DNA of 64,000 nt from Actinomucor elegans (lineage: Eukaryota > Mucoromycota > Mucoromycetes > Mucorales > Mucoraceae), in contig JAMSLZ010000002.1 in assembly GCA_026027325.1 (NCBI GenBank), positions 3,639,541 through 3,703,540 on the forward strand, in the 5' to 3' direction. The notes beneath the pieces were generated by a model. That model searched no databases. It saw only the letters and a program-made list of their open reading frames with translations, and was not told the DNA's origin. The translations under genes were made by a program, and so were the position numbers. Positions within the stretch are counted from its first letter, which is position 1; each line of letters begins with the position of its first letter. Positions 1 to 64,000 of the stretch are shown piece by piece.

Positions 1-331
1 ATCTCTCAGTACTTTGAGTGATTTGACCTTCTTGCTAGATAATATTCGTTCTGAACGTCTTTTTTCAGCGGATTCCTATGTAAAGTGTTGACTTAATCCA
101 ATATAAAAGAGACAATCTAACCAAATCATGATTTACTCACCTGTACGCTCTGCGTTTAGTTGTTTTGAGAGTAATAAAAGCGTTTCAACATTTTTCAGAA
201 ATAATTCTTATTATATTACTTACCTTTCTAGCATTCGTTATATTTTCGCGTTCAATTTGAAGTTCTAAGAGTTGTTTCTCTCTAGTTAATTTGCGAATTT
301 CTTCAAGCAATTCATTATTTTGGGATGCCAT
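1..331 (-). CDS. 5' part of a spliced host-type gene encoding a charged coiled-coil protein (partial)
   Basis: Not recognised by family. Reading the minus strand, an ATG at 329-331 opens exon 1 (224-331, 36 codons: MASQNNELLEEIRKL...), which ends at a GTAAGT donor. The acceptor (..ACGCAG) leads into a 9-nt exon 2 at 141-149 (Ser-Val-Gln), then a GTGAGT donor. A second acceptor (..TTACATAG) opens exon 3 (75 to the window edge, continuing off the left end). All three exons join in one frame with no stop. The predicted peptide is Glu/Lys/Arg/Leu-rich with heptad-like spacing (coiled coil), and becomes very basic in exon 3 (KRRSERILSSKK). It looks like single-copy host sequence rather than transposon. 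The function is unknown. The 9-nt exon is unusual but has consensus borders on both sides; a longer exon 2 is excluded by the tight spacing of the splice sites. Confidence 0.55.
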
Positions 332-470
332 AATAGAAAATTTGAACGGGAGAGAAATCACATATATGCAACAAAAGACTTTTAATAGCTTCGGTGACGC
401 GTGTGCTGAAAAACTCCGCGAGCGTACGATTATTTTATTTCGATACCAGTTTAACAGAAGGAGAGATTAG

Positions 471-599
471 TCATTCATATTTTGAAGCATTGAATGCACC
501 TAAGAGAAATATTGTAGCTACCAGTACATGTTTCTTTTGGGCGTAAGAACTAGCCTTACGTGAGAAAATTGGTTTGAAAGTATTCTTTTTTGCTATCAT
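471..599 (-). CDS. Small single-TM protein, short 42-aa version, array copy furthest downstream
   Basis: Starts at the ATG (597-599) shared by all array copies and reads MIAKKNTFKPIFSRK.., then a hydrophobic stretch HVLVATIFLLGAF and ..NASKYE before a stop at 471-473. The other copies read KYAWLAQ at this point, so the array edge creates a different and shorter C-terminus. The basic, Ser-rich N-terminus followed by one TM helix resembles a small mitochondrial inner-membrane subunit, but no family is recognised. It may be the ancestral form from which the repeats were amplified, or simply a truncated end. Confidence 0.3.
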   Translation of the reverse strand: MIAKKNTFKPIFSRKASSYAQKKHVLVATIFLLGAFNASKYE

Positions 600-682
600 T
601 ATATGGTTTCCAAAACGCAATGCGGGATCAGTAGCCTAAAGTTGGTAGACCTATAGGCGAACATTGCTAGATATGATGCCTG

Positions 683-1003
683 CTACAATCGGGTAGTGGT
701 CTGATCTTGGCATTGTGTGTATACATATGTGTGTATGTATGTGTTTTTATAAAAAACAAGGTTTTCAAGGAAAGTATATTTAAACTCGTTTCTTCTAGTG
801 ATATTTACTAACAAAAATTTCCCTCTTTTCACTAGCTCATTAGCATTATTATTGTGGTAGTAATCTTGTGCTAGCCATGCATATTTTGAAGCATTGAATG
901 CACCTAAGAGAAATATTGTAGCTACCAATACATGTTTCTTTTGGGCGTAAGAACTAGCCTTACGTGAGAAAATTGGTTTGAAAGTATTCTTTTTTGCTAT
1001 CAT
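683..1003 (-). CDS. Small single-TM protein, array copy 2 (106 aa from ATG)
   Basis: ORF from the ATG at 1001-1003 (an upstream TTG extends it but is unlikely to be used). Residues 1-23 are basic and hydroxylated, 24-36 form a predicted TM segment, and the following part is polar (YYHNNNANELVKRGK). After about residue 62 the reading passes through low-complexity DNA including the CA/TA microsatellite (NTYIHTYVYTQ), which is unlikely to be true coding sequence. A splice donor or an earlier end is possible there. Function is unknown; mitochondrial targeting is only suggested by composition. Confidence 0.35.
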   Translation of the reverse strand: MIAKKNTFKPIFSRKASSYAQKKHVLVATIFLLGAFNASKYAWLAQDYYHNNNANELVKRGKFLLVNITRRNEFKYTFLENLVFYKNTYIHTYVYTQCQDQTTTRL

Positions 1004-1086
1004 TATATGGTTTCCAAAACGCAATGCGGGATCAGTAGCCTAAAGTTGGTAGATCTATAGGCGAACATTGCTAGATATGATGCCTG

Positions 1087-1407
1087 CTACAATCGGGTAG
1101 TGGTCTGATCTTGGCATTGTGTGTATACATATGTGTGTATGTATGTGTTTTTATAAAAAACAAGGTTTTCAAGGAAAGTATATTTAAACTCGTTTCTTCT
1201 AGTGATCTTTACTAACAAAGTTTTTCCTCTTTTCACTAGCTCATTAGCATTATTATTGTGGTAGTAATCTTGTGCTAGCCATGCATATTTTGAAGCATTG
1301 AATGCACCTAAGAGAAATATTGTAGCTACCAATACATGTTTCTTTTGGGCGTAAGAACTAGCCTTACGTGAGAAAATTGGTTTGAAAGTATTCTTTTTTG
1401 CTATCAT
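1087..1407 (-). CDS. Small single-TM protein, array copy 3 (106 aa from ATG)
   Basis: Same protein as the copy at 683-1003 through the TM segment and polar region, with KRGKTLLVKI replacing KRGKFLLVNI through a few substitutions. The TM region is identical between copies, while differences collect in the 3' low-complexity part. That fits coding constraint on the first ~60 residues only, although the copies are too similar to make this firm. Confidence 0.35.
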   Translation of the reverse strand: MIAKKNTFKPIFSRKASSYAQKKHVLVATIFLLGAFNASKYAWLAQDYYHNNNANELVKRGKTLLVKITRRNEFKYTFLENLVFYKNTYIHTYVYTQCQDQTTTRL

Positions 1408-1458
1408 TATATGGTTTCCAAAACGCAATGCGGGATCAGTAGCCTAAAGTTGGTAGAT

Positions 1459-1836
1459 CTATAGGCGAACATTGCTAGATATGATGCCTGCTACAATCGG
1501 GTAGTGGTCTGATCTTGACATTGTGTGTATATGATGTGTGTGTGTATGTATGTGTGTATGTGTATGTGTGTATGTGTTTTTATAAAAAACAAGGTTTTCA
1601 AGGAAAGTATATTTAAACTCGTTTCTTCTAGTGATCTTTACTAACAAAGTTTTTCCTCTTTTCACCAGCTCATTAGCATTATTATTGTGGTAATAAGCTT
1701 GTGCTAGCCATGCATATTTTGAAGCATTGAATGCACCTAAGAGAAATATTGTAGCTACCAATACATGTTTCTTTTGGGCGTAAGAACTAGCCTTACGTGA
1801 GAAAATTGGTTTGAAAGTATTCTTTTTTGCTATCAT
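1459..1836 (-). CDS. Small single-TM protein, array copy 4 (125 aa from ATG)
   Basis: Same N-terminal ~60 residues as the other array copies (one D to A change, WLAQAYY). The tail is longer because the expanded TG/TATG repeat adds alternating Thr-His and shifts the frame into the next stretch (..SRSDHYPIVAG..). This copy-specific tail argues that the region after ~residue 62 is not selected as protein. Confidence 0.3.
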   Translation of the reverse strand: MIAKKNTFKPIFSRKASSYAQKKHVLVATIFLLGAFNASKYAWLAQAYYHNNNANELVKRGKTLLVKITRRNEFKYTFLENLVFYKNTYTHTHTHIHTHTHHIHTMSRSDHYPIVAGIISSNVRL

Positions 1837-2104
1837 TATATGGTTTCCAAAACGCAATGCGGGATCAGTAGCCTAAAGTTGGTAGACCTATAGGCGAACA
1901 TTGCTAGATATGATGCCTGCTACAATCGGGTAGTGGTCTGATCTTGGCATTGTGTGTATACATATGTATGTGTGTATGTGTTTTTATAAAAAACAAGGTT
2001 TTCAAGGAAAGTATATTTAAACTCGTTTCTTCTAGTGATATTTACTAACTGAATCTCTTTTATTAGTGATAAGTACTATGTAATATACGCGCTTATATTC
2101 GTAG

Positions 2105-2157
2105 GCTATAAACACGACATGACTCAATTAGAGCTATCTAACTGCCTAACTGATTGA
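2105..2157 (+). pseudogene. Orphan second exon of the small two-exon gene found intact at 41127-41418
   Basis: A CGTAG acceptor is followed by an in-frame stretch GYKHDMTQLELSNCLTD and TGA. This matches exon 2 of the minus-strand gene at 41127-41418 (GYTYDMSQLKLSNNCVTD, stop), including the upstream intron end (CGCTTATATTCGTAG versus GTGTATACGACaligned region). Exon 1 is absent: the tandem array ends at 2047 where the intron would lead upstream. Substitutions relative to the other copy keep the frame and stop, so the exon was coding when the copies diverged. Confidence 0.5.
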
Positions 2158-2621
2158 CCCATCAAATAGATTTCATCAAGCAAGCAATTATGCATAATCA
2201 ATTAAGCTTCTGGGTCGATTCATCATCATTTGCTATTGACGTTGCTCATCAGTAATAATACAAGAACCATTACAAGAACAGTACATTTACTTGTATAAAC
2301 TAATTCTTCCGTAATCTGCAAGTAACTGGCTAAACAAGAGCCATTGTTTCATTGATTCATTCTCAGCAGTATTATAGTGGTCATAACTACCTTACATAGA
2401 ATAGTAATAGAAGTATATCTTAGTTAACTTATACTATCGTGACTAGTTATATTTACTCTATATAATTACTACTCAATCTATTAATAACAGAAGGCTGACA
2501 GTAGTAGAATAAATTTCTAGTTTTCTGCCTCATTAATTAAACATATACCTAACTAATTACGAACATCTCAGGAAACATTTTTTTTGAACAAATTCAGCCA
2601 GAGATTTATTCTCACACCAAA
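2158..2621. other. Non-coding, diverged inverted copy of the 40380-41126 segment
   Basis: The reverse complement of 2158-2400 aligns by eye with 41126 back to 40380. Shared runs include the part around the LTR-G target at 40480 (TTTATACAAGTAAA uninterrupted here near 2290) and the block GATTCATTCTCAGCAGT. It is therefore the pre-insertion state of the LTR-G at 40485. No ORF or RNA gene is seen in 2400-2621, which is AT-rich. Confidence 0.5.
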
Positions 2622-2831
2622 ATGAACATGCAGATTAATATCAACACCGATAATACTTCAGTTCCTGAGGAACATCGCTTTAATTTCGACCTAGCTTGTA
2701 GATGTCACACATTTAAAATGCAAAACATGGCGAAATGCGGCAATGTGCTTGAACAAATGAACAACGAAGTTGAGGACGAAGCTAAAATGGTGGAAGCCAT
2801 AAATTACGAGGAAATACCTGCCTACTGTTGA
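2622..2831 (+). CDS. Hypothetical 69-aa ORF of unknown function
   Basis: An ATG-started ORF rich in Asn, Glu and Met with three central/C-terminal cysteines (ACRCH, KCGN, AYC). It ends 4 bp before the LTR-S at 2836, with its stop codon just upstream of the target duplication. No family is recognised and no paralogue is visible elsewhere in the window. It could be a host exon truncated by the insertion or chance. Confidence 0.25.
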   Translation: MNMQININTDNTSVPEEHRFNFDLACRCHTFKMQNMAKCGNVLEQMNNEVEDEAKMVEAINYEEIPAYC

Positions 2832-2835
2832 ATCT

Positions 2836-3137
2836 TGTGGTGAAATAGCCACATAATTGAAGTACAGACAGACTAGAGGCCTGTGCGCCCTAGCTGTAGC
2901 ACATACATACTAAAGCATCATTGATTACCTTATACAGCGATACAGTCCTTAAACAGAGATACGTCCTTCTTATACTTTTTATATGAACACAAGTAAATAA
3001 CCTTCAGTCACAATTCAATGAGTATAAATACAAGCTAGAAAAACTAGTTAGAAATAATTAATCACATTTAAGTTGAATAAACTATAACCAAGTTATAATC
3101 GACTTACTACCTGCTTTTATATTTTAATTTTACCGCA
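2836..3137 (+). mobile_element. Solo LTR-S (302 bp)
   Basis: Begins TGTGGTGAAATAGCC and ends TTTTACCGCA, with 5-bp target duplication AATCT on both sides (2831-2835, 3138-3142). It matches the LTRs of Gypsy-2 at 4053 and 16784. The empty site survives at ~40235, where GTTGAATCCGAAGTAG is uninterrupted. Confidence 0.9.
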
Positions 3138-3221
3138 AATCTGAAGTAGCTAAAGACCAAAGATTCACGTAATAATAATAATAATAAGACTTGTATATAT
3201 AATCAGATTACTGATTGGTAA

Positions 3222-3610
3222 TGTTGTAAACGCTCATGATTATATTAATAAGAGAATACTGTACAGATAGAAAATCGTATAGATATCCTTATATATAGCT
3301 GCAGAAGTGTATAAAGCATTATTACCAAGAACCAGAATGTAAATGACTGTATTTGATTATGTTAAAATATCTTTATTTATATATCACTCTGAGCAAGTAG
3401 ACGCTAATTGATAAATACTATCTCTCACACCAAATATTTTACATCCAATACTATTACCTTTGAATATATTGATCCCGACACTCCTCGCCGCTAATCTTGG
3501 TCCGCTCATTTGGTTATTATCCCTGGTCTTCTTTATACGCAGTCCAACCTTGTTCCTGGCAAATCGTAATATGAATTTAGAATTAAGTGCCGATCGTGAA
3601 AAAGTATATA
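3222..3610 (+). mobile_element. Truncated solo LTR-G
   Basis: Starts TGTTGTAAACGCTC and follows the 506-bp LTR-G sequence to about AAAGTATATA, then stops ~115 bp short of the LTR end. It shares diagnostic variants (GTGCCGATCGTGAA, an extra ATTTTA near 3430) with the LTR-G at 39709, defining a subfamily. The following 3611-3817 is AT-rich with no feature seen. Confidence 0.8.
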
Positions 3611-3817
3611 GAGGAATGATTCTGTAAATATGAAATTATATATACATTTGGATTTAATGTTAATTTTTGGAATTAAAAAACAATAAAATTATTATATTTA
3701 TCCTCCCTATGATTAAGTTACCAAAAACTTAGTCATGCTTTTTTTAATTAATTTTTTGGAAGAAAAAAAAATTATGAAATATTGATTACCATGAGATATT
3801 TCACCTTATTATTATTT

Positions 3818-4052
3818 TTAAAATTTTAGAATATTAGAACAATCCTCCTTAGCTAGGTTTTCTTGGATATATTCGTACAAGGTCTTGAGTTCTATTTCCG
3901 AGAGGTTATATAGCGGCCCAAAAGGTACTTCCGAACCAGGTTTCAAAACAATCTTATGATCGTAAGGTCGATGTGGTGGTAGTTTGTCAGCTTCAACCTT
4001 AGAGAAGACTTTGGCAAACTCTTGGTACTTAGCAGGTACCTTCAATTGGAGG
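3818..4052 (-). pseudogene. Gypsy-3 relic, start of reverse transcriptase region
   Basis: The peptide contains the hallmark N-terminal RT motif of fungal Ty3/gypsy pol ([40 protein letters not shown]). It breaks off after ENLAKE, where the RT core should begin. At its 5' side it is interrupted by Gypsy-2. Removing Gypsy-2 and one GGAGG duplication joins it in frame to the gag/PR-like part at 17086-17943 (..[13 protein letters not shown]..). It is a different lineage from Gypsy-1, -2 and -G. Confidence 0.8.
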
Positions 4053-4354
4053 TGCGGTAAAATTAAAATATAAAAGCAGGTAGTAAGTCGATTATAACTT
4101 GGTTATAGTTTATTCAACTTAAATGTGATTAATTATTTCTAACTAGTTTTTCTAGCTTGTATTTATACTCGTTGAATTGTGACTGAAGGTTATTTACTTG
4201 TGTTCATATAAGAAGTATAAGAAGGACGTATCTCTGTTTAAGGACTGTATCGCTGTATAAGGTAATCAATGATGCTTTAGTATGTATGTGCTACAGCTAG
4301 GGCGCACAGGCCTCTAGTCTGTCTGTACTTCAATTATGTGGCTATTTCACCACA
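4053..4354 (-). repeat. 3' LTR of Gypsy-2 (LTR-S)
   Basis: Reads TGCGGTAAAATT..TTTCACCACA on the plus strand and is 302 bp, essentially identical to the 5' LTR at 16784. A TATA-like GAGTATAAATAC is present on the coding strand. Confidence 0.92.
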
Positions 4355-4487
4355 TGCTCCCCCACTAGAGTCAGTGCACACTGAGTCGACATTAGTAAAG
4401 AATAACAAGAAGTTGTATCTACGTGTTATGTTGTTTTTTTGTTCTCCAGTGATTCAATTTTACCAGGTTTATTTTTACTGTAGTATG

Positions 4488-4990
4488 TGTTGTATTCCAC
4501 CTACTATTTTGCATCGACATAATAGTAAGGAATCAACTGTTCATTTATGTCATACACGGACTCTATCTGATAACCCAATCAGATTAACGAGGCCTGCATA
4601 AATACAAGCGATGTGTCATCCTTAGAACTATTAGCCAATAATCCTTACAAGAAACACGCGGCATCATACTATCGAGTAGTATCGAGTGTATCTCAAGATA
4701 AGACCTGAATATCGAATAACGCGTGGGTTATACAATTACAACAATGCGTGGTTGAAAGGCTTATTAGTGGCTGCTGGGATTGGACTCCGTTGTACGGCCA
4801 TGCGTGCTGATAGATATTGAATGCTACACTATTAAGCTCTGATGAAATGTATATAAAGAAGACTTGATTTTGAATTGTGAATAAACATTAGAATAACTTT
4901 TACTATCAGGATAGCTGATTCCATTTACTGTCTATTCTTTTATTATTGTATTTTAAATTATATCCTTCGTCTTTAGCACCGGATATAACA
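4488..4990 (+). repeat. 5' LTR of Gypsy-1 copy 1
   Basis: Contains a TATA-like ATGTATATAAAG about 130 bp before the end, a plausible promoter. The internal region begins TTTTTTTGAATC, not a recognisable tRNA-complementary primer site. Confidence 0.92.
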
Positions 4991-5035
4991 TTTTTTTGAA
5001 TCAAGCTTTTTCCAACAATTACAATCTTATTACCA

Positions 5036-8000
5036 ATGTCTTCTCCTGCTGCCTCCATTCACTCTGGTGAACCTACTGTTTCTGTTGCTCAAGCCAACTT
5101 ACCTAGTCTTGATACATCCATGGAAGAATCTTCTGGTTCTGCTGCTTCTTTTGTTGATCGACAAGTACAAGCTGAAGAATCTCTCCGTAGTATGCAAGAT
5201 ACTATCAATCAACTCACTATTGAGTTAACCATTCTTGCTGCTCGTCTCTCGTCTCCTTTGTCTGGTGATAATCTCGATGATTTCCAGGCTGAATACTTAC
5301 AAAAGGATAGTGTTCTCAAGGCTGTCATTGCTACCAAAGCCCTCATTGAGAAATCCAATGCTGACTCTGTCAAATATGCTCGCGCTGTTGTTGATCCCAA
5401 GGCACCCATCAAGGTTTCTAGTGTGTGTCCCAACAACATGCCTTATCTTCAATGGGTTGGTGAAGTTCATGAGCCTAGTGCTCATATTTTATCGATGCTG
5501 CTGCTTGTTTGACACGTTTTCAAAACGTAATGTATGCTCATCGTTTGGACTTCGACACCAACTATGAACGATTAGTGTTGTCTCAAATGTCGCAAGCTCA
5601 ACTTACCTGGTATGAAGTTGAGTTCCACCAGAACGCTCGTGCCGCTGGTATTGCTTCTCCTACGTGGCTCATGTTCAAGAATGAGTTCCTCTCTCGGTTT
5701 GGTACAACCGTTGATGAAGATCGTGCTGCCTGTGCTCGCTCTCTTGTTGACATCAAGTTAGCCAAAGGTGAATCTCTTTTTGCTTTCATTGATCGCTTCA
5801 ATGATCTCCGTCGTCGTGCTGTTGACCAGTGCTTACCTGCCTCCATTCTTGTGGATAAGTTTTTACACGCCTTGCCCACTGAATTTGCTGACAAGGTCAT
5901 TACTTCGCGTCTTTCCTTACCAAAGGATCAAAAGTCGAATGTGGATGTAGTGATGCGTCTTGCTCGTGAACTGTACAATGACTTGTACAAAGAGAAAGGT
6001 CTTCCTGGTGTCTCTGCTTCTGTTTCTTCTGCTTCTGGTTCTTCTTCGCGTGTGTCAAACATACCTTCTGCTGCCAACTATGTGCACCGTGAAAGTGACA
6101 AGTCTCGTCACGCTGTTCCTTCTTCTCTTGGTGTTGCCTCTTCTGCCATGTCTATTGGTAAGGTTGCCAAACGTTCTTCTTCTACTGCTTCCACTGGGAA
6201 ATATTGTTCTTTTCACAAAGTCAATACCCATGATACTGCCAATTGTAAGGCTATCTCTCGTGCGTCATCTGTTATTGCTAACCAGCAACCTCTTGCTGCT
6301 GCTTCCGGTTCTTTGCCTTCTTCAAGACAAGTTCCTATTAACAATCGTACTTGTCATTCGTGTGGAGCTCCTGGTTGGACACGCCAGCATCGTTGCAATA
6401 CTGCTGTGCGTAACGATCCCAATCAAGGACCAACTCATCGTTTTGGGATGATGAGTATTGCAGGTGCTGCTTCTCGTGCCTTTGGTTCTTCTGGTGCTAT
6501 TGCATCATCTTCTGCTTCGTTGGCTCCGGCCTCGAACCTATCGACAGTTGCTCCCGCAGTAACTCCATTCAATTCCGAAGTTAGCTCTTCATCTTCTGCT
6601 GTTCCTGTTCAGGAACACATGAATATCGATGAACACGCAGCCGTCCAGGCACAACTTTGTAAGTCAAACATATTTTCAAATTTACCCAAACAAAGATCTA
6701 ATGCGATTCTTTTACCTATTGTTGTGCAGAACATTCGCGTCTACGCATACTTGGATACAGGCTGTACGTTCAGCATATGTTCTCCTCGCTTCTTTCGTTC
6801 TCTTGGTGTTGGCTTTACGCCTTCATCTGGTACGGTTCAGCTTGGTCATGTTAACACGCAACAACCTAGGATTGGTTATACTTCTTTGAACATTTTGTAC
6901 AATAAAATACAATTGAAGCATAAATTTGAATTGTTTGATTTCTATACAGAGGACGATAGTGCGCCTATTTTATTTGGTCTTGACATTATGCCTCTTCTTA
7001 ACATCGCTATCACTGGGTTGGTATCAACTTGGGATGATCATACTGGTCCTGCATTGCCATCACCAATCGATCCTGAAGATATCAAACCTAATAATAGTCC
7101 TTTTGGTACTGCTGATGAACGCCAATTGATGCAATCTAAACTTAAACCACTGTTAGCTGCAAACGCTAATATCGATTTGAAGAATACCTACTGCAATTTG
7201 CCTGGCGCAATAGTACAATTGGAAACGCAACCCGGTAAAGTAGCTTACCGTAAGCCATACCCAATTCCTATTGCCTACAAGCAATCCGTATTAGATCAAA
7301 TTGAAACTTGGAAAAATGAAGGTGTAATAGAAATTGCACAAAGTCACACCGGCTTTAATTCTCCCCTTCTATGTGTTAGTAAGAAAAATGCTGATGGTAT
7401 CTATTCGTTTAAGAAACCTAGAGTAGTAGCTGATGTTCGTGAGTTAAACTCGATTCTTATTAGTACGGATAAGTACAATATACCTCTCATTTCGGACATC
7501 CATGAACGCTTAAGTAATGCCAAAATCATTACTAGTATCGATATCCATTCTTGCTTCACTAGCTTCCTCGTTGACCCTGCTCACAAAAGCAAGTTAAACT
7601 TTATGTGTCCTTTTACTAACTTGCAATATACTTTTCGCAAAGTATGTTTCGGTGTGTCCTTTATTGCTAATTTGGTACAAAGGACCTTAACTAACTTGTT
7701 CAGTGACCTTCCTTACGTAACGATCTATATCGATGACATTTGCATCAGTACCAATGATTCTCTAGCACATCATACTGATTGTGTAGCCGAAGTTATCCGT
7801 CGCCTCACAAACGCAAATCTTCAACTTTCTCCAGAAAAGATTGTACTTGCTCAGAAAAGTATTCACATTTTGGGTTGGTCAATTGTAGATGGTAAATTGA
7901 TGCCTGATCCAAGAAAAGTATCAAATGTACACACCTGGCCTCTTCCTCAGACGGGTAAAGACATTATGCGATACTTAGGTTACTTCAATTACTTTCGTTC

Positions 8001-10272
8001 TGCGATTCCTGGATACAGTCGTTTAGCAGCTCCACTTGATGAGTTACGCAGTAGTAAATCACTTGCAGCTATATGGTCTGACAAACACACGCAAGCTTTT
8101 CGCAACTTGCAAGCAGCCTTGTCGTCTGCTCTCGTGTTATCTCCTCCTGACTTTCGCTACCGTTTCCATGTCGCAACTGACGCGTCTAAAACTGGTATTG
8201 GTGGAGTCATTTACTATATCAAAAATGATACGGTTCATTATGTGACTATGGCTTCTCGCAAGCTATCTACCTCCGAAATGAATTACAGTACAACAAAACG
8301 AGAATTACTTGCTATTGTCTACATGTTGACTAAGTATCATAAATGGTTATTCGGTATTAAATTCACTTTGCATACTGATCATAAAAGCCTTATCTTTTTA
8401 CATGATCAAAGCACCCCCAACACCTTGATGCTGACTTGGTGGGACACTATTTTTTCTTTTACATTCGATGTTGTTCATATTCCTGGAATTAAGAACATCA
8501 TTCCCGATACTCTTAGTCGACTGTTTTCTGATGACGAACCCAACAGTCTGGAGGAGGGTGGAAATATTGTTAACCATCAAAACATATTTGAGAACCATAA
8601 GAAAAGATATAATACCACGCGTTCTGAACGTAAACTGCAAATACGGTATCCTACAGATAAAAACAAGTCACGCAAAAGAATACTATCTGCTAGAAACGGG
8701 ACTGAAAATAAAACAAAAGGAAATTACGCCTTTTCATCTTTCCCAACAGTTTCTACAAACTACGATGATAATACCAATACATCATCCAACCACATTGACT
8801 CATCCAATACTACATCGTTCGATAGTTACAATAAGACACCTCTTATTTCTCGCGCAATGCAATATGCTGATTATATGACACCACCTGAAAAGGATCGCGT
8901 TTCTATTATTATGAAAGCACACTTGCTTGGCCATTTTGGCGTAAATGCAATTGAGAAAACTATTCACAATGATTACAAATTACATTGGACTAATTTGCGA
9001 CAAGACATTCAAAGAGTTATCAATGATTGTGAAGCTTGCCAAGCACATGGTATCTATCGAGTTGGTTATCACCCTCCTAGAAGCGTGTTGCCTGACGGTG
9101 TCTTCGATCATATCTGTATAGATCTCGGTGATTTCAATACTACATCATCTCGTGGTAATAACTTTATGTTAGTTGTAGTAGATTACTTTAGTCGATTTAC
9201 AATTCTACGTGCACTCCCTGACAAGAGTAGTTACAGTGTAGCAAAAGAATTACTTCACATATGTTGTCAGTTCGGATTCCCTCGGATCATCACGCATGAC
9301 AATGGTATGGAATTTGTGAATGAAGTGGTTAAACAATTTATACAAATGAGTGGCATGGATAGACGGCTTAGCTTGCCCTATACTCCTACTGGAAACAGTG
9401 TAGTAGAAAGCTATGTTGGCATCTGTAAACGTAGTATCATCAAAGCGTTAACTGCTAATGCTGTTGAACCTGAATCTTGGGATTTGTATTTAGACGTGAT
9501 CCAATACTCTGTCAATTGTCAGTATTCGCGATTGCATAAATCTCGTCCTTTTGCGGTTATGTTCAATAGACAGCCTAATGACTTTATCGACTACACGGAT
9601 GTAAAACCTACCATCAATATCGAGAAATCTGATAGTAAACTCATTGATAAGAAGCTGAAATATGTCAAAGATGTCATTATTCCTTCTATTGCTAAACGCA
9701 TTAAAGAGACACAATTAAACGATCATTTAAAATTCCAAAAGAATAACAAGATCATTGAAACAAAGTACCCTCTTAATTCTAAAGTTATGATTGTGAACGT
9801 ACTCAAATCATCTAAACTGCAACCCAGATGGTTAGGTCCTTTTATCATTAAAGGCTACACCAAGCATGGTAGTTACATTTTAGAAGATCTCACTGGCTCT
9901 TTATTATCTCGTGATGTACCTACGCATCAGATAAGACTGATTCAATCAGGAGATCAACGATCTGAAAGCGAACTTAACGAGAAACATTATGAGGTACAAG
10001 CAATTGTAAACCATCGACTCTTGCCAGACGGTGAATACGAGTATTACGTGCATTGGGTTGGATACGATGACCAAGAAAAATACAATACTTGGCAGACGGT
10101 TGATACCTTCGATTCGAAGAAACCTATTCAAGACTATTGGACACGTCGTCAAGCAACCATTGCAAGCACAACAGGTAGATCCCTGCCTAATACTATCAAC
10201 AAGCGAAGAATACCTGCTCGTAATAAACACAGCAGATCGTTTGTACCTAAAGCATATAATACAAGATCTTGA
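5036..10272 (+). pseudogene. Gypsy-1 gag-pol polyprotein, frameshifted in gag
   Basis: A single gag-protease-RT-RNase H-integrase-chromodomain frame, equivalent to the intact 1745-aa protein at 22827-28064. Here one T is missing from a T run at 5487-5490 (four instead of five), shifting the frame at about residue 152. The first ORF ends at 5512 and the rest (from 5509) stays open to 10272. Approximate residues by alignment with the intact copy: zinc knuckle CHSC..HRC 439-453, protease DTG 572, RT YIDD 897, RNase H TDAS 1046, integrase HHCC 1295-1337 with D/D/E near 1361, 1421 and 1456, chromodomain 1650-1702. Everything after the break looks functional, so the lesion is recent; it could also be a homopolymer sequencing error. 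Confidence 0.9.
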
Positions 10273-10484
10273 GTTGCTTAATTGCACTCTGCAAGTGTAA
10301 TTGTCTTTTCCCTTATGTTACTTTTTTCCTATAATGGTTTTTTACAAGGTTTTTATGACAGTTTACATTACACACGATCTTACATCTAACACAATGCTTA
10401 CATCCTATCCTTTCGTTCTTATGATTATTACATCTTTAATACAAAGATACTTCTAAGGTGATGACCTCATCTGGAAGGGGGCAA

Positions 10485-10987
10485 TGTTGTATTCCACCTA
10501 CTATTTTGCATCGACATAATAGTAAGGAATCAACTGTTCATTTATGTCATACACGGACTCTATCTGATAACCCAATCAGATTAACGAGGCCTGCATAAAT
10601 ACAAGCGATGTGTCATCCTTAGAACTATTAGCCAATAATCCTTACAAGAAACACGCGGCATCATACTATCGAGTAGTATCGAGTGTATCTCAAGATAAGA
10701 CCTGAATATCGAATAACGCGTGGGTTATACAATTACAACAATGCGTGGTTGAAAGGCTTATTAGTGGCTGCTGGGATTGGACTCCGTTGTACGGCCAAGC
10801 GTGCTGATAGATATTGAATGCTACACTATTAAGCTCTGATGAAATGTATATAAAGAAGACTTGATTTTGAATTGTGAATAAACATTAGAATAACTTTTAC
10901 TATCAGGATAGCTGATTCCATTTACTGTCTATTCTTTTATTATTGTATTTTAAATTATATCCTTCGTCTTTAGCACCGGATATAACA
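10485..10987 (+). repeat. 3' LTR of Gypsy-1 copy 1
   Basis: 503 bp, nearly identical to 4488-4990, preceded by the polypurine tract and followed by the GTATG target duplication. Confidence 0.92.
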
Positions 10988-11120
10988 GTATGATATCAAC
11001 TGCTGAGATACAATTTCCAAGGCATAACTGCGTGACAGTATATTATTATATTTTTTTGTTTAGTTTTGTATATTGACCGGGCAAGTGAGAACTTAATGTT
11101 TCTTTCACTGTTGCGTGTCA

Positions 11121-14100
11121 TTACTTCCTGCTTCTTTTACTACGTCTAGTCTGTGATATGGGATGATTTAAATCAGTTACCTCACCAGTTCGCATTCTCT
11201 TATTATTCGACACATTATCAGATTTTTGATCAGTAATTGTGTTCTTAGTTGGTGATTTGGTATGAGCTTTCTTTTGGTAAGTGTCTTTCAACCTTTCCTT
11301 TGCTAATCGCTTTGAATGTCTAACCTTTTCCCAATACTTTTCGATAGTGACAGGAGACGAAAATGCATCAACTGAGATCCAGTCATTTTCTCGTTCACCA
11401 TAGCCTACCCATTTTACAAGATATAACCTTTGGCCATTTTCATCTTTATGGTCTCGTATCTCCTCGACTTCAAACAGTTCTTCTTCTATAGCAGATTCGT
11501 CAATAGATACGACTTTGAGTTCTGAGGGTACATATTCACGATGTAATAGTTCATTCGACTCGTCCTTCAATACATAGGTGCCAGCACGTGTCTTTCGAAC
11601 TACAGTATATGGCCCATCATATAGAGGCGATAACGATGTTGGTCGACCACCTTGTAATTTGACCATTACAGGAGTGTCTATTGGGATATCAATAATGCGA
11701 TGCTTCTTGTTGAAATCCTCATTGTACTTTTCGACGATCTTACGTGTTCTCTCTTCAACAGCAGGAAATACAACGTCAGCCATGTAATCAGCTCTCTTTA
11801 CCAGTTCTTTTACTGATACAGGATTCTTTTTGCCCTTCATTTTAGGATCATGATTTGTGCTCAAGTCTACTTGTCTAGCAAACATTAACGAAAATGGTGT
11901 ACTAGCAGTGCGATCTCTTACTTTGATATTGCAGCATAATTGTACAAGTCCTAGCCTTTCGTCCCAGTTACTTGTATCATTACCACAAAGTTTCCGCAGT
12001 GTGTTTTTCACCATCTGCACGGATCTCTCAGCAGCACCATTGGATTGAGGATAATAAGGTGTAGAGAATCGGTGCTGGATGCCCAAGGTATTGGTTAATG
12101 TATGCATCAATCCGTTCCTGAATTCCCTTCCGTTATCGCTACCAATGATGTCAGGTAATCCATAGTCAGCAAAGATATTAATCAAGGCTTTAGCTACGGT
12201 ATCACTTTGTTTGTTGGGTATAGGTCTAGTGATAATATATTTGGTGCAAATATCGACAAGTACTAGCCCATATATGTTACCAGCCTCAGTTACAGGAAGT
12301 GGTCCAAAGAGATCCATTGTTACATGACTGAATGGTTCGAATGCAACTATAGATTTTTGTGGATTGAAACCCTTCTTGGATACATTGTGAAGTGCACATT
12401 CTTTGCAGCGTGAAAGGATATCTTTACAGTCAGCGTAGATGGTATTCCAATGTAACCCCTGGTAAGTGTGGATGTGCTTTACTACACTCTCAATACCGAA
12501 ATGTCCAAGTGCATGTGCATCGTGGATTATTTGATCTCTCTCGTGGGCTGGAGGACAAGCATACTCTGTTCCTTTAGATTTGAAGTCTTTACTATTAAGC
12601 TTCACCGCGAGGATGTTCAAACGTTTATCTTTCGAGTAGATCTTCTTTTTATGAATAAATCTATCTTTGTCATTGTTAGATGAAGCTCTTCTTAGTAAGA
12701 TGCATTTCTCTAATCGTTTAATATTGCGATCCTGCTCCCCCTCCAGCGTTTGGTCTTCAATAATAGGAGGGTAAACGCGAGATAGTGCATCAGGTAGTTT
12801 ATTGGCAATGCCTTTTAAGTGAACTACATTCAGATTGAATTGTCCAATAACATCCATATAAGATTGTAATGTACTGTTCAACGTGGTAGACGTGAACATG
12901 TAAGTAAGAGCCATATGATCAGTGAGCACCTCGACAGGTAATGGATGCCCCCATAGCAAAGGTCTAAATCTGATCAATCCGAATACAATTGCAGCAGTTT
13001 CGCGTCTATTGGTGGACCAATTGCGCTCAGCCGAATTGAGAGACTTGCTAATGAAAGCAATGTGTACAGTTCTATTAAATTCATCTCTTTGAGTGAGTGC
13101 ACAAGCTATCCCATATACAGATGCGTCTGTCTCCAGATAAAATTTCTTGGATAGATCAGGCTGGTGAAGCACGGCATTAGACACAAGAATCTGTTTAATC
13201 CGATTGAATCGATCAGTATGTAAAGACGTCCATTTGGTTTGTACATCCTTATCATTACGTAGTTGATCTAAAGGTGCAGCTACTTTACTAAGCATAGGAC
13301 AGTAATCCCTTAAATGAGAAATCACACCCATAATACTTCGTACTTGTGCAGCGTTTTTAGGAATTGGCCATTTATCAATGTTTGAAAGTCGTCTGTGATC
13401 GATCTTTGTAATGCCAGGTCCAACAATAAAGCCCAATAAATATAATGCCGTTCGAAACCATGTGCATTTGTCGGGATTGATCTTCAAATTTACAGAAGTC
13501 AATCTTTCGAGCACTGTGTTTATCAATTTAATATGTTCTTCTATCGTTTCACTATAGAGTACACAATCATCTACATATGTTTCTACTCCTTCTAAGTCTC
13601 CCAAGAGGATGTTCATGACCCTGCAGTATTGGCTTGTAAGAAAGCTTAATCCGAAGGGCGCGTGGCACCATTTGTAGTTTATATGATTATAAGAGAATGA
13701 TAATACTTCTCTACTAGCCTCATCAACAGCGAAAGAGTAATAAGCCTGTTTGAGATCAATTTTAGACATGATTTTTGCCTTTTTTGAGACTCTATCGAAG
13801 ATCTCAGTAATTTTTGGTACAGCAAAATTTTCTTGTAAGTCTTCTGAAATAGATGCGTTGATTTTTCTCAAATCACAACAAATGCGTAGCTTTGTGAGTT
13901 TGTCATTTTCATCCTTTTTAGGTACAGCTAATAATGGTTGTTGTAAACGCTCATAATTATATTAATAAGAGAATACTGTACAGATAGAAAATCGTATAGA
14001 TATCCTTATATATAGCTGCAGAAGTGTATAAAGCATTATTACCAAGAACCAGAATGTAAATGACTGTATTTGATTATGTTAAAATATCTTTATTTATATA

Positions 14101-16758
14101 TCACTCTGAGCAAGTAGACGCTAATTGATAAATACTATCTCTCACACCAAATATTACATTCAATACTATTACCTTTGGATATATTGATCCCGACACTCCT
14201 CGCCGCTAATCTTGGTCCGCTCATTTGGTTATTATCCCTGGTCTTCTTTATACGCAGTCCAACCTTGTTCCTGGCAAATCGTAATATGAATTTAGAATCA
14301 AGTACCGACCGAGAAAAAGTATATAAGAGATGCGTTTTATCACCTTTTGACCAGTGAATCAATTCTTGATCTATAATAAAAAACTATCCACAGTTTTAAA
14401 AGTATTTCTATCTTCCAAAATCTTTATCTACCACCTTTACAACAATGGTGAATGAAATCTAGCGCTAGGCTTGGATTTTTCAACTATACCGTTGTCCAAC
14501 CACTCTTTGAGTTGTTTCTCTATTTCTGCTTTCGCATGAACAGGTAATGGGTATTGTCTTACATAGCAATTAGCGCCACTTTTCATCGGAATCTTCACAA
14601 TTGATTCAGGTATAGTGCATACCGCTTTAGGTTTTATAGTAGCATTTTTGTTAATTGAAGCCTGAATCATTTTCATATACTCTTTTCTTTGTTCAGTGTT
14701 TCCATATAGTGCATTGTCAGGGTCATAATGCTTGTCATTATCGAAGTTAACGTTTTCAAACTGTTTACTTTCTTTTGCAATGTCATTAGGCCAGTTAAAA
14801 GCAACGCCTCCAAGATAGATATTCATCTTTGGTAATATATCAGTACCTAAGAGTACGTCAAATTCAGTTTCCATAACGTCACTAAATTCTACGACTTCAA
14901 AAGCATGTTTAAAGGATATATTATTTGTGTATGTAACAGTCATAGGTCGTGTTTTACCGATCCTTTTAGCTTTACTATTTTTGCCTTCGTTATTGAGTGC
15001 TAAAAAATTTAGATAACCATTCACTTTGTTTATGTGTATATCAGAAAAGTCTTTATTCAATATCTTTTTATTAATACAAGCTACATCACTCCCGCTATCC
15101 ACCTTGGCAACGAGTCTACGACCCTCTATATAAATGGGTGTCATTAGATTAAATGTACTTCTTGTATTATGTGATTTATCATCATCGAACTTACAGTCAT
15201 AGTTGAGGTCTTCAAGAGCCTCTTTTACCTTCTTGTCTTCCTCCTCGGAAGCAGAAGTGTTGGCACCATTATTGGCCCTAATGGCCAGCACAGAAGGTCC
15301 ATTGTTGGCCCTCATTGCTTGATGGTACTCAGCACAAGAGTGCCCACGGAACCAAGGTTTCTTGCAGTAACGACAGGCATTGTTACCGTTTGCCCTAAAT
15401 GGTGCATTGGTATTACCCAAGAAAGTGATAGACCTTGGCCCGGAAGAAGTAACAAAACCAGAACGAGGGGACGTGGTAGCGGTAGTGGAGGGAGACCCAG
15501 CAGAAGAAGAGGTTGGTTTCTTGGAAATGCTGAAACAATTCTTCTCATCGTGATTCGAACGACTGCCTCCATGTCTTGGGCAAAAGAACGACCCAGAAGT
15601 GCGTCTTCTACCTGTGCTAGCGCCAGAACCAGCACCAAAACCATCAGCCTTGCGTTTTCCCTTGTTGATCGCAGGGAAAGCGTTACCAGTAGTCGTACCA
15701 CTGCCAGAAGCACGAGCATCCACCTCATTGGCCAAATTGCCAGGTACTTGGTGACCATACACGTTTAGTGCAGCAGTAGCAATGTCACTTACAATCCAAG
15801 TGGTTGAATTCTTGCCATTCGAATGCAGCAAAGTGTTGATAGATGGTTGCCAAGATTGAGGGAAAGCGCACAAGAAAGTGTCAGCAATAGTGGAGTCAAA
15901 TTTGCTATAACCGGCCTCACTTGCAGCACGCGAAAAACGAAGGTTGAACCCATTAACAGTTTCATTAGGCTTGATTCGCATGTTCATCACACGTCGACGA
16001 GCATCCAGTTTATCTTGAATGCCTCCAAAAGTGGACAAAAAAAGTTGGCGTGCATCTTCCCAAGTGGACTGCGCAAAGAGATCACCATTCATCCAGGTAT
16101 CATAGTCCAATGCCAAAGTAGTTTCAATACATTGCTTCCAAATTTTTTCAATCTTATGTCCAGAAGAAGATATCGTTTTTTCAAACGTACGTAAGAAATG
16201 TTCAACTGAATCATAAGATTCTTCACCGGGATAGTATGTCGTGTCGCCTTTGAGTTGGAACTTAGGCAAATCGCTTGGCGTAAGACGGAAGGTAAACTTG
16301 GCATTACCATCAGACTCACCGTGGTCTTCAGTGGATACAACAACAGGAGTCTTAGTTTCTTTGACAATAGTGGACTTGATGACATCAATATGTCTGTTGT
16401 AGGTGCTGATAGTTCCGATGAGCTGCTCCAGAGCTCGCTCAAATTCCCCAGATTCATTGCCCAAATGACCAGCCCCAACACCCTCCAAGAGGTTTACATA
16501 CCGTTGAATTACCTCTGCTCTGCGTGCAGTGAGAGACTTGATGGCGCCTTGAGTATCAGGTCCAGCAGAGGCAGCGCCTTGTTCAGTAGCAAGAGATAAG
16601 CCTTGGATGGATACAATTTCATCCAAGGGAGGAGAGATATCACCAATGTTGCGTGTTTCAATACCGTCCATACCTTCATTACATTGATCAGCAATAGCAC
16701 CGTTCACAGGAGATCCAGGCATAGTAACAGGAGTAGAAGAAGAGTTGTTTTGAGACAT
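11121..16758 (-). pseudogene. Gypsy-2 gag-pol polyprotein, split by a solo LTR
   Basis: Two minus-strand ORFs (16758-14437 and 13871-11121) are one 1708-codon frame once the LTR-G at 13939-14444 and one ATGGT duplication are removed; the RT then reads ..FHSPLLAVPKKDENDK... Visible domains in order: gag with a variant zinc knuckle (CRYCKKPWFRGHSC, ~464), protease with DSG in place of the usual DTG (VAKVDSGSDVACI, ~553), RT with YVDD (~891), RNase H (ETDASVYG), integrase with an H2C2 zinc finger (HALGHFG..CKECALH) and D,D(35)E core (TMDLFGP, GSDNGREF, AAERSVQ), and a C-terminal chromodomain (LFEVEEIRDHKDENG..YLVKWVGYG) followed by a basic tail. The solo LTR makes it inactive. Confidence 0.92.
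13939..14444 (+). mobile_element. Solo LTR-G inserted in Gypsy-2 RT
   Basis: 506 bp, TGTTGTAAACGC..CCTTTACAACA, flanked by target duplication ATGGT (13934-13938, 14445-14449). It matches the LTRs of Gypsy-G (44043-50208). A 75-codon ORF read on the opposite strand recurs in every LTR-G copy but is probably fortuitous. Confidence 0.95.
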
Positions 16759-16783
16759 AGTAGTTAAGTTTAATCGAAAAAAA

Positions 16784-17085
16784 TGCGGTAAAATTAAAAT
16801 ATAAAAGCAGGTAGTAAGTCGATTATAACTTGGTTATAGTTTATTCAACTTAAATGTGATTAATTATTTCTAACTAGTTTTTCTAGCTTGTATTTATACT
16901 CGTTGAATTGTGACTGAAGGTTATTTACTTGTGTTCATATAAGAAGTATAAGAAGGACGTATCTCTGTTTAAGGACTGTATCGCTGTATAAGGTAATCAA
17001 TGATGCTTTAGTATGTATGTGCTACAGCTAGGGCGCACAGGCCTCTAGTCTGTCTGTACTTCAATTATGTGGCTATTTCACCACA
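16784..17085 (-). repeat. 5' LTR of Gypsy-2 (LTR-S)
   Basis: 302 bp. The internal region on the coding strand begins with a T run and CGATTAAACTTAAC, then the gag ATG at 16756-16758. No tRNA-type primer binding site is apparent. Confidence 0.92.
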
Positions 17086-17943
17086 GGAGGGAAAGTGTTT
17101 TAGCTTGAGTTTTGGTTTTGTTTCTATTGTTAGGAGATTTATCAGAAGGCGGCTGAGAATAGTTGTTACCCATAGTAGGAGATTCAATCTTTAATTCAAG
17201 TAAGTTATGATTAATAATAGGATAACTAATAGTTTCTGTGGAAGAGCCAGAAGGAATTGTAACTGCGGTAAAATTAAAAATAAAAGCAGGTAGTAAGTCG
17301 ATTATAACTTGGTTATAGTTTATTCAACTTAAATGTGATTGATTATTTCTAACTAGTTTTTCTAGCTTGTATTTATACTCGTTGAATTGTGACTGAAGGT
17401 TATTTACTTGTGTTCATATAAGAAGTATAAGAAGGACGTATCTCTGTTTAAGGACTGTATCGCTGTATAAGGTAATCAATGATGCTTTAGTATGTATGTG
17501 CTACAGCTAGGGCGCACAGGCCTCTAGTCTGTCTGTACTTCAATTATGTGGCTATTTCACCACAGTAACATCATCAATGATGTTGGCGGGAATCGGAATA
17601 GCACCCTCCATAGATTGTTGGTCATTGAGTATTGTGGCAACTGCTGGTACGTTAGTAGCATTGGCTGATTCAAATGATGGACCGTTGTGGTAAAGGGGCC
17701 AGAGGAGACGAGGGGGTGAACCATAAGTGACAGTGACAATCTCACCTGTGGCAGGATCTATAGCAAGTGTGGGACCATTGGAATCATCGGTAGTTTCCGC
17801 AATGGGCTGTTCAATGGTAACAATATCGACGGAGGTTTCACGAGACACGGGAGCAGAGAAATCATCATATTCTGGGGCATCCGGGAGATCATCATCTGGT
17901 CCAGGGGAAGGAGAAGGCAAAGGAATACGAGATCTAGCATTGG
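17086..17943 (-). pseudogene. Gypsy-3 relic, gag/linker region, split by a solo LTR-S
   Basis: Minus-strand reading from 17943 gives an acidic, Pro/Ser-rich polypeptide (PSPSPGPDDDLPDAPEYDD..). It runs to 17565, crosses the LTR-S in frame after removal of one GTAAC duplication (..IIDDVTIPSGSSTETIS..), continues to 17086, and from there joins the RT start at 3818-4052. The 5' side is cut at 17943 by the 3' LTR of Gypsy-1 copy 2. No zinc knuckle or protease motif is visible in what remains. Confidence 0.7.
17264..17564 (-). mobile_element. Solo LTR-S inserted in Gypsy-3
   Basis: 301 bp, TGCGGTAAAATT..TTTCACCACA, with target duplication GTAAC (17259-17263, 17565-17569). Confidence 0.93.
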
Positions 17944-18447
17944 TGTTATATCCGGTGCTAAAGACGAAGGATATAATTTAAAATACAATAATAAAAGAAT
18001 AGACAGTAAATGGAATCAGCTATCCTGATAGTAAAAGTTATTCTAATGTTTTATTCACAATTCAAAATCAAGTCTTCTTTATATACATTTCATCAGAGCT
18101 TAATAGTGTAGCATTCAATATCTATCAGCACGCATGGCCTTACAACGGAGTCCAATCCCAGCAGCCACTAATAAGCCTTTCAACCACGCATTGTTGTAAT
18201 TGTATAACCCACGCGTTATTCGATATTCAGGTCTTATCTTGAGATACACTCGATACTACTCGATAGTATGATGCCGCGTGTTTCTTGTAAGGATTATTGG
18301 CTAATAGTTCTAAGGATGACACATCGCTTGTATTTATGCAGGCCTCGTTAATCTGATTGGGTTATCAGATAGAGTCCGTGTATGACATAAATGAACAGTT
18401 GATTCCTTACTATTATGTCGATGCAAAATAGTAGGTGGAATACAACA
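17944..18447 (-). repeat. 3' LTR of Gypsy-1 copy 2
   Basis: 504 bp, TGTTATATCCGG..GAATACAACA on the plus strand, followed at 18448 by the complement of the polypurine tract (TTGCCCCCTTCC). Confidence 0.9.
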
Positions 18448-18648
18448 TTGCCCCCTTCCAGATGAGGTCATCACCTTAGAAGTATCTTTGTATTAAAGAT
18501 GTAATAATCATAAGAACGAAAGGATAGGATGTAAGCATTGTGTTAGATGTTAAGATCGTGTGTAATGTAAACTGTCATAAAAAACCTTGTAAAAAACCAT
18601 TATAGGAAAAAAGTAACATAAGGGAAAAGACAATTACACTTGCAGAGT

Positions 18649-18930
18649 GGAGGTCATACAGATACTCGCAATTGTTGTACAATTACTCGTACAGGTTCTG
18701 GGTTAGTGGATGACCTTAGGTACTTACTCATGGGCATATTTTTGGCTGCTGTGATGTTCTCTGGATATGTGTACCCATTTAAATGGCTATTTCCAATTTT
18801 TAAAACGGCTAGAAATATTTGGAATGCCGGAGACATATTGTATAACCACATTCTATTGCACCCGGTCATCCACTAACCCAGAACCTGTACGAGTAATTGT
18901 ACAACAATTGCGAGTATCTGTATGACCTCC
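18649..18930. repeat. Left terminal hairpin module of A1 (arm-loop-arm')
   Basis: Arm 18649-18715 (GGAGGTCATACAG..GGATGACC), loop 18716-18863, inverted arm 18864-18930 ending CCTCC. The arms are perfect inverted copies by eye and contain an inner palindrome (AATTGTTGTACAATT). Read from the end inward the loop starts TTAGGTACTTACTC ('flip'). The loop is open in frame for a hydrophobic 48-codon peptide (MGIFLAAVMFSGYVYPF..). Confidence 0.93.
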
Positions 18931-19152
18931 TAGTGGGATATCTCACCACACACTGGTAGACATACGTTCCATAGCAAGGTAGTAGAGAGGGGGGGGGGGC
19001 CAAAAGGGATGATCTTGTCCAGAGACCTGAATAGTTTCAGCCCCCCTGGGAATGGAAACTAAGGAGCCTAAGGCTACACTGTAGGACTGGGAGTGAACAA
19101 CAGCATTTGGTAGCATACAACTCCTATTATACTACAGCATTCTTAAATAAAC

Positions 19153-20562
19153 ATGTTTCCGAAAGAAATAGTAGATGCGTTTACGTTGCTTATGGCGACT
19201 TACTGGCAGTTTCTTTCTAAAGATTGGCCAGTGTTGGAAAAGACTAAGTATCACCGGTCTGAGGTTAAGCCTGTAAAAGATATCCAGCATGTAAAAACTT
19301 ATGTGTTGGAGCATCTTGGCTACATACCTGTTTTTTTCTTTCTCGTAGAGCTGTTTGCAAACCAAGAATATCCTGGTCCATATTCCAACGTGGACAAAGG
19401 ATTGTTGATAATCTACCAGCTTCTTACCGGTTGTTCTATTGCGCATATGGCACGTTTCATCCCTTCTAGTAGCTACCATGCTATTTACAATGCCTTTTAT
19501 ACAAAATACGGAGAGGAGCTGAATACCTGTTTGGACTATTGCCTACGAAAGATGTTCTCCTCAACAAAGCTGCGAATTATGTGTGCTCTTCACCGAAACC
19601 CTGAAGATTTTAAGCATGTTACCTTGATGATAGATGGACATGATTCTAGAGCAACATATATCAACGCTGCAGATCATGCCATGTTCTATTCGTATAAGCT
19701 TAAGAAGTCTGGCTTCCGAACACAAGTATGTACAGATGTTAATGGGATGGTGTTGTTTGTCTCCGATGCGGCACCATGTTCAGATAACAACGATGGGTCT
19801 ATGCTTGCTGATATGCGGTTGAAGAAGAAGATTAGTAAGTACGATTGTGTTGTCGTTGATGGTGGATACACTACTTTTATAGATCGTATTGTAGCAAATA
19901 ATCGTCACCTGGATCGCCATAATTTTGTATTCCCTATCCGTAAGTCTCGAGGAGTGGGTCTGAAACAAGAAGAAGTTAATTACAACTCCATTCTTGGAAG
20001 CTTTCGTTCCTCGATAGAAGCAACGTTTGGAGAGATTGGAACCTTATTTCAACGATTCAACGGTAAAGGCGTTATTCGAGTTACCGAGATGGAGACATTC
20101 ACGGTACAGTTCAAGCTTGCATGTCTTCTTGCAAACATCAAGAAGTTTGTTAACATTGGGTGTGTTTCTAGCTCTGAACAACATACTTTTTGGATGCAGC
20201 CTAACTTCGACTTTCCAAATGGCAGCAGTAAGAATGTCTATGACGTAGTAAGTACCCTTACAATTGCAGAAAAGTCCCAAGATGCTGAGATGGTAAAAGA
20301 AATACAGCAGCAGTTTCTCTCTTTGGGGGTGAACGAAGATAATGGCTCTGATGACGAACCCATCGACGAGGACTTACCACAAGGACACTACGAGGTTGAG
20401 GCCATTGTTGGGCATCGTGGACCAAAGCATCGTAGAGAGTATTTGGTTAGGTGGGTAGGCTATGATGAGAGTAGCAATAGTTGGCTTTCTCCTAACAACT
20501 TCGACGACTCTGATATTATTATCGAGTATGAGAAAGACGTTAGAAGAAGGCGGAAGAAGTAG
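19153..20562 (+). CDS. DDE transposase with C-terminal chromodomain, element A1
   Basis: 469 aa from ATG. An N-terminal helical region is followed by an RNase-H-like DDE core: D161 in VTLMIDGHDSR, D236 in CVVVDGGYTTF, and E289 in RSSIEATFGEIGTLFQRF. The spacing and motif style (DG-x-Y at the second Asp, E followed by a helix with F..L..RF) resemble the IS5/PIF-Harbinger-like DDE_Tnp_4 group. An acidic linker (DDEPIDED) leads to a chromodomain at ~395-455 (HYEVEAIVGHRG..REYLVRWVGYDESSNSWLSPNNF) and a basic tail RRRRKK. The protein would cut and join element ends, with the chromodomain likely reading histone H3 methyl-lysine to steer insertion. The 3-bp target duplication fits a Harbinger-type enzyme. 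Family placement is inferred by eye; the fold assignment is firm, the superfamily less so. Confidence 0.85.
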   Translation: MFPKEIVDAFTLLMATYWQFLSKDWPVLEKTKYHRSEVKPVKDIQHVKTYVLEHLGYIPVFFFLVELFANQEYPGPYSNVDKGLLIIYQLLTGCSIAHMARFIPSSSYHAIYNAFYTKYGEELNTCLDYCLRKMFSSTKLRIMCALHRNPEDFKHVTLMIDGHDSRATYINAADHAMFYSYKLKKSGFRTQVCTDVNGMVLFVSDAAPCSDNNDGSMLADMRLKKKISKYDCVVVDGGYTTFIDRIVANNRHLDRHNFVFPIRKSRGVGLKQEEVNYNSILGSFRSSIEATFGEIGTLFQRFNGKGVIRVTEMETFTVQFKLACLLANIKKFVNIGCVSSSEQHTFWMQPNFDFPNGSSKNVYDVVSTLTIAEKSQDAEMVKEIQQQFLSLGVNEDNGSDDEPIDEDLPQGHYEVEAIVGHRGPKHRREYLVRWVGYDESSNSWLSPNNFDDSDIIIEYEKDVRRRRKK

Positions 20563-20659
20563 GTTCCACAAGGGGATGTTTTTTAAAACTTGTTAAAATA
20601 TATGGAATATTTAAGCCTTTTAAAGCACATGGTAGCATATTCTAAGCATATACTACACA

Positions 20660-22330
20660 ATGCCCCTTAGTAAAATCTTTATAGATTACAACCAATACCT
20701 TAGTAATATCTATGGTGTCGATTACACTTGTGGTAGCGCGACGAGAGAACGTGTGGGCTGGGATTATGTTAGCGCAGTATTCTGCGACAGCATTGTCTTC
20801 TGGTGTGCTGTACATTGGGAACAAGAGAAGCTAAGTTCTGCTGTAGGAATGTACATGAGCATTCTTCGGCTTCTTCTATCCCGTCACCTACAAGTGGAGC
20901 AGTTCAAGCTCTTTTACACTGGTAGGGGTAAATGGCATGCTGGTGAAGATAAACTTGTCAACGACATCCAACAAAGGGAGGCAAAAGAATCAGGTATTAG
21001 CTGGGATAAATACCAGCCAGGCTATATATCGCTGAGAGTTTCGTTTGAGAATATCAGCTATGGGGAACTGTGGCCAAAGCTTAAGAAGATATGCTGTAAG
21101 GTTGCAAAGAATTATATCCTTTTACATGACTTGGATATAAGCATCGACTGCGCCTACATATCAACACGCGATATTATTAAGGAGTACATTACTTCTAATG
21201 GCGTAGAAGATAAAGATATTGTCAACGATCGTCACTCAGTCGGTGATAACTGCTTATCATGGAGGCAGCATGATAGTTCTAGTGCTAAGATACCCTTACG
21301 AATAAAGATCTATAACAAGTTTGTCCAAATGCTTGAAAGCCGTGAATTAAGGTCTTTAATCGGCTCCCAATTGCACCACTTGGTTTCTAACCCTGACAAA
21401 GATTTTCAAGAGCGCCTTAATAAGTATCGTGGTAATGGTATGACCAGAATAGAAATTACGTTTTATAACACCCAACTCAAGAAGGAAAGCTATTATACCA
21501 AAACTATGTCTAGGGTCCTTGAGTTCCTTGATAATTGTCCAACATACAAGGTCAGCTTCGACAGACAATGGAAGCAACTAGCTAAGAACCTTACGCAAAT
21601 GGCAGCTATATATGTTCCCAAAACAAAGACTTTCGCTTACTGCCATTGGTGGAACTCCCTTACCAAGCGAATGCAAGGCATAATTCATACAAAAGTACCA
21701 GAAGAGTACGTAATGCTCCATCTTGCAAACTTTAGCTTTAACGATAGGCCCATCCACTATCTGGTAGTTAAGTTTGAGAAGAATAGTCATGAATATAAGA
21801 TACTCGAAGACAGCATATATCGTCGTGAAGAAGGATGTTCTGCCATCACGTTGGTTCCAGGGATATCTAACTCCTTAACACCCTATAGAAAGGATTTAAC
21901 CAACAAAGCAGCTTCTTTTGGTGATTTAGGGATTTGTTCTTTCCGCAACATCACCCTCGAATGGCCAAAAAGTAGACTGCGACCTGAAAGAGGAGATAAA
22001 CTTGCGACCATCAGGTTGGCCAAGGAGACACATGATGATAAACTATTACAGCATCTAGATCCCTTCCCAGTGTCTGGAGCTAAACCAGATTATTCTTTCA
22101 TGAAAGTAGGTGTGAAGTACCAAGTAACCGGATATGGTTATGGTACATTCCGAAGTAAGAACTATCTCCACTTACGGCTGTCCAATGGTACCTCAGTCCG
22201 TTGCAGTCCAGGTTTAAAACAAGTTGTAGAGAAGCAACTAGAGAAGCATACCTTGTTCTATGTTTGTCTAATTCGAGTAAAGAAAGTACGTGGTGTTCGT
22301 GATGTAGAATGCGAGATCACCAACGTATGA
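20660..22330 (+). CDS. 556-aa putative replication-initiator-like protein of element A1
   Basis: Lies 97 bp downstream of the transposase on the same strand and ends ~56 bp before the right inverted terminus, so it belongs to the element. No firm family match. Three motifs occur in the order seen in Rep_trans-type rolling-circle initiators: LHDLDISIDCAYIST (~172-186; compare 'TRiDiaiDd'), PLRIKIYNKFVQM (~215-227; compare 'lRiYdK') and GMTRIEITFY (~259-268; compare 'vRvElel'). A candidate catalytic Tyr cannot be chosen among many. The C-terminal ~80 residues (YQVTGYGYGTFRSKNYLHLRL..) look like a small beta domain, perhaps nucleic-acid binding. The order of the motifs is what I see; replication initiation is inference, and a structural or DNA-binding accessory role is an alternative. 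It is missing from element A2. Confidence 0.4.
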   Translation: MPLSKIFIDYNQYLSNIYGVDYTCGSATRERVGWDYVSAVFCDSIVFWCAVHWEQEKLSSAVGMYMSILRLLLSRHLQVEQFKLFYTGRGKWHAGEDKLVNDIQQREAKESGISWDKYQPGYISLRVSFENISYGELWPKLKKICCKVAKNYILLHDLDISIDCAYISTRDIIKEYITSNGVEDKDIVNDRHSVGDNCLSWRQHDSSSAKIPLRIKIYNKFVQMLESRELRSLIGSQLHHLVSNPDKDFQERLNKYRGNGMTRIEITFYNTQLKKESYYTKTMSRVLEFLDNCPTYKVSFDRQWKQLAKNLTQMAAIYVPKTKTFAYCHWWNSLTKRMQGIIHTKVPEEYVMLHLANFSFNDRPIHYLVVKFEKNSHEYKILEDSIYRREEGCSAITLVPGISNSLTPYRKDLTNKAASFGDLGICSFRNITLEWPKSRLRPERGDKLATIRLAKETHDDKLLQHLDPFPVSGAKPDYSFMKVGVKYQVTGYGYGTFRSKNYLHLRLSNGTSVRCSPGLKQVVEKQLEKHTLFYVCLIRVKKVRGVRDVECEITNV

Positions 22331-22528
22331 GTACTTGTTTTTTAAAAGCTTCGCCCAACTGTCAACACATGTTACTCGTACTACAACCTTAGGCTCCTTA
22401 GTTTCCATTCCCAGGGGGGCTGAAACTATTCAGGTCTCTGGACAAGATCATCCCTTTTGGCCCCCCCCCCTCTCTACTACCTTGCTATGGAACGTATGTC
22501 TACCAGTGTGTGGTGAGATATCCCACTA

Positions 22529-22810
22529 GGAGGTCATACAGATACTCGCAATTGTTGTACAATTACTCGTACAGGTTCTGGGTTAGTGGATGACCGGGTG
22601 CAATAGAATGTGGTTATACAATATGTCTCCGGCATTCCAAATATTTCTAGCCGTTTTAAAAATTGGAAATAGCCATTTAAATGGGTACACATATCCAGAG
22701 AACATCACAGCAGCCAAAAATATGCCCATGAGTAAGTACCTAAGGTCATCCACTAACCCAGAACCTGTACGAGTAATTGTACAACAATTGCGAGTATCTG
22801 TATGACCTCC
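22529..22810. repeat. Right terminal hairpin module of A1
   Basis: Arm 22529-22595, loop 22596-22743, inverted arm 22744-22810. Read from the element end inward the loop is in the same orientation as at the left end ('flip'). Confidence 0.93.
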
Positions 22811-22826
22811 AGTGCAATTAAGCAAC

Positions 22827-25800
22827 TCAAGATCTTGTATTATATGCTTTAGGTACAAACGATCTGCTGTGTTTATTACGAGCAGGTATTCTTCGCTTGT
22901 TGATAGTATTAGGCAGGGATCTACCTGTTGTGCTTGCAATGGTTGCTTGACGACGTGTCCAATAGTCTTGAATAGGTTTCTTCGAATCGAAGGTATCAAC
23001 CGTCTGCCAAGTATTGTATTTTTCTTGGTCATCGTATCCAACCCAATGCACGTAATACTCGTATTCACCGTCTGGCAAGAGTCGATGGTTTACAATTGCT
23101 TGTACCTCATAATGTTTCTCGTTAAGTTCGCTTTCAGATCGTTGATCTCCTGATTGAATCAGTCTTATCTGATGCGTAGGTACATCACGAGATAATAAAG
23201 AGCCAGTGAGATCTTCTAAAATGTAACTACCATGCTTGGTGTAGCCTTTAATGATAAAAGGACCTAACCATCTGGGTTGCAGTTTAGATGATTTGAGTAC
23301 GTTCACGATCATAACTTTAGAATTAAGAGGGTACTTTGTTTCAATGATCTTGTTATTCTTTTGGAATTTTAAATGATCGTTTAATTGTGTCTCTTTAATG
23401 CGTTTAGCAATAGAAGGAATAATGACATCTTTGACATATCTCAGCTTCTTATCAATGAGTTTACTATCAGATTTCTCGATATTGATGGTAGGTTTTACAT
23501 CCGTGTAGTCGATAAAGTCATTAGGCTGTCTATTGAACATAACCGCAAAAGGACGAGATTTATGCAATCGCGAATACTGACAATTGACAGAGTATTGGAT
23601 CACGTCTAAATACAAATCCCAAGATTCAGGTTCAACAGCATTAGCAGTTAACGCTTTGATAATACTACGTTTACAGATGCCAACATAGCTTTCTACTACA
23701 CTGTTTCCAGTAGGAGTATAGGGCAAGCTAAGCCGTCTATCCATGCCACTCATTTGTATAAATTGTTTAACCACTTCATTCACAAATTCCATACCATTGT
23801 CATGCGTGATGATCCGAGGGAATCCGAACTGACAACATATGTGAAGTAATTCTTTTGCTACACTGTAACTACTCTTGTCAGGGAGTGCACGTAGAATTGT
23901 AAATCGACTAAAGTAATCTACTACAACTAACATAAAGTTATTACCACGAGATGATGTAGTATTGAAATCACCGAGATCTATACAGATATGATCGAAGACA
24001 CCGTCAGGCAACACGCTTCTAGGAGGGTGATAACCAACTCGATAGATACCATGTGCTTGGCAAGCTTCACAATCATTGATAACTCTTTGAATGTCTTGTC
24101 GCAAATTAGTCCAATGTAATTTGTAATCATTGTGAATAGTTTTCTCAATTGCATTTACGCCAAAATGGCCAAGCAAGTGTGCTTTCATAATAATAGAAAC
24201 GCGATCCTTTTCAGGTGGTGTCATATAATCAGCATATTGCATTGCGCGAGAAATAAGAGGTGTCTTATTGTAACTATCGAACGATGTAGTATTGGATGAG
24301 TCAATGTGGTTGGATGATGTATTGGTATTATCATCGTAGTTTGTAGAAACTGTTGGGAAAGATGAAAAGGCGTAATTTCCTCTTGTTTTATTTTCAGTCC
24401 CGTTTCTAGCAGATAGTATTCTTTTGCGTGACTTGTTTTTATCTGTAGGATACCGTATTTGCAGTTTACGTTCAGAACGCGTGGTATTATATCTTTTCTT
24501 ATGGTTCTCAAATATGTTTTGATGGTTAACAATATTTCCACCCTCCTCCAGACTGTTGGGTTCGTCATCAGAAAACAGTCGACTAAGAGTATCGGGAATG
24601 ATGTTCTTAATTCCAGGAATATGAACAACATCGAACGTAAAAGAAAAAATAGTGTCCCACCAAGTCAGCATCAAGGTGTTGGGGGTGCTTTGATCATGTA
24701 AAAAGATAAGGCTTTTATGATCAGTATGCAAAGTGAATTTAATACCAAATAACCATTTATGATACTTAGTCAACATGTAGACAATAGCAAGTAATTCTCG
24801 TTTTGTTGTACTGTAATTCATTTCGGAGGTAGATAGCTTGCGAGAAGCCATAGTCACATAATGAACCGTATCATTTTTGATATAGTAAATGACTCCACCA
24901 ATACCAGTTTTAGACGCGTCAGTTGCGACATGGAAACGGTAACGAAAGTCAGGAGGAGATAACACGAGAGCAGACGACAAGGCTGCTTGCAAGTTGCGAA
25001 AAGCTTGCGTGTGTTTGTCAGACCATATAGCTGCAAGTGATTTACTACTGCGTAACTCATCAAGTGGAGCTGCTAAACGACTGTATCCAGGAATCGCAGA
25101 ACGAAAGTAATTGAAGTAACCCAAGTATCGCATAATGTCTTTACCCGTCTGAGGAAGAGGCCAGGTGTGTACATTTGATACTTTTCTTGGATCAGGCATC
25201 AATTTACCATCTACAATTGACCAACCCAAAATGTGAATACTTTTCTGAGCAAGTACAATCTTTTCTGGAGAAAGTTGAAGATTTGCGTTTGTGAGGCGAC
25301 GGATAACTTCGGCTACACAATCAGTATGATGTGCTAGAGAATCATTGGTACTGATGCAAATGTCATCGATATAGATCGTTACGTAAGGAAGGTCACTGAA
25401 CAAGTTAGTTAAGGTCCTTTGTACCAAATTAGCAATAAAGGACACACCGAAACATACTTTGCGAAAAGTATATTGCAAGTTAGTAAAAGGACACATAAAG
25501 TTTAACTTGCTTTTGTGAGCAGGGTCAACGAGGAAGCTAGTGAAGCAAGAATGGATATCGATACTAGTAATGATTTTGGCATTACTTAAGCGTTCATGGA
25601 TGTCCGAAATGAGAGGTATATTGTACTTATCCGTACTAATAAGAATCGAGTTTAACTCACGAACGTCAGCTACTACTCTAGGCTTCTTAAACGAATAGAT
25701 ACCATCAGCATTTTTCTTACTAACACATAGAAGGGGAGAATTAAAGCCGGTGTGACTTTGTGCAACTTCTATTACACCTTCATTTTTCCAAGTTTCAATT

Positions 25801-28064
25801 TGATCTAATACGGATTGCTTGTAGGCAATAGGAATTGGGTATGGCTTACGGTAAGCTACTTTACCGGGTTGCGTTTCCAATTGTACTATTGCGCCAGGCA
25901 AATTGCAGTAGGTATTCTTCAAATCGATATTAGCGTTTGCAGCTAACAGTGGTTTAAGTTTAGATTGCATCAATTGGCGTTCATCAGCAGTACCAAAAGG
26001 ACTATTATTAGGTTTGATATCTTCAGGATCGATTGGTGATGGCAATGCAGGACCAGTATGATCATCCCAAGTTGATACCAACCCAGTGATAGCGATGTTA
26101 AGAAGAGGCATAATGTCAAGACCAAATAAAATAGGCGCACTATCGTCCTCTGTATAGAAATCAAACAATTCAAATTTATGCTTCAATTGTATTTTATTGT
26201 ACAAAATGTTCAAAGAAGTATAACCAATCCTAGGTTGTTGCGTGTTAACATGACCAAGCTGAACCGTACCAGATGAAGGCGTAAAGCCAACACCAAGAGA
26301 ACGAAAGAAGCGAGGAGAACATATGCTGAACGTACAGCCTGTATCCAAGTATGCGTAGACGCGAATGTTCTGCACAACAATAGGTAAAAGAATCGCATTA
26401 GATCTTTGTTTGGGTAAATTTGAAAATATGTTTGACTTACAAAGTTGTGCCTGGACGGCTGCGTGTTCATCGATATTCATGTGTTCCTGAACAGGAACAG
26501 CAGAAGATGAAGAGCTAACTTCGGAATTGAATGGAGTTACTGCGGGAGCAACTGTCGATAGGTTCGAGGCCGGATCCAACGAAGCAGAAGATGATGCAAT
26601 AGCACCAGAAGAACCAAAGGCACGAGAAGCAGCACCTGCAATACTCATCATCCCAAAACGATGAGTTGGTCCTTGATTGGGATCGTTACGCACAGCAGTA
26701 TTGCAACGATGCTGGCGTGTCCAACCAGGAGCTCCACACGAATGACAAGTACGATTGTTAATAGGAACTTGACTTGAAGAAGGCAAAGAACCGGAAGCAG
26801 CAGCAAGAGGTTGCTGGTTAGCAATAACAGATGACGCACGAGAGATAGCCTTACAGTTGGCAGTATCATGGGTATTGACTTTGTGAAAAGAACAATATTT
26901 CCCAGTGGAAGCAGTAGAAGAAGGACGTTTGGCAACCTTACCAATAGACATGGCAGAAGAGGCAACACCAAGAGAAGAAGGAACAGCGTGACGAGACTTG
27001 TCACTTTCACGGTGCACATAGTTGGCAGCAGAAGGTATGTTTGACACACGCGAAGAAGAACCAGAAGCAGAAGAAACAGAAGCAGAGACACCAGGAAGAC
27101 CTTTCTCTTTGTACAAGTCATTGTACAGTTCACGAGCAAGACGCATCACTACATCCACATTCGACTTTTGATCCTTTGGTAAGGAAAGACGCGAAGTAAT
27201 GACCTTGTCAGCAAATTCAGTGGGCAAAGCGTGTAAAAACTTATCCACAAGAATGGAGGCAGGTAAGCACTGGTCAACAGCACGACGACGGAGATCATTG
27301 AAGCGATCAATGAAAGCAAAAAGAGATTCACCTTTGGCTAACTTGATGTCAACAAGAGAGCGAGCACAGGCAGCACGATCTTCATCAACGGTTGTACCAA
27401 ACCGAGAGAGGAACTCATTCTTGAACATGAGCCAAGTAGGGGAAGCAATACCAGCGGCACGAGCGTTCTGATGAAACTCAACTTCATACCAGGTAAGTTG
27501 AGCTTGCGACATTTGAGACAACACTAATCGTTCATAGTTGGTGTCGAAGTCCAAACGATGAGCATACATTACGTTTTGAAAACGTGTCAAACAAGCAGCA
27601 GCATCGATAAAAATATGAGCGTTAGGCTCATGAACTTCACCAACCCATTGAAGATAAGGCATGTTGTTGGGACACACACTAGAAACCTTGATGGGTGCCT
27701 TGGGATCAACAACAGCGCGAGCATACTTGACAGAGTCAGCATTGGATTTCTCAATTAAGGCTTTGGTAGCGATAACAGCCTTAAGAACACTATCCTTCTG
27801 CAAGTATTCAGCCTGGAAATCATCGAGATTATCACCAGACAAAGGAGACGAGAGACGAGCAGCAAGAATGGTTAACTCAATAGTGAGTTGGTTGATAGTA
27901 TCTTGCATACTACGGAGAGATTCTTCAGCTTGCACTTGTCGATCAACAAAAGAAGCAGCAGAACCAGAAGATTCTTCCATGGATGCATCAAGAACAGGTA
28001 AGTTGGCTTGAGCAACAGAAACAGTAGGTTCACCAGAGTGAATGGAGGCAGCAGGAGAAGACAT
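22827..28064 (-). CDS. Gypsy-1 gag-pol polyprotein, intact (1745 aa)
   Basis: Uninterrupted frame from ATG (28062-28064) to the stop at 22827. It encodes a single gag-pol polyprotein that a retrotransposon uses to build its particle, copy its RNA and integrate. In order: capsid-like gag, a Ser-rich linker, a variant zinc knuckle (CHSCGAPGWTRQHRC, ~439), aspartic protease (YLDTGCTFS, ~572), RT with YIDD (~897), RNase H (ATDASKTG, ~1046), integrase zinc finger (HLLGHFG..CEACQAH) and catalytic D/D/E (CIDLGDF, THDNGMEF, VVESYVG), and a chromodomain (HYEVQAIVNHRLLPDGEYEYYVHWVGYD in part, ~1650-1702). Gag and pol share one frame with no frameshift or stop, as in Tf1-type elements. Element A1 interrupts only the untranslated 3' region, so the protein could still be made. 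Confidence 0.95.
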   Translation of the reverse strand: MSSPAASIHSGEPTVSVAQANLPVLDASMEESSGSAASFVDRQVQAEESLRSMQDTINQLTIELTILAARLSSPLSGDNLDDFQAEYLQKDSVLKAVIATKALIEKSNADSVKYARAVVDPKAPIKVSSVCPNNMPYLQWVGEVHEPNAHIFIDAAACLTRFQNVMYAHRLDFDTNYERLVLSQMSQAQLTWYEVEFHQNARAAGIASPTWLMFKNEFLSRFGTTVDEDRAACARSLVDIKLAKGESLFAFIDRFNDLRRRAVDQCLPASILVDKFLHALPTEFADKVITSRLSLPKDQKSNVDVVMRLARELYNDLYKEKGLPGVSASVSSASGSSSRVSNIPSAANYVHRESDKSRHAVPSSLGVASSAMSIGKVAKRPSSTASTGKYCSFHKVNTHDTANCKAISRASSVIANQQPLAAASGSLPSSSQVPINNRTCHSCGAPGWTRQHRCNTAVRNDPNQGPTHRFGMMSIAGAASRAFGSSGAIASSSASLDPASNLSTVAPAVTPFNSEVSSSSSAVPVQEHMNIDEHAAVQAQLCKSNIFSNLPKQRSNAILLPIVVQNIRVYAYLDTGCTFSICSPRFFRSLGVGFTPSSGTVQLGHVNTQQPRIGYTSLNILYNKIQLKHKFELFDFYTEDDSAPILFGLDIMPLLNIAITGLVSTWDDHTGPALPSPIDPEDIKPNNSPFGTADERQLMQSKLKPLLAANANIDLKNTYCNLPGAIVQLETQPGKVAYRKPYPIPIAYKQSVLDQIETWKNEGVIEVAQSHTGFNSPLLCVSKKNADGIYSFKKPRVVADVRELNSILISTDKYNIPLISDIHERLSNAKIITSIDIHSCFTSFLVDPAHKSKLNFMCPFTNLQYTFRKVCFGVSFIANLVQRTLTNLFSDLPYVTIYIDDICISTNDSLAHHTDCVAEVIRRLTNANLQLSPEKIVLAQKSIHILGWSIVDGKLMPDPRKVSNVHTWPLPQTGKDIMRYLGYFNYFRSAIPGYSRLAAPLDELRSSKSLAAIWSDKHTQAFRNLQAALSSALVLSPPDFRYRFHVATDASKTGIGGVIYYIKNDTVHYVTMASRKLSTSEMNYSTTKRELLAIVYMLTKYHKWLFGIKFTLHTDHKSLIFLHDQSTPNTLMLTWWDTIFSFTFDVVHIPGIKNIIPDTLSRLFSDDEPNSLEEGGNIVNHQNIFENHKKRYNTTRSERKLQIRYPTDKNKSRKRILSARNGTENKTRGNYAFSSFPTVSTNYDDNTNTSSNHIDSSNTTSFDSYNKTPLISRAMQYADYMTPPEKDRVSIIMKAHLLGHFGVNAIEKTIHNDYKLHWTNLRQDIQRVINDCEACQAHGIYRVGYHPPRSVLPDGVFDHICIDLGDFNTTSSRGNNFMLVVVDYFSRFTILRALPDKSSYSVAKELLHICCQFGFPRIITHDNGMEFVNEVVKQFIQMSGMDRRLSLPYTPTGNSVVESYVGICKRSIIKALTANAVEPESWDLYLDVIQYSVNCQYSRLHKSRPFAVMFNRQPNDFIDYTDVKPTINIEKSDSKLIDKKLRYVKDVIIPSIAKRIKETQLNDHLKFQKNNKIIETKYPLNSKVMIVNVLKSSKLQPRWLGPFIIKGYTKHGSYILEDLTGSLLSRDVPTHQIRLIQSGDQRSESELNEKHYEVQAIVNHRLLPDGEYEYYVHWVGYDDQEKYNTWQTVDTFDSKKPIQDYWTRRQATIASTTGRSLPNTINKRRIPARNKHSRSFVPKAYNTRS

Positions 28065-28109
28065 TGGTAATAAGATTGTAATTGTTGGAAAAAGCTTGAT
28101 TCAAAAAAA

Positions 28110-28613
28110 TGTTATATCCGGTGCTAAAGACGAAGGATATAATTTAAAATACAATAATAAAAGAATAGACAGTCAATGGAATCAGCTATCCTGATAGTAA
28201 AAGTTATTCTAATGTTTTATTCACAATTCAAAATCAAGTCTTCTTTATATACATTTCATCAGAGCTTAATAGTGTAGCATTCAATATCTATCAGCACGCA
28301 TGGCCGTACAACGGAGTCCAATCCCAGCAGCCACTAATAAGCCTTTCAACCACGCATTGTTGTAATTGTATAACCCACGCGTTATTCGATATTCAGGTCT
28401 TATCTTGAGATACACTCGATACTACTCGATAGTATGATGCCGCGTGTTTCTTGTAAGGATTATTGGCTAATAGTTCTAAGGATGACACATCGCTTGTATT
28501 TATGCAGGCCTCGTTAATCTGATTGGGTTATCAGATAGAGTCCGTGTATGACATAAATGAACAGTTGATTCCTTACTATTATGTCGATGCAAAATAGTAG
28601 GTGGAATACAACA
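28110..28613 (-). repeat. 5' LTR of Gypsy-1 copy 2
   Basis: 504 bp; a TATA-like element (complement of CTTTATATACAT) lies inside. It directly abuts gag sequence of a third Gypsy-1 copy at 28614 with no target duplication. Confidence 0.9.
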
Positions 28614-28751
28614 CTTTGGTAAGGAAAGACGCGAAGTAATGACCTTGTCAGCAAATTCAGTGGGCAAAGCGTGTAAAAACTTATCCACAAGAATGGAGGC
28701 AGGTAAGCACTGGTCAACAGCACGACGACGGAGATCATTGAAGCGATCAAT

Positions 28752-28972
28752 GATAAACATTTACAACTACTTAATATTTTTAACTTTCCTAAAAAATCAA
28801 GGCATAAATATAATGTTGCCTTTTTATCCATAAATAAAATGTTGGTTACTTGTTCTATTTTAGAATAAAATTTATTTATATTATTATTTGTATTCAAAAA
28901 AATCTATTATTTCCTAATTTTTTTATATATTGTACTATTTTGAACATATTTCTGTAATACTAAATGTTCTTC
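28752..28972 (-). repeat. 3' terminal direct repeat of B3 (221 bp)
   Basis: Identical by eye to 31035-31255, and bounded at both of its own ends by the element's inverted terminal motif. Confidence 0.9.
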
Positions 28973-28983
28973 TTATTAATTGA

Positions 28984-30420
28984 TTAATTATTTTCTATTG
29001 ATTTCCAATAATTCAAAATAGTATCATGTGATGTAAAATCTTTTTCTTTTACCCATGAATTATGTTCTTTACCATACTTTTTCCATTTTACAAAATATTC
29101 ATATAAGTTCTTTACTTTTTTGTGTTTAATTATATATTGTATTTCATATATATTTTGATCATTATTACTAGTGATATCTTCCTCCATTTGATCCATAATA
29201 TCTATATTCACTTCATTTATATTTAAATTATTTAAAAATTGATTTTGTAATGATTTTATATCAACGATATTTTCTATTTTATATTGTGTTTTTAATGTTA
29301 CTTCTTTATTCATTTCAATATTATTTTTATAATAATAATCAAAATTATCATTTAGCCATTTGTTGTAATGGGCATTTTCTTCAATTCCAAATAACTCTGT
29401 AAAATATTTTATGTTCAGTAATACTATTGCTAATTTTAGCTGTATATTATATGTCTTATTATCTGTTATTCTAATCTTATTTTGTCCACTAAATCTTTTA
29501 AAAATACTACCTAATTCTGCAAAATATTTTTCTATTTTTGACCTTAATCCACCTAATTCTTCATTGAATTTTTTTTCATCTATGGTTAATTCAACTCCTT
29601 TATCTTTTTTTATAGGATAGCAAAAATTTTTCAAGGATATATTAAATCCAATATTACTAAATTTTTCTATAAATTCTTTTACTGTGTTTTCATATAATCC
29701 ATCAAAACATATACAATCTATTTCATTATAAAACTTATTGATATTTATGTCTAAAAGCATTTTATCATCAGTATTATTTCTACAAGGTAAGGAATCAGAT
29801 ATATAAACACATATTCTATTAATATCTATAATAAATTGTGTATTTAATCCATTTCTTTTTAATTTATACGAGAATAACTCTTTTTTATCTAGATTAATAT
29901 CTTGATATGTTATACGATTATGGTGACCATCAATTAGTAATGTTACATTATCTAACATCATTGGATTAAATTTCTTAGCACAAAGTAATCTCAATGTATG
30001 TGTAGAAAAACATTTTTCTAATTTATTATTTATCCATTTTTCCAATAAATCATAATTATTTATATATAATGATTGATATAATTTATAAAAACTAGTAGAT
30101 GGAATATACATTTCCATTTCATTTATAGATTTTCCATTTAATAAATGTTCTAATAATATCAATACTTTATCTGCTGTTATATATGGACCTGGTAGTTTTA
30201 TATTGTTACATAAATCTGTCAAAAATACAAATGGAGCAATACTTCCTAATTTAATATATATATTTTTTTTAATTCTATCAATATTTGGTATACTCGTTAT
30301 TTTAGATCTATGATATTTCAATTCAACTTTATATATATATTCATTTTTCATAAATTTCCAATACCTATTGTAAATATTTCTGTATTCATTTTCAATTAAT
30401 AAGTCTATATGAGTGTTCAT
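28984..30420 (-). CDS. DDE transposase with C-terminal chromodomain, element B3
   Basis: 478 aa from the first ATG; an in-frame TTG 14 codons upstream is ignored because the ATG aligns with the start of the element A enzyme. Catalytic residues in ATG numbering: D164 (VTLLIDGHHNR), D240 (CICFDGLYENT) and E297 (RSKIEKYFAELGSIFKRF). The chromodomain lies at ~418-472 (IYEIQYIIKHKKVKNL..EYFVKWKKYGKEHNSW). It is clearly homologous to the 469-aa enzyme of element A over its whole length despite very different base composition (Lys/Asn/Ile-rich, AT-rich codons). Shared landmarks include YHRSKI..., PGPY, IPS(T/S)S and the PI(K/R)K..GV block between D2 and E. Role: cutting and joining element ends, with chromatin-guided insertion inferred. 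Confidence 0.87.
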   Translation of the reverse strand: MNTHIDLLIENEYRNIYNRYWKFMKNEYIYKVELKYHRSKITSIPNIDRIKKNIYIKLGSIAPFVFLTDLCNNIKLPGPYITADKVLILLEHLLNGKSINEMEMYIPSTSFYKLYQSLYINNYDLLEKWINNKLEKCFSTHTLRLLCAKKFNPMMLDNVTLLIDGHHNRITYQDINLDKKELFSYKLKRNGLNTQFIIDINRICVYISDSLPCRNNTDDKMLLDININKFYNEIDCICFDGLYENTVKEFIEKFSNIGFNISLKNFCYPIKKDKGVELTIDEKKFNEELGGLRSKIEKYFAELGSIFKRFSGQNKIRITDNKTYNIQLKLAIVLLNIKYFTELFGIEENAHYNKWLNDNFDYYYKNNIEMNKEVTLKTQYKIENIVDIKSLQNQFLNNLNINEVNIDIMDQMEEDITSNNDQNIYEIQYIIKHKKVKNLYEYFVKWKKYGKEHNSWVKEKDFTSHDTILNYWKSIENN

Positions 30421-30510
30421 AAACAAATAAAATGATGTATTTTTATATAAAGAGAAATTCAATTTTTAATATTTTCTATATTTAATAAACTTTTATTTAT
30501 ATATGAAAAT

Positions 30511-30879
30511 TCAATTTTTAATATTTTCTATATTTTCCAAGAACTTATGATTTCTTTTTGCATAATCTAACCATGATTTAAAATTATAAATTTCTTTAAT
30601 ACTAACATATCCTTTTCTTAAACACCAGGATTTGAAATATTCATTTCTAACTTTTTCGTTATCATCTAAAATTGTTTTTATCACTAAATTGGCATGGATA
30701 TTTGTATTGTTTTCACCAACATCATAGAAAGGACCACTATATAAAATTTTATCAATATTTTTTATATTTCCAACCCATTGCAGTATTTTCTTGTTTAATA
30801 TTTCGGATGATTTATTCTTGACATCTTTTTTTTCAGGATTTAGAGTTAAAACCACAGCATAATAATAGATTTTTTCCAT
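30511..30879 (-). CDS. Putative HUH (CRESS Rep-like) endonuclease, element B3
   Basis: 122 aa from the ATG at 30877-30879; an in-frame TTG upstream gives 135 aa. The order of short motifs matches the catalytic domain of CRESS-type Rep proteins. Motif I-like YYAVVLTLNP (~6-15) starts right at the N-terminus. A motif II-like metal site GENNTNIHANLVIK (~56-69) has H-x-N instead of H-x-H or H-x-Q. Motif III-like SWLDYAKRNHKFLEN (~105-119) carries the candidate nucleophile Tyr, with Lys at +2 rather than the common +3. The domain length is right for a stand-alone Rep nuclease, and no helicase follows. Encoded just upstream of the transposase on the same strand. If correct it would nick and rejoin single-stranded DNA at the element. 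The assignment is from motif order only and the deviations leave doubt. Confidence 0.45.
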   Translation of the reverse strand: MEKIYYYAVVLTLNPEKKDVKNKSSEILNKKILQWVGNIKNIDKILYSGPFYDVGENNTNIHANLVIKTILDDNEKVRNEYFKSWCLRKGYVSIKEIYNFKSWLDYAKRNHKFLENIENIKN

Positions 30880-30901
30880 TAAATATAATATTGATGTTAT
30901 T

Positions 30902-31180
30902 TTAAAAATAATTCTCAAATATTATAGATACTTTTATATTTTCCAAAATATCATGCCAAGAATTAGATGCCAAGGAAGTTGTTTTTAGATTTCTCAATGT
31001 GATTAAACGCAATGGAAGTCTAAAAATAGGACAAGATAAACATTTACAACTACTTAATATTTTTAACTTTCCTAAAAAATCAAGGCATAAATATAATGTT
31101 GCCTTTTTATCCATAAATAAAATGTTGGTTACTTGTTCTATTTTAGAATAAAATTTATTTATATTATTATTTGTATTCAA
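30902..31180 (-). CDS. Small Cys-containing ORF of element B3 overlapping its 5' direct repeat
   Basis: A 92-codon reading beginning at TTG; the only in-frame ATG is internal (MDKKATLYL). A better start is the ATG at 31228-31230 in the preceding frame (MFKIVQYIKKLGNNRFF), which hits TGA in a T7 run (TTTTTTTGA). A -1 slip there would fuse both into ~109 aa. The product has a CKCLSCPIF cluster that could bind zinc, and a basic C-terminal half. Its first half lies inside the 221-bp repeat, so the 3' repeat carries a truncated copy. Function unknown; it may be a DNA-binding partner or not a real gene. Confidence 0.35.
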   Translation of the reverse strand: MNTNNNINKFYSKIEQVTNILFMDKKATLYLCLDFLGKLKILSSCKCLSCPIFRLPLRLITLRNLKTTSLASNSWHDILENIKVSIIFENYF

Positions 31181-31255
31181 AAAAATCTATTATTTCCTAA
31201 TTTTTTTATATATTGTACTATTTTGAACATATTTCTGTAATACTAAATGTTCTTC
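31035..31255 (-). repeat. 5' terminal direct repeat of B3 (221 bp)
   Basis: Begins (element strand) GAAGAACATTTA and ends TAAATGTTTATC. It is likely to contain the promoter for the downstream ORFs, by position only. Confidence 0.9.
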
Positions 31256-32314
31256 AATGAAAGCAAAAAGAGATTCACCTTTGGCTAACTTGATGTCAAC
31301 AAGAGAGCGAGCACAGGCAGCACGATCTTCATCAACGGTTGTACCAAACCGAGAGAGGAACTCATTCTTGAACATGAGCCAAGTGGGGGAAGCAACACCA
31401 GCGGCACGAGCGTTCTGGTGGAACTCAACTTCATACCAGGTAAGTTGAGCTTGCGACATTTGAGACAACACTAATCTTTCATAGTTGGTGTCGAAGTCCA
31501 AACGATGAGCATACATTACGTTTTGAAAACGTGTCAAACAAGCAGCAGCATCGATAAAAATATGAGAGTTAGGCTCATGAACTTCACCAACCCATTGAAG
31601 ATAAGGCATGTTGTTGGGACACACACTAGAAACCTTGATGGGTGCCTTGGGATCAACAACAGCGCGAGCATACTTGACAGAGTCAGCATTGGATTTCTCA
31701 ATTAAGGCTTTGGTAGCGATAACAGCCTTAAGAACACTATCCTTCTGCAAGTATTCAGCCTGGAAATCATCAAGATTATCACCAGATAAAGGAGACGAGA
31801 GACGAGCAGCAAGAATGGTTAACTCAATAGTGAGTTGGTTGATAGTATCTTGCATACTACGGAGAGATTCTTCAGCTTGCACTTGTCGATCAACAAAAGA
31901 AGCAGCAGAACCAGAAGATTCTTCCATGGATGCATCAAGAACAGGTAAGTTGGCTTGAGCAACAGAAACAGTAGGTTCACCAGAGTGAATGGAGGCAGCA
32001 GGAGAAGACATTGGTAATAGGATTGTGTTAATTGGAAAAAGCTTGATTCAAAAAAATGTTATATCCGGTGCTAAAGACGAAGGATATAATTTAAAATACA
32101 ATAATAAAAGAATAGACAGTAAATGGAATCAGCTATCCTGATAGTAAAAGTTATTCTAATGTTTTATTCACAATTCAAAATCAAGTCTTCTTTATATACA
32201 TTTCATCAGAGCTTAATAGTGTAGCATTCAATATCTATCAGCACGCATGGCCGTACAACGGAGTCCAATCCCAGCAGCCACTAATAAGCCTTTCAACCAC
32301 GCATTGTTGTAATT

Positions 32315-32596
32315 GGAGGTCATACAGATACTCGCAATTGTTGTACAATTACTCGTACAGGTTCTGGGTTAGTGGATGACCTTAGGTATTTACTCATGGG
32401 CATATTTTTGGCTGCTGTGATGTTCTCTGGATATGTGTACCCATTTAAATGGCTATTTCCAATTTTTAAAACGGCTAGAAATATTTGGAATGCCGGAGAC
32501 ATATTGTATAACCACATTCTATTGCACCCGGTCATCCACTAACCCAGAACCTGTACGAGTAATTGTACAACAATTGCGAGTATCTGTATGACCTCC
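32315..32596. repeat. Left terminal hairpin module of A2
   Basis: 67-bp arms around a 148-bp loop that starts TTAGGTATTTACTC; same orientation ('flip') as both ends of A1. The loop differs from A1 by one visible base (GTATTT versus GTACTT). Confidence 0.92.
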
Positions 32597-32819
32597 TAGT
32601 GGGATATCTCACCACACACTGGTAGACATACGTTCCATAGCAAGGTAGTAGAGAGGGGGGGGGGGGCCAAAAGGGATGATCTTGTCCAGAGACCTGAATA
32701 GTTTCAGCCCCCCTGGGAATGGAAACTAAGGAGCCTAAGGCTACACTGTAGGACTGGGAGTGAACAACAGCATTTGGTAGCATACAACTCCTATTATACT
32801 ACAGCATTCTTAAATAAAC

Positions 32820-34229
32820 ATGTTTCCGAAAGAAATAGTAGATGCGTTTACGTTGCTTATGGCGACTTACTGGCAGTTTCTTTCTAAAGATTGGCCAGTG
32901 TTGGAAAAGACTAAGTATCACCGGTCTGAGGTTAAGCCTGTAAAAGATATCCAGCATGTAAAAACTTATGTGTTGGAGCATCTTGGCTACATACCTGTTT
33001 TTTTCTTTCTCGTAGAGCTGTTTGCAAACCAAGAATATCCTGGTCCATATTCCAACGTGGACAAAGGATTGTTGATAATCTACCAGCTTCTTACCGGTTG
33101 TTCTATTGCGCATATGGCACGTTTCATCCCTTCTAGTAGCTACCATGCTATTTACAATGCCTTTTATACAAAATACGGAGAGGAGCTGAATACCTGTTTG
33201 GACTATTGCCTACGAAAGATGTTCTCCTCAACAAAGCTGCGAATTATGTGTGCTCTTCACCGAAACCCTGAAGATTTTAAGCATGTTACCTTGATGATAG
33301 ATGGACATGATTCTAGAGCAACATATATCAACGCTGCAGATCATGCCATGTTCTATTCGTATAAGCTTAAGAAGTCTGGCTTCCGAACACAAGTATGTAC
33401 AGATGTTAATGGGATGGTGTTGTTTGTCTCCGATGCGGCACCATGTTCAGATAACAACGATGGGTCTATGCTTGCTGATATGCGGTTGAAGAAGAAGATT
33501 AGTAAGTACGATTGTGTTGTCGTTGATGGTGGATACACTACTTTTATAGATCGTATTGTAGCAAATAATCGTCACCTGGATCGCCATAATTTTGTATTCC
33601 CTATCCGTAAGTCTCGAGGAGTGGGTCTGAAACAAGAAGAAGTTAATTACAACTCCATTCTTGGAAGCTTTCGTTCCTCGATAGAAGCAACGTTTGGAGA
33701 GATTGGAACCTTATTTCAACGATTCAACGGTAAAGGCGTTATTCGAGTTACCGAGATGGAGACATTCACGGTACAGTTCAAGCTTGCATGTCTTCTTGCA
33801 AACATCAAGAAGTTTGTTAACATTGGGTGTGTTTCTAGCTCTGAACAACATACTTTTTGGATGCAGCCTAACTTCGACTTTCCAAATGGCAGCAGTAAGA
33901 ATGTCTATAACGTAGTAAGTACCCTTACAATTGCGGAAAAGTCCCAAGATGCTGAGATGGTAAAAGAAATACAGCAGCAGTTTCTCTCTTTGGGGGTGAA
34001 CGAAGATAATGGCTCTGATGACGAACCCATCGACGAGGACTTACCACAAGGACACTACGAGGTTGAGGCCATTGTTGGGCATCGTGGACCAAAGCATCGT
34101 AGAGAGTATTTGGTTAGGTGGGTAGGCTATGATGAGAGTAGCAATAGTTGGCTTTCTCCTAACAACTTCGACGACTCTGATATTATTATCGAGTATGAGA
34201 AAGACGTTAGAAGAAGGCGGAAGAAGTAG
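32820..34229 (+). CDS. DDE transposase with C-terminal chromodomain, element A2
   Basis: 469 aa, identical to the A1 enzyme except one Asp to Asn change (VYNVVS instead of VYDVVS, ~residue 365), outside the D161/D236/E289 triad and the chromodomain. With its partner gene deleted, A2 could supply transposase but would depend on another copy if the 556-aa protein is needed. A G-run in the adjacent left D region is slightly longer than in A1. Confidence 0.87.
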   Translation: MFPKEIVDAFTLLMATYWQFLSKDWPVLEKTKYHRSEVKPVKDIQHVKTYVLEHLGYIPVFFFLVELFANQEYPGPYSNVDKGLLIIYQLLTGCSIAHMARFIPSSSYHAIYNAFYTKYGEELNTCLDYCLRKMFSSTKLRIMCALHRNPEDFKHVTLMIDGHDSRATYINAADHAMFYSYKLKKSGFRTQVCTDVNGMVLFVSDAAPCSDNNDGSMLADMRLKKKISKYDCVVVDGGYTTFIDRIVANNRHLDRHNFVFPIRKSRGVGLKQEEVNYNSILGSFRSSIEATFGEIGTLFQRFNGKGVIRVTEMETFTVQFKLACLLANIKKFVNIGCVSSSEQHTFWMQPNFDFPNGSSKNVYNVVSTLTIAEKSQDAEMVKEIQQQFLSLGVNEDNGSDDEPIDEDLPQGHYEVEAIVGHRGPKHRREYLVRWVGYDESSNSWLSPNNFDDSDIIIEYEKDVRRRRKK

Positions 34230-34436
34230 GTTCCACAAGGGGATGCTTTTTAAAAGCTTCGCCCAACTGTCAACACATGTTACTCGTACTACAACCTTAG
34301 GCTCCTTAGTTTCCATTCCCAGGGGGGCTGAAACTATTCAGGTCTCTGGACAAGATCATCCCTTTTGGCCCCCCCCCCTCTCTACTACCTTGCTATGGAA
34401 CGTATGTCTACCAGTGTGTGGTGAGATATCCCACTA

Positions 34437-34506
34437 GGAGGTCATACAGATACTCGCAATTGTTGTACAATTACTCGTACAGGTTCTGGGTTAGTGGATG
34501 ACCTTA
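34437..34506. repeat. Inner arm and first 3 bp of the right loop of A2
   Basis: Arm 34437-34503 followed by TTA, the target duplicated by insertion of element B1. The loop resumes at 37011. Confidence 0.9.
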
Positions 34507-34727
34507 GAAGAACATTTAGTATTACAGAAATATGTTCAAAATAGTACAATATATAAAAAAATTAGGAAATAATAGATTTTTTTGAATACAAATAATAATA
34601 TAAATAAATTTTATTCTAAAATAGAACAAGTAACCAACATTTTATTTATGGATAAAAAGGCAACATTATATTTATGCCTTGATTTTTTAGGAAAGTTAAA
34701 AATATTAAGTAGTTGTAAATGTTTATC
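34507..34727 (+). repeat. 5' terminal direct repeat of B1 (221 bp)
   Basis: Identical by eye to 36790-37010; each repeat starts G(A)AGAACATTT and ends AATGTTTATC. Confidence 0.92.
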
Positions 34728-34860
34728 TTGTCCTATTTTTAGACTTCCATTGCGTTTAATCACATTGAGAAATCTAAAAACAACTTCCTTGGCATCTAAT
34801 TCTTGGCATGATATTTTGGAAAATATAAAAGTATCTATAATATTTGAGAATTATTTTTAA
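34582..34860 (+). CDS. Small Cys-containing ORF of element B1
   Basis: Same reading as in B3 (92 codons from TTG, with CKCLSC). The upstream ATG frame (34532) meets TGA right after a T7 run; all B copies keep exactly seven T, so the break is a family feature and not a lesion in one copy. A -1 frameshift or an unannotated start would be needed. Confidence 0.35.
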   Translation: MNTNNNINKFYSKIEQVTNILFMDKKATLYLCLDFLGKLKILSSCKCLSCPIFRLPLRLITLRNLKTTSLASNSWHDILENIKVSIIFENYF

Positions 34861-34882
34861 AATAACATCAATATTATATTTA

Positions 34883-35251
34883 ATGGAAAAAATCTATTAT
34901 TATGCTGTGGTTTTAACTCTAAATCCTGAAAAAAAAGATGTCAAGAATAAATCATCCGAAATATTAAACAAGAAAATACTGCAATGGGTTGGAAATATAA
35001 AAAATATTGATAAAATTTTATATAGTGGTCCTTTCTATGATGTTGGTGAAAACAATACAAATATCCATGCCAATTTAGTGATAAAAACAATTTTAGATGA
35101 TAACGAAAAAGTTAGAAATGAATATTTCAAATCCTGGTGTTTAAGAAAAGGATATGTTAGTATTAAAGAAATTTATAATTTTAAATCATGGTTAGATTAT
35201 GCAAAAAGAAATCATAAGTTCTTGGAAAATATAGAAAATATTAAAAATTGA
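34883..35251 (+). CDS. Putative HUH (CRESS Rep-like) endonuclease, element B1
   Basis: 122 aa identical to the B3 protein: LTLNP near the N-terminus, NIHANL metal-site candidate, YAKRN nucleophile candidate. The gap to the transposase ATG is ~90 bp and contains a repeated motif (ATATAGAAAATATTAAAAATTG twice in part). Confidence 0.45.
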   Translation: MEKIYYYAVVLTLNPEKKDVKNKSSEILNKKILQWVGNIKNIDKILYSGPFYDVGENNTNIHANLVIKTILDDNEKVRNEYFKSWCLRKGYVSIKEIYNFKSWLDYAKRNHKFLENIENIKN

Positions 35252-35341
35252 ATTTTCATATATAAATAAAAGTTTATTAAATATAGAAAATATTAAAAAT
35301 TGAATTTCTCTTTATATAAAAATACATCATTTTATTTGTTT

Positions 35342-36778
35342 ATGAACACTCATATAGACTTATTAATTGAAAATGAATACAGAAATATTTACAATAGGTA
35401 TTGGAAATTTATGAAAAATGAATATATATATAAAGTTGAATTGAAATATCATAGATCTAAAATAACGAGTATACCAAATATTGATAGAATTAAAAAAAAT
35501 ATATATATTAAATTAGGAAGTATTGCTCCATTTGTATTTTTGACAGATTTATGTAACAATATAAAACTACCAGGTCCATATATAACAGCAGATAAAGTAT
35601 TGATATTATTAGAACATTTATTAAATGGAAAATCTATAAATGAAATGGAAATGTATATTCCATCTACTAGTTTTTATAAATTATATCAATCATTATATAT
35701 AAATAATTATGATTTATTGGAAAAATGGATAAATAATAAATTAGAAAAATGTTTTTCTACACATACATTGAGATTACTTTGTGCTAAGAAATTTAATCCA
35801 ATGATGTTAGATAATGTAACATTACTAATTGATGGTCACCATAATCGTATAACATATCAAGATATTAATCTAGATAAAAAAGAGTTATTCTCGTATAAAT
35901 TAAAAAGAAATGGATTAAATACACAATTTATTATAGATATTAATAGAATATGTGTTTATATATCTGATTCCTTACCTTGTAGAAATAATACTGATGATAA
36001 AATGCTTTTAGACATAAATATCAATAAGTTTTATAATGAAATAGATTGTATATGTTTTGATGGATTATATGAAAACACAGTAAAAGAATTTATAGAAAAA
36101 TTTAGTAATATTGGATTTAATATATCCTTGAAAAATTTTTGCTATCCTATAAAAAAAGATAAAGGAGTTGAATTAACCATAGATGAAAAAAAATTCAATG
36201 AAGAATTAGGTGGATTAAGGTCAAAAATAGAAAAATATTTTGCAGAATTAGGTAGTATTTTTAAAAGATTTAGTGGACAAAATAAGATTAGAATAACAGA
36301 TAATAAGACATATAATATACAGCTAAAATTAGCAATAGTATTACTGAACATAAAATATTTTACAGAGTTATTTGGAATTGAAGAAAATGCCCATTACAAC
36401 AAATGGCTAAATGATAATTTTGATTATTATTATAAAAATAATATTGAAATGAATAAAGAAGTAACATTAAAAACACAATATAAAATAGAAAATATCGTTG
36501 ATATAAAATCATTACAAAATCAATTTTTAAATAATTTAAATATAAATGAAGTGAATATAGATATTATGGATCAAATGGAGGAAGATATCACTAGTAATAA
36601 TGATCAAAATATATATGAAATACAATATATAATTAAACACAAAAAAGTAAAGAACTTATATGAATATTTTGTAAAATGGAAAAAGTATGGTAAAGAACAT
36701 AATTCATGGGTAAAAGAAAAAGATTTTACATCACATGATACTATTTTGAATTATTGGAAATCAATAGAAAATAATTAA
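35342..36778 (+). CDS. DDE transposase with C-terminal chromodomain, element B1
   Basis: 478 aa from ATG, identical by eye to the B3 enzyme (D164, D240, E297, chromodomain ~418-472). Its stop at 36776-36778 lies 11 bp before the 3' direct repeat. Intact, so B1 may be mobile. Confidence 0.87.
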   Translation: MNTHIDLLIENEYRNIYNRYWKFMKNEYIYKVELKYHRSKITSIPNIDRIKKNIYIKLGSIAPFVFLTDLCNNIKLPGPYITADKVLILLEHLLNGKSINEMEMYIPSTSFYKLYQSLYINNYDLLEKWINNKLEKCFSTHTLRLLCAKKFNPMMLDNVTLLIDGHHNRITYQDINLDKKELFSYKLKRNGLNTQFIIDINRICVYISDSLPCRNNTDDKMLLDININKFYNEIDCICFDGLYENTVKEFIEKFSNIGFNISLKNFCYPIKKDKGVELTIDEKKFNEELGGLRSKIEKYFAELGSIFKRFSGQNKIRITDNKTYNIQLKLAIVLLNIKYFTELFGIEENAHYNKWLNDNFDYYYKNNIEMNKEVTLKTQYKIENIVDIKSLQNQFLNNLNINEVNIDIMDQMEEDITSNNDQNIYEIQYIIKHKKVKNLYEYFVKWKKYGKEHNSWVKEKDFTSHDTILNYWKSIENN

Positions 36779-36789
36779 TCAATTAATAA

Positions 36790-37010
36790 GAAGAACATTT
36801 AGTATTACAGAAATATGTTCAAAATAGTACAATATATAAAAAAATTAGGAAATAATAGATTTTTTTGAATACAAATAATAATATAAATAAATTTTATTCT
36901 AAAATAGAACAAGTAACCAACATTTTATTTATGGATAAAAAGGCAACATTATATTTATGCCTTGATTTTTTAGGAAAGTTAAAAATATTAAGTAGTTGTA
37001 AATGTTTATC
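36790..37010 (+). repeat. 3' terminal direct repeat of B1 (221 bp)
   Basis: Second copy of the 221-bp unit. The internal edge is ATAA|GAAGAAC and the outer edge TTTATC|TTA. Confidence 0.92.
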
Positions 37011-37225
37011 TTAGGTATTTACTCATGGGCATATTTTTGGCTGCTGTGATGTTCTCTGGATATGTGTACCCATTTAAATGGCTATTTCCAATTTTTAAAA
37101 CGGCTAGAAATATTTGGAATGCCGGAGACATATTGTATAACCACATTCTATTGCACCCGGTCATCCACTAACCCAGAACCTGTACGAGTAATTGTACAAC
37201 AATTGCGAGTATCTGTATGACCTCC
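37011..37225. repeat. Remainder of the right loop and outer arm of A2, loop in 'flop' orientation
   Basis: The loop continues GTATTTACTC.. to GCACCC at 37158, then the outer arm 37159-37225 ends CCTCC. Read from the element end inward the loop begins GGGTGC, the reverse of the other three A termini. Confidence 0.88.
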
Positions 37226-37649
37226 AGTGTATAAAGCATTATTACCAAGAACCAGAATGTAAATGACTGTATTTGATTATGTTAAAATATCTTTATTTAT
37301 ATATCACTCTGAGCAAGTAGACGCTAATTGATAAATACTATCTCTCACACCAAATATTACATTCAATACTATTACCTTTGGATATATTGATCCCGACACT
37401 CCTCGCCGCTAATCTTGGTCCGCTCATTTGGTTATTATCCCTGGTCTTCTTTATACGCAGTCCAACCTTGTTCCTGGCAAATCGTAATATGAATTTAGAA
37501 TCAAGTACCGATCGAGAAAAAGTATATAAGAGATGCGTTTTATCACCTTTTGACCAGTTAATCAATTCTTGATCGATAATAAAAAAAACTATCCACAGTT
37601 TTAAAAGTATTTCTATCTTCCAAAATCTCCATCTACCACCTTTACAACA
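37226..37649 (+). mobile_element. Truncated LTR-G
   Basis: Lacks the first ~82 bp of LTR-G; starts at AGTGTATAAAGC right after element A2 and ends CCTTTACAACA. The AGT would be the element A target duplication, so A inserted within this LTR. Confidence 0.85.
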
Positions 37650-38480
37650 GGATGTAACTTGACGTGGTGATGACAACAGCTGATTACGAGCTTTGGCTCT
37701 GGCAAAGAGACGATTGTCGATGTCGATAGCGGTTCTGACGAGTTCATCGAGGTCTTTTATGGTGTTTCTACGAGCGAGTTCATCCTTGATTGATTCTTTT
37801 AGGTCGAGCACGTACTGGGATACCAATGCGTCGTTATTCCAAGACAATAACAGGGCTAAACGGCGAAATTCGGTGGAGTAGGTGGCACAAGATTGGGTCT
37901 GTCTAAGGGCTCTAATGCTAGATTCAGCATTGGCGATAGGGTTCGAATCACCGAAGGCGCTTGAGATAGTATTTTTAAATAAGGTATAATCGCAAAGAAT
38001 AGGGGGCTTCTCAGCATTTGGATTGGCATCAAAATCTTTCAGGAATGACTGTACGTAAGATAACGCGTTTTTCTCTAAGAGTCCTATGGCAAACAGGATC
38101 TTGGCCTCGTCTGAGGAAAACTTGATTGTATCTGCAGCATATACCACAGACAACGAGAGGAAAAAGGAAGAGCATTGACTGGGATCACCACTGAATGGTG
38201 TCGGGGGCTTAACCTTGATCGAGAAAGGTGTGGAACTAGGAGTGGGAGCGACCGGGTCAGTGATCGGTCCATCATTCTGAAGGTTATTTATTCTTGAGTC
38301 AATATACGTCTTGATTTCAACACCAAGATTATTGACTAGGCTTCTGCATTCTTCCAATAGCTGTATCCTGGTCTTTTCAAACTCCAAAGGAAGGGATGTT
38401 TGAATAGCATTGATGCTATTGGCAAGGTCATCAATAGTGGCAGTGAGTTGTTCGATAGATAACATAGGGTTACTTGACAT
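37650..38480 (-). pseudogene. Gypsy-4 gag relic
   Basis: A minus-strand ORF from ATG (MSSNPMLSIEQLTATIDD..) of ~277 codons, then fused by chance to the LTR-G. It matches the layout of Ty3/gypsy capsid: a coiled N-terminus, PPTPFSGDPSQCSSFF.. and the capsid block ALRQTQSCATYSTEFRRLALLLSW..ALVSQYVLDLKESIKDELARR. The nucleocapsid zinc knuckle and pol are missing after ..SSPRQVTS, where the LTR-G begins. Lineage differs from Gypsy-1, -2 and -G. Confidence 0.75.
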
Positions 38481-39279
38481 TGGATTAAGGCTTTCAAGTC
38501 TCGGGGAATGTTAAAAAAAATGGTTCTTGGTTACAGGGTGCAATGGTTTATCTATCGAGCAACGTTAAAAATAAAAAAAAATAAAAATTAGTTTTTAAAT
38601 TAAATCGTGTTTTTTGTAATTATATTTTTTTTGTTTAACACTTTCTATTGTAATTTTTGAAAGTTTGGTAATTAACGTAAAAATAAGAAATTGCAATAAT
38701 TATGCAAAACTTATAAAGATTAAACTTTTATATTACTTTTCAATACAATTAAACTTTTTTTTTTCATAATATTTCACACCAGATCGAAACCCTGTTGTGC
38801 GACAATTTTTTTCTTTTAAAATTGATTAAAAAGCACGCCGTAAGTTTTTTAGCAACTTACAACTTGATAAATAAAGAAAACTATATAATTTTAATTTAAT
38901 AATATGAAAATAATTATAATATATATATTAATTATTAATGATATGTAATGTAGCTCATCAAGAGTGTAAGGTTCGTTTGGTCAGTTATAATGTCAGGAAC
39001 TGGCTAGGATTGGTGAAGTCCTAGAGTTCCGGTTCTACCTACAGCGTTGGATGCAATGAGAGTATGAATACTAGATTTGTTTATTGTAAGGTAATAAGAG
39101 AAGGTTAAGTATTGGAGCAGGGTAGGTAGAAGAGGATGTTATAAGTATAACTGACAAGGAGACTGGAAACTGTGAGGGAAGTGTAGGGTATTTATATCCT
39201 TTAGGGATTGTAGGTTCAGGGGTCTAAGATAACAATGTGACTTGGACTGGGACTTGGATCTGGTACTTGAGCTGTAGTC
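38481..39279. other. Non-coding AT-rich leader/LTR-like sequence of Gypsy-4
   Basis: 38481-38955 includes long A/T runs and is repeated, inverted, at ~60800-61495. 38956-39279 has no convincing ORF and contains a TATA-like TATTTATATCC; it may be a partial LTR of the element whose protease fragment follows. No target duplication was found. Confidence 0.4.
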
Positions 39280-39708
39280 TTGAGAGTTCATGACAAGATT
39301 AAGCATCATTCCAACGAGCGTATCAACTTTCCAGTTCGCATTGGGGGTACTACTCCCGGCTCCCACGCGTTATTACAAGCTAACATCGATACTGGTGCGT
39401 GTATGAATGTCATCTCAAGCAAGGTTGCCACCAAGTTAGGACTCTCTATTCGTCAGACGACTGGTCAAAACTTCATCATTGCCAATGGCACAGTGGTCAA
39501 ATCCCTTGGCGAATGCACAACCAAGATGCGCATCGTCAACTGCATCCACCATAGTGAACCCATTACATTTTGGGTAATGGAAACCCCCGTATCTGATGTT
39601 ATTCTGGGTATGCCATGGCTGTTCAAGCACGACATCACCGTCCAAACCAAGAACAAGACCTCCTGGATTAACTGTGACCCATCAATTTGTTGCGAGAATG
39701 AACCTATT
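39280..39708 (+). pseudogene. Retroelement aspartic protease fragment (Gypsy-4-like)
   Basis: The plus-strand ORF contains the retropepsin signature ANIDTGACMNVISS (~residues 33-46), a flap-like stretch IANGTVVKSLGEC, and the second conserved block VILGMPWLFKHD (~107-118). It ends where LTR-G begins at 39709. No RT follows. Orientation is opposite to the gag relic at 37650-38480, so the two may come from different elements or an inversion. Confidence 0.75.
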
Positions 39709-40217
39709 TGTTGTAAAGGTGGTAGATAGAGATTCTTGGAAGATAGAAATACTTTTAAAACTGTGGATAGTTTTTTATTATAGATCCAGAATTGATTAAC
39801 TGGTCAAAAGGTGATAAAACGCATCTCTTATATACTTTTTCACGATCGGCACTTAATTCTAAATTCATATTACGATTTGCCAGGAACAAGGTTGGACTGC
39901 GTATAAAGAAGACCAGGGATAATAACCAAATGAGCGGACCAAGATTAGCGGCGAGGAGTGTCGGGATCAATATATTCAAAGGTAATAGTATTGGATGTAA
40001 AATATTTGGTGTGAGAGATAGTATTTATCAATTAGCGTCTACTTGCTCAGAGTGATATATAAATAAAGATATTTTAACATAATCAAATACAGTCATTTAC
40101 ATTCTGGTTCTTGGTAATAATGCTTTATACACTTCTGCAGCTATATATAAGGATATCTATACGATTTTCTATCTGTACAGTATTCTCTTATTAATATAAT
40201 CATGAGCGTTTACAACA
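39709..40217 (-). mobile_element. Solo LTR-G, older subfamily
   Basis: 509 bp, TGTTGTAAAGGTGG..GTTTACAACA. It carries the subfamily variants also seen at 3222 (GATCGGCACTTAATTC on this strand). No matching target duplication (CTATT versus ATAAT), so it probably marks a recombination junction. Confidence 0.88.
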
Positions 40218-40484
40218 ATAATAAAAAATGTTGAATCCGAAGTAGCTAAAGACCAAAGATTCACGTAATAATAATAATAAGACTTGTATATGTAATCAGA
40301 TTACTGATTGGTAATAAGATAGTTATTCATTCTTTATTTCGATCATAAAATGAAGGTGTATTTATATTAGTTAAAGGTCTTATGTTTAACCGATTGACAG
40401 GTACTGCTGAGAATGAATGAATGAAACAATAATTCATGTTTAGCCGATTACTTGCAAGTTACGGTAGAATTAGTTTATACAAGT
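40218..40484. other. Non-coding segment shared with the left part of the window
   Basis: The first ~95 bp match 3138-3221 (GAAGTAGCTAAAGACC.., an AAT triplet run), and the rest matches 2300-2400 inverted. No gene is seen. Confidence 0.5.
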
Positions 40485-40990
40485 TGTTGTAAACGCTCAT
40501 AATTATATTAATAAGAGAATACTGTACAGATAGAAAATCGTATAGATATCCTTATATATAGCTGCAGAAGTGTATAAAGCATTATTACCAAGAACCAGAA
40601 TGTAAATGACTGTATTTGATTATGTTAAAATATCTTTATTTATATATCACTCTGAGCAAGTAGACGCTAATTGATAAATACTATCTCTCACACCAAATAT
40701 TACATTCAATACTATTACCTTTGGATATATTGATCCCGACACTCCTCGCCGCTAATCTTGGTTCGCTCATTTGGTTATTATCCCTGGTCTTCTTTATACG
40801 CAGTCCAACCTTGTTCCTGGCAAATCGTAATATGAATTTAGAATCAAGTACCGATCGAGAAAAAGTATATAAGAGATGCGTTTTATCACCTTTTGACCAG
40901 TGAATCAATTCTTGATCTATAATAAAAAACTATCCACAGTTTTAAAAGTATTTCTATCTTCCAAAATCTTTATCTACAACCTTTACAACA
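40485..40990 (+). mobile_element. Solo LTR-G
   Basis: 506 bp with target duplication CAAGT (40480-40484, 40991-40995). The empty site is preserved near 2290. Confidence 0.94.
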
Positions 40991-41126
40991 CAAGTAAACG
41001 TACTGTTCTTGTATTGGTTCTTGTATTATTACTGATGAGTAATGTTAATGACAAGTGATGATGAATCGATCTAGAAGCTTAATTGATTATGCGTGATTGC
41101 TTGATTGGTGAAACCTGTTTGTCGGG

Positions 41127-41418
41127 TCAATCAGTTACGCAGTTGTTAGATAGCTTTAATTGAGACATGTCGTATGTATAGCCTGTGAATATAAGCGTGT
41201 ATACGACAAAAAATAAGGTATTGGTTACCTTTCAGCACATGTTTGGTGTTCAATTGGCAATGTTGTATGAAGTAAGAGATGATTAATGGATACGTCACAT
41301 AGATAGTTACTTTTGTGCCAGAATCAATTGCTTTACTCTCCAGAGTAATGTTTTTGCCAACAATTTTAAATTTGGGGTTGGCGATAATTTTTGCGTCTGT
41401 TAATGCGCCATAGAACAT
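41127..41418 (-). CDS. Small two-exon gene, 81-aa protein of unknown function
   Basis: Exon 1 is 41229-41418 (ATG at 41416-41418: MFYGALTDAKIIANPKFKIV..). The intron is 41183-41228 (46 nt, GTAACC..TTCACAG). Exon 2 is 41127-41182, giving ..VLKGYTYDMSQLKLSNNCVTD and a stop. The splice is supported by a diverged homologue of exon 2 at 2105-2157, where frame and stop are kept. The protein has a beta-rich N-terminal half and a mildly hydrophobic stretch (VTYPLIISYFIQH), with two Cys. No family is recognised. It may be a host subtelomeric gene or part of an unrecognised repeat. Confidence 0.45.
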
Positions 41419-41517
41419 TTTGAAAAAAGAGATACTGTAGATAATGTAGAACAGATAATTTAACTTTTCTTATCGTTTATATATTTATGATCTTGTTTCA
41501 CGAAAATCGAAAAATAT

Positions 41518-41887
41518 TGTTGTTGTTATATCGAATATAATAAAGACTGTAAAAATAACCAGACTGATAAAATGAATTGATTTATTAAAACATTAAAATG
41601 ATGAGCTATTTATACAAAATTGAAATTCGGATTTAACATACTATTATAGACAATTGAGTTAGTTAAAGACTGCGCTCATGGAGTTAACAAGGATTTATAG
41701 TAATCCATTATAGTACGACTTTATATTCGGTGATAGATAGTTTATGAAGGTTAGTTGCACTAAGCATTGATTTCCATATATATCTCTTAATCGACATTAC
41801 AAAGCTGTCAAAGTACAAGCAGAGTATAAGCAACGTCGAACATTGACCTGATTGGGGACTGACACTGAACAAGTCATGTTTACAACA
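41518..41887. mobile_element. Probable solo LTR (LTR-I, ~370 bp)
   Basis: Ends TGTTGTTG..TTTACAACA; flanks AATAT and GATAT match at 4 of 5 bases. A second inverted, truncated copy lies at 59759-59929. No internal coding region is known in the window. Orientation undetermined. Confidence 0.55.
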
Positions 41888-42071
41888 GATATAAGATTAT
41901 GACAGGGTTAACATTATAGTTAGAAATATGAAAAAAAGAGAGTAAAATTTTAATAACTAATAAGCACAAAAGGATATATACTGTTTGAAATATATAGAAG
42001 AACATTTAGTATTACAGAAATATGTTCAAAATAGTACAATATATAAAAAAATTAGGAAATAATAGATTTTT

Positions 42072-42350
42072 TTGAATACAAATAATAATATAAATAAATT
42101 TTATTCTAAAATAGAACAAGTAACCAACATTTTATTTATGGATAAAAAGGCAACATTATATTTATGCCTTGATTTTTTAGGAAAGTTAAAAATATTAAGT
42201 AGTTGTAAATGTTTATCTTGTCCTATTTTTAGACTTCCATTGCGTTTAATCACATTGAGAAATCTAAAAACAACTTCCTTGGCATCTAATTCTTGGCATG
42301 ATATTTTGGAAAATATAAAAGTATCTATAATATTTGAGAATTATTTTTAA
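42072..42350 (+). CDS. Small Cys-containing ORF of element Bm
   Basis: Identical to the ORF in B1 (CKCLSC cluster; apparent TTG start; T7-TGA break upstream). Confidence 0.33.
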   Translation: MNTNNNINKFYSKIEQVTNILFMDKKATLYLCLDFLGKLKILSSCKCLSCPIFRLPLRLITLRNLKTTSLASNSWHDILENIKVSIIFENYF

Positions 42351-42372
42351 AATAACATCAATATTATATTTA

Positions 42373-42741
42373 ATGGAAAAAATCTATTATTATGCTGTGG
42401 TTTTAACTCTAAATCCTGAAAAAAAAGATGTCAAGAATAAATCATCCGAAATATTAAACAAGAAAATACTGCAATGGGTTGGAAATATAAAAAATATTGA
42501 TAAAATTTTATATAGTGGTCCTTTCTATGATGTTGGTGAAAACAATACAAATATCCATGCCAATTTAGTGATAAAAACAATTTTAGATGATAACGAAAAA
42601 GTTAGAAATGAATATTTCAAATCCTGGTGTTTAAGAAAAGGATATGTTAGTATTAAAGAAATTTATAATTTTAAATCATGGTTAGATTATGCAAAAAGAA
42701 ATCATAAGTTCTTGGAAAATATAGAAAATATTAAAAATTGA
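42373..42741 (+). CDS. Putative HUH (CRESS Rep-like) endonuclease, element Bm
   Basis: 122 aa, identical to the B1 protein. Not affected by the Gypsy-G insertion. Confidence 0.45.
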   Translation: MEKIYYYAVVLTLNPEKKDVKNKSSEILNKKILQWVGNIKNIDKILYSGPFYDVGENNTNIHANLVIKTILDDNEKVRNEYFKSWCLRKGYVSIKEIYNFKSWLDYAKRNHKFLENIENIKN

Positions 42742-44042
42742 ATTTTCATATATAAATAAAAGTTTATTAAATATAGAAAATATTAAAAATTGAATTTCTC
42801 TTTATATAAAAATACATCATTTTATTTGTTTATGAACACTCATATAGACTTATTAATTGAAAATGAATACAGAAATATTTACAATAGGTATTGGAAATTT
42901 ATGAAAAATGAATATATATATAAAGTTGAATTGAAATATCATAGATCTAAAATAACGAGTATACCAAATATTGATAGAATTAAAAAAAATATATATATTA
43001 AATTAGGAAGTATTGCTCCATTTGTATTTTTGACAGATTTATGTAACAATATAAAACTACCAGGTCCATATATAACAGCAGATAAAGTATTGATATTATT
43101 AGAACATTTATTAAATGGAAAATCTATAAATGAAATGGAAATGTATATTCCATCTACTAGTTTTTATAAATTATATCAATCATTATATATAAATAATTAT
43201 GATTTATTGGAAAAATGGATAAATAATAAATTAGAAAAATGTTTTTCTACACATACATTGAGATTACTTTGTGCTAAGAAATTTAATCCAATGATGTTAG
43301 ATAATGTAACATTACTAATTGATGGTCACCATAATCGTATAACATATCAAGATATTAATCTAGATAAAAAAGAGTTATTCTCGTATAAATTAAAAAGAAA
43401 TGGATTAAATACACAATTTATTATAGATATTAATAGAATATGTGTTTATATATCTGATTCCTTACCTTGTAGAAATAATACTGATGATAAAATGCTTTTA
43501 GACATAAATATCAATAAGTTTTATAATGAAATAGATTGTATATGTTTTGATGGATTATATGAAAACACAGTAAAAGAATTTATAGAAAAATTTAGTAATA
43601 TTGGATTTAATATATCCTTGAAAAATTTTTGCTATCCTATAAAAAAAGATAAAGGAGTTGAATTAACCATAGATGAAAAAAAATTCAATGAAGAATTAGG
43701 TGGATTAAGGTCAAAAATAGAAAAATATTTTGCAGAATTAGGTAGTATTTTTAAAAGATTTAGTGGACAAAATAAGATTAGAATAACAGATAATAAGACA
43801 TATAATATACAGCTAAAATTAGCAATAGTATTACTGAACATAAAATATTTTACAGAGTTATTTGGAATTGAAGAAAATGCCCATTACAACAAATGGCTAA
43901 ATGATAATTTTGATTATTATTATAAAAATAATATTGAAATGAATAAAGAAGTAACATTAAAAACACAATATAAAATAGAAAATATCGTTGATATAAAATC
44001 ATTACAAAATCAATTTTTAAATAATTTAAATATAAATGAAGT

Positions 44043-44548
44043 TGTTGTAAAGGTGGTAGATAAAGATTTTGGAAGATAGAAATACTCTTAAAACTGTGGA
44101 TAGTTTTTTATTAGAGATCAAGAATTGATTAACTGGTCAAAAGGTGATAAAACGCATCTCTTATATACTTTTTCTCGGTCGGTACTTGATTCTAAATTCA
44201 TATTACGATTTGCCAGGAACAAGGTTGGACTGCGTATAAAGAAGACCAGGGATAATAACCAAATGAGCGGACCAAGATTAGCGGCGAGGAGTGTCGGGAT
44301 CAATATATCCAAAGGTAATAGTATTGAATGTAATATTTGGTGTGAGAGATAGTATTTATCAATTAGCGTCTACTTGCTCAGAGTGATATATAAATAAAGA
44401 TATTTTAACATAATCAAATACAGTCATTTACATTCTGGTTCTTGGTAATAATGCTTTATACACTTCTGCAGCTATATATAAGGATATCTATACGATTTTC
44501 TATCTGTACAGTATTCTCTTATTAATATAATTATGAGCGTTTACAACA
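44043..44548 (-). repeat. 3' LTR of Gypsy-G
   Basis: 506 bp. 44549-44731 is the 3' untranslated region and holds no other feature. Confidence 0.94.
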
Positions 44549-44731
44549 TTATCCTCCACCAGAATCAAACAAACTTGTATTGATTCGGCAAGTGCGTCAG
44601 TTCCACCAAATAGTACATTCATGCGGCTGAGTTTTGATTAACACGCTCAGGTATACCTCCTTTTACGCACCAATTCAGGGTCTTTTCTTGCATCGTGGCT
44701 TTTCTTGGTTCTTGTTTCATAACTTGCCTAC

Positions 44732-47700
44732 TTATTCTATCTTTCTTTTCTTGTTTGAACGTCTATTCAGTATTCTCTCTTCTCTACTCGTAGTGGCTGC
44801 AATATTTGCTCTTTTGTTTTTCGACATCTCGATCGCTACATTTGACATCTCATTCCCATTGCATTTAGGAATCTTGGAAGTTCCAACTTTTTTGCGTCTG
44901 TTAGGTTCAGAGTTTTGAATTGACTGTTCGACTCTAGTTTGCTCTAAACGTCGTAATTCTCTTTGCTTATTCCAGTACCGTTGAATGATAGTTGGATCGG
45001 TGAAATCACTTGCTTTTTGCCAAGTATTTTCTTTCTCAGAATAACCTTTCCACTTAATCAAGTATTCTCGATGACCTTCTTCACCTCGATGATCACGGAT
45101 ACCTTCGACTTCGTAGTATTCTTCTTCGATACTAGACTCATCCAGGGTAACTACTTTCAATTCCGACGGTACATAGTTTCGGGATAATAATTCATTCTGT
45201 TCATCCTTTAGTTCATACGATCCACCAGTATTTCTTCGAACAACAGTGTAAGGTCCCTCATAAATCGGAGCTAACTTACTAGATCGATTCTGTAATCTGA
45301 TCATGACATGCGTTCCAACTGGAATGTCGACAAGAACACTCTTTTGATTGAACTTTTTGTTATATTCCTCATTTATCTTCTGAGTTCTTTCGAGGATGGC
45401 TGGGAATACGATCTTATCCATGTAATCTACGCGTTCTTCCAACTCTCGCATGGTCATAGACTCAATGGGTAGTTTGAACTTCTTCTCGTTCCCGTAGTCA
45501 TCAGGTAAGTTGACTCTACGTGCAAACATCAAGGAGAAGGGAGAACTCATAGTTTTTGCTTTAATGTGTCGGTTCATGCAGAGCTGTATGATAGGAAGAT
45601 AATACGCCCAACTATGACTGTCTGACTTCATCATTTTTCTTAACGTGTTAGTTGCGGTACGAACTGCATTTTCCGCTGCTCCATTTGCTCGAGGATGATA
45701 TGGCGTAGTGTATCTTCTATCAATTCCTAGGTTCTTCGAAATACTGTTCATCACAGCATTCTTGAACTCTAGACCATTATCAGACTGGCAAATACGTGGA
45801 ACACCAAAATCACCATAGACTTTGACCAACTCTTTTGCAACAGTATCGGATTGTTTGTTCTTCAGAGGTCTGAGAATAACGAATTTCGAACAAATATCTG
45901 TTATAACCAACATGTAAACATATCCTTCTTCAGTTACGTCAAAAGGTCCAGCCAAGTCGATAGCAATATGATCAAATGGTCGGTTGGCTACAACATTAGA
46001 TAATGGGTGATAACCTCTCTTACTGATGTTGTGCTTTTGACATTCAACACACGAACTAACAATGTCTTTTGCTTCTGCGTAGATATTCGCCCAATGGAGA
46101 CCTTGTGAATGTAAATCTCGCACAATTGCTTGCGATCCAAAGTGTCCAAATGCATGCGCTTCTTTCAACAGAGCATCTCTCTCTTCTTCAGGAGGAGTCA
46201 TATAGTCAGTCAGCTCATCTTTTCTTTCAACTAGTTTAGTCGCGAGTACGTTAATCGTTTTATCTCGGCTAAATCGCTTTTTTCTAATGATGGCTTTCTT
46301 TTTAGGGCTTCGTCTGATGATTTTGCTCGTAACACTATCCTCCACCAGTTTGTTTTCATCTTCTAAAGGTGAATACAAACGGCTCAGAATATCAGGCAAT
46401 TTGTTCAATATACCGGGGATGTGCACTACATCAAAATCAAAATCCAGAAGAGTCTCGATCCATCCAATTAACATGGGATTTGCGATCTTTTGCGTATGTA
46501 AGTATACTAGTGCCTTGTGATCTGTAAATACAGTGAACTTTTTGCCCCATATATACTTGCGAAACTTCAGTAATGCTAACACGACTGCATACAATTCTCT
46601 TTTAGTAGTGCTCCAACGGCGTTGTGAAGGTGACAAGGAGCTCGATACAAATCCTATGTAAAGATCTTGGCCGGCCTCATTCTTTTGAAACAACACTGCC
46701 GCGACACCATAAAGTGATGCGTCTGTAGCTACGTAAAACTGTTTTGACAAATCCGGATAATGCAGCATCATCTTCGACTGCAAAATCTCTTTGATAGTTT
46801 CAAAGCTCTTAGTGTGACGATCGGTCCACAGCTCTTCCACATTCTCTGCATTCACTAAACTGGTGAGTGGTTCTGCTACTCTGGAAATCATCGGAACGAA
46901 TTCTCTCAGGTAATTGACCAAACCCATAAATTGCTGGATGTGTTTCTTATTTTTATTTGGAAGTGGCCACTTTGAAACATTGGTAAGTTTTGATTGATCC
47001 ACACGAACTCCTGAAGCGTCCACTACAAATCCCAACATACGAACTGAATGTTGAAACCATGAACACTTGGATTCTTTCAGGATTAAATTTGCGGAATTTA
47101 ATCTGTCAATCACAAACTTTACATCTTTTGCATGCTGTTCGATACTTTCACTGGCAACAATACAGTCATCCACGAAGTTCTGAACGCAATCAATACCTTC
47201 AAACAAGGTTGCCATGACCTTTTGAAATTGCGAGGTTAGCATTTTCACTCCAAAGCACGCTTTTTGAAAGGAAAAGCCATTGCCATTATAAGTAAACGAT
47301 AACTTGTGTACATCCTCGGGTGCCACTTTGAATCGATGATATGCATTCGACAAATCCAAAGTTGTAAACACTTTTTTACCGGCCAAGTTATCAAAGATAT
47401 CCTTAACCAAAGGTACGGGAAAATTGAATGTTGGAGGTAGAATTTGATTCAACGATCTCACATCTAAACACGCTCTATGGCTCACAATCTCACCATCTTT
47501 GTTACGTTTAGGAACAAGCAGTAATGGACTGTTGAATGACGTGTTTACTCGGGATCGAATGATTGTACCTGTTTCCAACCATTCTTTTATTTGCTTATCG
47601 AGAACTGGTCTTAATGCATAAGGGATGGGGTATTGACGTCTATACGCCGTTGCACCCTCTTTCGTAGGTAATCGAACAATGGATTCAGGCAAAGGACATG

Positions 47701-49657
47701 AAGATGTTATGGGTATGCTCTGATTAATCTCTAGTGATTCTTTAATTATACTCATGAACTCTGCTCTTTGCTCAGGCGTACCAGCAGGCGAATTGTCAGG
47801 TTCATGTTTTCTTTCACGTTCAATGTTCAAGTTTTCAAAAATAGCTTCATCACTCAAGGCAGCGTCAGAATGTGCATGATCATCTTTGATGCGAAAAGCC
47901 ACTCCAGTTAATCCGATATTCATTTTGGGAAGAATATCTGTGCCAAGAAGAATATCAAACTCGAATCCGTCGTTAAAGTTCATTACTTCAAATGAGTGTT
48001 TGAACTTAATGCCATTTGCATACTTTATTTCCAAAGGATCGGTGATACCAATTCTCTTTGCAGTATTTTGATGAGACAAGAAATTATAAGAACCAGGTAA
48101 TTTATGTACTTTATTTATATGAAGTTTATTCTTCAAAGAAGACAAACTAACAAAGCTACAACTACTTCCTGTATCTACGCGTCCCAGGAGACGTTCAGAC
48201 TCTACAATCAACGGTGTACATAAATTAAATGCGTCATTAGCCTTTAATTTGTCACTCTTCTTGTTCTCATTCAGGTACTTACATTGATAGCTCTGATTCT
48301 CAATCTCGGAGTCGGCCATCTCCAAGTCCTCTTGAACTTGCTGCTCAATTGACTTCTCACTCGAGGAAGCCGCAGGCATCACAGCCAAGACAGTACTGCT
48401 ACTACTGCTTTCAGCAGCACCACAACGATGACCAGGACGCCATGGAGACACACCACAAGTCCAACACTCTTTACCCTTCGCCTTCTTCACAGAAGGAGGG
48501 CGTTCAGCTCTTCTCTTAGCGAGAAAACAATCCTTGGTGTCATGGGTCGCATTGTTACCATGATGGATGCACGAAAAGGGTTTCGCCACCTTACTCGCCT
48601 TTTGCACCCGACGAGCTGCATTCTTGTGATGATGGTGATAGGGGGCCTTTTCTTTGCGTCGCTCAACAACAGGCGCACCAGGAAGAAGAGAAACAGCCTC
48701 ATTATACGACGTATGGTCGTCACCAAGAATATCACGACCAATCTGTGCGATTTGATCGACAGTGTATTCAGCATTCTCACCAGAAGATCCAGCCTTCACT
48801 GAATTCATTGCAACTCTGATCAGCGTCTGAACAGGTTTAGTCAGCGAGGCCAAAAAACGATCAGCTACTCTAGGACACTCTCTAGGTAGGCCTGCATCAA
48901 ACATTGCTGTTTGAAAACGCTTAGCATAGTCGCCCACCGACTCATTGTTTTCCATTACCATGGTAAACACAAGGTCAGTATATCTTCTCAACACAAGGGA
49001 AGAACCGTGCTGCTTCTTAAACTCTCTACGAGCATCTGCCCATAGGGTACAACCTCTACTCAGCTCATCTTTCACCCATGCTTTATCGCCATGGGGAAGG
49101 CAAAGGGGTAAGAAGTTCTTCCACACCTCATCAATGGACATGGAAGAAGACTCAACTACATCCTCAAATTCTCTCAAAAAATGCTCAACAGACTCGAAGG
49201 CTTCGTAACCTGGAAAAGGTTTGACAGCCGAGGTCAAGAGTTGGAACTTGGGCAAGTCGCGACGATTCAATGTCAAACCAGTAGGTGGCTTAACACGATC
49301 AACCTCACCGATCAATGAACTGCACTCTTGGATCTCACGGAGCATCCTCTTGGAGCGTTCAAGGGCCAACAAGGCTTCATCAGCCGCTACGTCATCTCTG
49401 ACTACACGAGCACGACTAAACGCTTGAAGGTATCGGGTAATATCTGCACGGAGCCCGGCGATATTTGTGTCAATCAGTTGTGGGTCAGTCATGTCAGCAA
49501 CAGCATGCTCAGCCGACTCAGACAACAAAGAACTAGCACCAGGAGACTTGATAAACTCATCAAGGTTGCTTGACAAGGTCGATTCATCAAACATGGGGGT
49601 GTCAGGGTTAACACCACAGTTGGCAGAAGAAGAACCAGAAACGTTGTTGGAAGCCAT
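44732..49657 (-). CDS. Gypsy-G gag-pol polyprotein (1641 aa)
   Basis: One uninterrupted frame from ATG (49655-49657), 46 bp inside the 5' LTR. Gag has a capsid-like region and variant zinc knuckle (CWTCGVSPWRPGHRC, ~400). Protease DTG (LGRVDTGSSCSF, ~495). RT has FVDD in place of the common YXDD (VQNFVDDCIVA, ~829). RNase H TDASLYG (~980). Integrase: zinc finger (HAFGHFGSQ..CVECQKH) and D/D/E (AIDLAGPF ~1234, QSDNGLEF ~1292, AAENAVR ~1327). Chromodomain ~1512-1560 (YYEVEGIRDHRGEEG..YLIKWKGYSEKENTW), then a strongly basic tail (NRRSNKKRK). Phe at the first RT position occurs in some retroelements and need not inactivate it. It is related to Gypsy-2 and more distantly to Gypsy-1. Confidence 0.95.
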   Translation of the reverse strand: MASNNVSGSSSANCGVNPDTPMFDESTLSSNLDEFIKSPGASSLLSESAEHAVADMTDPQLIDTNIAGLRADITRYLQAFSRARVVRDDVAADEALLALERSKRMLREIQECSSLIGEVDRVKPPTGLTLNRRDLPKFQLLTSAVKPFPGYEAFESVEHFLREFEDVVESSSMSIDEVWKNFLPLCLPHGDKAWVKDELSRGCTLWADARREFKKQHGSSLVLRRYTDLVFTMVMENNESVGDYAKRFQTAMFDAGLPRECPRVADRFLASLTKPVQTLIRVAMNSVKAGSSGENAEYTVDQIAQIGRDILGDDHTSYNEAVSLLPGAPVVERRKEKAPYHHHHKNAARRVQKASKVAKPFSCIHHGNNATHDTKDCFLAKRRAERPPSVKKAKGKECWTCGVSPWRPGHRCGAAESSSSSTVLAVMPAASSSEKSIEQQVQEDLEMADSEIENQSYQCKYLNENKKSDKLKANDAFNLCTPLIVESERLLGRVDTGSSCSFVSLSSLKNKLHINKVHKLPGSYNFLSHQNTAKRIGITDPLEIKYANGIKFKHSFEVMNFNDGFEFDILLGTDILPKMNIGLTGVAFRIKDDHAHSDAALSDEAIFENLNIERERKHEPDNSPAGTPEQRAEFMSIIKESLEINQSIPITSSCPLPESIVRLPTKEGATAYRRQYPIPYALRPVLDKQIKEWLETGTIIRSRVNTSFNSPLLLVPKRNKDGEIVSHRACLDVRSLNQILPPTFNFPVPLVKDIFDNLAGKKVFTTLDLSNAYHRFKVAPEDVHKLSFTYNGNGFSFQKACFGVKMLTSQFQKVMATLFEGIDCVQNFVDDCIVASESIEQHAKDVKFVIDRLNSANLILKESKCSWFQHSVRMLGFVVDASGVRVDQSKLTNVSKWPLPNKNKKHIQQFMGLVNYLREFVPMISRVAEPLTSLVNAENVEELWTDRHTKSFETIKEILQSKMMLHYPDLSKQFYVATDASLYGVAAVLFQKNEAGQDLYIGFVSSSLSPSQRRWSTTKRELYAVVLALLKFRKYIWGKKFTVFTDHKALVYLHTQKIANPMLIGWIETLLDFDFDVVHIPGILNKLPDILSRLYSPLEDENKLVEDSVTSKIIRRSPKKKAIIRKKRFSRDKTINVLATKLVERKDELTDYMTPPEEERDALLKEAHAFGHFGSQAIVRDLHSQGLHWANIYAEAKDIVSSCVECQKHNISKRGYHPLSNVVANRPFDHIAIDLAGPFDVTEEGYVYMLVITDICSKFVILRPLKNKQSDTVAKELVKVYGDFGVPRICQSDNGLEFKNAVMNSISKNLGIDRRYTTPYHPRANGAAENAVRTATNTLRKMMKSDSHSWAYYLPIIQLCMNRHIKAKTMSSPFSLMFARRVNLPDDYGNEKKFKLPIESMTMRELEERVDYMDKIVFPAILERTQKINEEYNKKFNQKSVLVDIPVGTHVMIRLQNRSSKLAPIYEGPYTVVRRNTGGSYELKDEQNELLSRNYVPSELKVVTLDESSIEEEYYEVEGIRDHRGEEGHREYLIKWKGYSEKENTWQKASDFTDPTIIQRYWNKQRELRRLEQTRVEQSIQNSEPNRRKKVGTSKIPKCNGNEMSNVAIEMSKNKRANIAATTSREERILNRRSNKKRKIE

Positions 49658-49702
49658 ATCGATAAAAGTAAGGAAAATAGGACAGTAATTAAAAGTAAAA
49701 AA

Positions 49703-50208
49703 TGTTGTAAAGGTGGTAGATAAAGATTTTGGAAGATAGAAATACTTTTAAAACTGTGGATAGTTTTTTATTAGAGATCAAGAATTGATTAACTGGTCAA
49801 AAGGTGATAAAACGCATCTCTTATATACTTTTTCTCGGTCGGTACTTGATTCTAAATTCATATTACGATTTGCCAGGAACAAGGTTGGACTGCGTATAAA
49901 GAAGACCAGGGATAATAACCAAATGAGCGGACCAAGATTAGCGGCGAGGAGTGTCGGGATCAATATATCCAAAGGTAATAGTATTGAATGTAATATTTGG
50001 TGTGAGAGATAGTATTTATCAATTAGCGTCTACTTGCTCAGAGTGATATATAAATAAAGATATTTTAACATAATCAAATACAGTCATTTACATTCTGGTT
50101 CTTGGTAATAATGCTTTATACACTTCTGCAGCTATATATAAGGATATCTATACGATTTTCTATCTGTACAGTATTCTCTTATTAATATAATTATGAGCGT
50201 TTACAACA
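49703..50208 (-). repeat. 5' LTR of Gypsy-G
   Basis: 506 bp; promoter presumed inside (TATATATAGCTGC on the coding strand). The leader 49658-49702 starts TTTTTTACTTTT with no clear tRNA primer site. Confidence 0.94.
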
Positions 50209-51310
50209 GAAGTGAATATAGATATTATGGATCAAATGGAGGAAGATATCACTAGTAATAATGATCAAAATATATATGAAATACAATATATAATTAAACA
50301 CAAAAAAGTAAAGAACTTATATGAATATTTTGTAAAATGGAAAAAGTATGGTAAAGAACATAATTCATGGGTAAAAGAAAAAGATTTTACATCACATGAT
50401 ACTATTTTGAATTATTGGAAATCAATAGAAAATAATTAATCAATTAATAAGAAGAACATTTAGTATTACAGAAATATGTTCAAAATAGTACAATATATAA
50501 AAAAATTAGGAAATAATAGATTTTTTTGAATACAAATAATAATATAAATAAATTTTATTCTAAAATAGAACAAGTAACCAACATTTTATTTATGGATAAA
50601 AAGGCAACATTATATTTATGCCTTGATTTTTTAGGAAAGTTAAAAATATTAAGTAGTTGTAAATGTTTATCTTAGGTATTTACTCATGGGCATATTTTTG
50701 GCTGCTGTGATGTTCTCTGGATATGTGTACCCATTTAAATGGCTATTTCCAATTTTTAAAACGGCTAGAAATATTTGGAATGCCGGAGACATATTGTATA
50801 ACCACATTCTATTGCACCCGGTCATCCACTAACCCAGAACCTGTACGAGTAATTGTACAACAATTGCGAGTATCTGTATGACCTCCAGTGTATAAAGCAT
50901 TATTACCAAGAACCAGAATGTAAATGACTGTATTTGATTATGTTAAAATATCTTTATTTATATATCACTCTGAGCAAGTAGACGCTAATTGATAAATACT
51001 ATCTCTCACACCAAATATTACATTCAATACTATTACCTTTGGATATATTGATCCCGACACTCCTCGCCGCTAATCTTGGTCCGCTCATTTGGTTATTATC
51101 CCTGGTCTTCTTTATACGCAGTCCAACCTTGTTCCTGGCAAATCGTAATATGAATTTAGAATCAAGTACCGATCGAGAAAAAGTATATAAGAGATGCGTT
51201 TTATCACCTTTTGACCAGTTAATCAATTCTTGATCGATAATAAAAAAAACTATCCACAGTTTTAAAAGTATTTCTATCTTCCAAAATCTCCATCTACCAC
51301 CTTTACAACA

Positions 51311-52141
51311 GGATGTAACTTGACGTGGTGATGACAACAGCTGATTACGAGCTTTGGCTCTGGCAAAGAGACGATTGTCGATGTCGATAGCGGTTCTGAC
51401 GAGTTCATCGAGGTCTTTTATGGTGTTTCTACGAGCGAGTTCATCCTTGATTGATTCTTTTAGGTCGAGCACGTACTGGGATACCAATGCGTCGTTATTC
51501 CAAGACAATAACAGGGCTAAACGGCGAAATTCGGTGGAGTAGGTGGCACAAGATTGGGTCTGTCTAAGGGCTCTAATGCTAGATTCAGCATTGGCGATAG
51601 GGTTCGAATCACCGAAGGCGCTTGAGATAGTATTTTTAAATAAGGTATAATCGCAAAGAATAGGGGGCTTCTCAGCATTTGGATTGGCATCAAAATCTTT
51701 CAGGAATGACTGTACGTAAGATAACGCGTTTTTCTCTAAGAGTCCTATGGCAAACAGGATCTTGGCCTCGTCTGAGGAAAACTTGATTGTATCTGCAGCA
51801 TATACCACAGACAACGAGAGGAAAAAGGAAGAGCATTGACTGGGATCACCACTGAATGGTGTCGGGGGCTTAACCTTGATCGAGAAAGGTGTGGAACTAG
51901 GAGTGGGAGCGACCGGGTCAGTGATCGGTCCATCATTCTGAAGGTTATTTATTCTTGAGTCAATATACGTCTTGATTTCAACACCAAGATTATTGACTAG
52001 GCTTCTGCATTCTTCCAATAGCTGTATCCTGGTCTTTTCAAACTCCAAAGGAAGGGATGTTTGAATAGCATTGATGCTATTGGCAAGGTCATCAATAGTG
52101 GCAGTGAGTTGTTCGATAGATAACATAGGGTTACTTGACAT
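51311..52141 (-). pseudogene. Gypsy-4 gag relic (distal copy)
   Basis: Same ORF as 37650-38480, no change seen at the protein level. Preceded on the left by the truncated LTR-G at 50887-51310. Confidence 0.75.
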
Positions 52142-52941
52142 TGGATTAAGGCTTTCAAGTCTCGGGGAATGTTAAAAAAAATGGTTCTTGGTTACAGGGT
52201 GCAATGGTTTATCTATCGAGCAACGTTAAAAATAAAAAAAATAAAAATTAGTTTTTAAATTAAATCGTGTTTTTTGTAATTATATTTTTTTTTGTTTAAC
52301 ACTTTTCTATTGTAATTTTTGAAAGTTTGGTAATTAACGTAAAAATAAGAAATTGCAATAATTATGCAAAACTTATAAAGATTAAACTTTTATATTACTT
52401 TTCAATACAATTAAACTTTTTTTTTTCATAATATTTCACACCAGATCGAAACCCTGTTGTGCGACAATTTTTTTCTTTTAAAATTGATTAAAAAGCACGC
52501 CGTAAGTTTTTTAGCAACTTACAACTTGATAAATAAAGAAAACTATATAATTTTAATTTAATAATATGAAAATAATTATAATATATATATTAATTATTAA
52601 TGATATGTAATGTAGCTCATCAAGAGTGTAAGGTTCGTTTGGTCAGTTATAATGTCAGGAACTGGCTAGGATTGGTGAAGTCCTAGAGTTCCGGTTCTAC
52701 CTACAGCGTTGGATGCAATGAGAGTATGAATACTAGATTTGTTTATTGTAAGGTAATAAGAGAAGGTTAAGTATTGGAGCAGGGTAGGTAGAAGAGGATG
52801 TTATAAGTATAACTGACAAGGAGACTGGAAACTGTGAGGGAAGTGTAGGGTATTTATATCCTTTAGGGATTGTAGGTTCAGGGGTCTAAGATAACAATGT
52901 GACTTGGACTGGGACTTGGATCTGGTACTTGAGCTGTAGTC

Positions 52942-53370
52942 TTGAGAGTTCATGACAAGATTAAGCATCATTCCAACGAGCGTATCAACTTTCCAGTTCG
53001 CATTGGGGGTACTACTCCCGGCTCCCACGCGTTATTACAAGCTAACATCGATACTGGTGCGTGTATGAATGTCATCTCAAGCAAGGTTGCCACCAAGTTA
53101 GGACTCTCTATTCGTCAGACGACTGGTCAAAACTTCATCATTGCCAATGGCACAGTGGTCAAATCCCTTGGCGAATGCACAACCAAGATGCGCATCGTCA
53201 ACTGCATCCACCATAGTGAACCCATTACATTTTGGGTAATGGAAACCCCCGTATCTGATGTTATTCTGGGTATGCCATGGCTGTTCAAGCACGACATCAC
53301 CGTCCAAACCAAGAACAAGACCTCCTGGATTAACTGTGACCCATCAATTTGTTGCGAGAATGAACCTATT
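52942..53370 (+). pseudogene. Retroelement aspartic protease fragment (distal copy)
   Basis: Same as 39280-39708 (IDTGACMNVISS, VILGMPWLFKHD), followed at 53371 by LTR-G. Confidence 0.75.
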
Positions 53371-53879
53371 TGTTGTAAAGGTGGTAGATAGAGATTCTTG
53401 GAAGATAGAAATACTTTTAAAACTGTGGATAGTTTTTTATTATAGATCCAGAATTGATTAACTGGTCAAAAGGTGATAAAACGCATCTCTTATATACTTT
53501 TTCACGATCGGCACTTAATTCTAAATTCATATTACGATTTGCCAGGAACAAGGTTGGACTGCGTATAAAGAAGACCAGGGATAATAACCAAATGAGCGGA
53601 CCAAGATTAGCGGCGAGGAGTGTCGGGATCAATATATTCAAAGGTAATAGTATTGGATGTAAAATATTTGGTGTGAGAGATAGTATTTATCAATTAGCGT
53701 CTACTTGCTCAGAGTGATATATAAATAAAGATATTTTAACATAATCAAATACAGTCATTTACATTCTGGTTCTTGGTAATAATGCTTTATACACTTCTGC
53801 AGCTATATATAAGGATATCTATACGATTTTCTATCTGTACAGTATTCTCTTATTAATATAATCATGAGCGTTTACAACA
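53371..53879 (-). mobile_element. Solo LTR-G, older subfamily (distal copy)
   Basis: Duplicate of 39709-40217. Confidence 0.88.
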
Positions 53880-54146
53880 ATAATAAAAAATGTTGAATCC
53901 GAAGTAGCTAAAGACCAAAGATTCACGTAATAATAATAATAAGACTTGTATATGTAATCAGATTACTGATTGGTAATAAGATAGTTATTCATTCTTTATT
54001 TCGATCATAAAATGAAGGTGTATTTATATTAGTTAAAGGTCTTATGTTTAACCGATTGACAGGTACTGCTGAGAATGAATGAATGAAACAATAATTCATG
54101 TTTAGCCGATTACTTGCAAGTTACGGTAGAATTAGTTTATACAAGT

Positions 54147-54652
54147 TGTTGTAAACGCTCATAATTATATTAATAAGAGAATACTGTACAGATAGAAAAT
54201 CGTATAGATATCCTTATATATAGCTGCAGAAGTGTATAAAGCATTATTACCAAGAACCAGAATGTAAATGACTGTATTTGATTATGTTAAAATATCTTTA
54301 TTTATATATCACTCTGAGCAAGTAGACGCTAATTGATAAATACTATCTCTCACACCAAATATTACATTCAATACTATTACCTTTGGATATATTGATCCCG
54401 ACACTCCTCGCCGCTAATCTTGGTTCGCTCATTTGGTTATTATCCCTGGTCTTCTTTATACGCAGTCCAACCTTGTTCCTGGCAAATCGTAATATGAATT
54501 TAGAATCAAGTACCGATCGAGAAAAAGTATATAAGAGATGCGTTTTATCACCTTTTGACCAGTGAATCAATTCTTGATCTATAATAAAAAACTATCCACA
54601 GTTTTAAAAGTATTTCTATCTTCCAAAATCTTTATCTACAACCTTTACAACA
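54147..54652 (+). mobile_element. Solo LTR-G (distal copy)
   Basis: Duplicate of 40485-40990, flanked by CAAGT. Confidence 0.92.
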
Positions 54653-54788
54653 CAAGTAAACGTACTGTTCTTGTATTGGTTCTTGTATTATTACTGATGA
54701 GTAATGTTAATGACAAGTGATGATGAATCGATCTAGAAGCTTAATTGATTATGCGTGATTGCTTGATTGGTGAAACCTGTTTGTCGGG

Positions 54789-55080
54789 TCAATCAGTTAC
54801 GCAGTTGTTAGATAGCTTTAATTGAGACATGTCGTATGTATAGCCTGTGAATATAAGCGTGTATACGACAAAAAATAAGGTATTGGTTACCTTTCAGCAC
54901 ATGTTTGGTGTTCAATTGGCAATGTTGTATGAAGTAAGAGATGATTAATGGATACGTCACATAGATAGTTACTTTTGTGCCAGAATCAATTGCTTTACTC
55001 TCCAGAGTAATGTTTTTGCCAACAATTTTAAATTTGGGGTTGGCGATAATTTTTGCGTCTGTTAATGCGCCATAGAACAT
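54789..55080 (-). CDS. Small two-exon gene, 81-aa protein (distal copy)
   Basis: Exons 54891-55080 and 54789-54844; intron 54845-54890. Identical to the gene at 41127-41418. Confidence 0.45.
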
Positions 55081-55734
55081 TTTGAAAAAAGAGATACTGT
55101 AGATAATGTAGAACAGATAATTTAACTTTTCTTATCGTTTATATATTTATGATCTTGTTTCACGAAAATCGAAAAATATTGTTGTTGTTATATCGAATAT
55201 AATAAAGACTGTAAAAATAACCAGACTGATAAAAATGAATTGATTTATTAAAACATTAAAATGATGAGCTATTTATACAAAATTGAAATTCGGATTTAAC
55301 ATACTATTATAGACAATTGAGTTAGTTAAAGACTGCGCTCATGGAGTTAACAAGGATTTATAGTAATCCATTATAGTACGACTTTATATTCGGTGATAGA
55401 TAGTTTATGAAGGTTAGTTGCACTAAGCATTGATTTCCATATATATCTCTTAATCGACATTACAAAGCTGTCAAAGTACAAGCAGAGTATAAGCAACGTC
55501 GAACATTGACCTGATTGGGGACTGACACTGAACAAGTCATGTTTACAACAGATATAAGATTATGACAGGGTTAACATTATAGTTAGAAATATGAAAAAAA
55601 GAGAGTAAAATTTTAATAACTAATAAGCACAAAAGGATATATACTGTTTGAAATATATAGAAGAACATTTAGTATTACAGAAATATGTTCAAAATAGTAC
55701 AATATATAAAAAAATTAGGAAATAATAGATTTTT

Positions 55735-56013
55735 TTGAATACAAATAATAATATAAATAAATTTTATTCTAAAATAGAACAAGTAACCAACATTTTATTT
55801 ATGGATAAAAAGGCAACATTATATTTATGCCTTGATTTTTTAGGAAAGTTAAAAATATTAAGTAGTTGTAAATGTTTATCTTGTCCTATTTTTAGACTTC
55901 CATTGCGTTTAATCACATTGAGAAATCTAAAAACAACTTCCTTGGCATCTAATTCTTGGCATGATATTTTGGAAAATATAAAAGTATCTATAATATTTGA
56001 GAATTATTTTTAA
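55735..56013 (+). CDS. Small Cys-containing ORF of element B2
   Basis: As in B1, with the same T7-TGA break upstream. Confidence 0.33.
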   Translation: MNTNNNINKFYSKIEQVTNILFMDKKATLYLCLDFLGKLKILSSCKCLSCPIFRLPLRLITLRNLKTTSLASNSWHDILENIKVSIIFENYF

Positions 56014-56035
56014 AATAACATCAATATTATATTTA

Positions 56036-56404
56036 ATGGAAAAAATCTATTATTATGCTGTGGTTTTAACTCTAAATCCTGAAAAAAAAGATGTCAAGAA
56101 TAAATCATCCGAAATATTAAACAAGAAAATACTGCAATGGGTTGGAAATATAAAAAATATTGATAAAATTTTATATAGTGGTCCTTTCTATGATGTTGGT
56201 GAAAACAATACAAATATCCATGCCAATTTAGTGATAAAAACAATTTTAGATGATAACGAAAAAGTTAGAAATGAATATTTCAAATCCTGGTGTTTAAGAA
56301 AAGGATATGTTAGTATTAAAGAAATTTATAATTTTAAATCATGGTTAGATTATGCAAAAAGAAATCATAAGTTCTTGGAAAATATAGAAAATATTAAAAA
56401 TTGA
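56036..56404 (+). CDS. Putative HUH (CRESS Rep-like) endonuclease, element B2
   Basis: 122 aa, identical to the B1 protein. Confidence 0.45.
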   Translation: MEKIYYYAVVLTLNPEKKDVKNKSSEILNKKILQWVGNIKNIDKILYSGPFYDVGENNTNIHANLVIKTILDDNEKVRNEYFKSWCLRKGYVSIKEIYNFKSWLDYAKRNHKFLENIENIKN

Positions 56405-56494
56405 ATTTTCATATATAAATAAAAGTTTATTAAATATAGAAAATATTAAAAATTGAATTTCTCTTTATATAAAAATACATCATTTTATTTGTTT

Positions 56495-57930
56495 ATGAAC
56501 ACTCATATAGACTTATTAATTGAAAATGAATACAGAAATATTTACAATAGGTATTGGAAATTTATGAAAAATGAATATATATATAAAGTTGAATTGAAAT
56601 ATCATAGATCTAAAATAACGAGTATACCAAATATTGATAGAATTAAAAAAATATATATATTAAATTAGGAAGTATTGCTCCATTTGTATTTTTGACAGAT
56701 TTATGTAACAATATAAAACTACCAGGTCCATATATAACAGCAGATAAAGTATTGATATTATTAGAACATTTATTAAATGGAAAATCTATAAATGAAATGG
56801 AAATGTATATTCCATCTACTAGTTTTTATAAATTATATCAATCATTATATATAAATAATTATGATTTATTGGAAAAATGGATAAATAATAAATTAGAAAA
56901 ATGTTTTTCTACACATACATTGAGATTACTTTGTGCTAAGAAATTTAATCCAATGATGTTAGATAATGTAACATTACTAATTGATGGTCACCATAATCGT
57001 ATAACATATCAAGATATTAATCTAGATAAAAAAGAGTTATTCTCGTATAAATTAAAAAGAAATGGATTAAATACACAATTTATTATAGATATTAATAGAA
57101 TATGTGTTTATATATCTGATTCCTTACCTTGTAGAAATAATACTGATGATAAAATGCTTTTAGACATAAATATCAATAAGTTTTATAATGAAATAGATTG
57201 TATATGTTTTGATGGATTATATGAAAACACAGTAAAAGAATTTATAGAAAAATTTAGTAATATTGGATTTAATATATCCTTGAAAAATTTTTGCTATCCT
57301 ATAAAAAAAGATAAAGGAGTTGAATTAACCATAGATGAAAAAAAATTCAATGAAGAATTAGGTGGATTAAGGTCAAAAATAGAAAAATATTTTGCAGAAT
57401 TAGGTAGTATTTTTAAAAGATTTAGTGGACAAAATAAGATTAGAATAACAGATAATAAGACATATAATATACAGCTAAAATTAGCAATAGTATTACTGAA
57501 CATAAAATATTTTACAGAGTTATTTGGAATTGAAGAAAATGCCCATTACAACAAATGGCTAAATGATAATTTTGATTATTATTATAAAAATAATATTGAA
57601 ATGAATAAAGAAGTAACATTAAAAACACAATATAAAATAGAAAATATCGTTGATATAAAATCATTACAAAATCAATTTTTAAATAATTTAAATATAAATG
57701 AAGTGAATATAGATATTATGGATCAAATGGAGGAAGATATCACTAGTAATAATGATCAAAATATATATGAAATACAATATATAATTAAACACAAAAAAGT
57801 AAAGAACTTATATGAATATTTTGTAAAATGGAAAAAGTATGGTAAAGAACATAATTCATGGGTAAAAGAAAAAGATTTTACATCACATGATACTATTTTG
57901 AATTATTGGAAATCAATAGAAAATAATTAA
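56495..57930 (+). pseudogene. DDE transposase-chromodomain gene of B2, frameshifted
   Basis: An A7 run near 56645-56651 replaces the A8 found in B1, B3 and Bm. Translation from the ATG ends at 56668 and the rest (from ~56669) is open in the next frame to 57930. The DDE core and chromodomain remain in the second piece. A homopolymer sequencing error cannot be excluded. Confidence 0.88.
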
Positions 57931-58162
57931 TCAATTAATAAGAAGAACATTTAGTATTACAGAAATATGTTCAAAATAGTACAATATATAAAAAAATTAG
58001 GAAATAATAGATTTTTTTGAATACAAATAATAATATAAATAAATTTTATTCTAAAATAGAACAAGTAACCAACATTTTATTTATGGATAAAAAGGCAACA
58101 TTATATTTATGCCTTGATTTTTTAGGAAAGTTAAAAATATTAAGTAGTTGTAAATGTTTATC

Positions 58163-58984
58163 TATATATATAAAAAATTAGGAGTGTAATAGGGATTAGA
58201 ATTACGGTTAAGAATATGATTAGGAACAGACGATAATTAGATGTTACAAATAGAATTATAAATGGGTTTATTCAAGATAAGATAAAATTAACATTAATAA
58301 CAGGAAATAAAATAAACTTAGAAAGACATACATATATAGGATTAAAAAATAAGAAAAGGGTTAAAAAAAAAAAAAAAAAAAAACGAAAGAACAGGATTAA
58401 TATTAGAATTATAGACAGAAATTATATATGATTAGAGTAAGAATATAAATAAGACGTAAGATGATAGATAAATTAAAATTAAGAGAATGATTAAACAAGC
58501 TTAGAAATAGGATTAAACTTAGGAATATGTTAAAAATGAACAAAAAATAAGGAGAAGAACATAATTAAAATAAGATTAATATAAGGGTTAAAGATAACAT
58601 TAAGATAAACTTAGTAAAATAGAGAAATATAATAATAAAAAATATTAAGGTTAAAGGTTAGACATATAATGTGGATTAATATTAGAGAAAGAAATACGAT
58701 TAATATTAAGACAGCAATTAAAATAGAGTTAGGGAACACAAAAGAATTAGACATAAAATTTAAGATTAGACAAGAGAATAGGATTAGGAGAATACATAAT
58801 TTAGTCTTAATATAAGATTACGATTTGAAATTAGATTAGGATAAATATCAGGATTAGGAGAATAACTAGGATTAGTGTTTAAACTAAGGTAAAGGTTAGG
58901 AGAAAGATTAAGAGTACGATTACAGTCAGAGTTTAGGTCAGAATTAGAGTTAGACAGTACAAAGACGGTCAAGAATTAGAGTTA
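58163..58984. repeat. Degenerate telomere-like subtelomeric DNA
   Basis: No gene. The plus strand is purine-rich and cytosine-poor, built from drifting forms of the telomere word (ATTAGGA, GGATTAGA, AGGTTAGG, GATTAAG). A 20-nt A run lies near 58365. Polarity matches the terminal telomere. Confidence 0.7.
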
Positions 58985-59608
58985 GGGTAGTACCCTGAGG
59001 GCTAGGGCTAGGGTTTGCACAAGGCATACCTCAGGTTTATAACACTCGTAAGCTGAGAGAGCTAATCACACCACATGAGAAAGGGTAGTACCCTGAGGGC
59101 TAGGGCTAGGGTTTGCACAAGGCATACCTCAGGTTTATAACACTCGTAAGCTGAGAGAGCTAATCACACCACATGAGAAAGGGTAATACCCGGGCTAGGG
59201 CTAGGGCTAACCCTAGGGTTTACGCTAGGGATACCTTAGGTCAATAAAACCTAGGGCTAAGAGAGAGCTGACTACACCACAAAGGCTAAGGGGTAATACC
59301 CGGGCTAGGGCTAGGGCTAACCCTAGGGTTTACGCTAGGGATACCTTAGGTCAATAAAACCTAGGGCTAAGAGAGAGCTGACTACACCACAAAGGCTAAG
59401 GGGTAATACCCGGGCTAGGGCTAGGGCTAACCCTAGGGTTTACGCTAGGGATACCTTAGGTCAATAAAACCTAGGGCTAAGAGAGAGCTGACTACACCAC
59501 AAAGGCTAAGGGGTAGTACCCTGAGGGCTAGGGCTAGGGTTTGCACAAGGCATACCTCAGGTTTATAGCACTCGTAAGCTGAGAGAGCTAATCACACCAC
59601 ATGAGAAA
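58985..59608. repeat. Subtelomeric satellite, six units in the order A-A-B-B-B-A
   Basis: A units are 98 bp (58985, 59083, 59511). B units are 110 bp (59181, 59291, 59401). All start GGGTA(G/A)TACC. Both types contain telomere-variant runs (GGGCTAGGGCTAGGG) and share the end GAGAGAGCT..CACCACA. Within each type units are nearly identical. The B units also hold GGGCTAACCCTAGGG, an inverted telomere junction. Confidence 0.93.
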
Positions 59609-59758
59609 GGGTTTACCTTCAGAGATAGGGTTAGGGCTAGAAACAGGGATACCTTAAAGTTGAAATATATTTGACTTGGGAATGATGTAAAATAAGCAAT
59701 ATTAAGCCTAAAGCTAGAGGTAATGAAAAAGACACTCCAAAATTACTTAAGGCTATAG
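59609..59758. other. Short unassigned segment after the satellite
   Basis: Begins with a degenerate satellite fragment (GATAGGGTTAGGGCTAG), then AT-rich sequence without an ORF. Confidence 0.4.
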
Positions 59759-59929
59759 TGTTGTAAACATGACTTGTTCAGTTTCCGTCTCCAATCAGGT
59801 CAACGTTCGACAATGCTTATACTCAGCTTGCGCTTTGACAGCTTTGTAACGTCGGTTAAAAGATATATATGGAAATCAATGCTTAGTGCAACTAACCTTC
59901 ATAAACTATCTATCATCGAAGATAAGTCG
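59759..59929. mobile_element. LTR-I fragment (inverted relative to 41518-41887)
   Basis: Starts TGTTGTAAACATGACTTG and matches the complement of 41887 back to ~41715, with about ten differences. Cut at 59929 by LTR-S. Confidence 0.65.
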
Positions 59930-60078
59930 TGCGGTAAAATTAAGATAAAAGCAGGTAGTAAGTCGATTATAACTTGGTTATAGTTCATTCAACTTAAATT
60001 TATTAATTCTTTCTAACTAGTTCTTCTAGCTTGTATTTATACTCGTTGAATTGTGGCTGAAGGTTATATGCTTGTATT
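59930..60078 (-). mobile_element. LTR-S fragment
   Basis: Starts TGCGGTAAAATTAAG and follows LTR-S for ~145 bp to GAAGGTTAT, then breaks off. More diverged than the other LTR-S copies. Confidence 0.75.
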
Positions 60079-60639
60079 TATGAAAATAGTATTAATTGTA
60101 TTAAATAATATACTTTTAACATTTTTTATTTTGTAAAAAAATCTTGTGAATTAAAATGTTTCTCAAAAATATTGACCTAAAATATAACATGCTTATTAAA
60201 TTAAAATCGCGTATTTTGATTAGCCTTGAAGAGTTGGACCTGCAATATGGCAAAAGCTTACTTTTGGTAGCACCATGGCTCGGATCCAAGGATGAATGCT
60301 ACAAACGACGTTGGTAGTAGCAATAAGGCAACCGGCAGAAGAAACACCCTATCTGAAGTTAACATTGCTTGGATTATTAAAAAAAAAAACTAATTATGGA
60401 ATACGACAACAGAAGCATTACTACATTGTTGGTAGAAAATGGTACCCATGGGTTTGCTTGGGGACCGAGGAATTGGATAGTATACATGACGGTGTACCAA
60501 TGCGTTAGTAGCCTATTTAGAATCAACAGAACACTAACCTGGTAATGAAGGACTGAAAAATATCGACAAGTTTTGTACAGGCGGTGAATTCATTGATGTT
60601 ACTGTGGTAAAAATATAGGAAAACATAGAAAAAATCTAC
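60079..60639. other. Unassigned AT-rich stretch
   Basis: No convincing gene. A 70-codon open frame at 60296-60508 runs through an A-rich region and resembles nothing recognised. Confidence 0.4.
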
Positions 60640-60800
60640 TACACCTTGGTTAAAAAGTTTATTCAACTTGACTTCAATTGGTTCATACTAACTTTTGTTT
60701 CGAAGTTGTATTTTTACTTGTTGGATTGTGGCTAATAGTTATTCACTTGTGCTCGCATTAGGAGTTCAAGAAGAGCGCATCTCTTATAGAATAGAGACCT
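60640..60800 (-). mobile_element. Highly diverged LTR-S relic
   Basis: Alignable by eye with LTR-S (TTGGTTAAAAAGTTTATTCAACTT.., TTTTTACTTGTTGGATTGTGGCT, ATTCACTTGTG, GCATCTCTTA) at perhaps 75% identity. This is an older stratum of the same family. Confidence 0.55.
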
Positions 60801-61495
60801 ACATTACATATCATTAGTAATTAATATATATATTATAATTAGTTTCATATTATTAAATAAAAATTATATAGTTTTCTTTATTTATCAAGTTGTAAGTTGC
60901 TAAAAAACTTACGACGTGCTTTTTAATCAATTTTAAAAGAAAAACATTGTCGCACAATAGGGTTGTGCTGAACTAAGATCTCGCACATAATAAGTTCCGT
61001 CTTAAAACATAATCATCATCATAATGTACTCCATTAACAAATATATCTCAGCAACCGTCTTGTACAAACAATATAATTCTGCATCCGAGGTCTTTGTATA
61101 TACTACTAATTATATACCCGACAATAATATATATAGAGCCTGATTTTATATCTAAAGAAGTTCAGTTAACTAAGAATCATCTTTTACCTTTCTACACAAT
61201 AAACCATTAGAAGGATTTTAATTGTATTCTTATAACGTTTTTATATATTTTTTATAACAAGGGTTTCGATATGGTGTGAATATTATGAAAAAAAAAGTTT
61301 AATTGTATTGAAAAGTAATATAAAAGTTTAATCGTTATAAGTTTTGCATAATTATTGCAATTTCTTATTTTTACGTTAATTACCAAACTTTCAAAAATTA
61401 CAATAAAAAGGTGTTATAACAAAAAAAATTATAATTACAAAAAACACTGTTTAATTTAAAAACTAATTTTAATTTTTTTATTTTTAACGTTGCTC
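60801..61495. repeat. Inverted copy of the Gypsy-4 AT-rich leader, split by LTR-H
   Basis: The reverse complement matches 38558-38955 (..TTTATCAAGTTGTAAGTTGC.., AAAACATTGTCGCAC.., the T-rich tract and AACGTTGCTC) apart from the 296-bp insertion at 60964. Confidence 0.8.
60964..61259. mobile_element. Solo LTR of a further family (LTR-H, 296 bp)
   Basis: Starts TGTGCTGAAC, ends TTTATAACA, with target duplication AGGGT (60959-60963, 61260-61264). The empty site is seen in the homologous sequence at ~38795 (CCCTGTTGTGCG region). Confidence 0.85.
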
Positions 61496-61690
61496 AGAGG
61501 CTATTGTATAAACAATAAATTAAGGATTATCAATATTATCTTTGAGGAACAAACTACTCCACTACAATGTGTCATGGATTTTCACAACCCAAGAAAATCA
61601 AGATACAACACCCACAGTCCAGAAGGTTACAATTTGCTTAAGTTCCTATGTCAGACACCCCCACTGACCGTTTTCAATAGTTATTGATAC
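61496..61690 (+). other. Possible retroelement coding fragment
   Basis: An open frame (..NIIFEEQTTPLQCVMDFHNPRKSRYNTHSPEGYNLLKFLCQ in part) with normal amino-acid composition in an otherwise AT-rich area. It could be a pol or host exon remnant; no family is recognised. Confidence 0.25.
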
Positions 61691-62196
61691 TGTTGTAAAG
61701 GTGGTAGATAAAGATTTTGGAAGATAGAAATACTTTTAAAACTGTGGATAGTTTTTTATTAGAGATCAAGAATTGATTAACTGGTCAAAAGGTGATAAAA
61801 CGCATCTCTTATATACTTTTTCTCGATCGGTACTTGATTCTAAATTCACATTACGATTTGCCAGGAACAAGGTTGGACTGCGTATAAAGAAGACCAGGGA
61901 TAATAACCAAATGAGCGGACCAAGATTAGCGGCGAGGAGTGTCGGGATCAATATATCCAAAGGTAATAGTATTGAATGTAATATTTGGTGTGAGAGATAG
62001 TATTTATCAATTAGCGTCTACTTGCTCAGAGTGATATACAAATAAAGATATTTTAACATAATCAAATACAGTCATTTACATTCTGGTTCTTGGTAATAAT
62101 GCTTTATACACTTCTGCAGCTATATATAAGGATATCTATACGATTTTCTATCTGTACAGTATTCTCTTATTAATATAATTATGAGCGTTTACAACA
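61691..62196 (-). mobile_element. Solo LTR-G nearest the telomere
   Basis: 506 bp with target duplication GATAC (61686-61690, 62197-62201). It carries two private changes (TTCACATTACG, GATATACAAAT). Confidence 0.95.
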
Positions 62197-62201
62197 GATA
62201 C

Positions 62202-63892
62202 AATTAATTAATTAAGGATACGCTTTATATATATATTTATAAAAATAATATAATGGGAGTATCTAAAAGATGGTATAAACAATATGAGGATATAGATAGA
62301 TCCTCATTAGATAGAAAGTTAAATGAAGAGTAAATTATAAATAAAGATATAATAATAATAATAGGCTAAAAATTAAATTAAAAATAGAAGAAGACACAAA
62401 TAAGAAATAGGATAAGATTATGGATAAGAATAAAATTACGTTAACATTAAATAGAAATAGGAAGAATAATACAGATAATATGAGGACAGAATTAGGAAAA
62501 AATTTAAAATTAAGATGAGGATTAGAGATATGCACAGTGAGACGAATAATAGTAAAGTTAGGACTAAAATCAAGATAAGATAGGAATAAAATAAAAATAA
62601 AGAAAAGAATAGAGATGAATTAAGAGCAATGATAAAAACAAGAACAGAATTAAGATTAAGAATAAGGATAATATTAATGAGGGAATAATGACAGGATAGA
62701 ATGACAGTTAGGGTCAGAGAAGGACATAGAAATAGGATCAAATTAGGACAAATATAAGGAAAAGATTAGGATTAGGATAAATGAGAAGAATACATTAGGG
62801 CAAGAACAAGGCTAATAATGGGAATAGAAATACGGACAGGAATATAATAAAAGCTAGGATCAAAAAATAGAGACAGGAATGATTTTAAAACAAATATAGC
62901 GATAAGACCAGGATGAGGGGCAAAAATAAGCATAGAACTAAGATTAAATGAGGACAATGAATAGGAATACGGGTAAGAATATAATTAGGAATAGAAATAA
63001 GATAAAGGGAACAGATAAATATAAATTAGAAACAGCGATAAAAAGATGGTTAATATTATGTACAGGATAAGGGTTAAAGATAGGAACATGAATATGATTA
63101 TGAAAGAAAGAAAGAAAAAAAGAAAGAAAAAAAAAAAGAAAGAAAAAAAAATATTAAAAAAAAAAAAATAATATTAGGGTAACGATATGATAATGAAGGT
63201 TAGGATTAAGACAAAAATTACGAATAAAATTAGGTTCAAGACATGATCAATATTAAGAGAAGAGTAAATGAAAATTAACGTTAAGATTAATAATAGAACA
63301 GAAACAAGAATAAAGATATGAATATGATTACAATTAGATTGGTCACAAAGTCAAAGTTAAAAGTAAGAATAGATTGAATAATATATTAGAATAAATTAAA
63401 TAATATATTAGAATAAATTAAAAAATAAGGGATAGAATAAGATTAATGAAAAGATTAGAACTATGATAATAATTAGGGATTAGAATGAGTACAAGAATAG
63501 AAATAAGCATAAAATTATGAACTAATAATTGGAGTAAATAGGAAAATAATATCATAAGTAGAGGAATAAGATACGAATAATAATAAAAAATAAGATAAGA
63601 AATAGGAATAGAAACAGAATAAGAAACAAGGATTAAAGATAAGGATATAATTAAGGATAATAAACAGGAAAAGGATAAAGTTAGAATTAAACAAGGATAG
63701 GATTAGGAATAGAATTAGGAATAACAAAGAACTAATAGGAGAGATAAATCAAGGTTAAAATTAGAATAACATTTAGGGTTCAAATCAGGATAATATTAGG
63801 TTAGTATTAGGATTAGGCTTAGAATCGGAGTTATGATTAGACTATAGTTAGGGCAAGGATCAGGATAAGGATCAGGATCAGGACCAGGAGCA
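62202..63892. repeat. Degenerate telomere-like DNA adjoining the telomere
   Basis: No gene; open frames on the minus strand here are low-complexity Leu/Ile/Phe/Ser strings. The plus strand is almost free of cytosine and made of drifting TTAGGG-like words (AGGATTAGG, GGATAAGG, AAATTAGG), approaching TTAGGG towards the right. It also has AAAGAAAG and long A runs at 63100-63170. Confidence 0.75.
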
Positions 63893-64000
63893 GGGTTAGG
63901 GTTAGGGTTAGGGTAGGTTAGGGTTAGGGTTAGGGTTAGGGTTAGGGTTAGGTTAGGGTTAGGGTTAGGGTTAGGGTTAGGGTTAGGTTAGGGTTAGGGT
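63893..64000 (+). repeat. Telomere, (TTAGGG)n, chromosome end
   Basis: About 18 repeats of TTAGGG read 5' to 3' towards the window edge, the orientation expected of the G-rich strand at a right chromosome end. A few units have lost bases (GGGTAGG, TTAGGTTAGGG). Confidence 0.97.

What the first reader, a model, noticed from the sequence alone, without database searches (positions are those of the whole stretch)
18649..37225. Two transposon families that pair a DDE transposase-chromodomain fusion with a Rep-like protein
Seen: elements A and B encode full-length homologous transposases (D161/D236/E289 in A; D164/D240/E297 in B), each ending in a chromodomain. Each has a second conserved ORF on the same strand: 556 aa in A, 122 aa in B. 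Known: HUH and Rep_trans nucleases start rolling-circle or rolling-hairpin replication, whereas DDE transposases normally cut and paste with no such partner. Inference: these elements combine replication by a Rep-type nuclease with DDE integration guided to chromatin. I know of no described family with this combination, but could not search.
Basis: partly seen in the sequence, partly recalled or inferred. Interest (0 to 1): 0.9.

Follow-up and report, generated by a model that had tools for sequence, protein, structure and literature searches.

The report
Transposon with flip-flop hairpin ends
A fungal cut-and-paste-type transposon carries, next to its integrating enzyme, a gene resembling bacterial plasmid replication starters, and its ends are long hairpins whose loops sit in either direction, the mark left by viruses that copy themselves by folding back, so it may be a jumping gene that copies itself before it inserts.

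Summary
Element A (18649-22810) and element B (34506-37012) each encode a DDE_Tnp_4 transposase ending in a chromodomain, plus a second ORF (556 aa in A, 122 aa in B). The 556-aa protein resembles Rep_trans initiators: its conserved residues follow the published active-site order and RepDE is the most probable Foldseek hit shown, though no hit passes E 0.001. The 122-aa protein has HUH-Rep-like motifs only; its fold could not be tested. The main new result is A's ends: a 67-bp perfect palindrome around a 148-nt loop, which near-identical copies carry in both orientations (24 versus 11 of 35 ends), independently at left and right, while sequence variants are mostly shared by the two ends of one copy. 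That resembles the flip/flop signature of hairpin-primed (parvovirus-like) replication. Integration leaves 3-bp target duplications (12 of 14 end pairs; exact empty site for the window copy). B and a Rep-less relative have direct terminal repeats, with no inverted unit seen. Most other transposase places listed in this genome have neither second ORF nearby. Best reading: a DDE transposon copying itself through hairpin ends with a Rep_trans-like nickase. Replication is inferred, not shown.

The parts
18649..22810 (+). Element A, complete copy, 4162 bp, 3-bp TSD AGT on both sides (18646-18648 and 22811-22813)
   Evidence: Exact empty-site paralog at window 10246-10327 (minus strand) with a single AGT; flank comparison of copies
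18649..18930 (+). Left terminal hairpin of A: arm 18649-18715 (67 bp), loop 18716-18863 (148 nt, orientation f), arm 18864-18930
18931..19073 (+). Rest of the ~426-bp left terminal inverted repeat (D-like region, with a G tract of variable length)
   Evidence: self-BLAST 99.8% over 426 bp
19153..20562 (+). A transposase, DDE_Tnp_4 with C-terminal chromodomain (residues 413-461)
   Evidence: Pfam hits; D161/D236/E289
20660..22330 (+). A second ORF, 556 aa, Rep_trans-like putative nickase (D43, D163, K216xY218xK220xxQ223, R263xE265)
   Evidence: active-site comparison with passages of PMC4797284
22529..22810 (+). Right terminal hairpin of A: arm 22529-22595, loop 22596-22743, arm 22744-22810 (orientation f as read on the reverse complement)
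10246..10327 (-). Paralogous empty site for the A insertion (retroelement copy without A)
32315..37225 (+). Second A copy: transposase 32820-34229, no 556-aa ORF, right hairpin loop (orientation F) interrupted by B; its outer flanks (ATT / AGT) do not match
34506..37012 (+). Element B (ends uncertain by 1-2 bases), with 224-bp direct terminal repeats 34506-34729 and 36789-37012
   Evidence: target duplication TTA or TTAG, depending on where the ends are set
34883..35251 (+). B second ORF, 122 aa, HUH-Rep-like motifs, fold untested
35342..36778 (+). B transposase, DDE_Tnp_4 with C-terminal chromodomain
28752..31255 (-). Minus-strand B copy (ORF122 30511-30879, transposase 28984-30420)

Best explanation
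Element A is a DNA transposon that combines two machines. A DDE transposase of the IS5/PIF-Harbinger (DDE_Tnp_4) type, with a chromodomain, inserts it with 3-bp target duplications (shown by sequence). A second protein with a Rep_trans-like nickase core is proposed to nick at or near the terminal hairpins, so that the 67-bp palindromic ends fold back and prime their own copying by host polymerase. Each hairpin transfer would invert the 148-nt loop, giving flip and flop ends, as in parvovirus rolling-hairpin replication. Shown: the palindromes, the two loop orientations at both ends of copies, sharing of sequence variants by both ends of most copies, clean integration, conservation of the Rep-like residues. 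Inferred: nicking by the 556-aa protein, self-primed copying, an extrachromosomal linear intermediate, chromatin targeting. Copies that lack the 556-aa ORF but have mixed orientations would be served in trans. B has a different, HUH-like partner and direct terminal repeats, which would suit release by rolling-circle replication between two origin copies; this last part is speculative.
For: (1) Loop orientation: 38 A ends were listed in the fetched loci (one shared end listed twice, one interrupted); 35 are unambiguous, 24 in one orientation and 11 in the other (left 12/6, right 12/5). A separate genome search for the loop also shows both orientations (40 of 63 candidates scored). Of 36 distinct intact loops 32 are identical over 148 nt, so inversion is commoner than substitution. 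(2) The other 4 loops are the two ends of two copies, and in each copy the same private substitution is at both ends. A D-region indel agrees between ends in 13 of 14 copies (p=0.011, taking copies as independent), while orientation agrees in 6 of 14. (3) 3-bp TSDs in 12 of 14 end pairs; exact empty site. (4) 556-aa family: D43 in 62/64, D163, K216, Y218, K220, Q223, R263 in 64/64, E265 in 63/64, in the order of the RepDE/RepSTK1 residues D, D, RxYxKxxE/Q, E (passages of PMC4797284); Y218 lies in a predicted beta strand. AF2 pLDDT 93.6; RepDE 4cwe has the highest Foldseek probability (0.91) of the 50 rows shown, TBPs follow, and Rep_trans is said to share the TBP fold (passages of PMC13107129). 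Residues 133-288 of the Apophysomyces member match PHROG 702 'replication protein', E=1.6e-6. (5) Another genus: R. pusillus P0099 joins a DDE-chromodomain protein (51% to A) to a relative of the 556-aa protein (31%).
Against: No nicking, replication or extrachromosomal DNA is shown. Foldseek gave 0 of 699 matches at E<=0.001; RepDE is E=2e-3 with low TM-scores (0.15/0.27) and rmsd 10.8, and type IV secretion chains of low probability rank above it by E-value. Motif II is absent, the Tyr-to-Glu spacing is longer than in RepDE (47 against 23 residues), and PF02486 is not among the 25 families shown of 42 weak ones. Only 1 of 64 members hits PHROG 702 at E<=1. No Pfam helicase was found. The Rep-like half of P0099 is damaged around the Tyr motif (YDTF for YNKF). 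A copies without the 556-aa ORF also show both orientations, so the gene is not needed in cis. One copy (C1) disagrees between its ends for the D-region indel, and copies may share descent, which weakens the p value. The tail-to-tail double copy on C21 lacks a matching TSD at its outer ends, and so does the second A copy in the window (ATT/AGT, left out of the 14).
Confidence: 0.52

Rival explanations
1. A is an ordinary DDE cut-and-paste transposon. The loops invert by homologous recombination or cruciform processing between the 67-bp arms, and the two ends are kept alike by gene conversion. The 556-aa protein is a DNA-binding accessory factor, as second proteins are in ISL2EU and (recalled) PIF/Harbinger.
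For: TIR-TIR recombination inverted 9% of IS loci examined in Wolbachia (PMC3004938 abstract). Copies without the 556-aa ORF also show both orientations. Most autonomous ISL2EU candidates have a second ORF (PMC4482050 passage). F2 and B, whose terminal units have only short imperfect stems, show no inverted unit (9 of 9 and 6 of 6 pairs direct).
Against: 11 of 35 ends are inverted while 32 of 36 distinct loops carry no substitution, a high rate for recombination between 67-bp arms. Conversion explains shared variants only as a separate process. It gives no role to the conserved nickase-like residues.
Confidence: 0.32
2. The 556-aa protein is an active nickase that works in transposition itself (opening hairpin-capped ends after excision) without replicating the element; loop inversion is a by-product of hairpin opening and repair.
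For: Same active-site evidence; hairpin-forming ends. A DDE-type enzyme that makes hairpins exists (Kat1, PMC4763223, start of abstract in the listing only).
Against: Does not by itself explain sharing of variants by both ends.
Confidence: 0.12
3. The mixed loop orientation is an assembly error, because the arms could confuse an assembler.
For: The arms are perfect 67-bp inverted repeats.
Against: The assembly has 27 contigs for 36.5 Mb with near-identical repeats resolved, which suggests long reads (inference; no read data seen).
Confidence: 0.04

Closest known systems
Rep_trans (PF02486) initiators of pT181-type plasmids and MobT relaxases
   Same: Order of acidic residues and K/R-x-Y-x-K-xx-E/Q motif; Tyr on a beta strand; RepDE has the highest Foldseek probability shown
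   Different: Eukaryotic, inside a DDE transposon, no motif II, no Pfam hit; a 2026 paper says Rep_trans enzymes appear restricted to bacteria (passage of PMC13107129)
Parvovirus rolling-hairpin replication (recalled; the term also in passages of PMC7826260)
   Same: Palindromic ends with a central part in flip and flop orientation; sequence shared between the two ends
   Different: Known Reps there are HUH with an SF3 helicase (recalled); here Rep_trans-like with no helicase found, and integration by a DDE transposase
[quoted passage not shown]
   Same: DDE domain, TIRs, short TSD; ISL2EU has a second ORF (passages of PMC4482050)
   Different: Chromodomain fusion, Rep-like partner instead of YqaJ or Myb (recalled), varied 3-bp TSD, invertible hairpin ends; 'chromo' occurs 0 times in that paper
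KolobokP (DDD/E plus His-Me homing endonuclease)
   Same: DDE transposon with an added nuclease gene (title and start of abstract of PMC9587614 in the listing)
   Different: The added enzyme is a homing endonuclease, not a replication initiator
Helitrons and Replitrons (recalled)
   Same: Eukaryotic transposons using a Rep-type nuclease
   Different: They move by the Rep nuclease itself and have no DDE transposase

Membership tests
Rep_trans (556-aa protein) | Metal-binding D, D, E on separate strands | tested here: met
   D43 62/64, D163 64/64, E265 63/64; predicted strands 41-52, 153-165, 261-268. Residues assigned by order along the sequence, not by superposition
Rep_trans (556-aa protein) | RxYxKxxE/Q with the Tyr in a beta strand | tested here: met
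   KxYxKxxQ 64/64 with K for R; Y218 in predicted strand 212-219; reference residues
Rep_trans (556-aa protein) | Motif II T/SxY/ExG | tested here: not met
   GDNCxSW at that place; motif definition
Rep_trans (556-aa protein) | Rep_trans/TBP fold | tested here: inconclusive
   RepDE probability 0.91 and TBPs, but E=2e-3, no hit at E<=0.001, low TM-scores
Rep_trans (556-aa protein) | Match to PF02486 | tested here: not met
   Not among the 25 shown of 42 weak families over 64 members
HUH Rep (122-aa protein) | Motifs I, II (HUH or HUQ), III (YxxK) in that order (motifs recalled) | tested here: inconclusive
   L11 in 19/20 and T12 in 18/20, then [LIV]13-[ND]14 (one row lacks this part); H62-x-N64 in 20/20, N not H or Q; Y106-[AS]-[KE]-[RK]109 in 20/20
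HUH Rep (122-aa protein) | HUH fold | not testable with these tools
PHIS / PIF-Harbinger transposons | DDE_Tnp_4 transposase with D, D, E | tested here: met
PHIS / PIF-Harbinger transposons | TWA target duplications (PIF/Harbinger group) | tested here: not met
   AGT, AAT, ATT, AAT, ATC, TGA, ATA, TGT, TAC, TAT, AGG, ACC
PHIS / PIF-Harbinger transposons | Myb/SANT (recalled) or YqaJ partner protein | tested here: not met
   No Pfam family on the 556-aa protein at E<=5; only DUF3685 at E=0.018, below cut-off, on the 122-aa protein
Rolling-hairpin replicons | Palindromic termini in flip and flop, independent at the two ends | tested here: met
   (orientation agrees in 6 of 14 copies; Fisher p 0.26)
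Rolling-hairpin replicons | Initiator nick site at the hairpin base, replication intermediates | not testable with these tools
   needs biochemistry or reads

The most novel reading that the evidence does not exclude
A eukaryotic DNA transposon that multiplies by rolling-hairpin replication, driven by what would be the first eukaryotic Rep_trans-type initiator, and then integrates the linear product with a chromodomain-DDE transposase: a virus-like replicate-then-integrate life cycle in a transposon without capsid or polymerase genes. Related elements (B) would have taken up an unrelated HUH initiator, so that initiator capture happened at least twice in one transposase lineage.
Probability: 0.4. 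Interest if true: 0.95.

Novelty: categorically new. Interest (0 to 1): 0.85.

Why it matters
DDE transposons are thought to gain copies through host repair or by moving during DNA replication (recalled). A transposon that carries its own initiator and flip/flop hairpin ends would be a new way to spread. It would join transposons to single-stranded DNA viruses and bacterial plasmids, and extend Rep_trans enzymes to eukaryotes. It is directly testable, since loop orientation is a built-in record of hairpin replication.

Tried and rejected
Pfam (E<=5) and PHROGs (E<=5) on the two second ORFs alone gave nothing significant, nor did NCBIfam; PDB sequence searches gave nothing below E=1. No relatives of the 556-aa protein were confirmed in viral contigs (42 pattern matches), prokaryote genomes (51 pattern matches) or phages; plasmids gave 2 hits at E>=3. 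No relatives of the 122-aa protein in viral contigs. look only for places that match two short patterns, so distant relatives can be missed. The C21 tail-to-tail double A copy was first read as a replication dimer; set aside as proof because its outer flanks lack a matching TSD and deletion between two hairpins would give the same thing. Poly-G tract length was looked at as a marker of shared ends and is uninformative. A possible nick site at the hairpin base was not pursued. B and F2 terminal units were checked for inversion: 6 of 6 and 9 of 9 pairs direct (from the 40 and 41 places listed, which are capped).

Rows dropped before counts: the end search asked for exact 16-nt and 28-nt strings, so ends mutated there are not counted; the interrupted end and the shared C21 end are not in the 35; the C22 copy (broken outer arm) is in the orientation and indel pairs but not in the TSD pairs; the C21 double copy is in the TSD pairs only; the window's second A copy is in none.

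Literature: no paper describing this combination was found in searches (open-licence PMC only); that is weak evidence of absence. Of the papers used I saw passages of PMC5714925, PMC4797284, PMC4482050, PMC13107129, PMC7826260 and PMC8956199, the abstract of PMC3004938, and listings only for the rest.
Full report
WHAT WAS CLAIMED AND WHAT IS THERE. The window is the end of a 3.7-Mb contig of a 36.5-Mb genome, fungal by its relatives, and runs into TTAGGG telomere repeats. The second ORFs are real: 556 aa in A and 122 aa in B. Element A is 18649-22810. A paralogous retroelement in the same window (10246-10327, minus strand) carries the uninterrupted target with one AGT, and joining A's flanks minus one AGT reproduces it exactly. 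A second A copy (32315-37225) lacks the 556-aa ORF and has a B element (34506-37012) inserted in its right terminal hairpin.

ELEMENT A'S ENDS. Each end of A begins with a 67-bp arm, a 148-nt loop, and the exact reverse complement of the arm. In the fetched loci 38 ends were listed: one is the single end shared by two tail-to-tail copies on C21 and so is listed twice, and one is interrupted by B. The search asked for exact short strings, so ends mutated there are missed. Of the 35 unambiguous ends, 24 carry the loop in one orientation (f) and 11 in the other (F): left 12 f and 6 F, right 12 f and 5 F. Of 36 distinct intact loops, 32 are identical; the other 4 are both ends of two copies, each copy with one private substitution present at both its ends. 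A one-base indel in the inner part of the repeat agrees between the two ends in 13 of 14 copies (3 with, 10 without, 1 discordant; p about 0.011 if copies are independent, which shared descent may violate), while orientation agrees in 6 of 14 (pairs entered by hand). So sequence is mostly shared between the two ends of a copy but orientation is not. Flank pairs show exact 3-bp duplications in 12 of 14 cases; the misses are one short copy on C26 and the outer ends of the C21 double copy. The window's second copy, not among the 14, does not match either. Copies without the 556-aa ORF (7 shown) also carry both orientations.

THE 556-AA PROTEIN. It has 107 matches in the protein database, one identical to it. 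Eight rows carry an organism name: Apophysomyces, Rhizomucor pusillus (3), Mortierella (3) and Gryganskiella; Apophysomyces and Rhizomucor are Mucoromycota, Mortierella alpina Mortierellomycota. In 64 aligned sequences D163, K216, Y218, K220, Q223 and R263 are invariant, D43 is D in 62 and E265 is E in 63. Carr et al. (passages of PMC4797284) give the Rep_trans active site as metal ligands D46, D142 and E214 and R189-x-Y191-x-K193-xx-E196 in RepDE, with Q at the last place in RepSTK1. The order fits; the Tyr-to-Glu spacing is longer here (47 against 23). Motif II (definition from PMC5714925) is not conserved. AlphaFold gives pLDDT 93.6 and pTM 0.84. Among the 50 Foldseek rows shown of 699, RepDE has the highest probability (0.91) and TATA-binding proteins follow; they share the Rep_trans fold according to PMC13107129 (passages). 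No match reaches E 0.001 and TM-scores are low. One member of 64 (P0025, Apophysomyces) matches PHROG 702 'replication protein' at E=1.6e-6 over residues 133-288, the active-site region. The same 2026 paper says that Rep_trans enzymes appear restricted to bacteria, so a eukaryotic relative would be new. A Rhizomucor pusillus gene model joins a DDE-chromodomain protein (51% to A) to a relative of this protein (31%, damaged around the Tyr motif).

ELEMENT B AND RELATIVES. B has 224-bp direct terminal repeats. By eye, 39 of the 40 B units listed lie in the direction of their element, and the 40th is a solo unit; 6 of 6 pairs that could form are direct. A relative on C21 (L077) has the same plan with 296-bp direct repeats, a 128-aa relative of the 122-aa protein and a 428-aa transposase; a second place on C22 has the same gene pair. 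The 504-aa family (F2), 42% identical to A's transposase, has about 230-bp direct repeats, 3-bp duplications in 6 of 9 copies by eye, and no other ORF of 75 aa or more inside its ends in 3 loci; 9 of 9 pairs are direct. Of 62 places of other transposase families from the capped lists have neither second ORF within 2 kb; two are the C21 and C22 pairs just named, and the other seven neighbours lie in or beside separate A or B insertions or on the other strand. Except for F2 and L077 these sequences were not read, so a divergent partner is not excluded. The 122-aa family (20 sequences) keeps L-T-[LIV]-[ND] (with one T-to-S change and one row lacking that part), H62-x-N64 and Y106-[AS]-[KE]-[RK], which resembles HUH Rep motifs I-III (motif names recalled). 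Library support is weak (PF23343 at E=0.01 in 1 of 20) and its structure could not be predicted.

INTERPRETATION. Loop inversion commoner than substitution, no agreement of orientation between the two ends, and sharing of variants between ends are what hairpin-primed replication would produce. Recombination between arms plus gene conversion between ends can also produce them, but needs two processes and a high inversion rate. A conserved nickase-like protein in the element favours the first. I rate rolling-hairpin-like replication with DDE integration at 0.52 (lowered from 0.55 when the second window copy's missing TSD and the dependence of copies were written in), and recombination with an accessory protein at 0.32. 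Whether the lack of inversion in B and F2 reflects the missing Rep_trans-like protein or their short stems cannot be told.

LIMITS. Literature searches cover open-licence papers only.

Noticed in passing
window 36548-44042 and 50209-57704: Tandem duplication with a spacing of about 13.66 kb, 99.93% identical over 7.5 kb, including B copies; flank swaps suggest unequal crossing-over between B copies.
   Followed up: partly
window 63800-64000: The window ends in TTAGGG repeats, so it is a chromosome end; the nested transposons are subtelomeric.
   Followed up: no
G000:C21:2358262-2366184 (L055, L033, L037, L056): Two A copies tail to tail sharing a single terminal hairpin, as in a replication dimer, but without matching TSD at the outer ends.
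   Followed up: partly
G000:C1:84840-85062 (L035): A solo 223-bp B terminal unit inserted in A's 556-aa ORF with a short target duplication: solo repeats exist, as solo LTRs do.
   Followed up: partly
G000:C3:188207-188500 and 15 other places: A 70% relative of the 122-aa ORF in 16 places with equal scores, each with one in-frame stop; in the capped lists only 2 of 16 have another family's transposase within 3 kb, on the other strand.
   Followed up: partly
L047, L048, L049, L057, L058, L059, L061: Seven A copies lack the 556-aa ORF, with the junction at a TTTTTAAAA repeat; three junction sequences suggest more than one loss or later mutation.
   Followed up: partly
L077 1330-3655: Third transposon family with 296-bp direct terminal repeats and a 122-aa-type partner, inserted inside a B copy.
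   Followed up: partly
window 18716-18863: A perfect 12-bp palindrome (CCATTTAAATGG) sits near the middle of the invertible loop.
   Followed up: no
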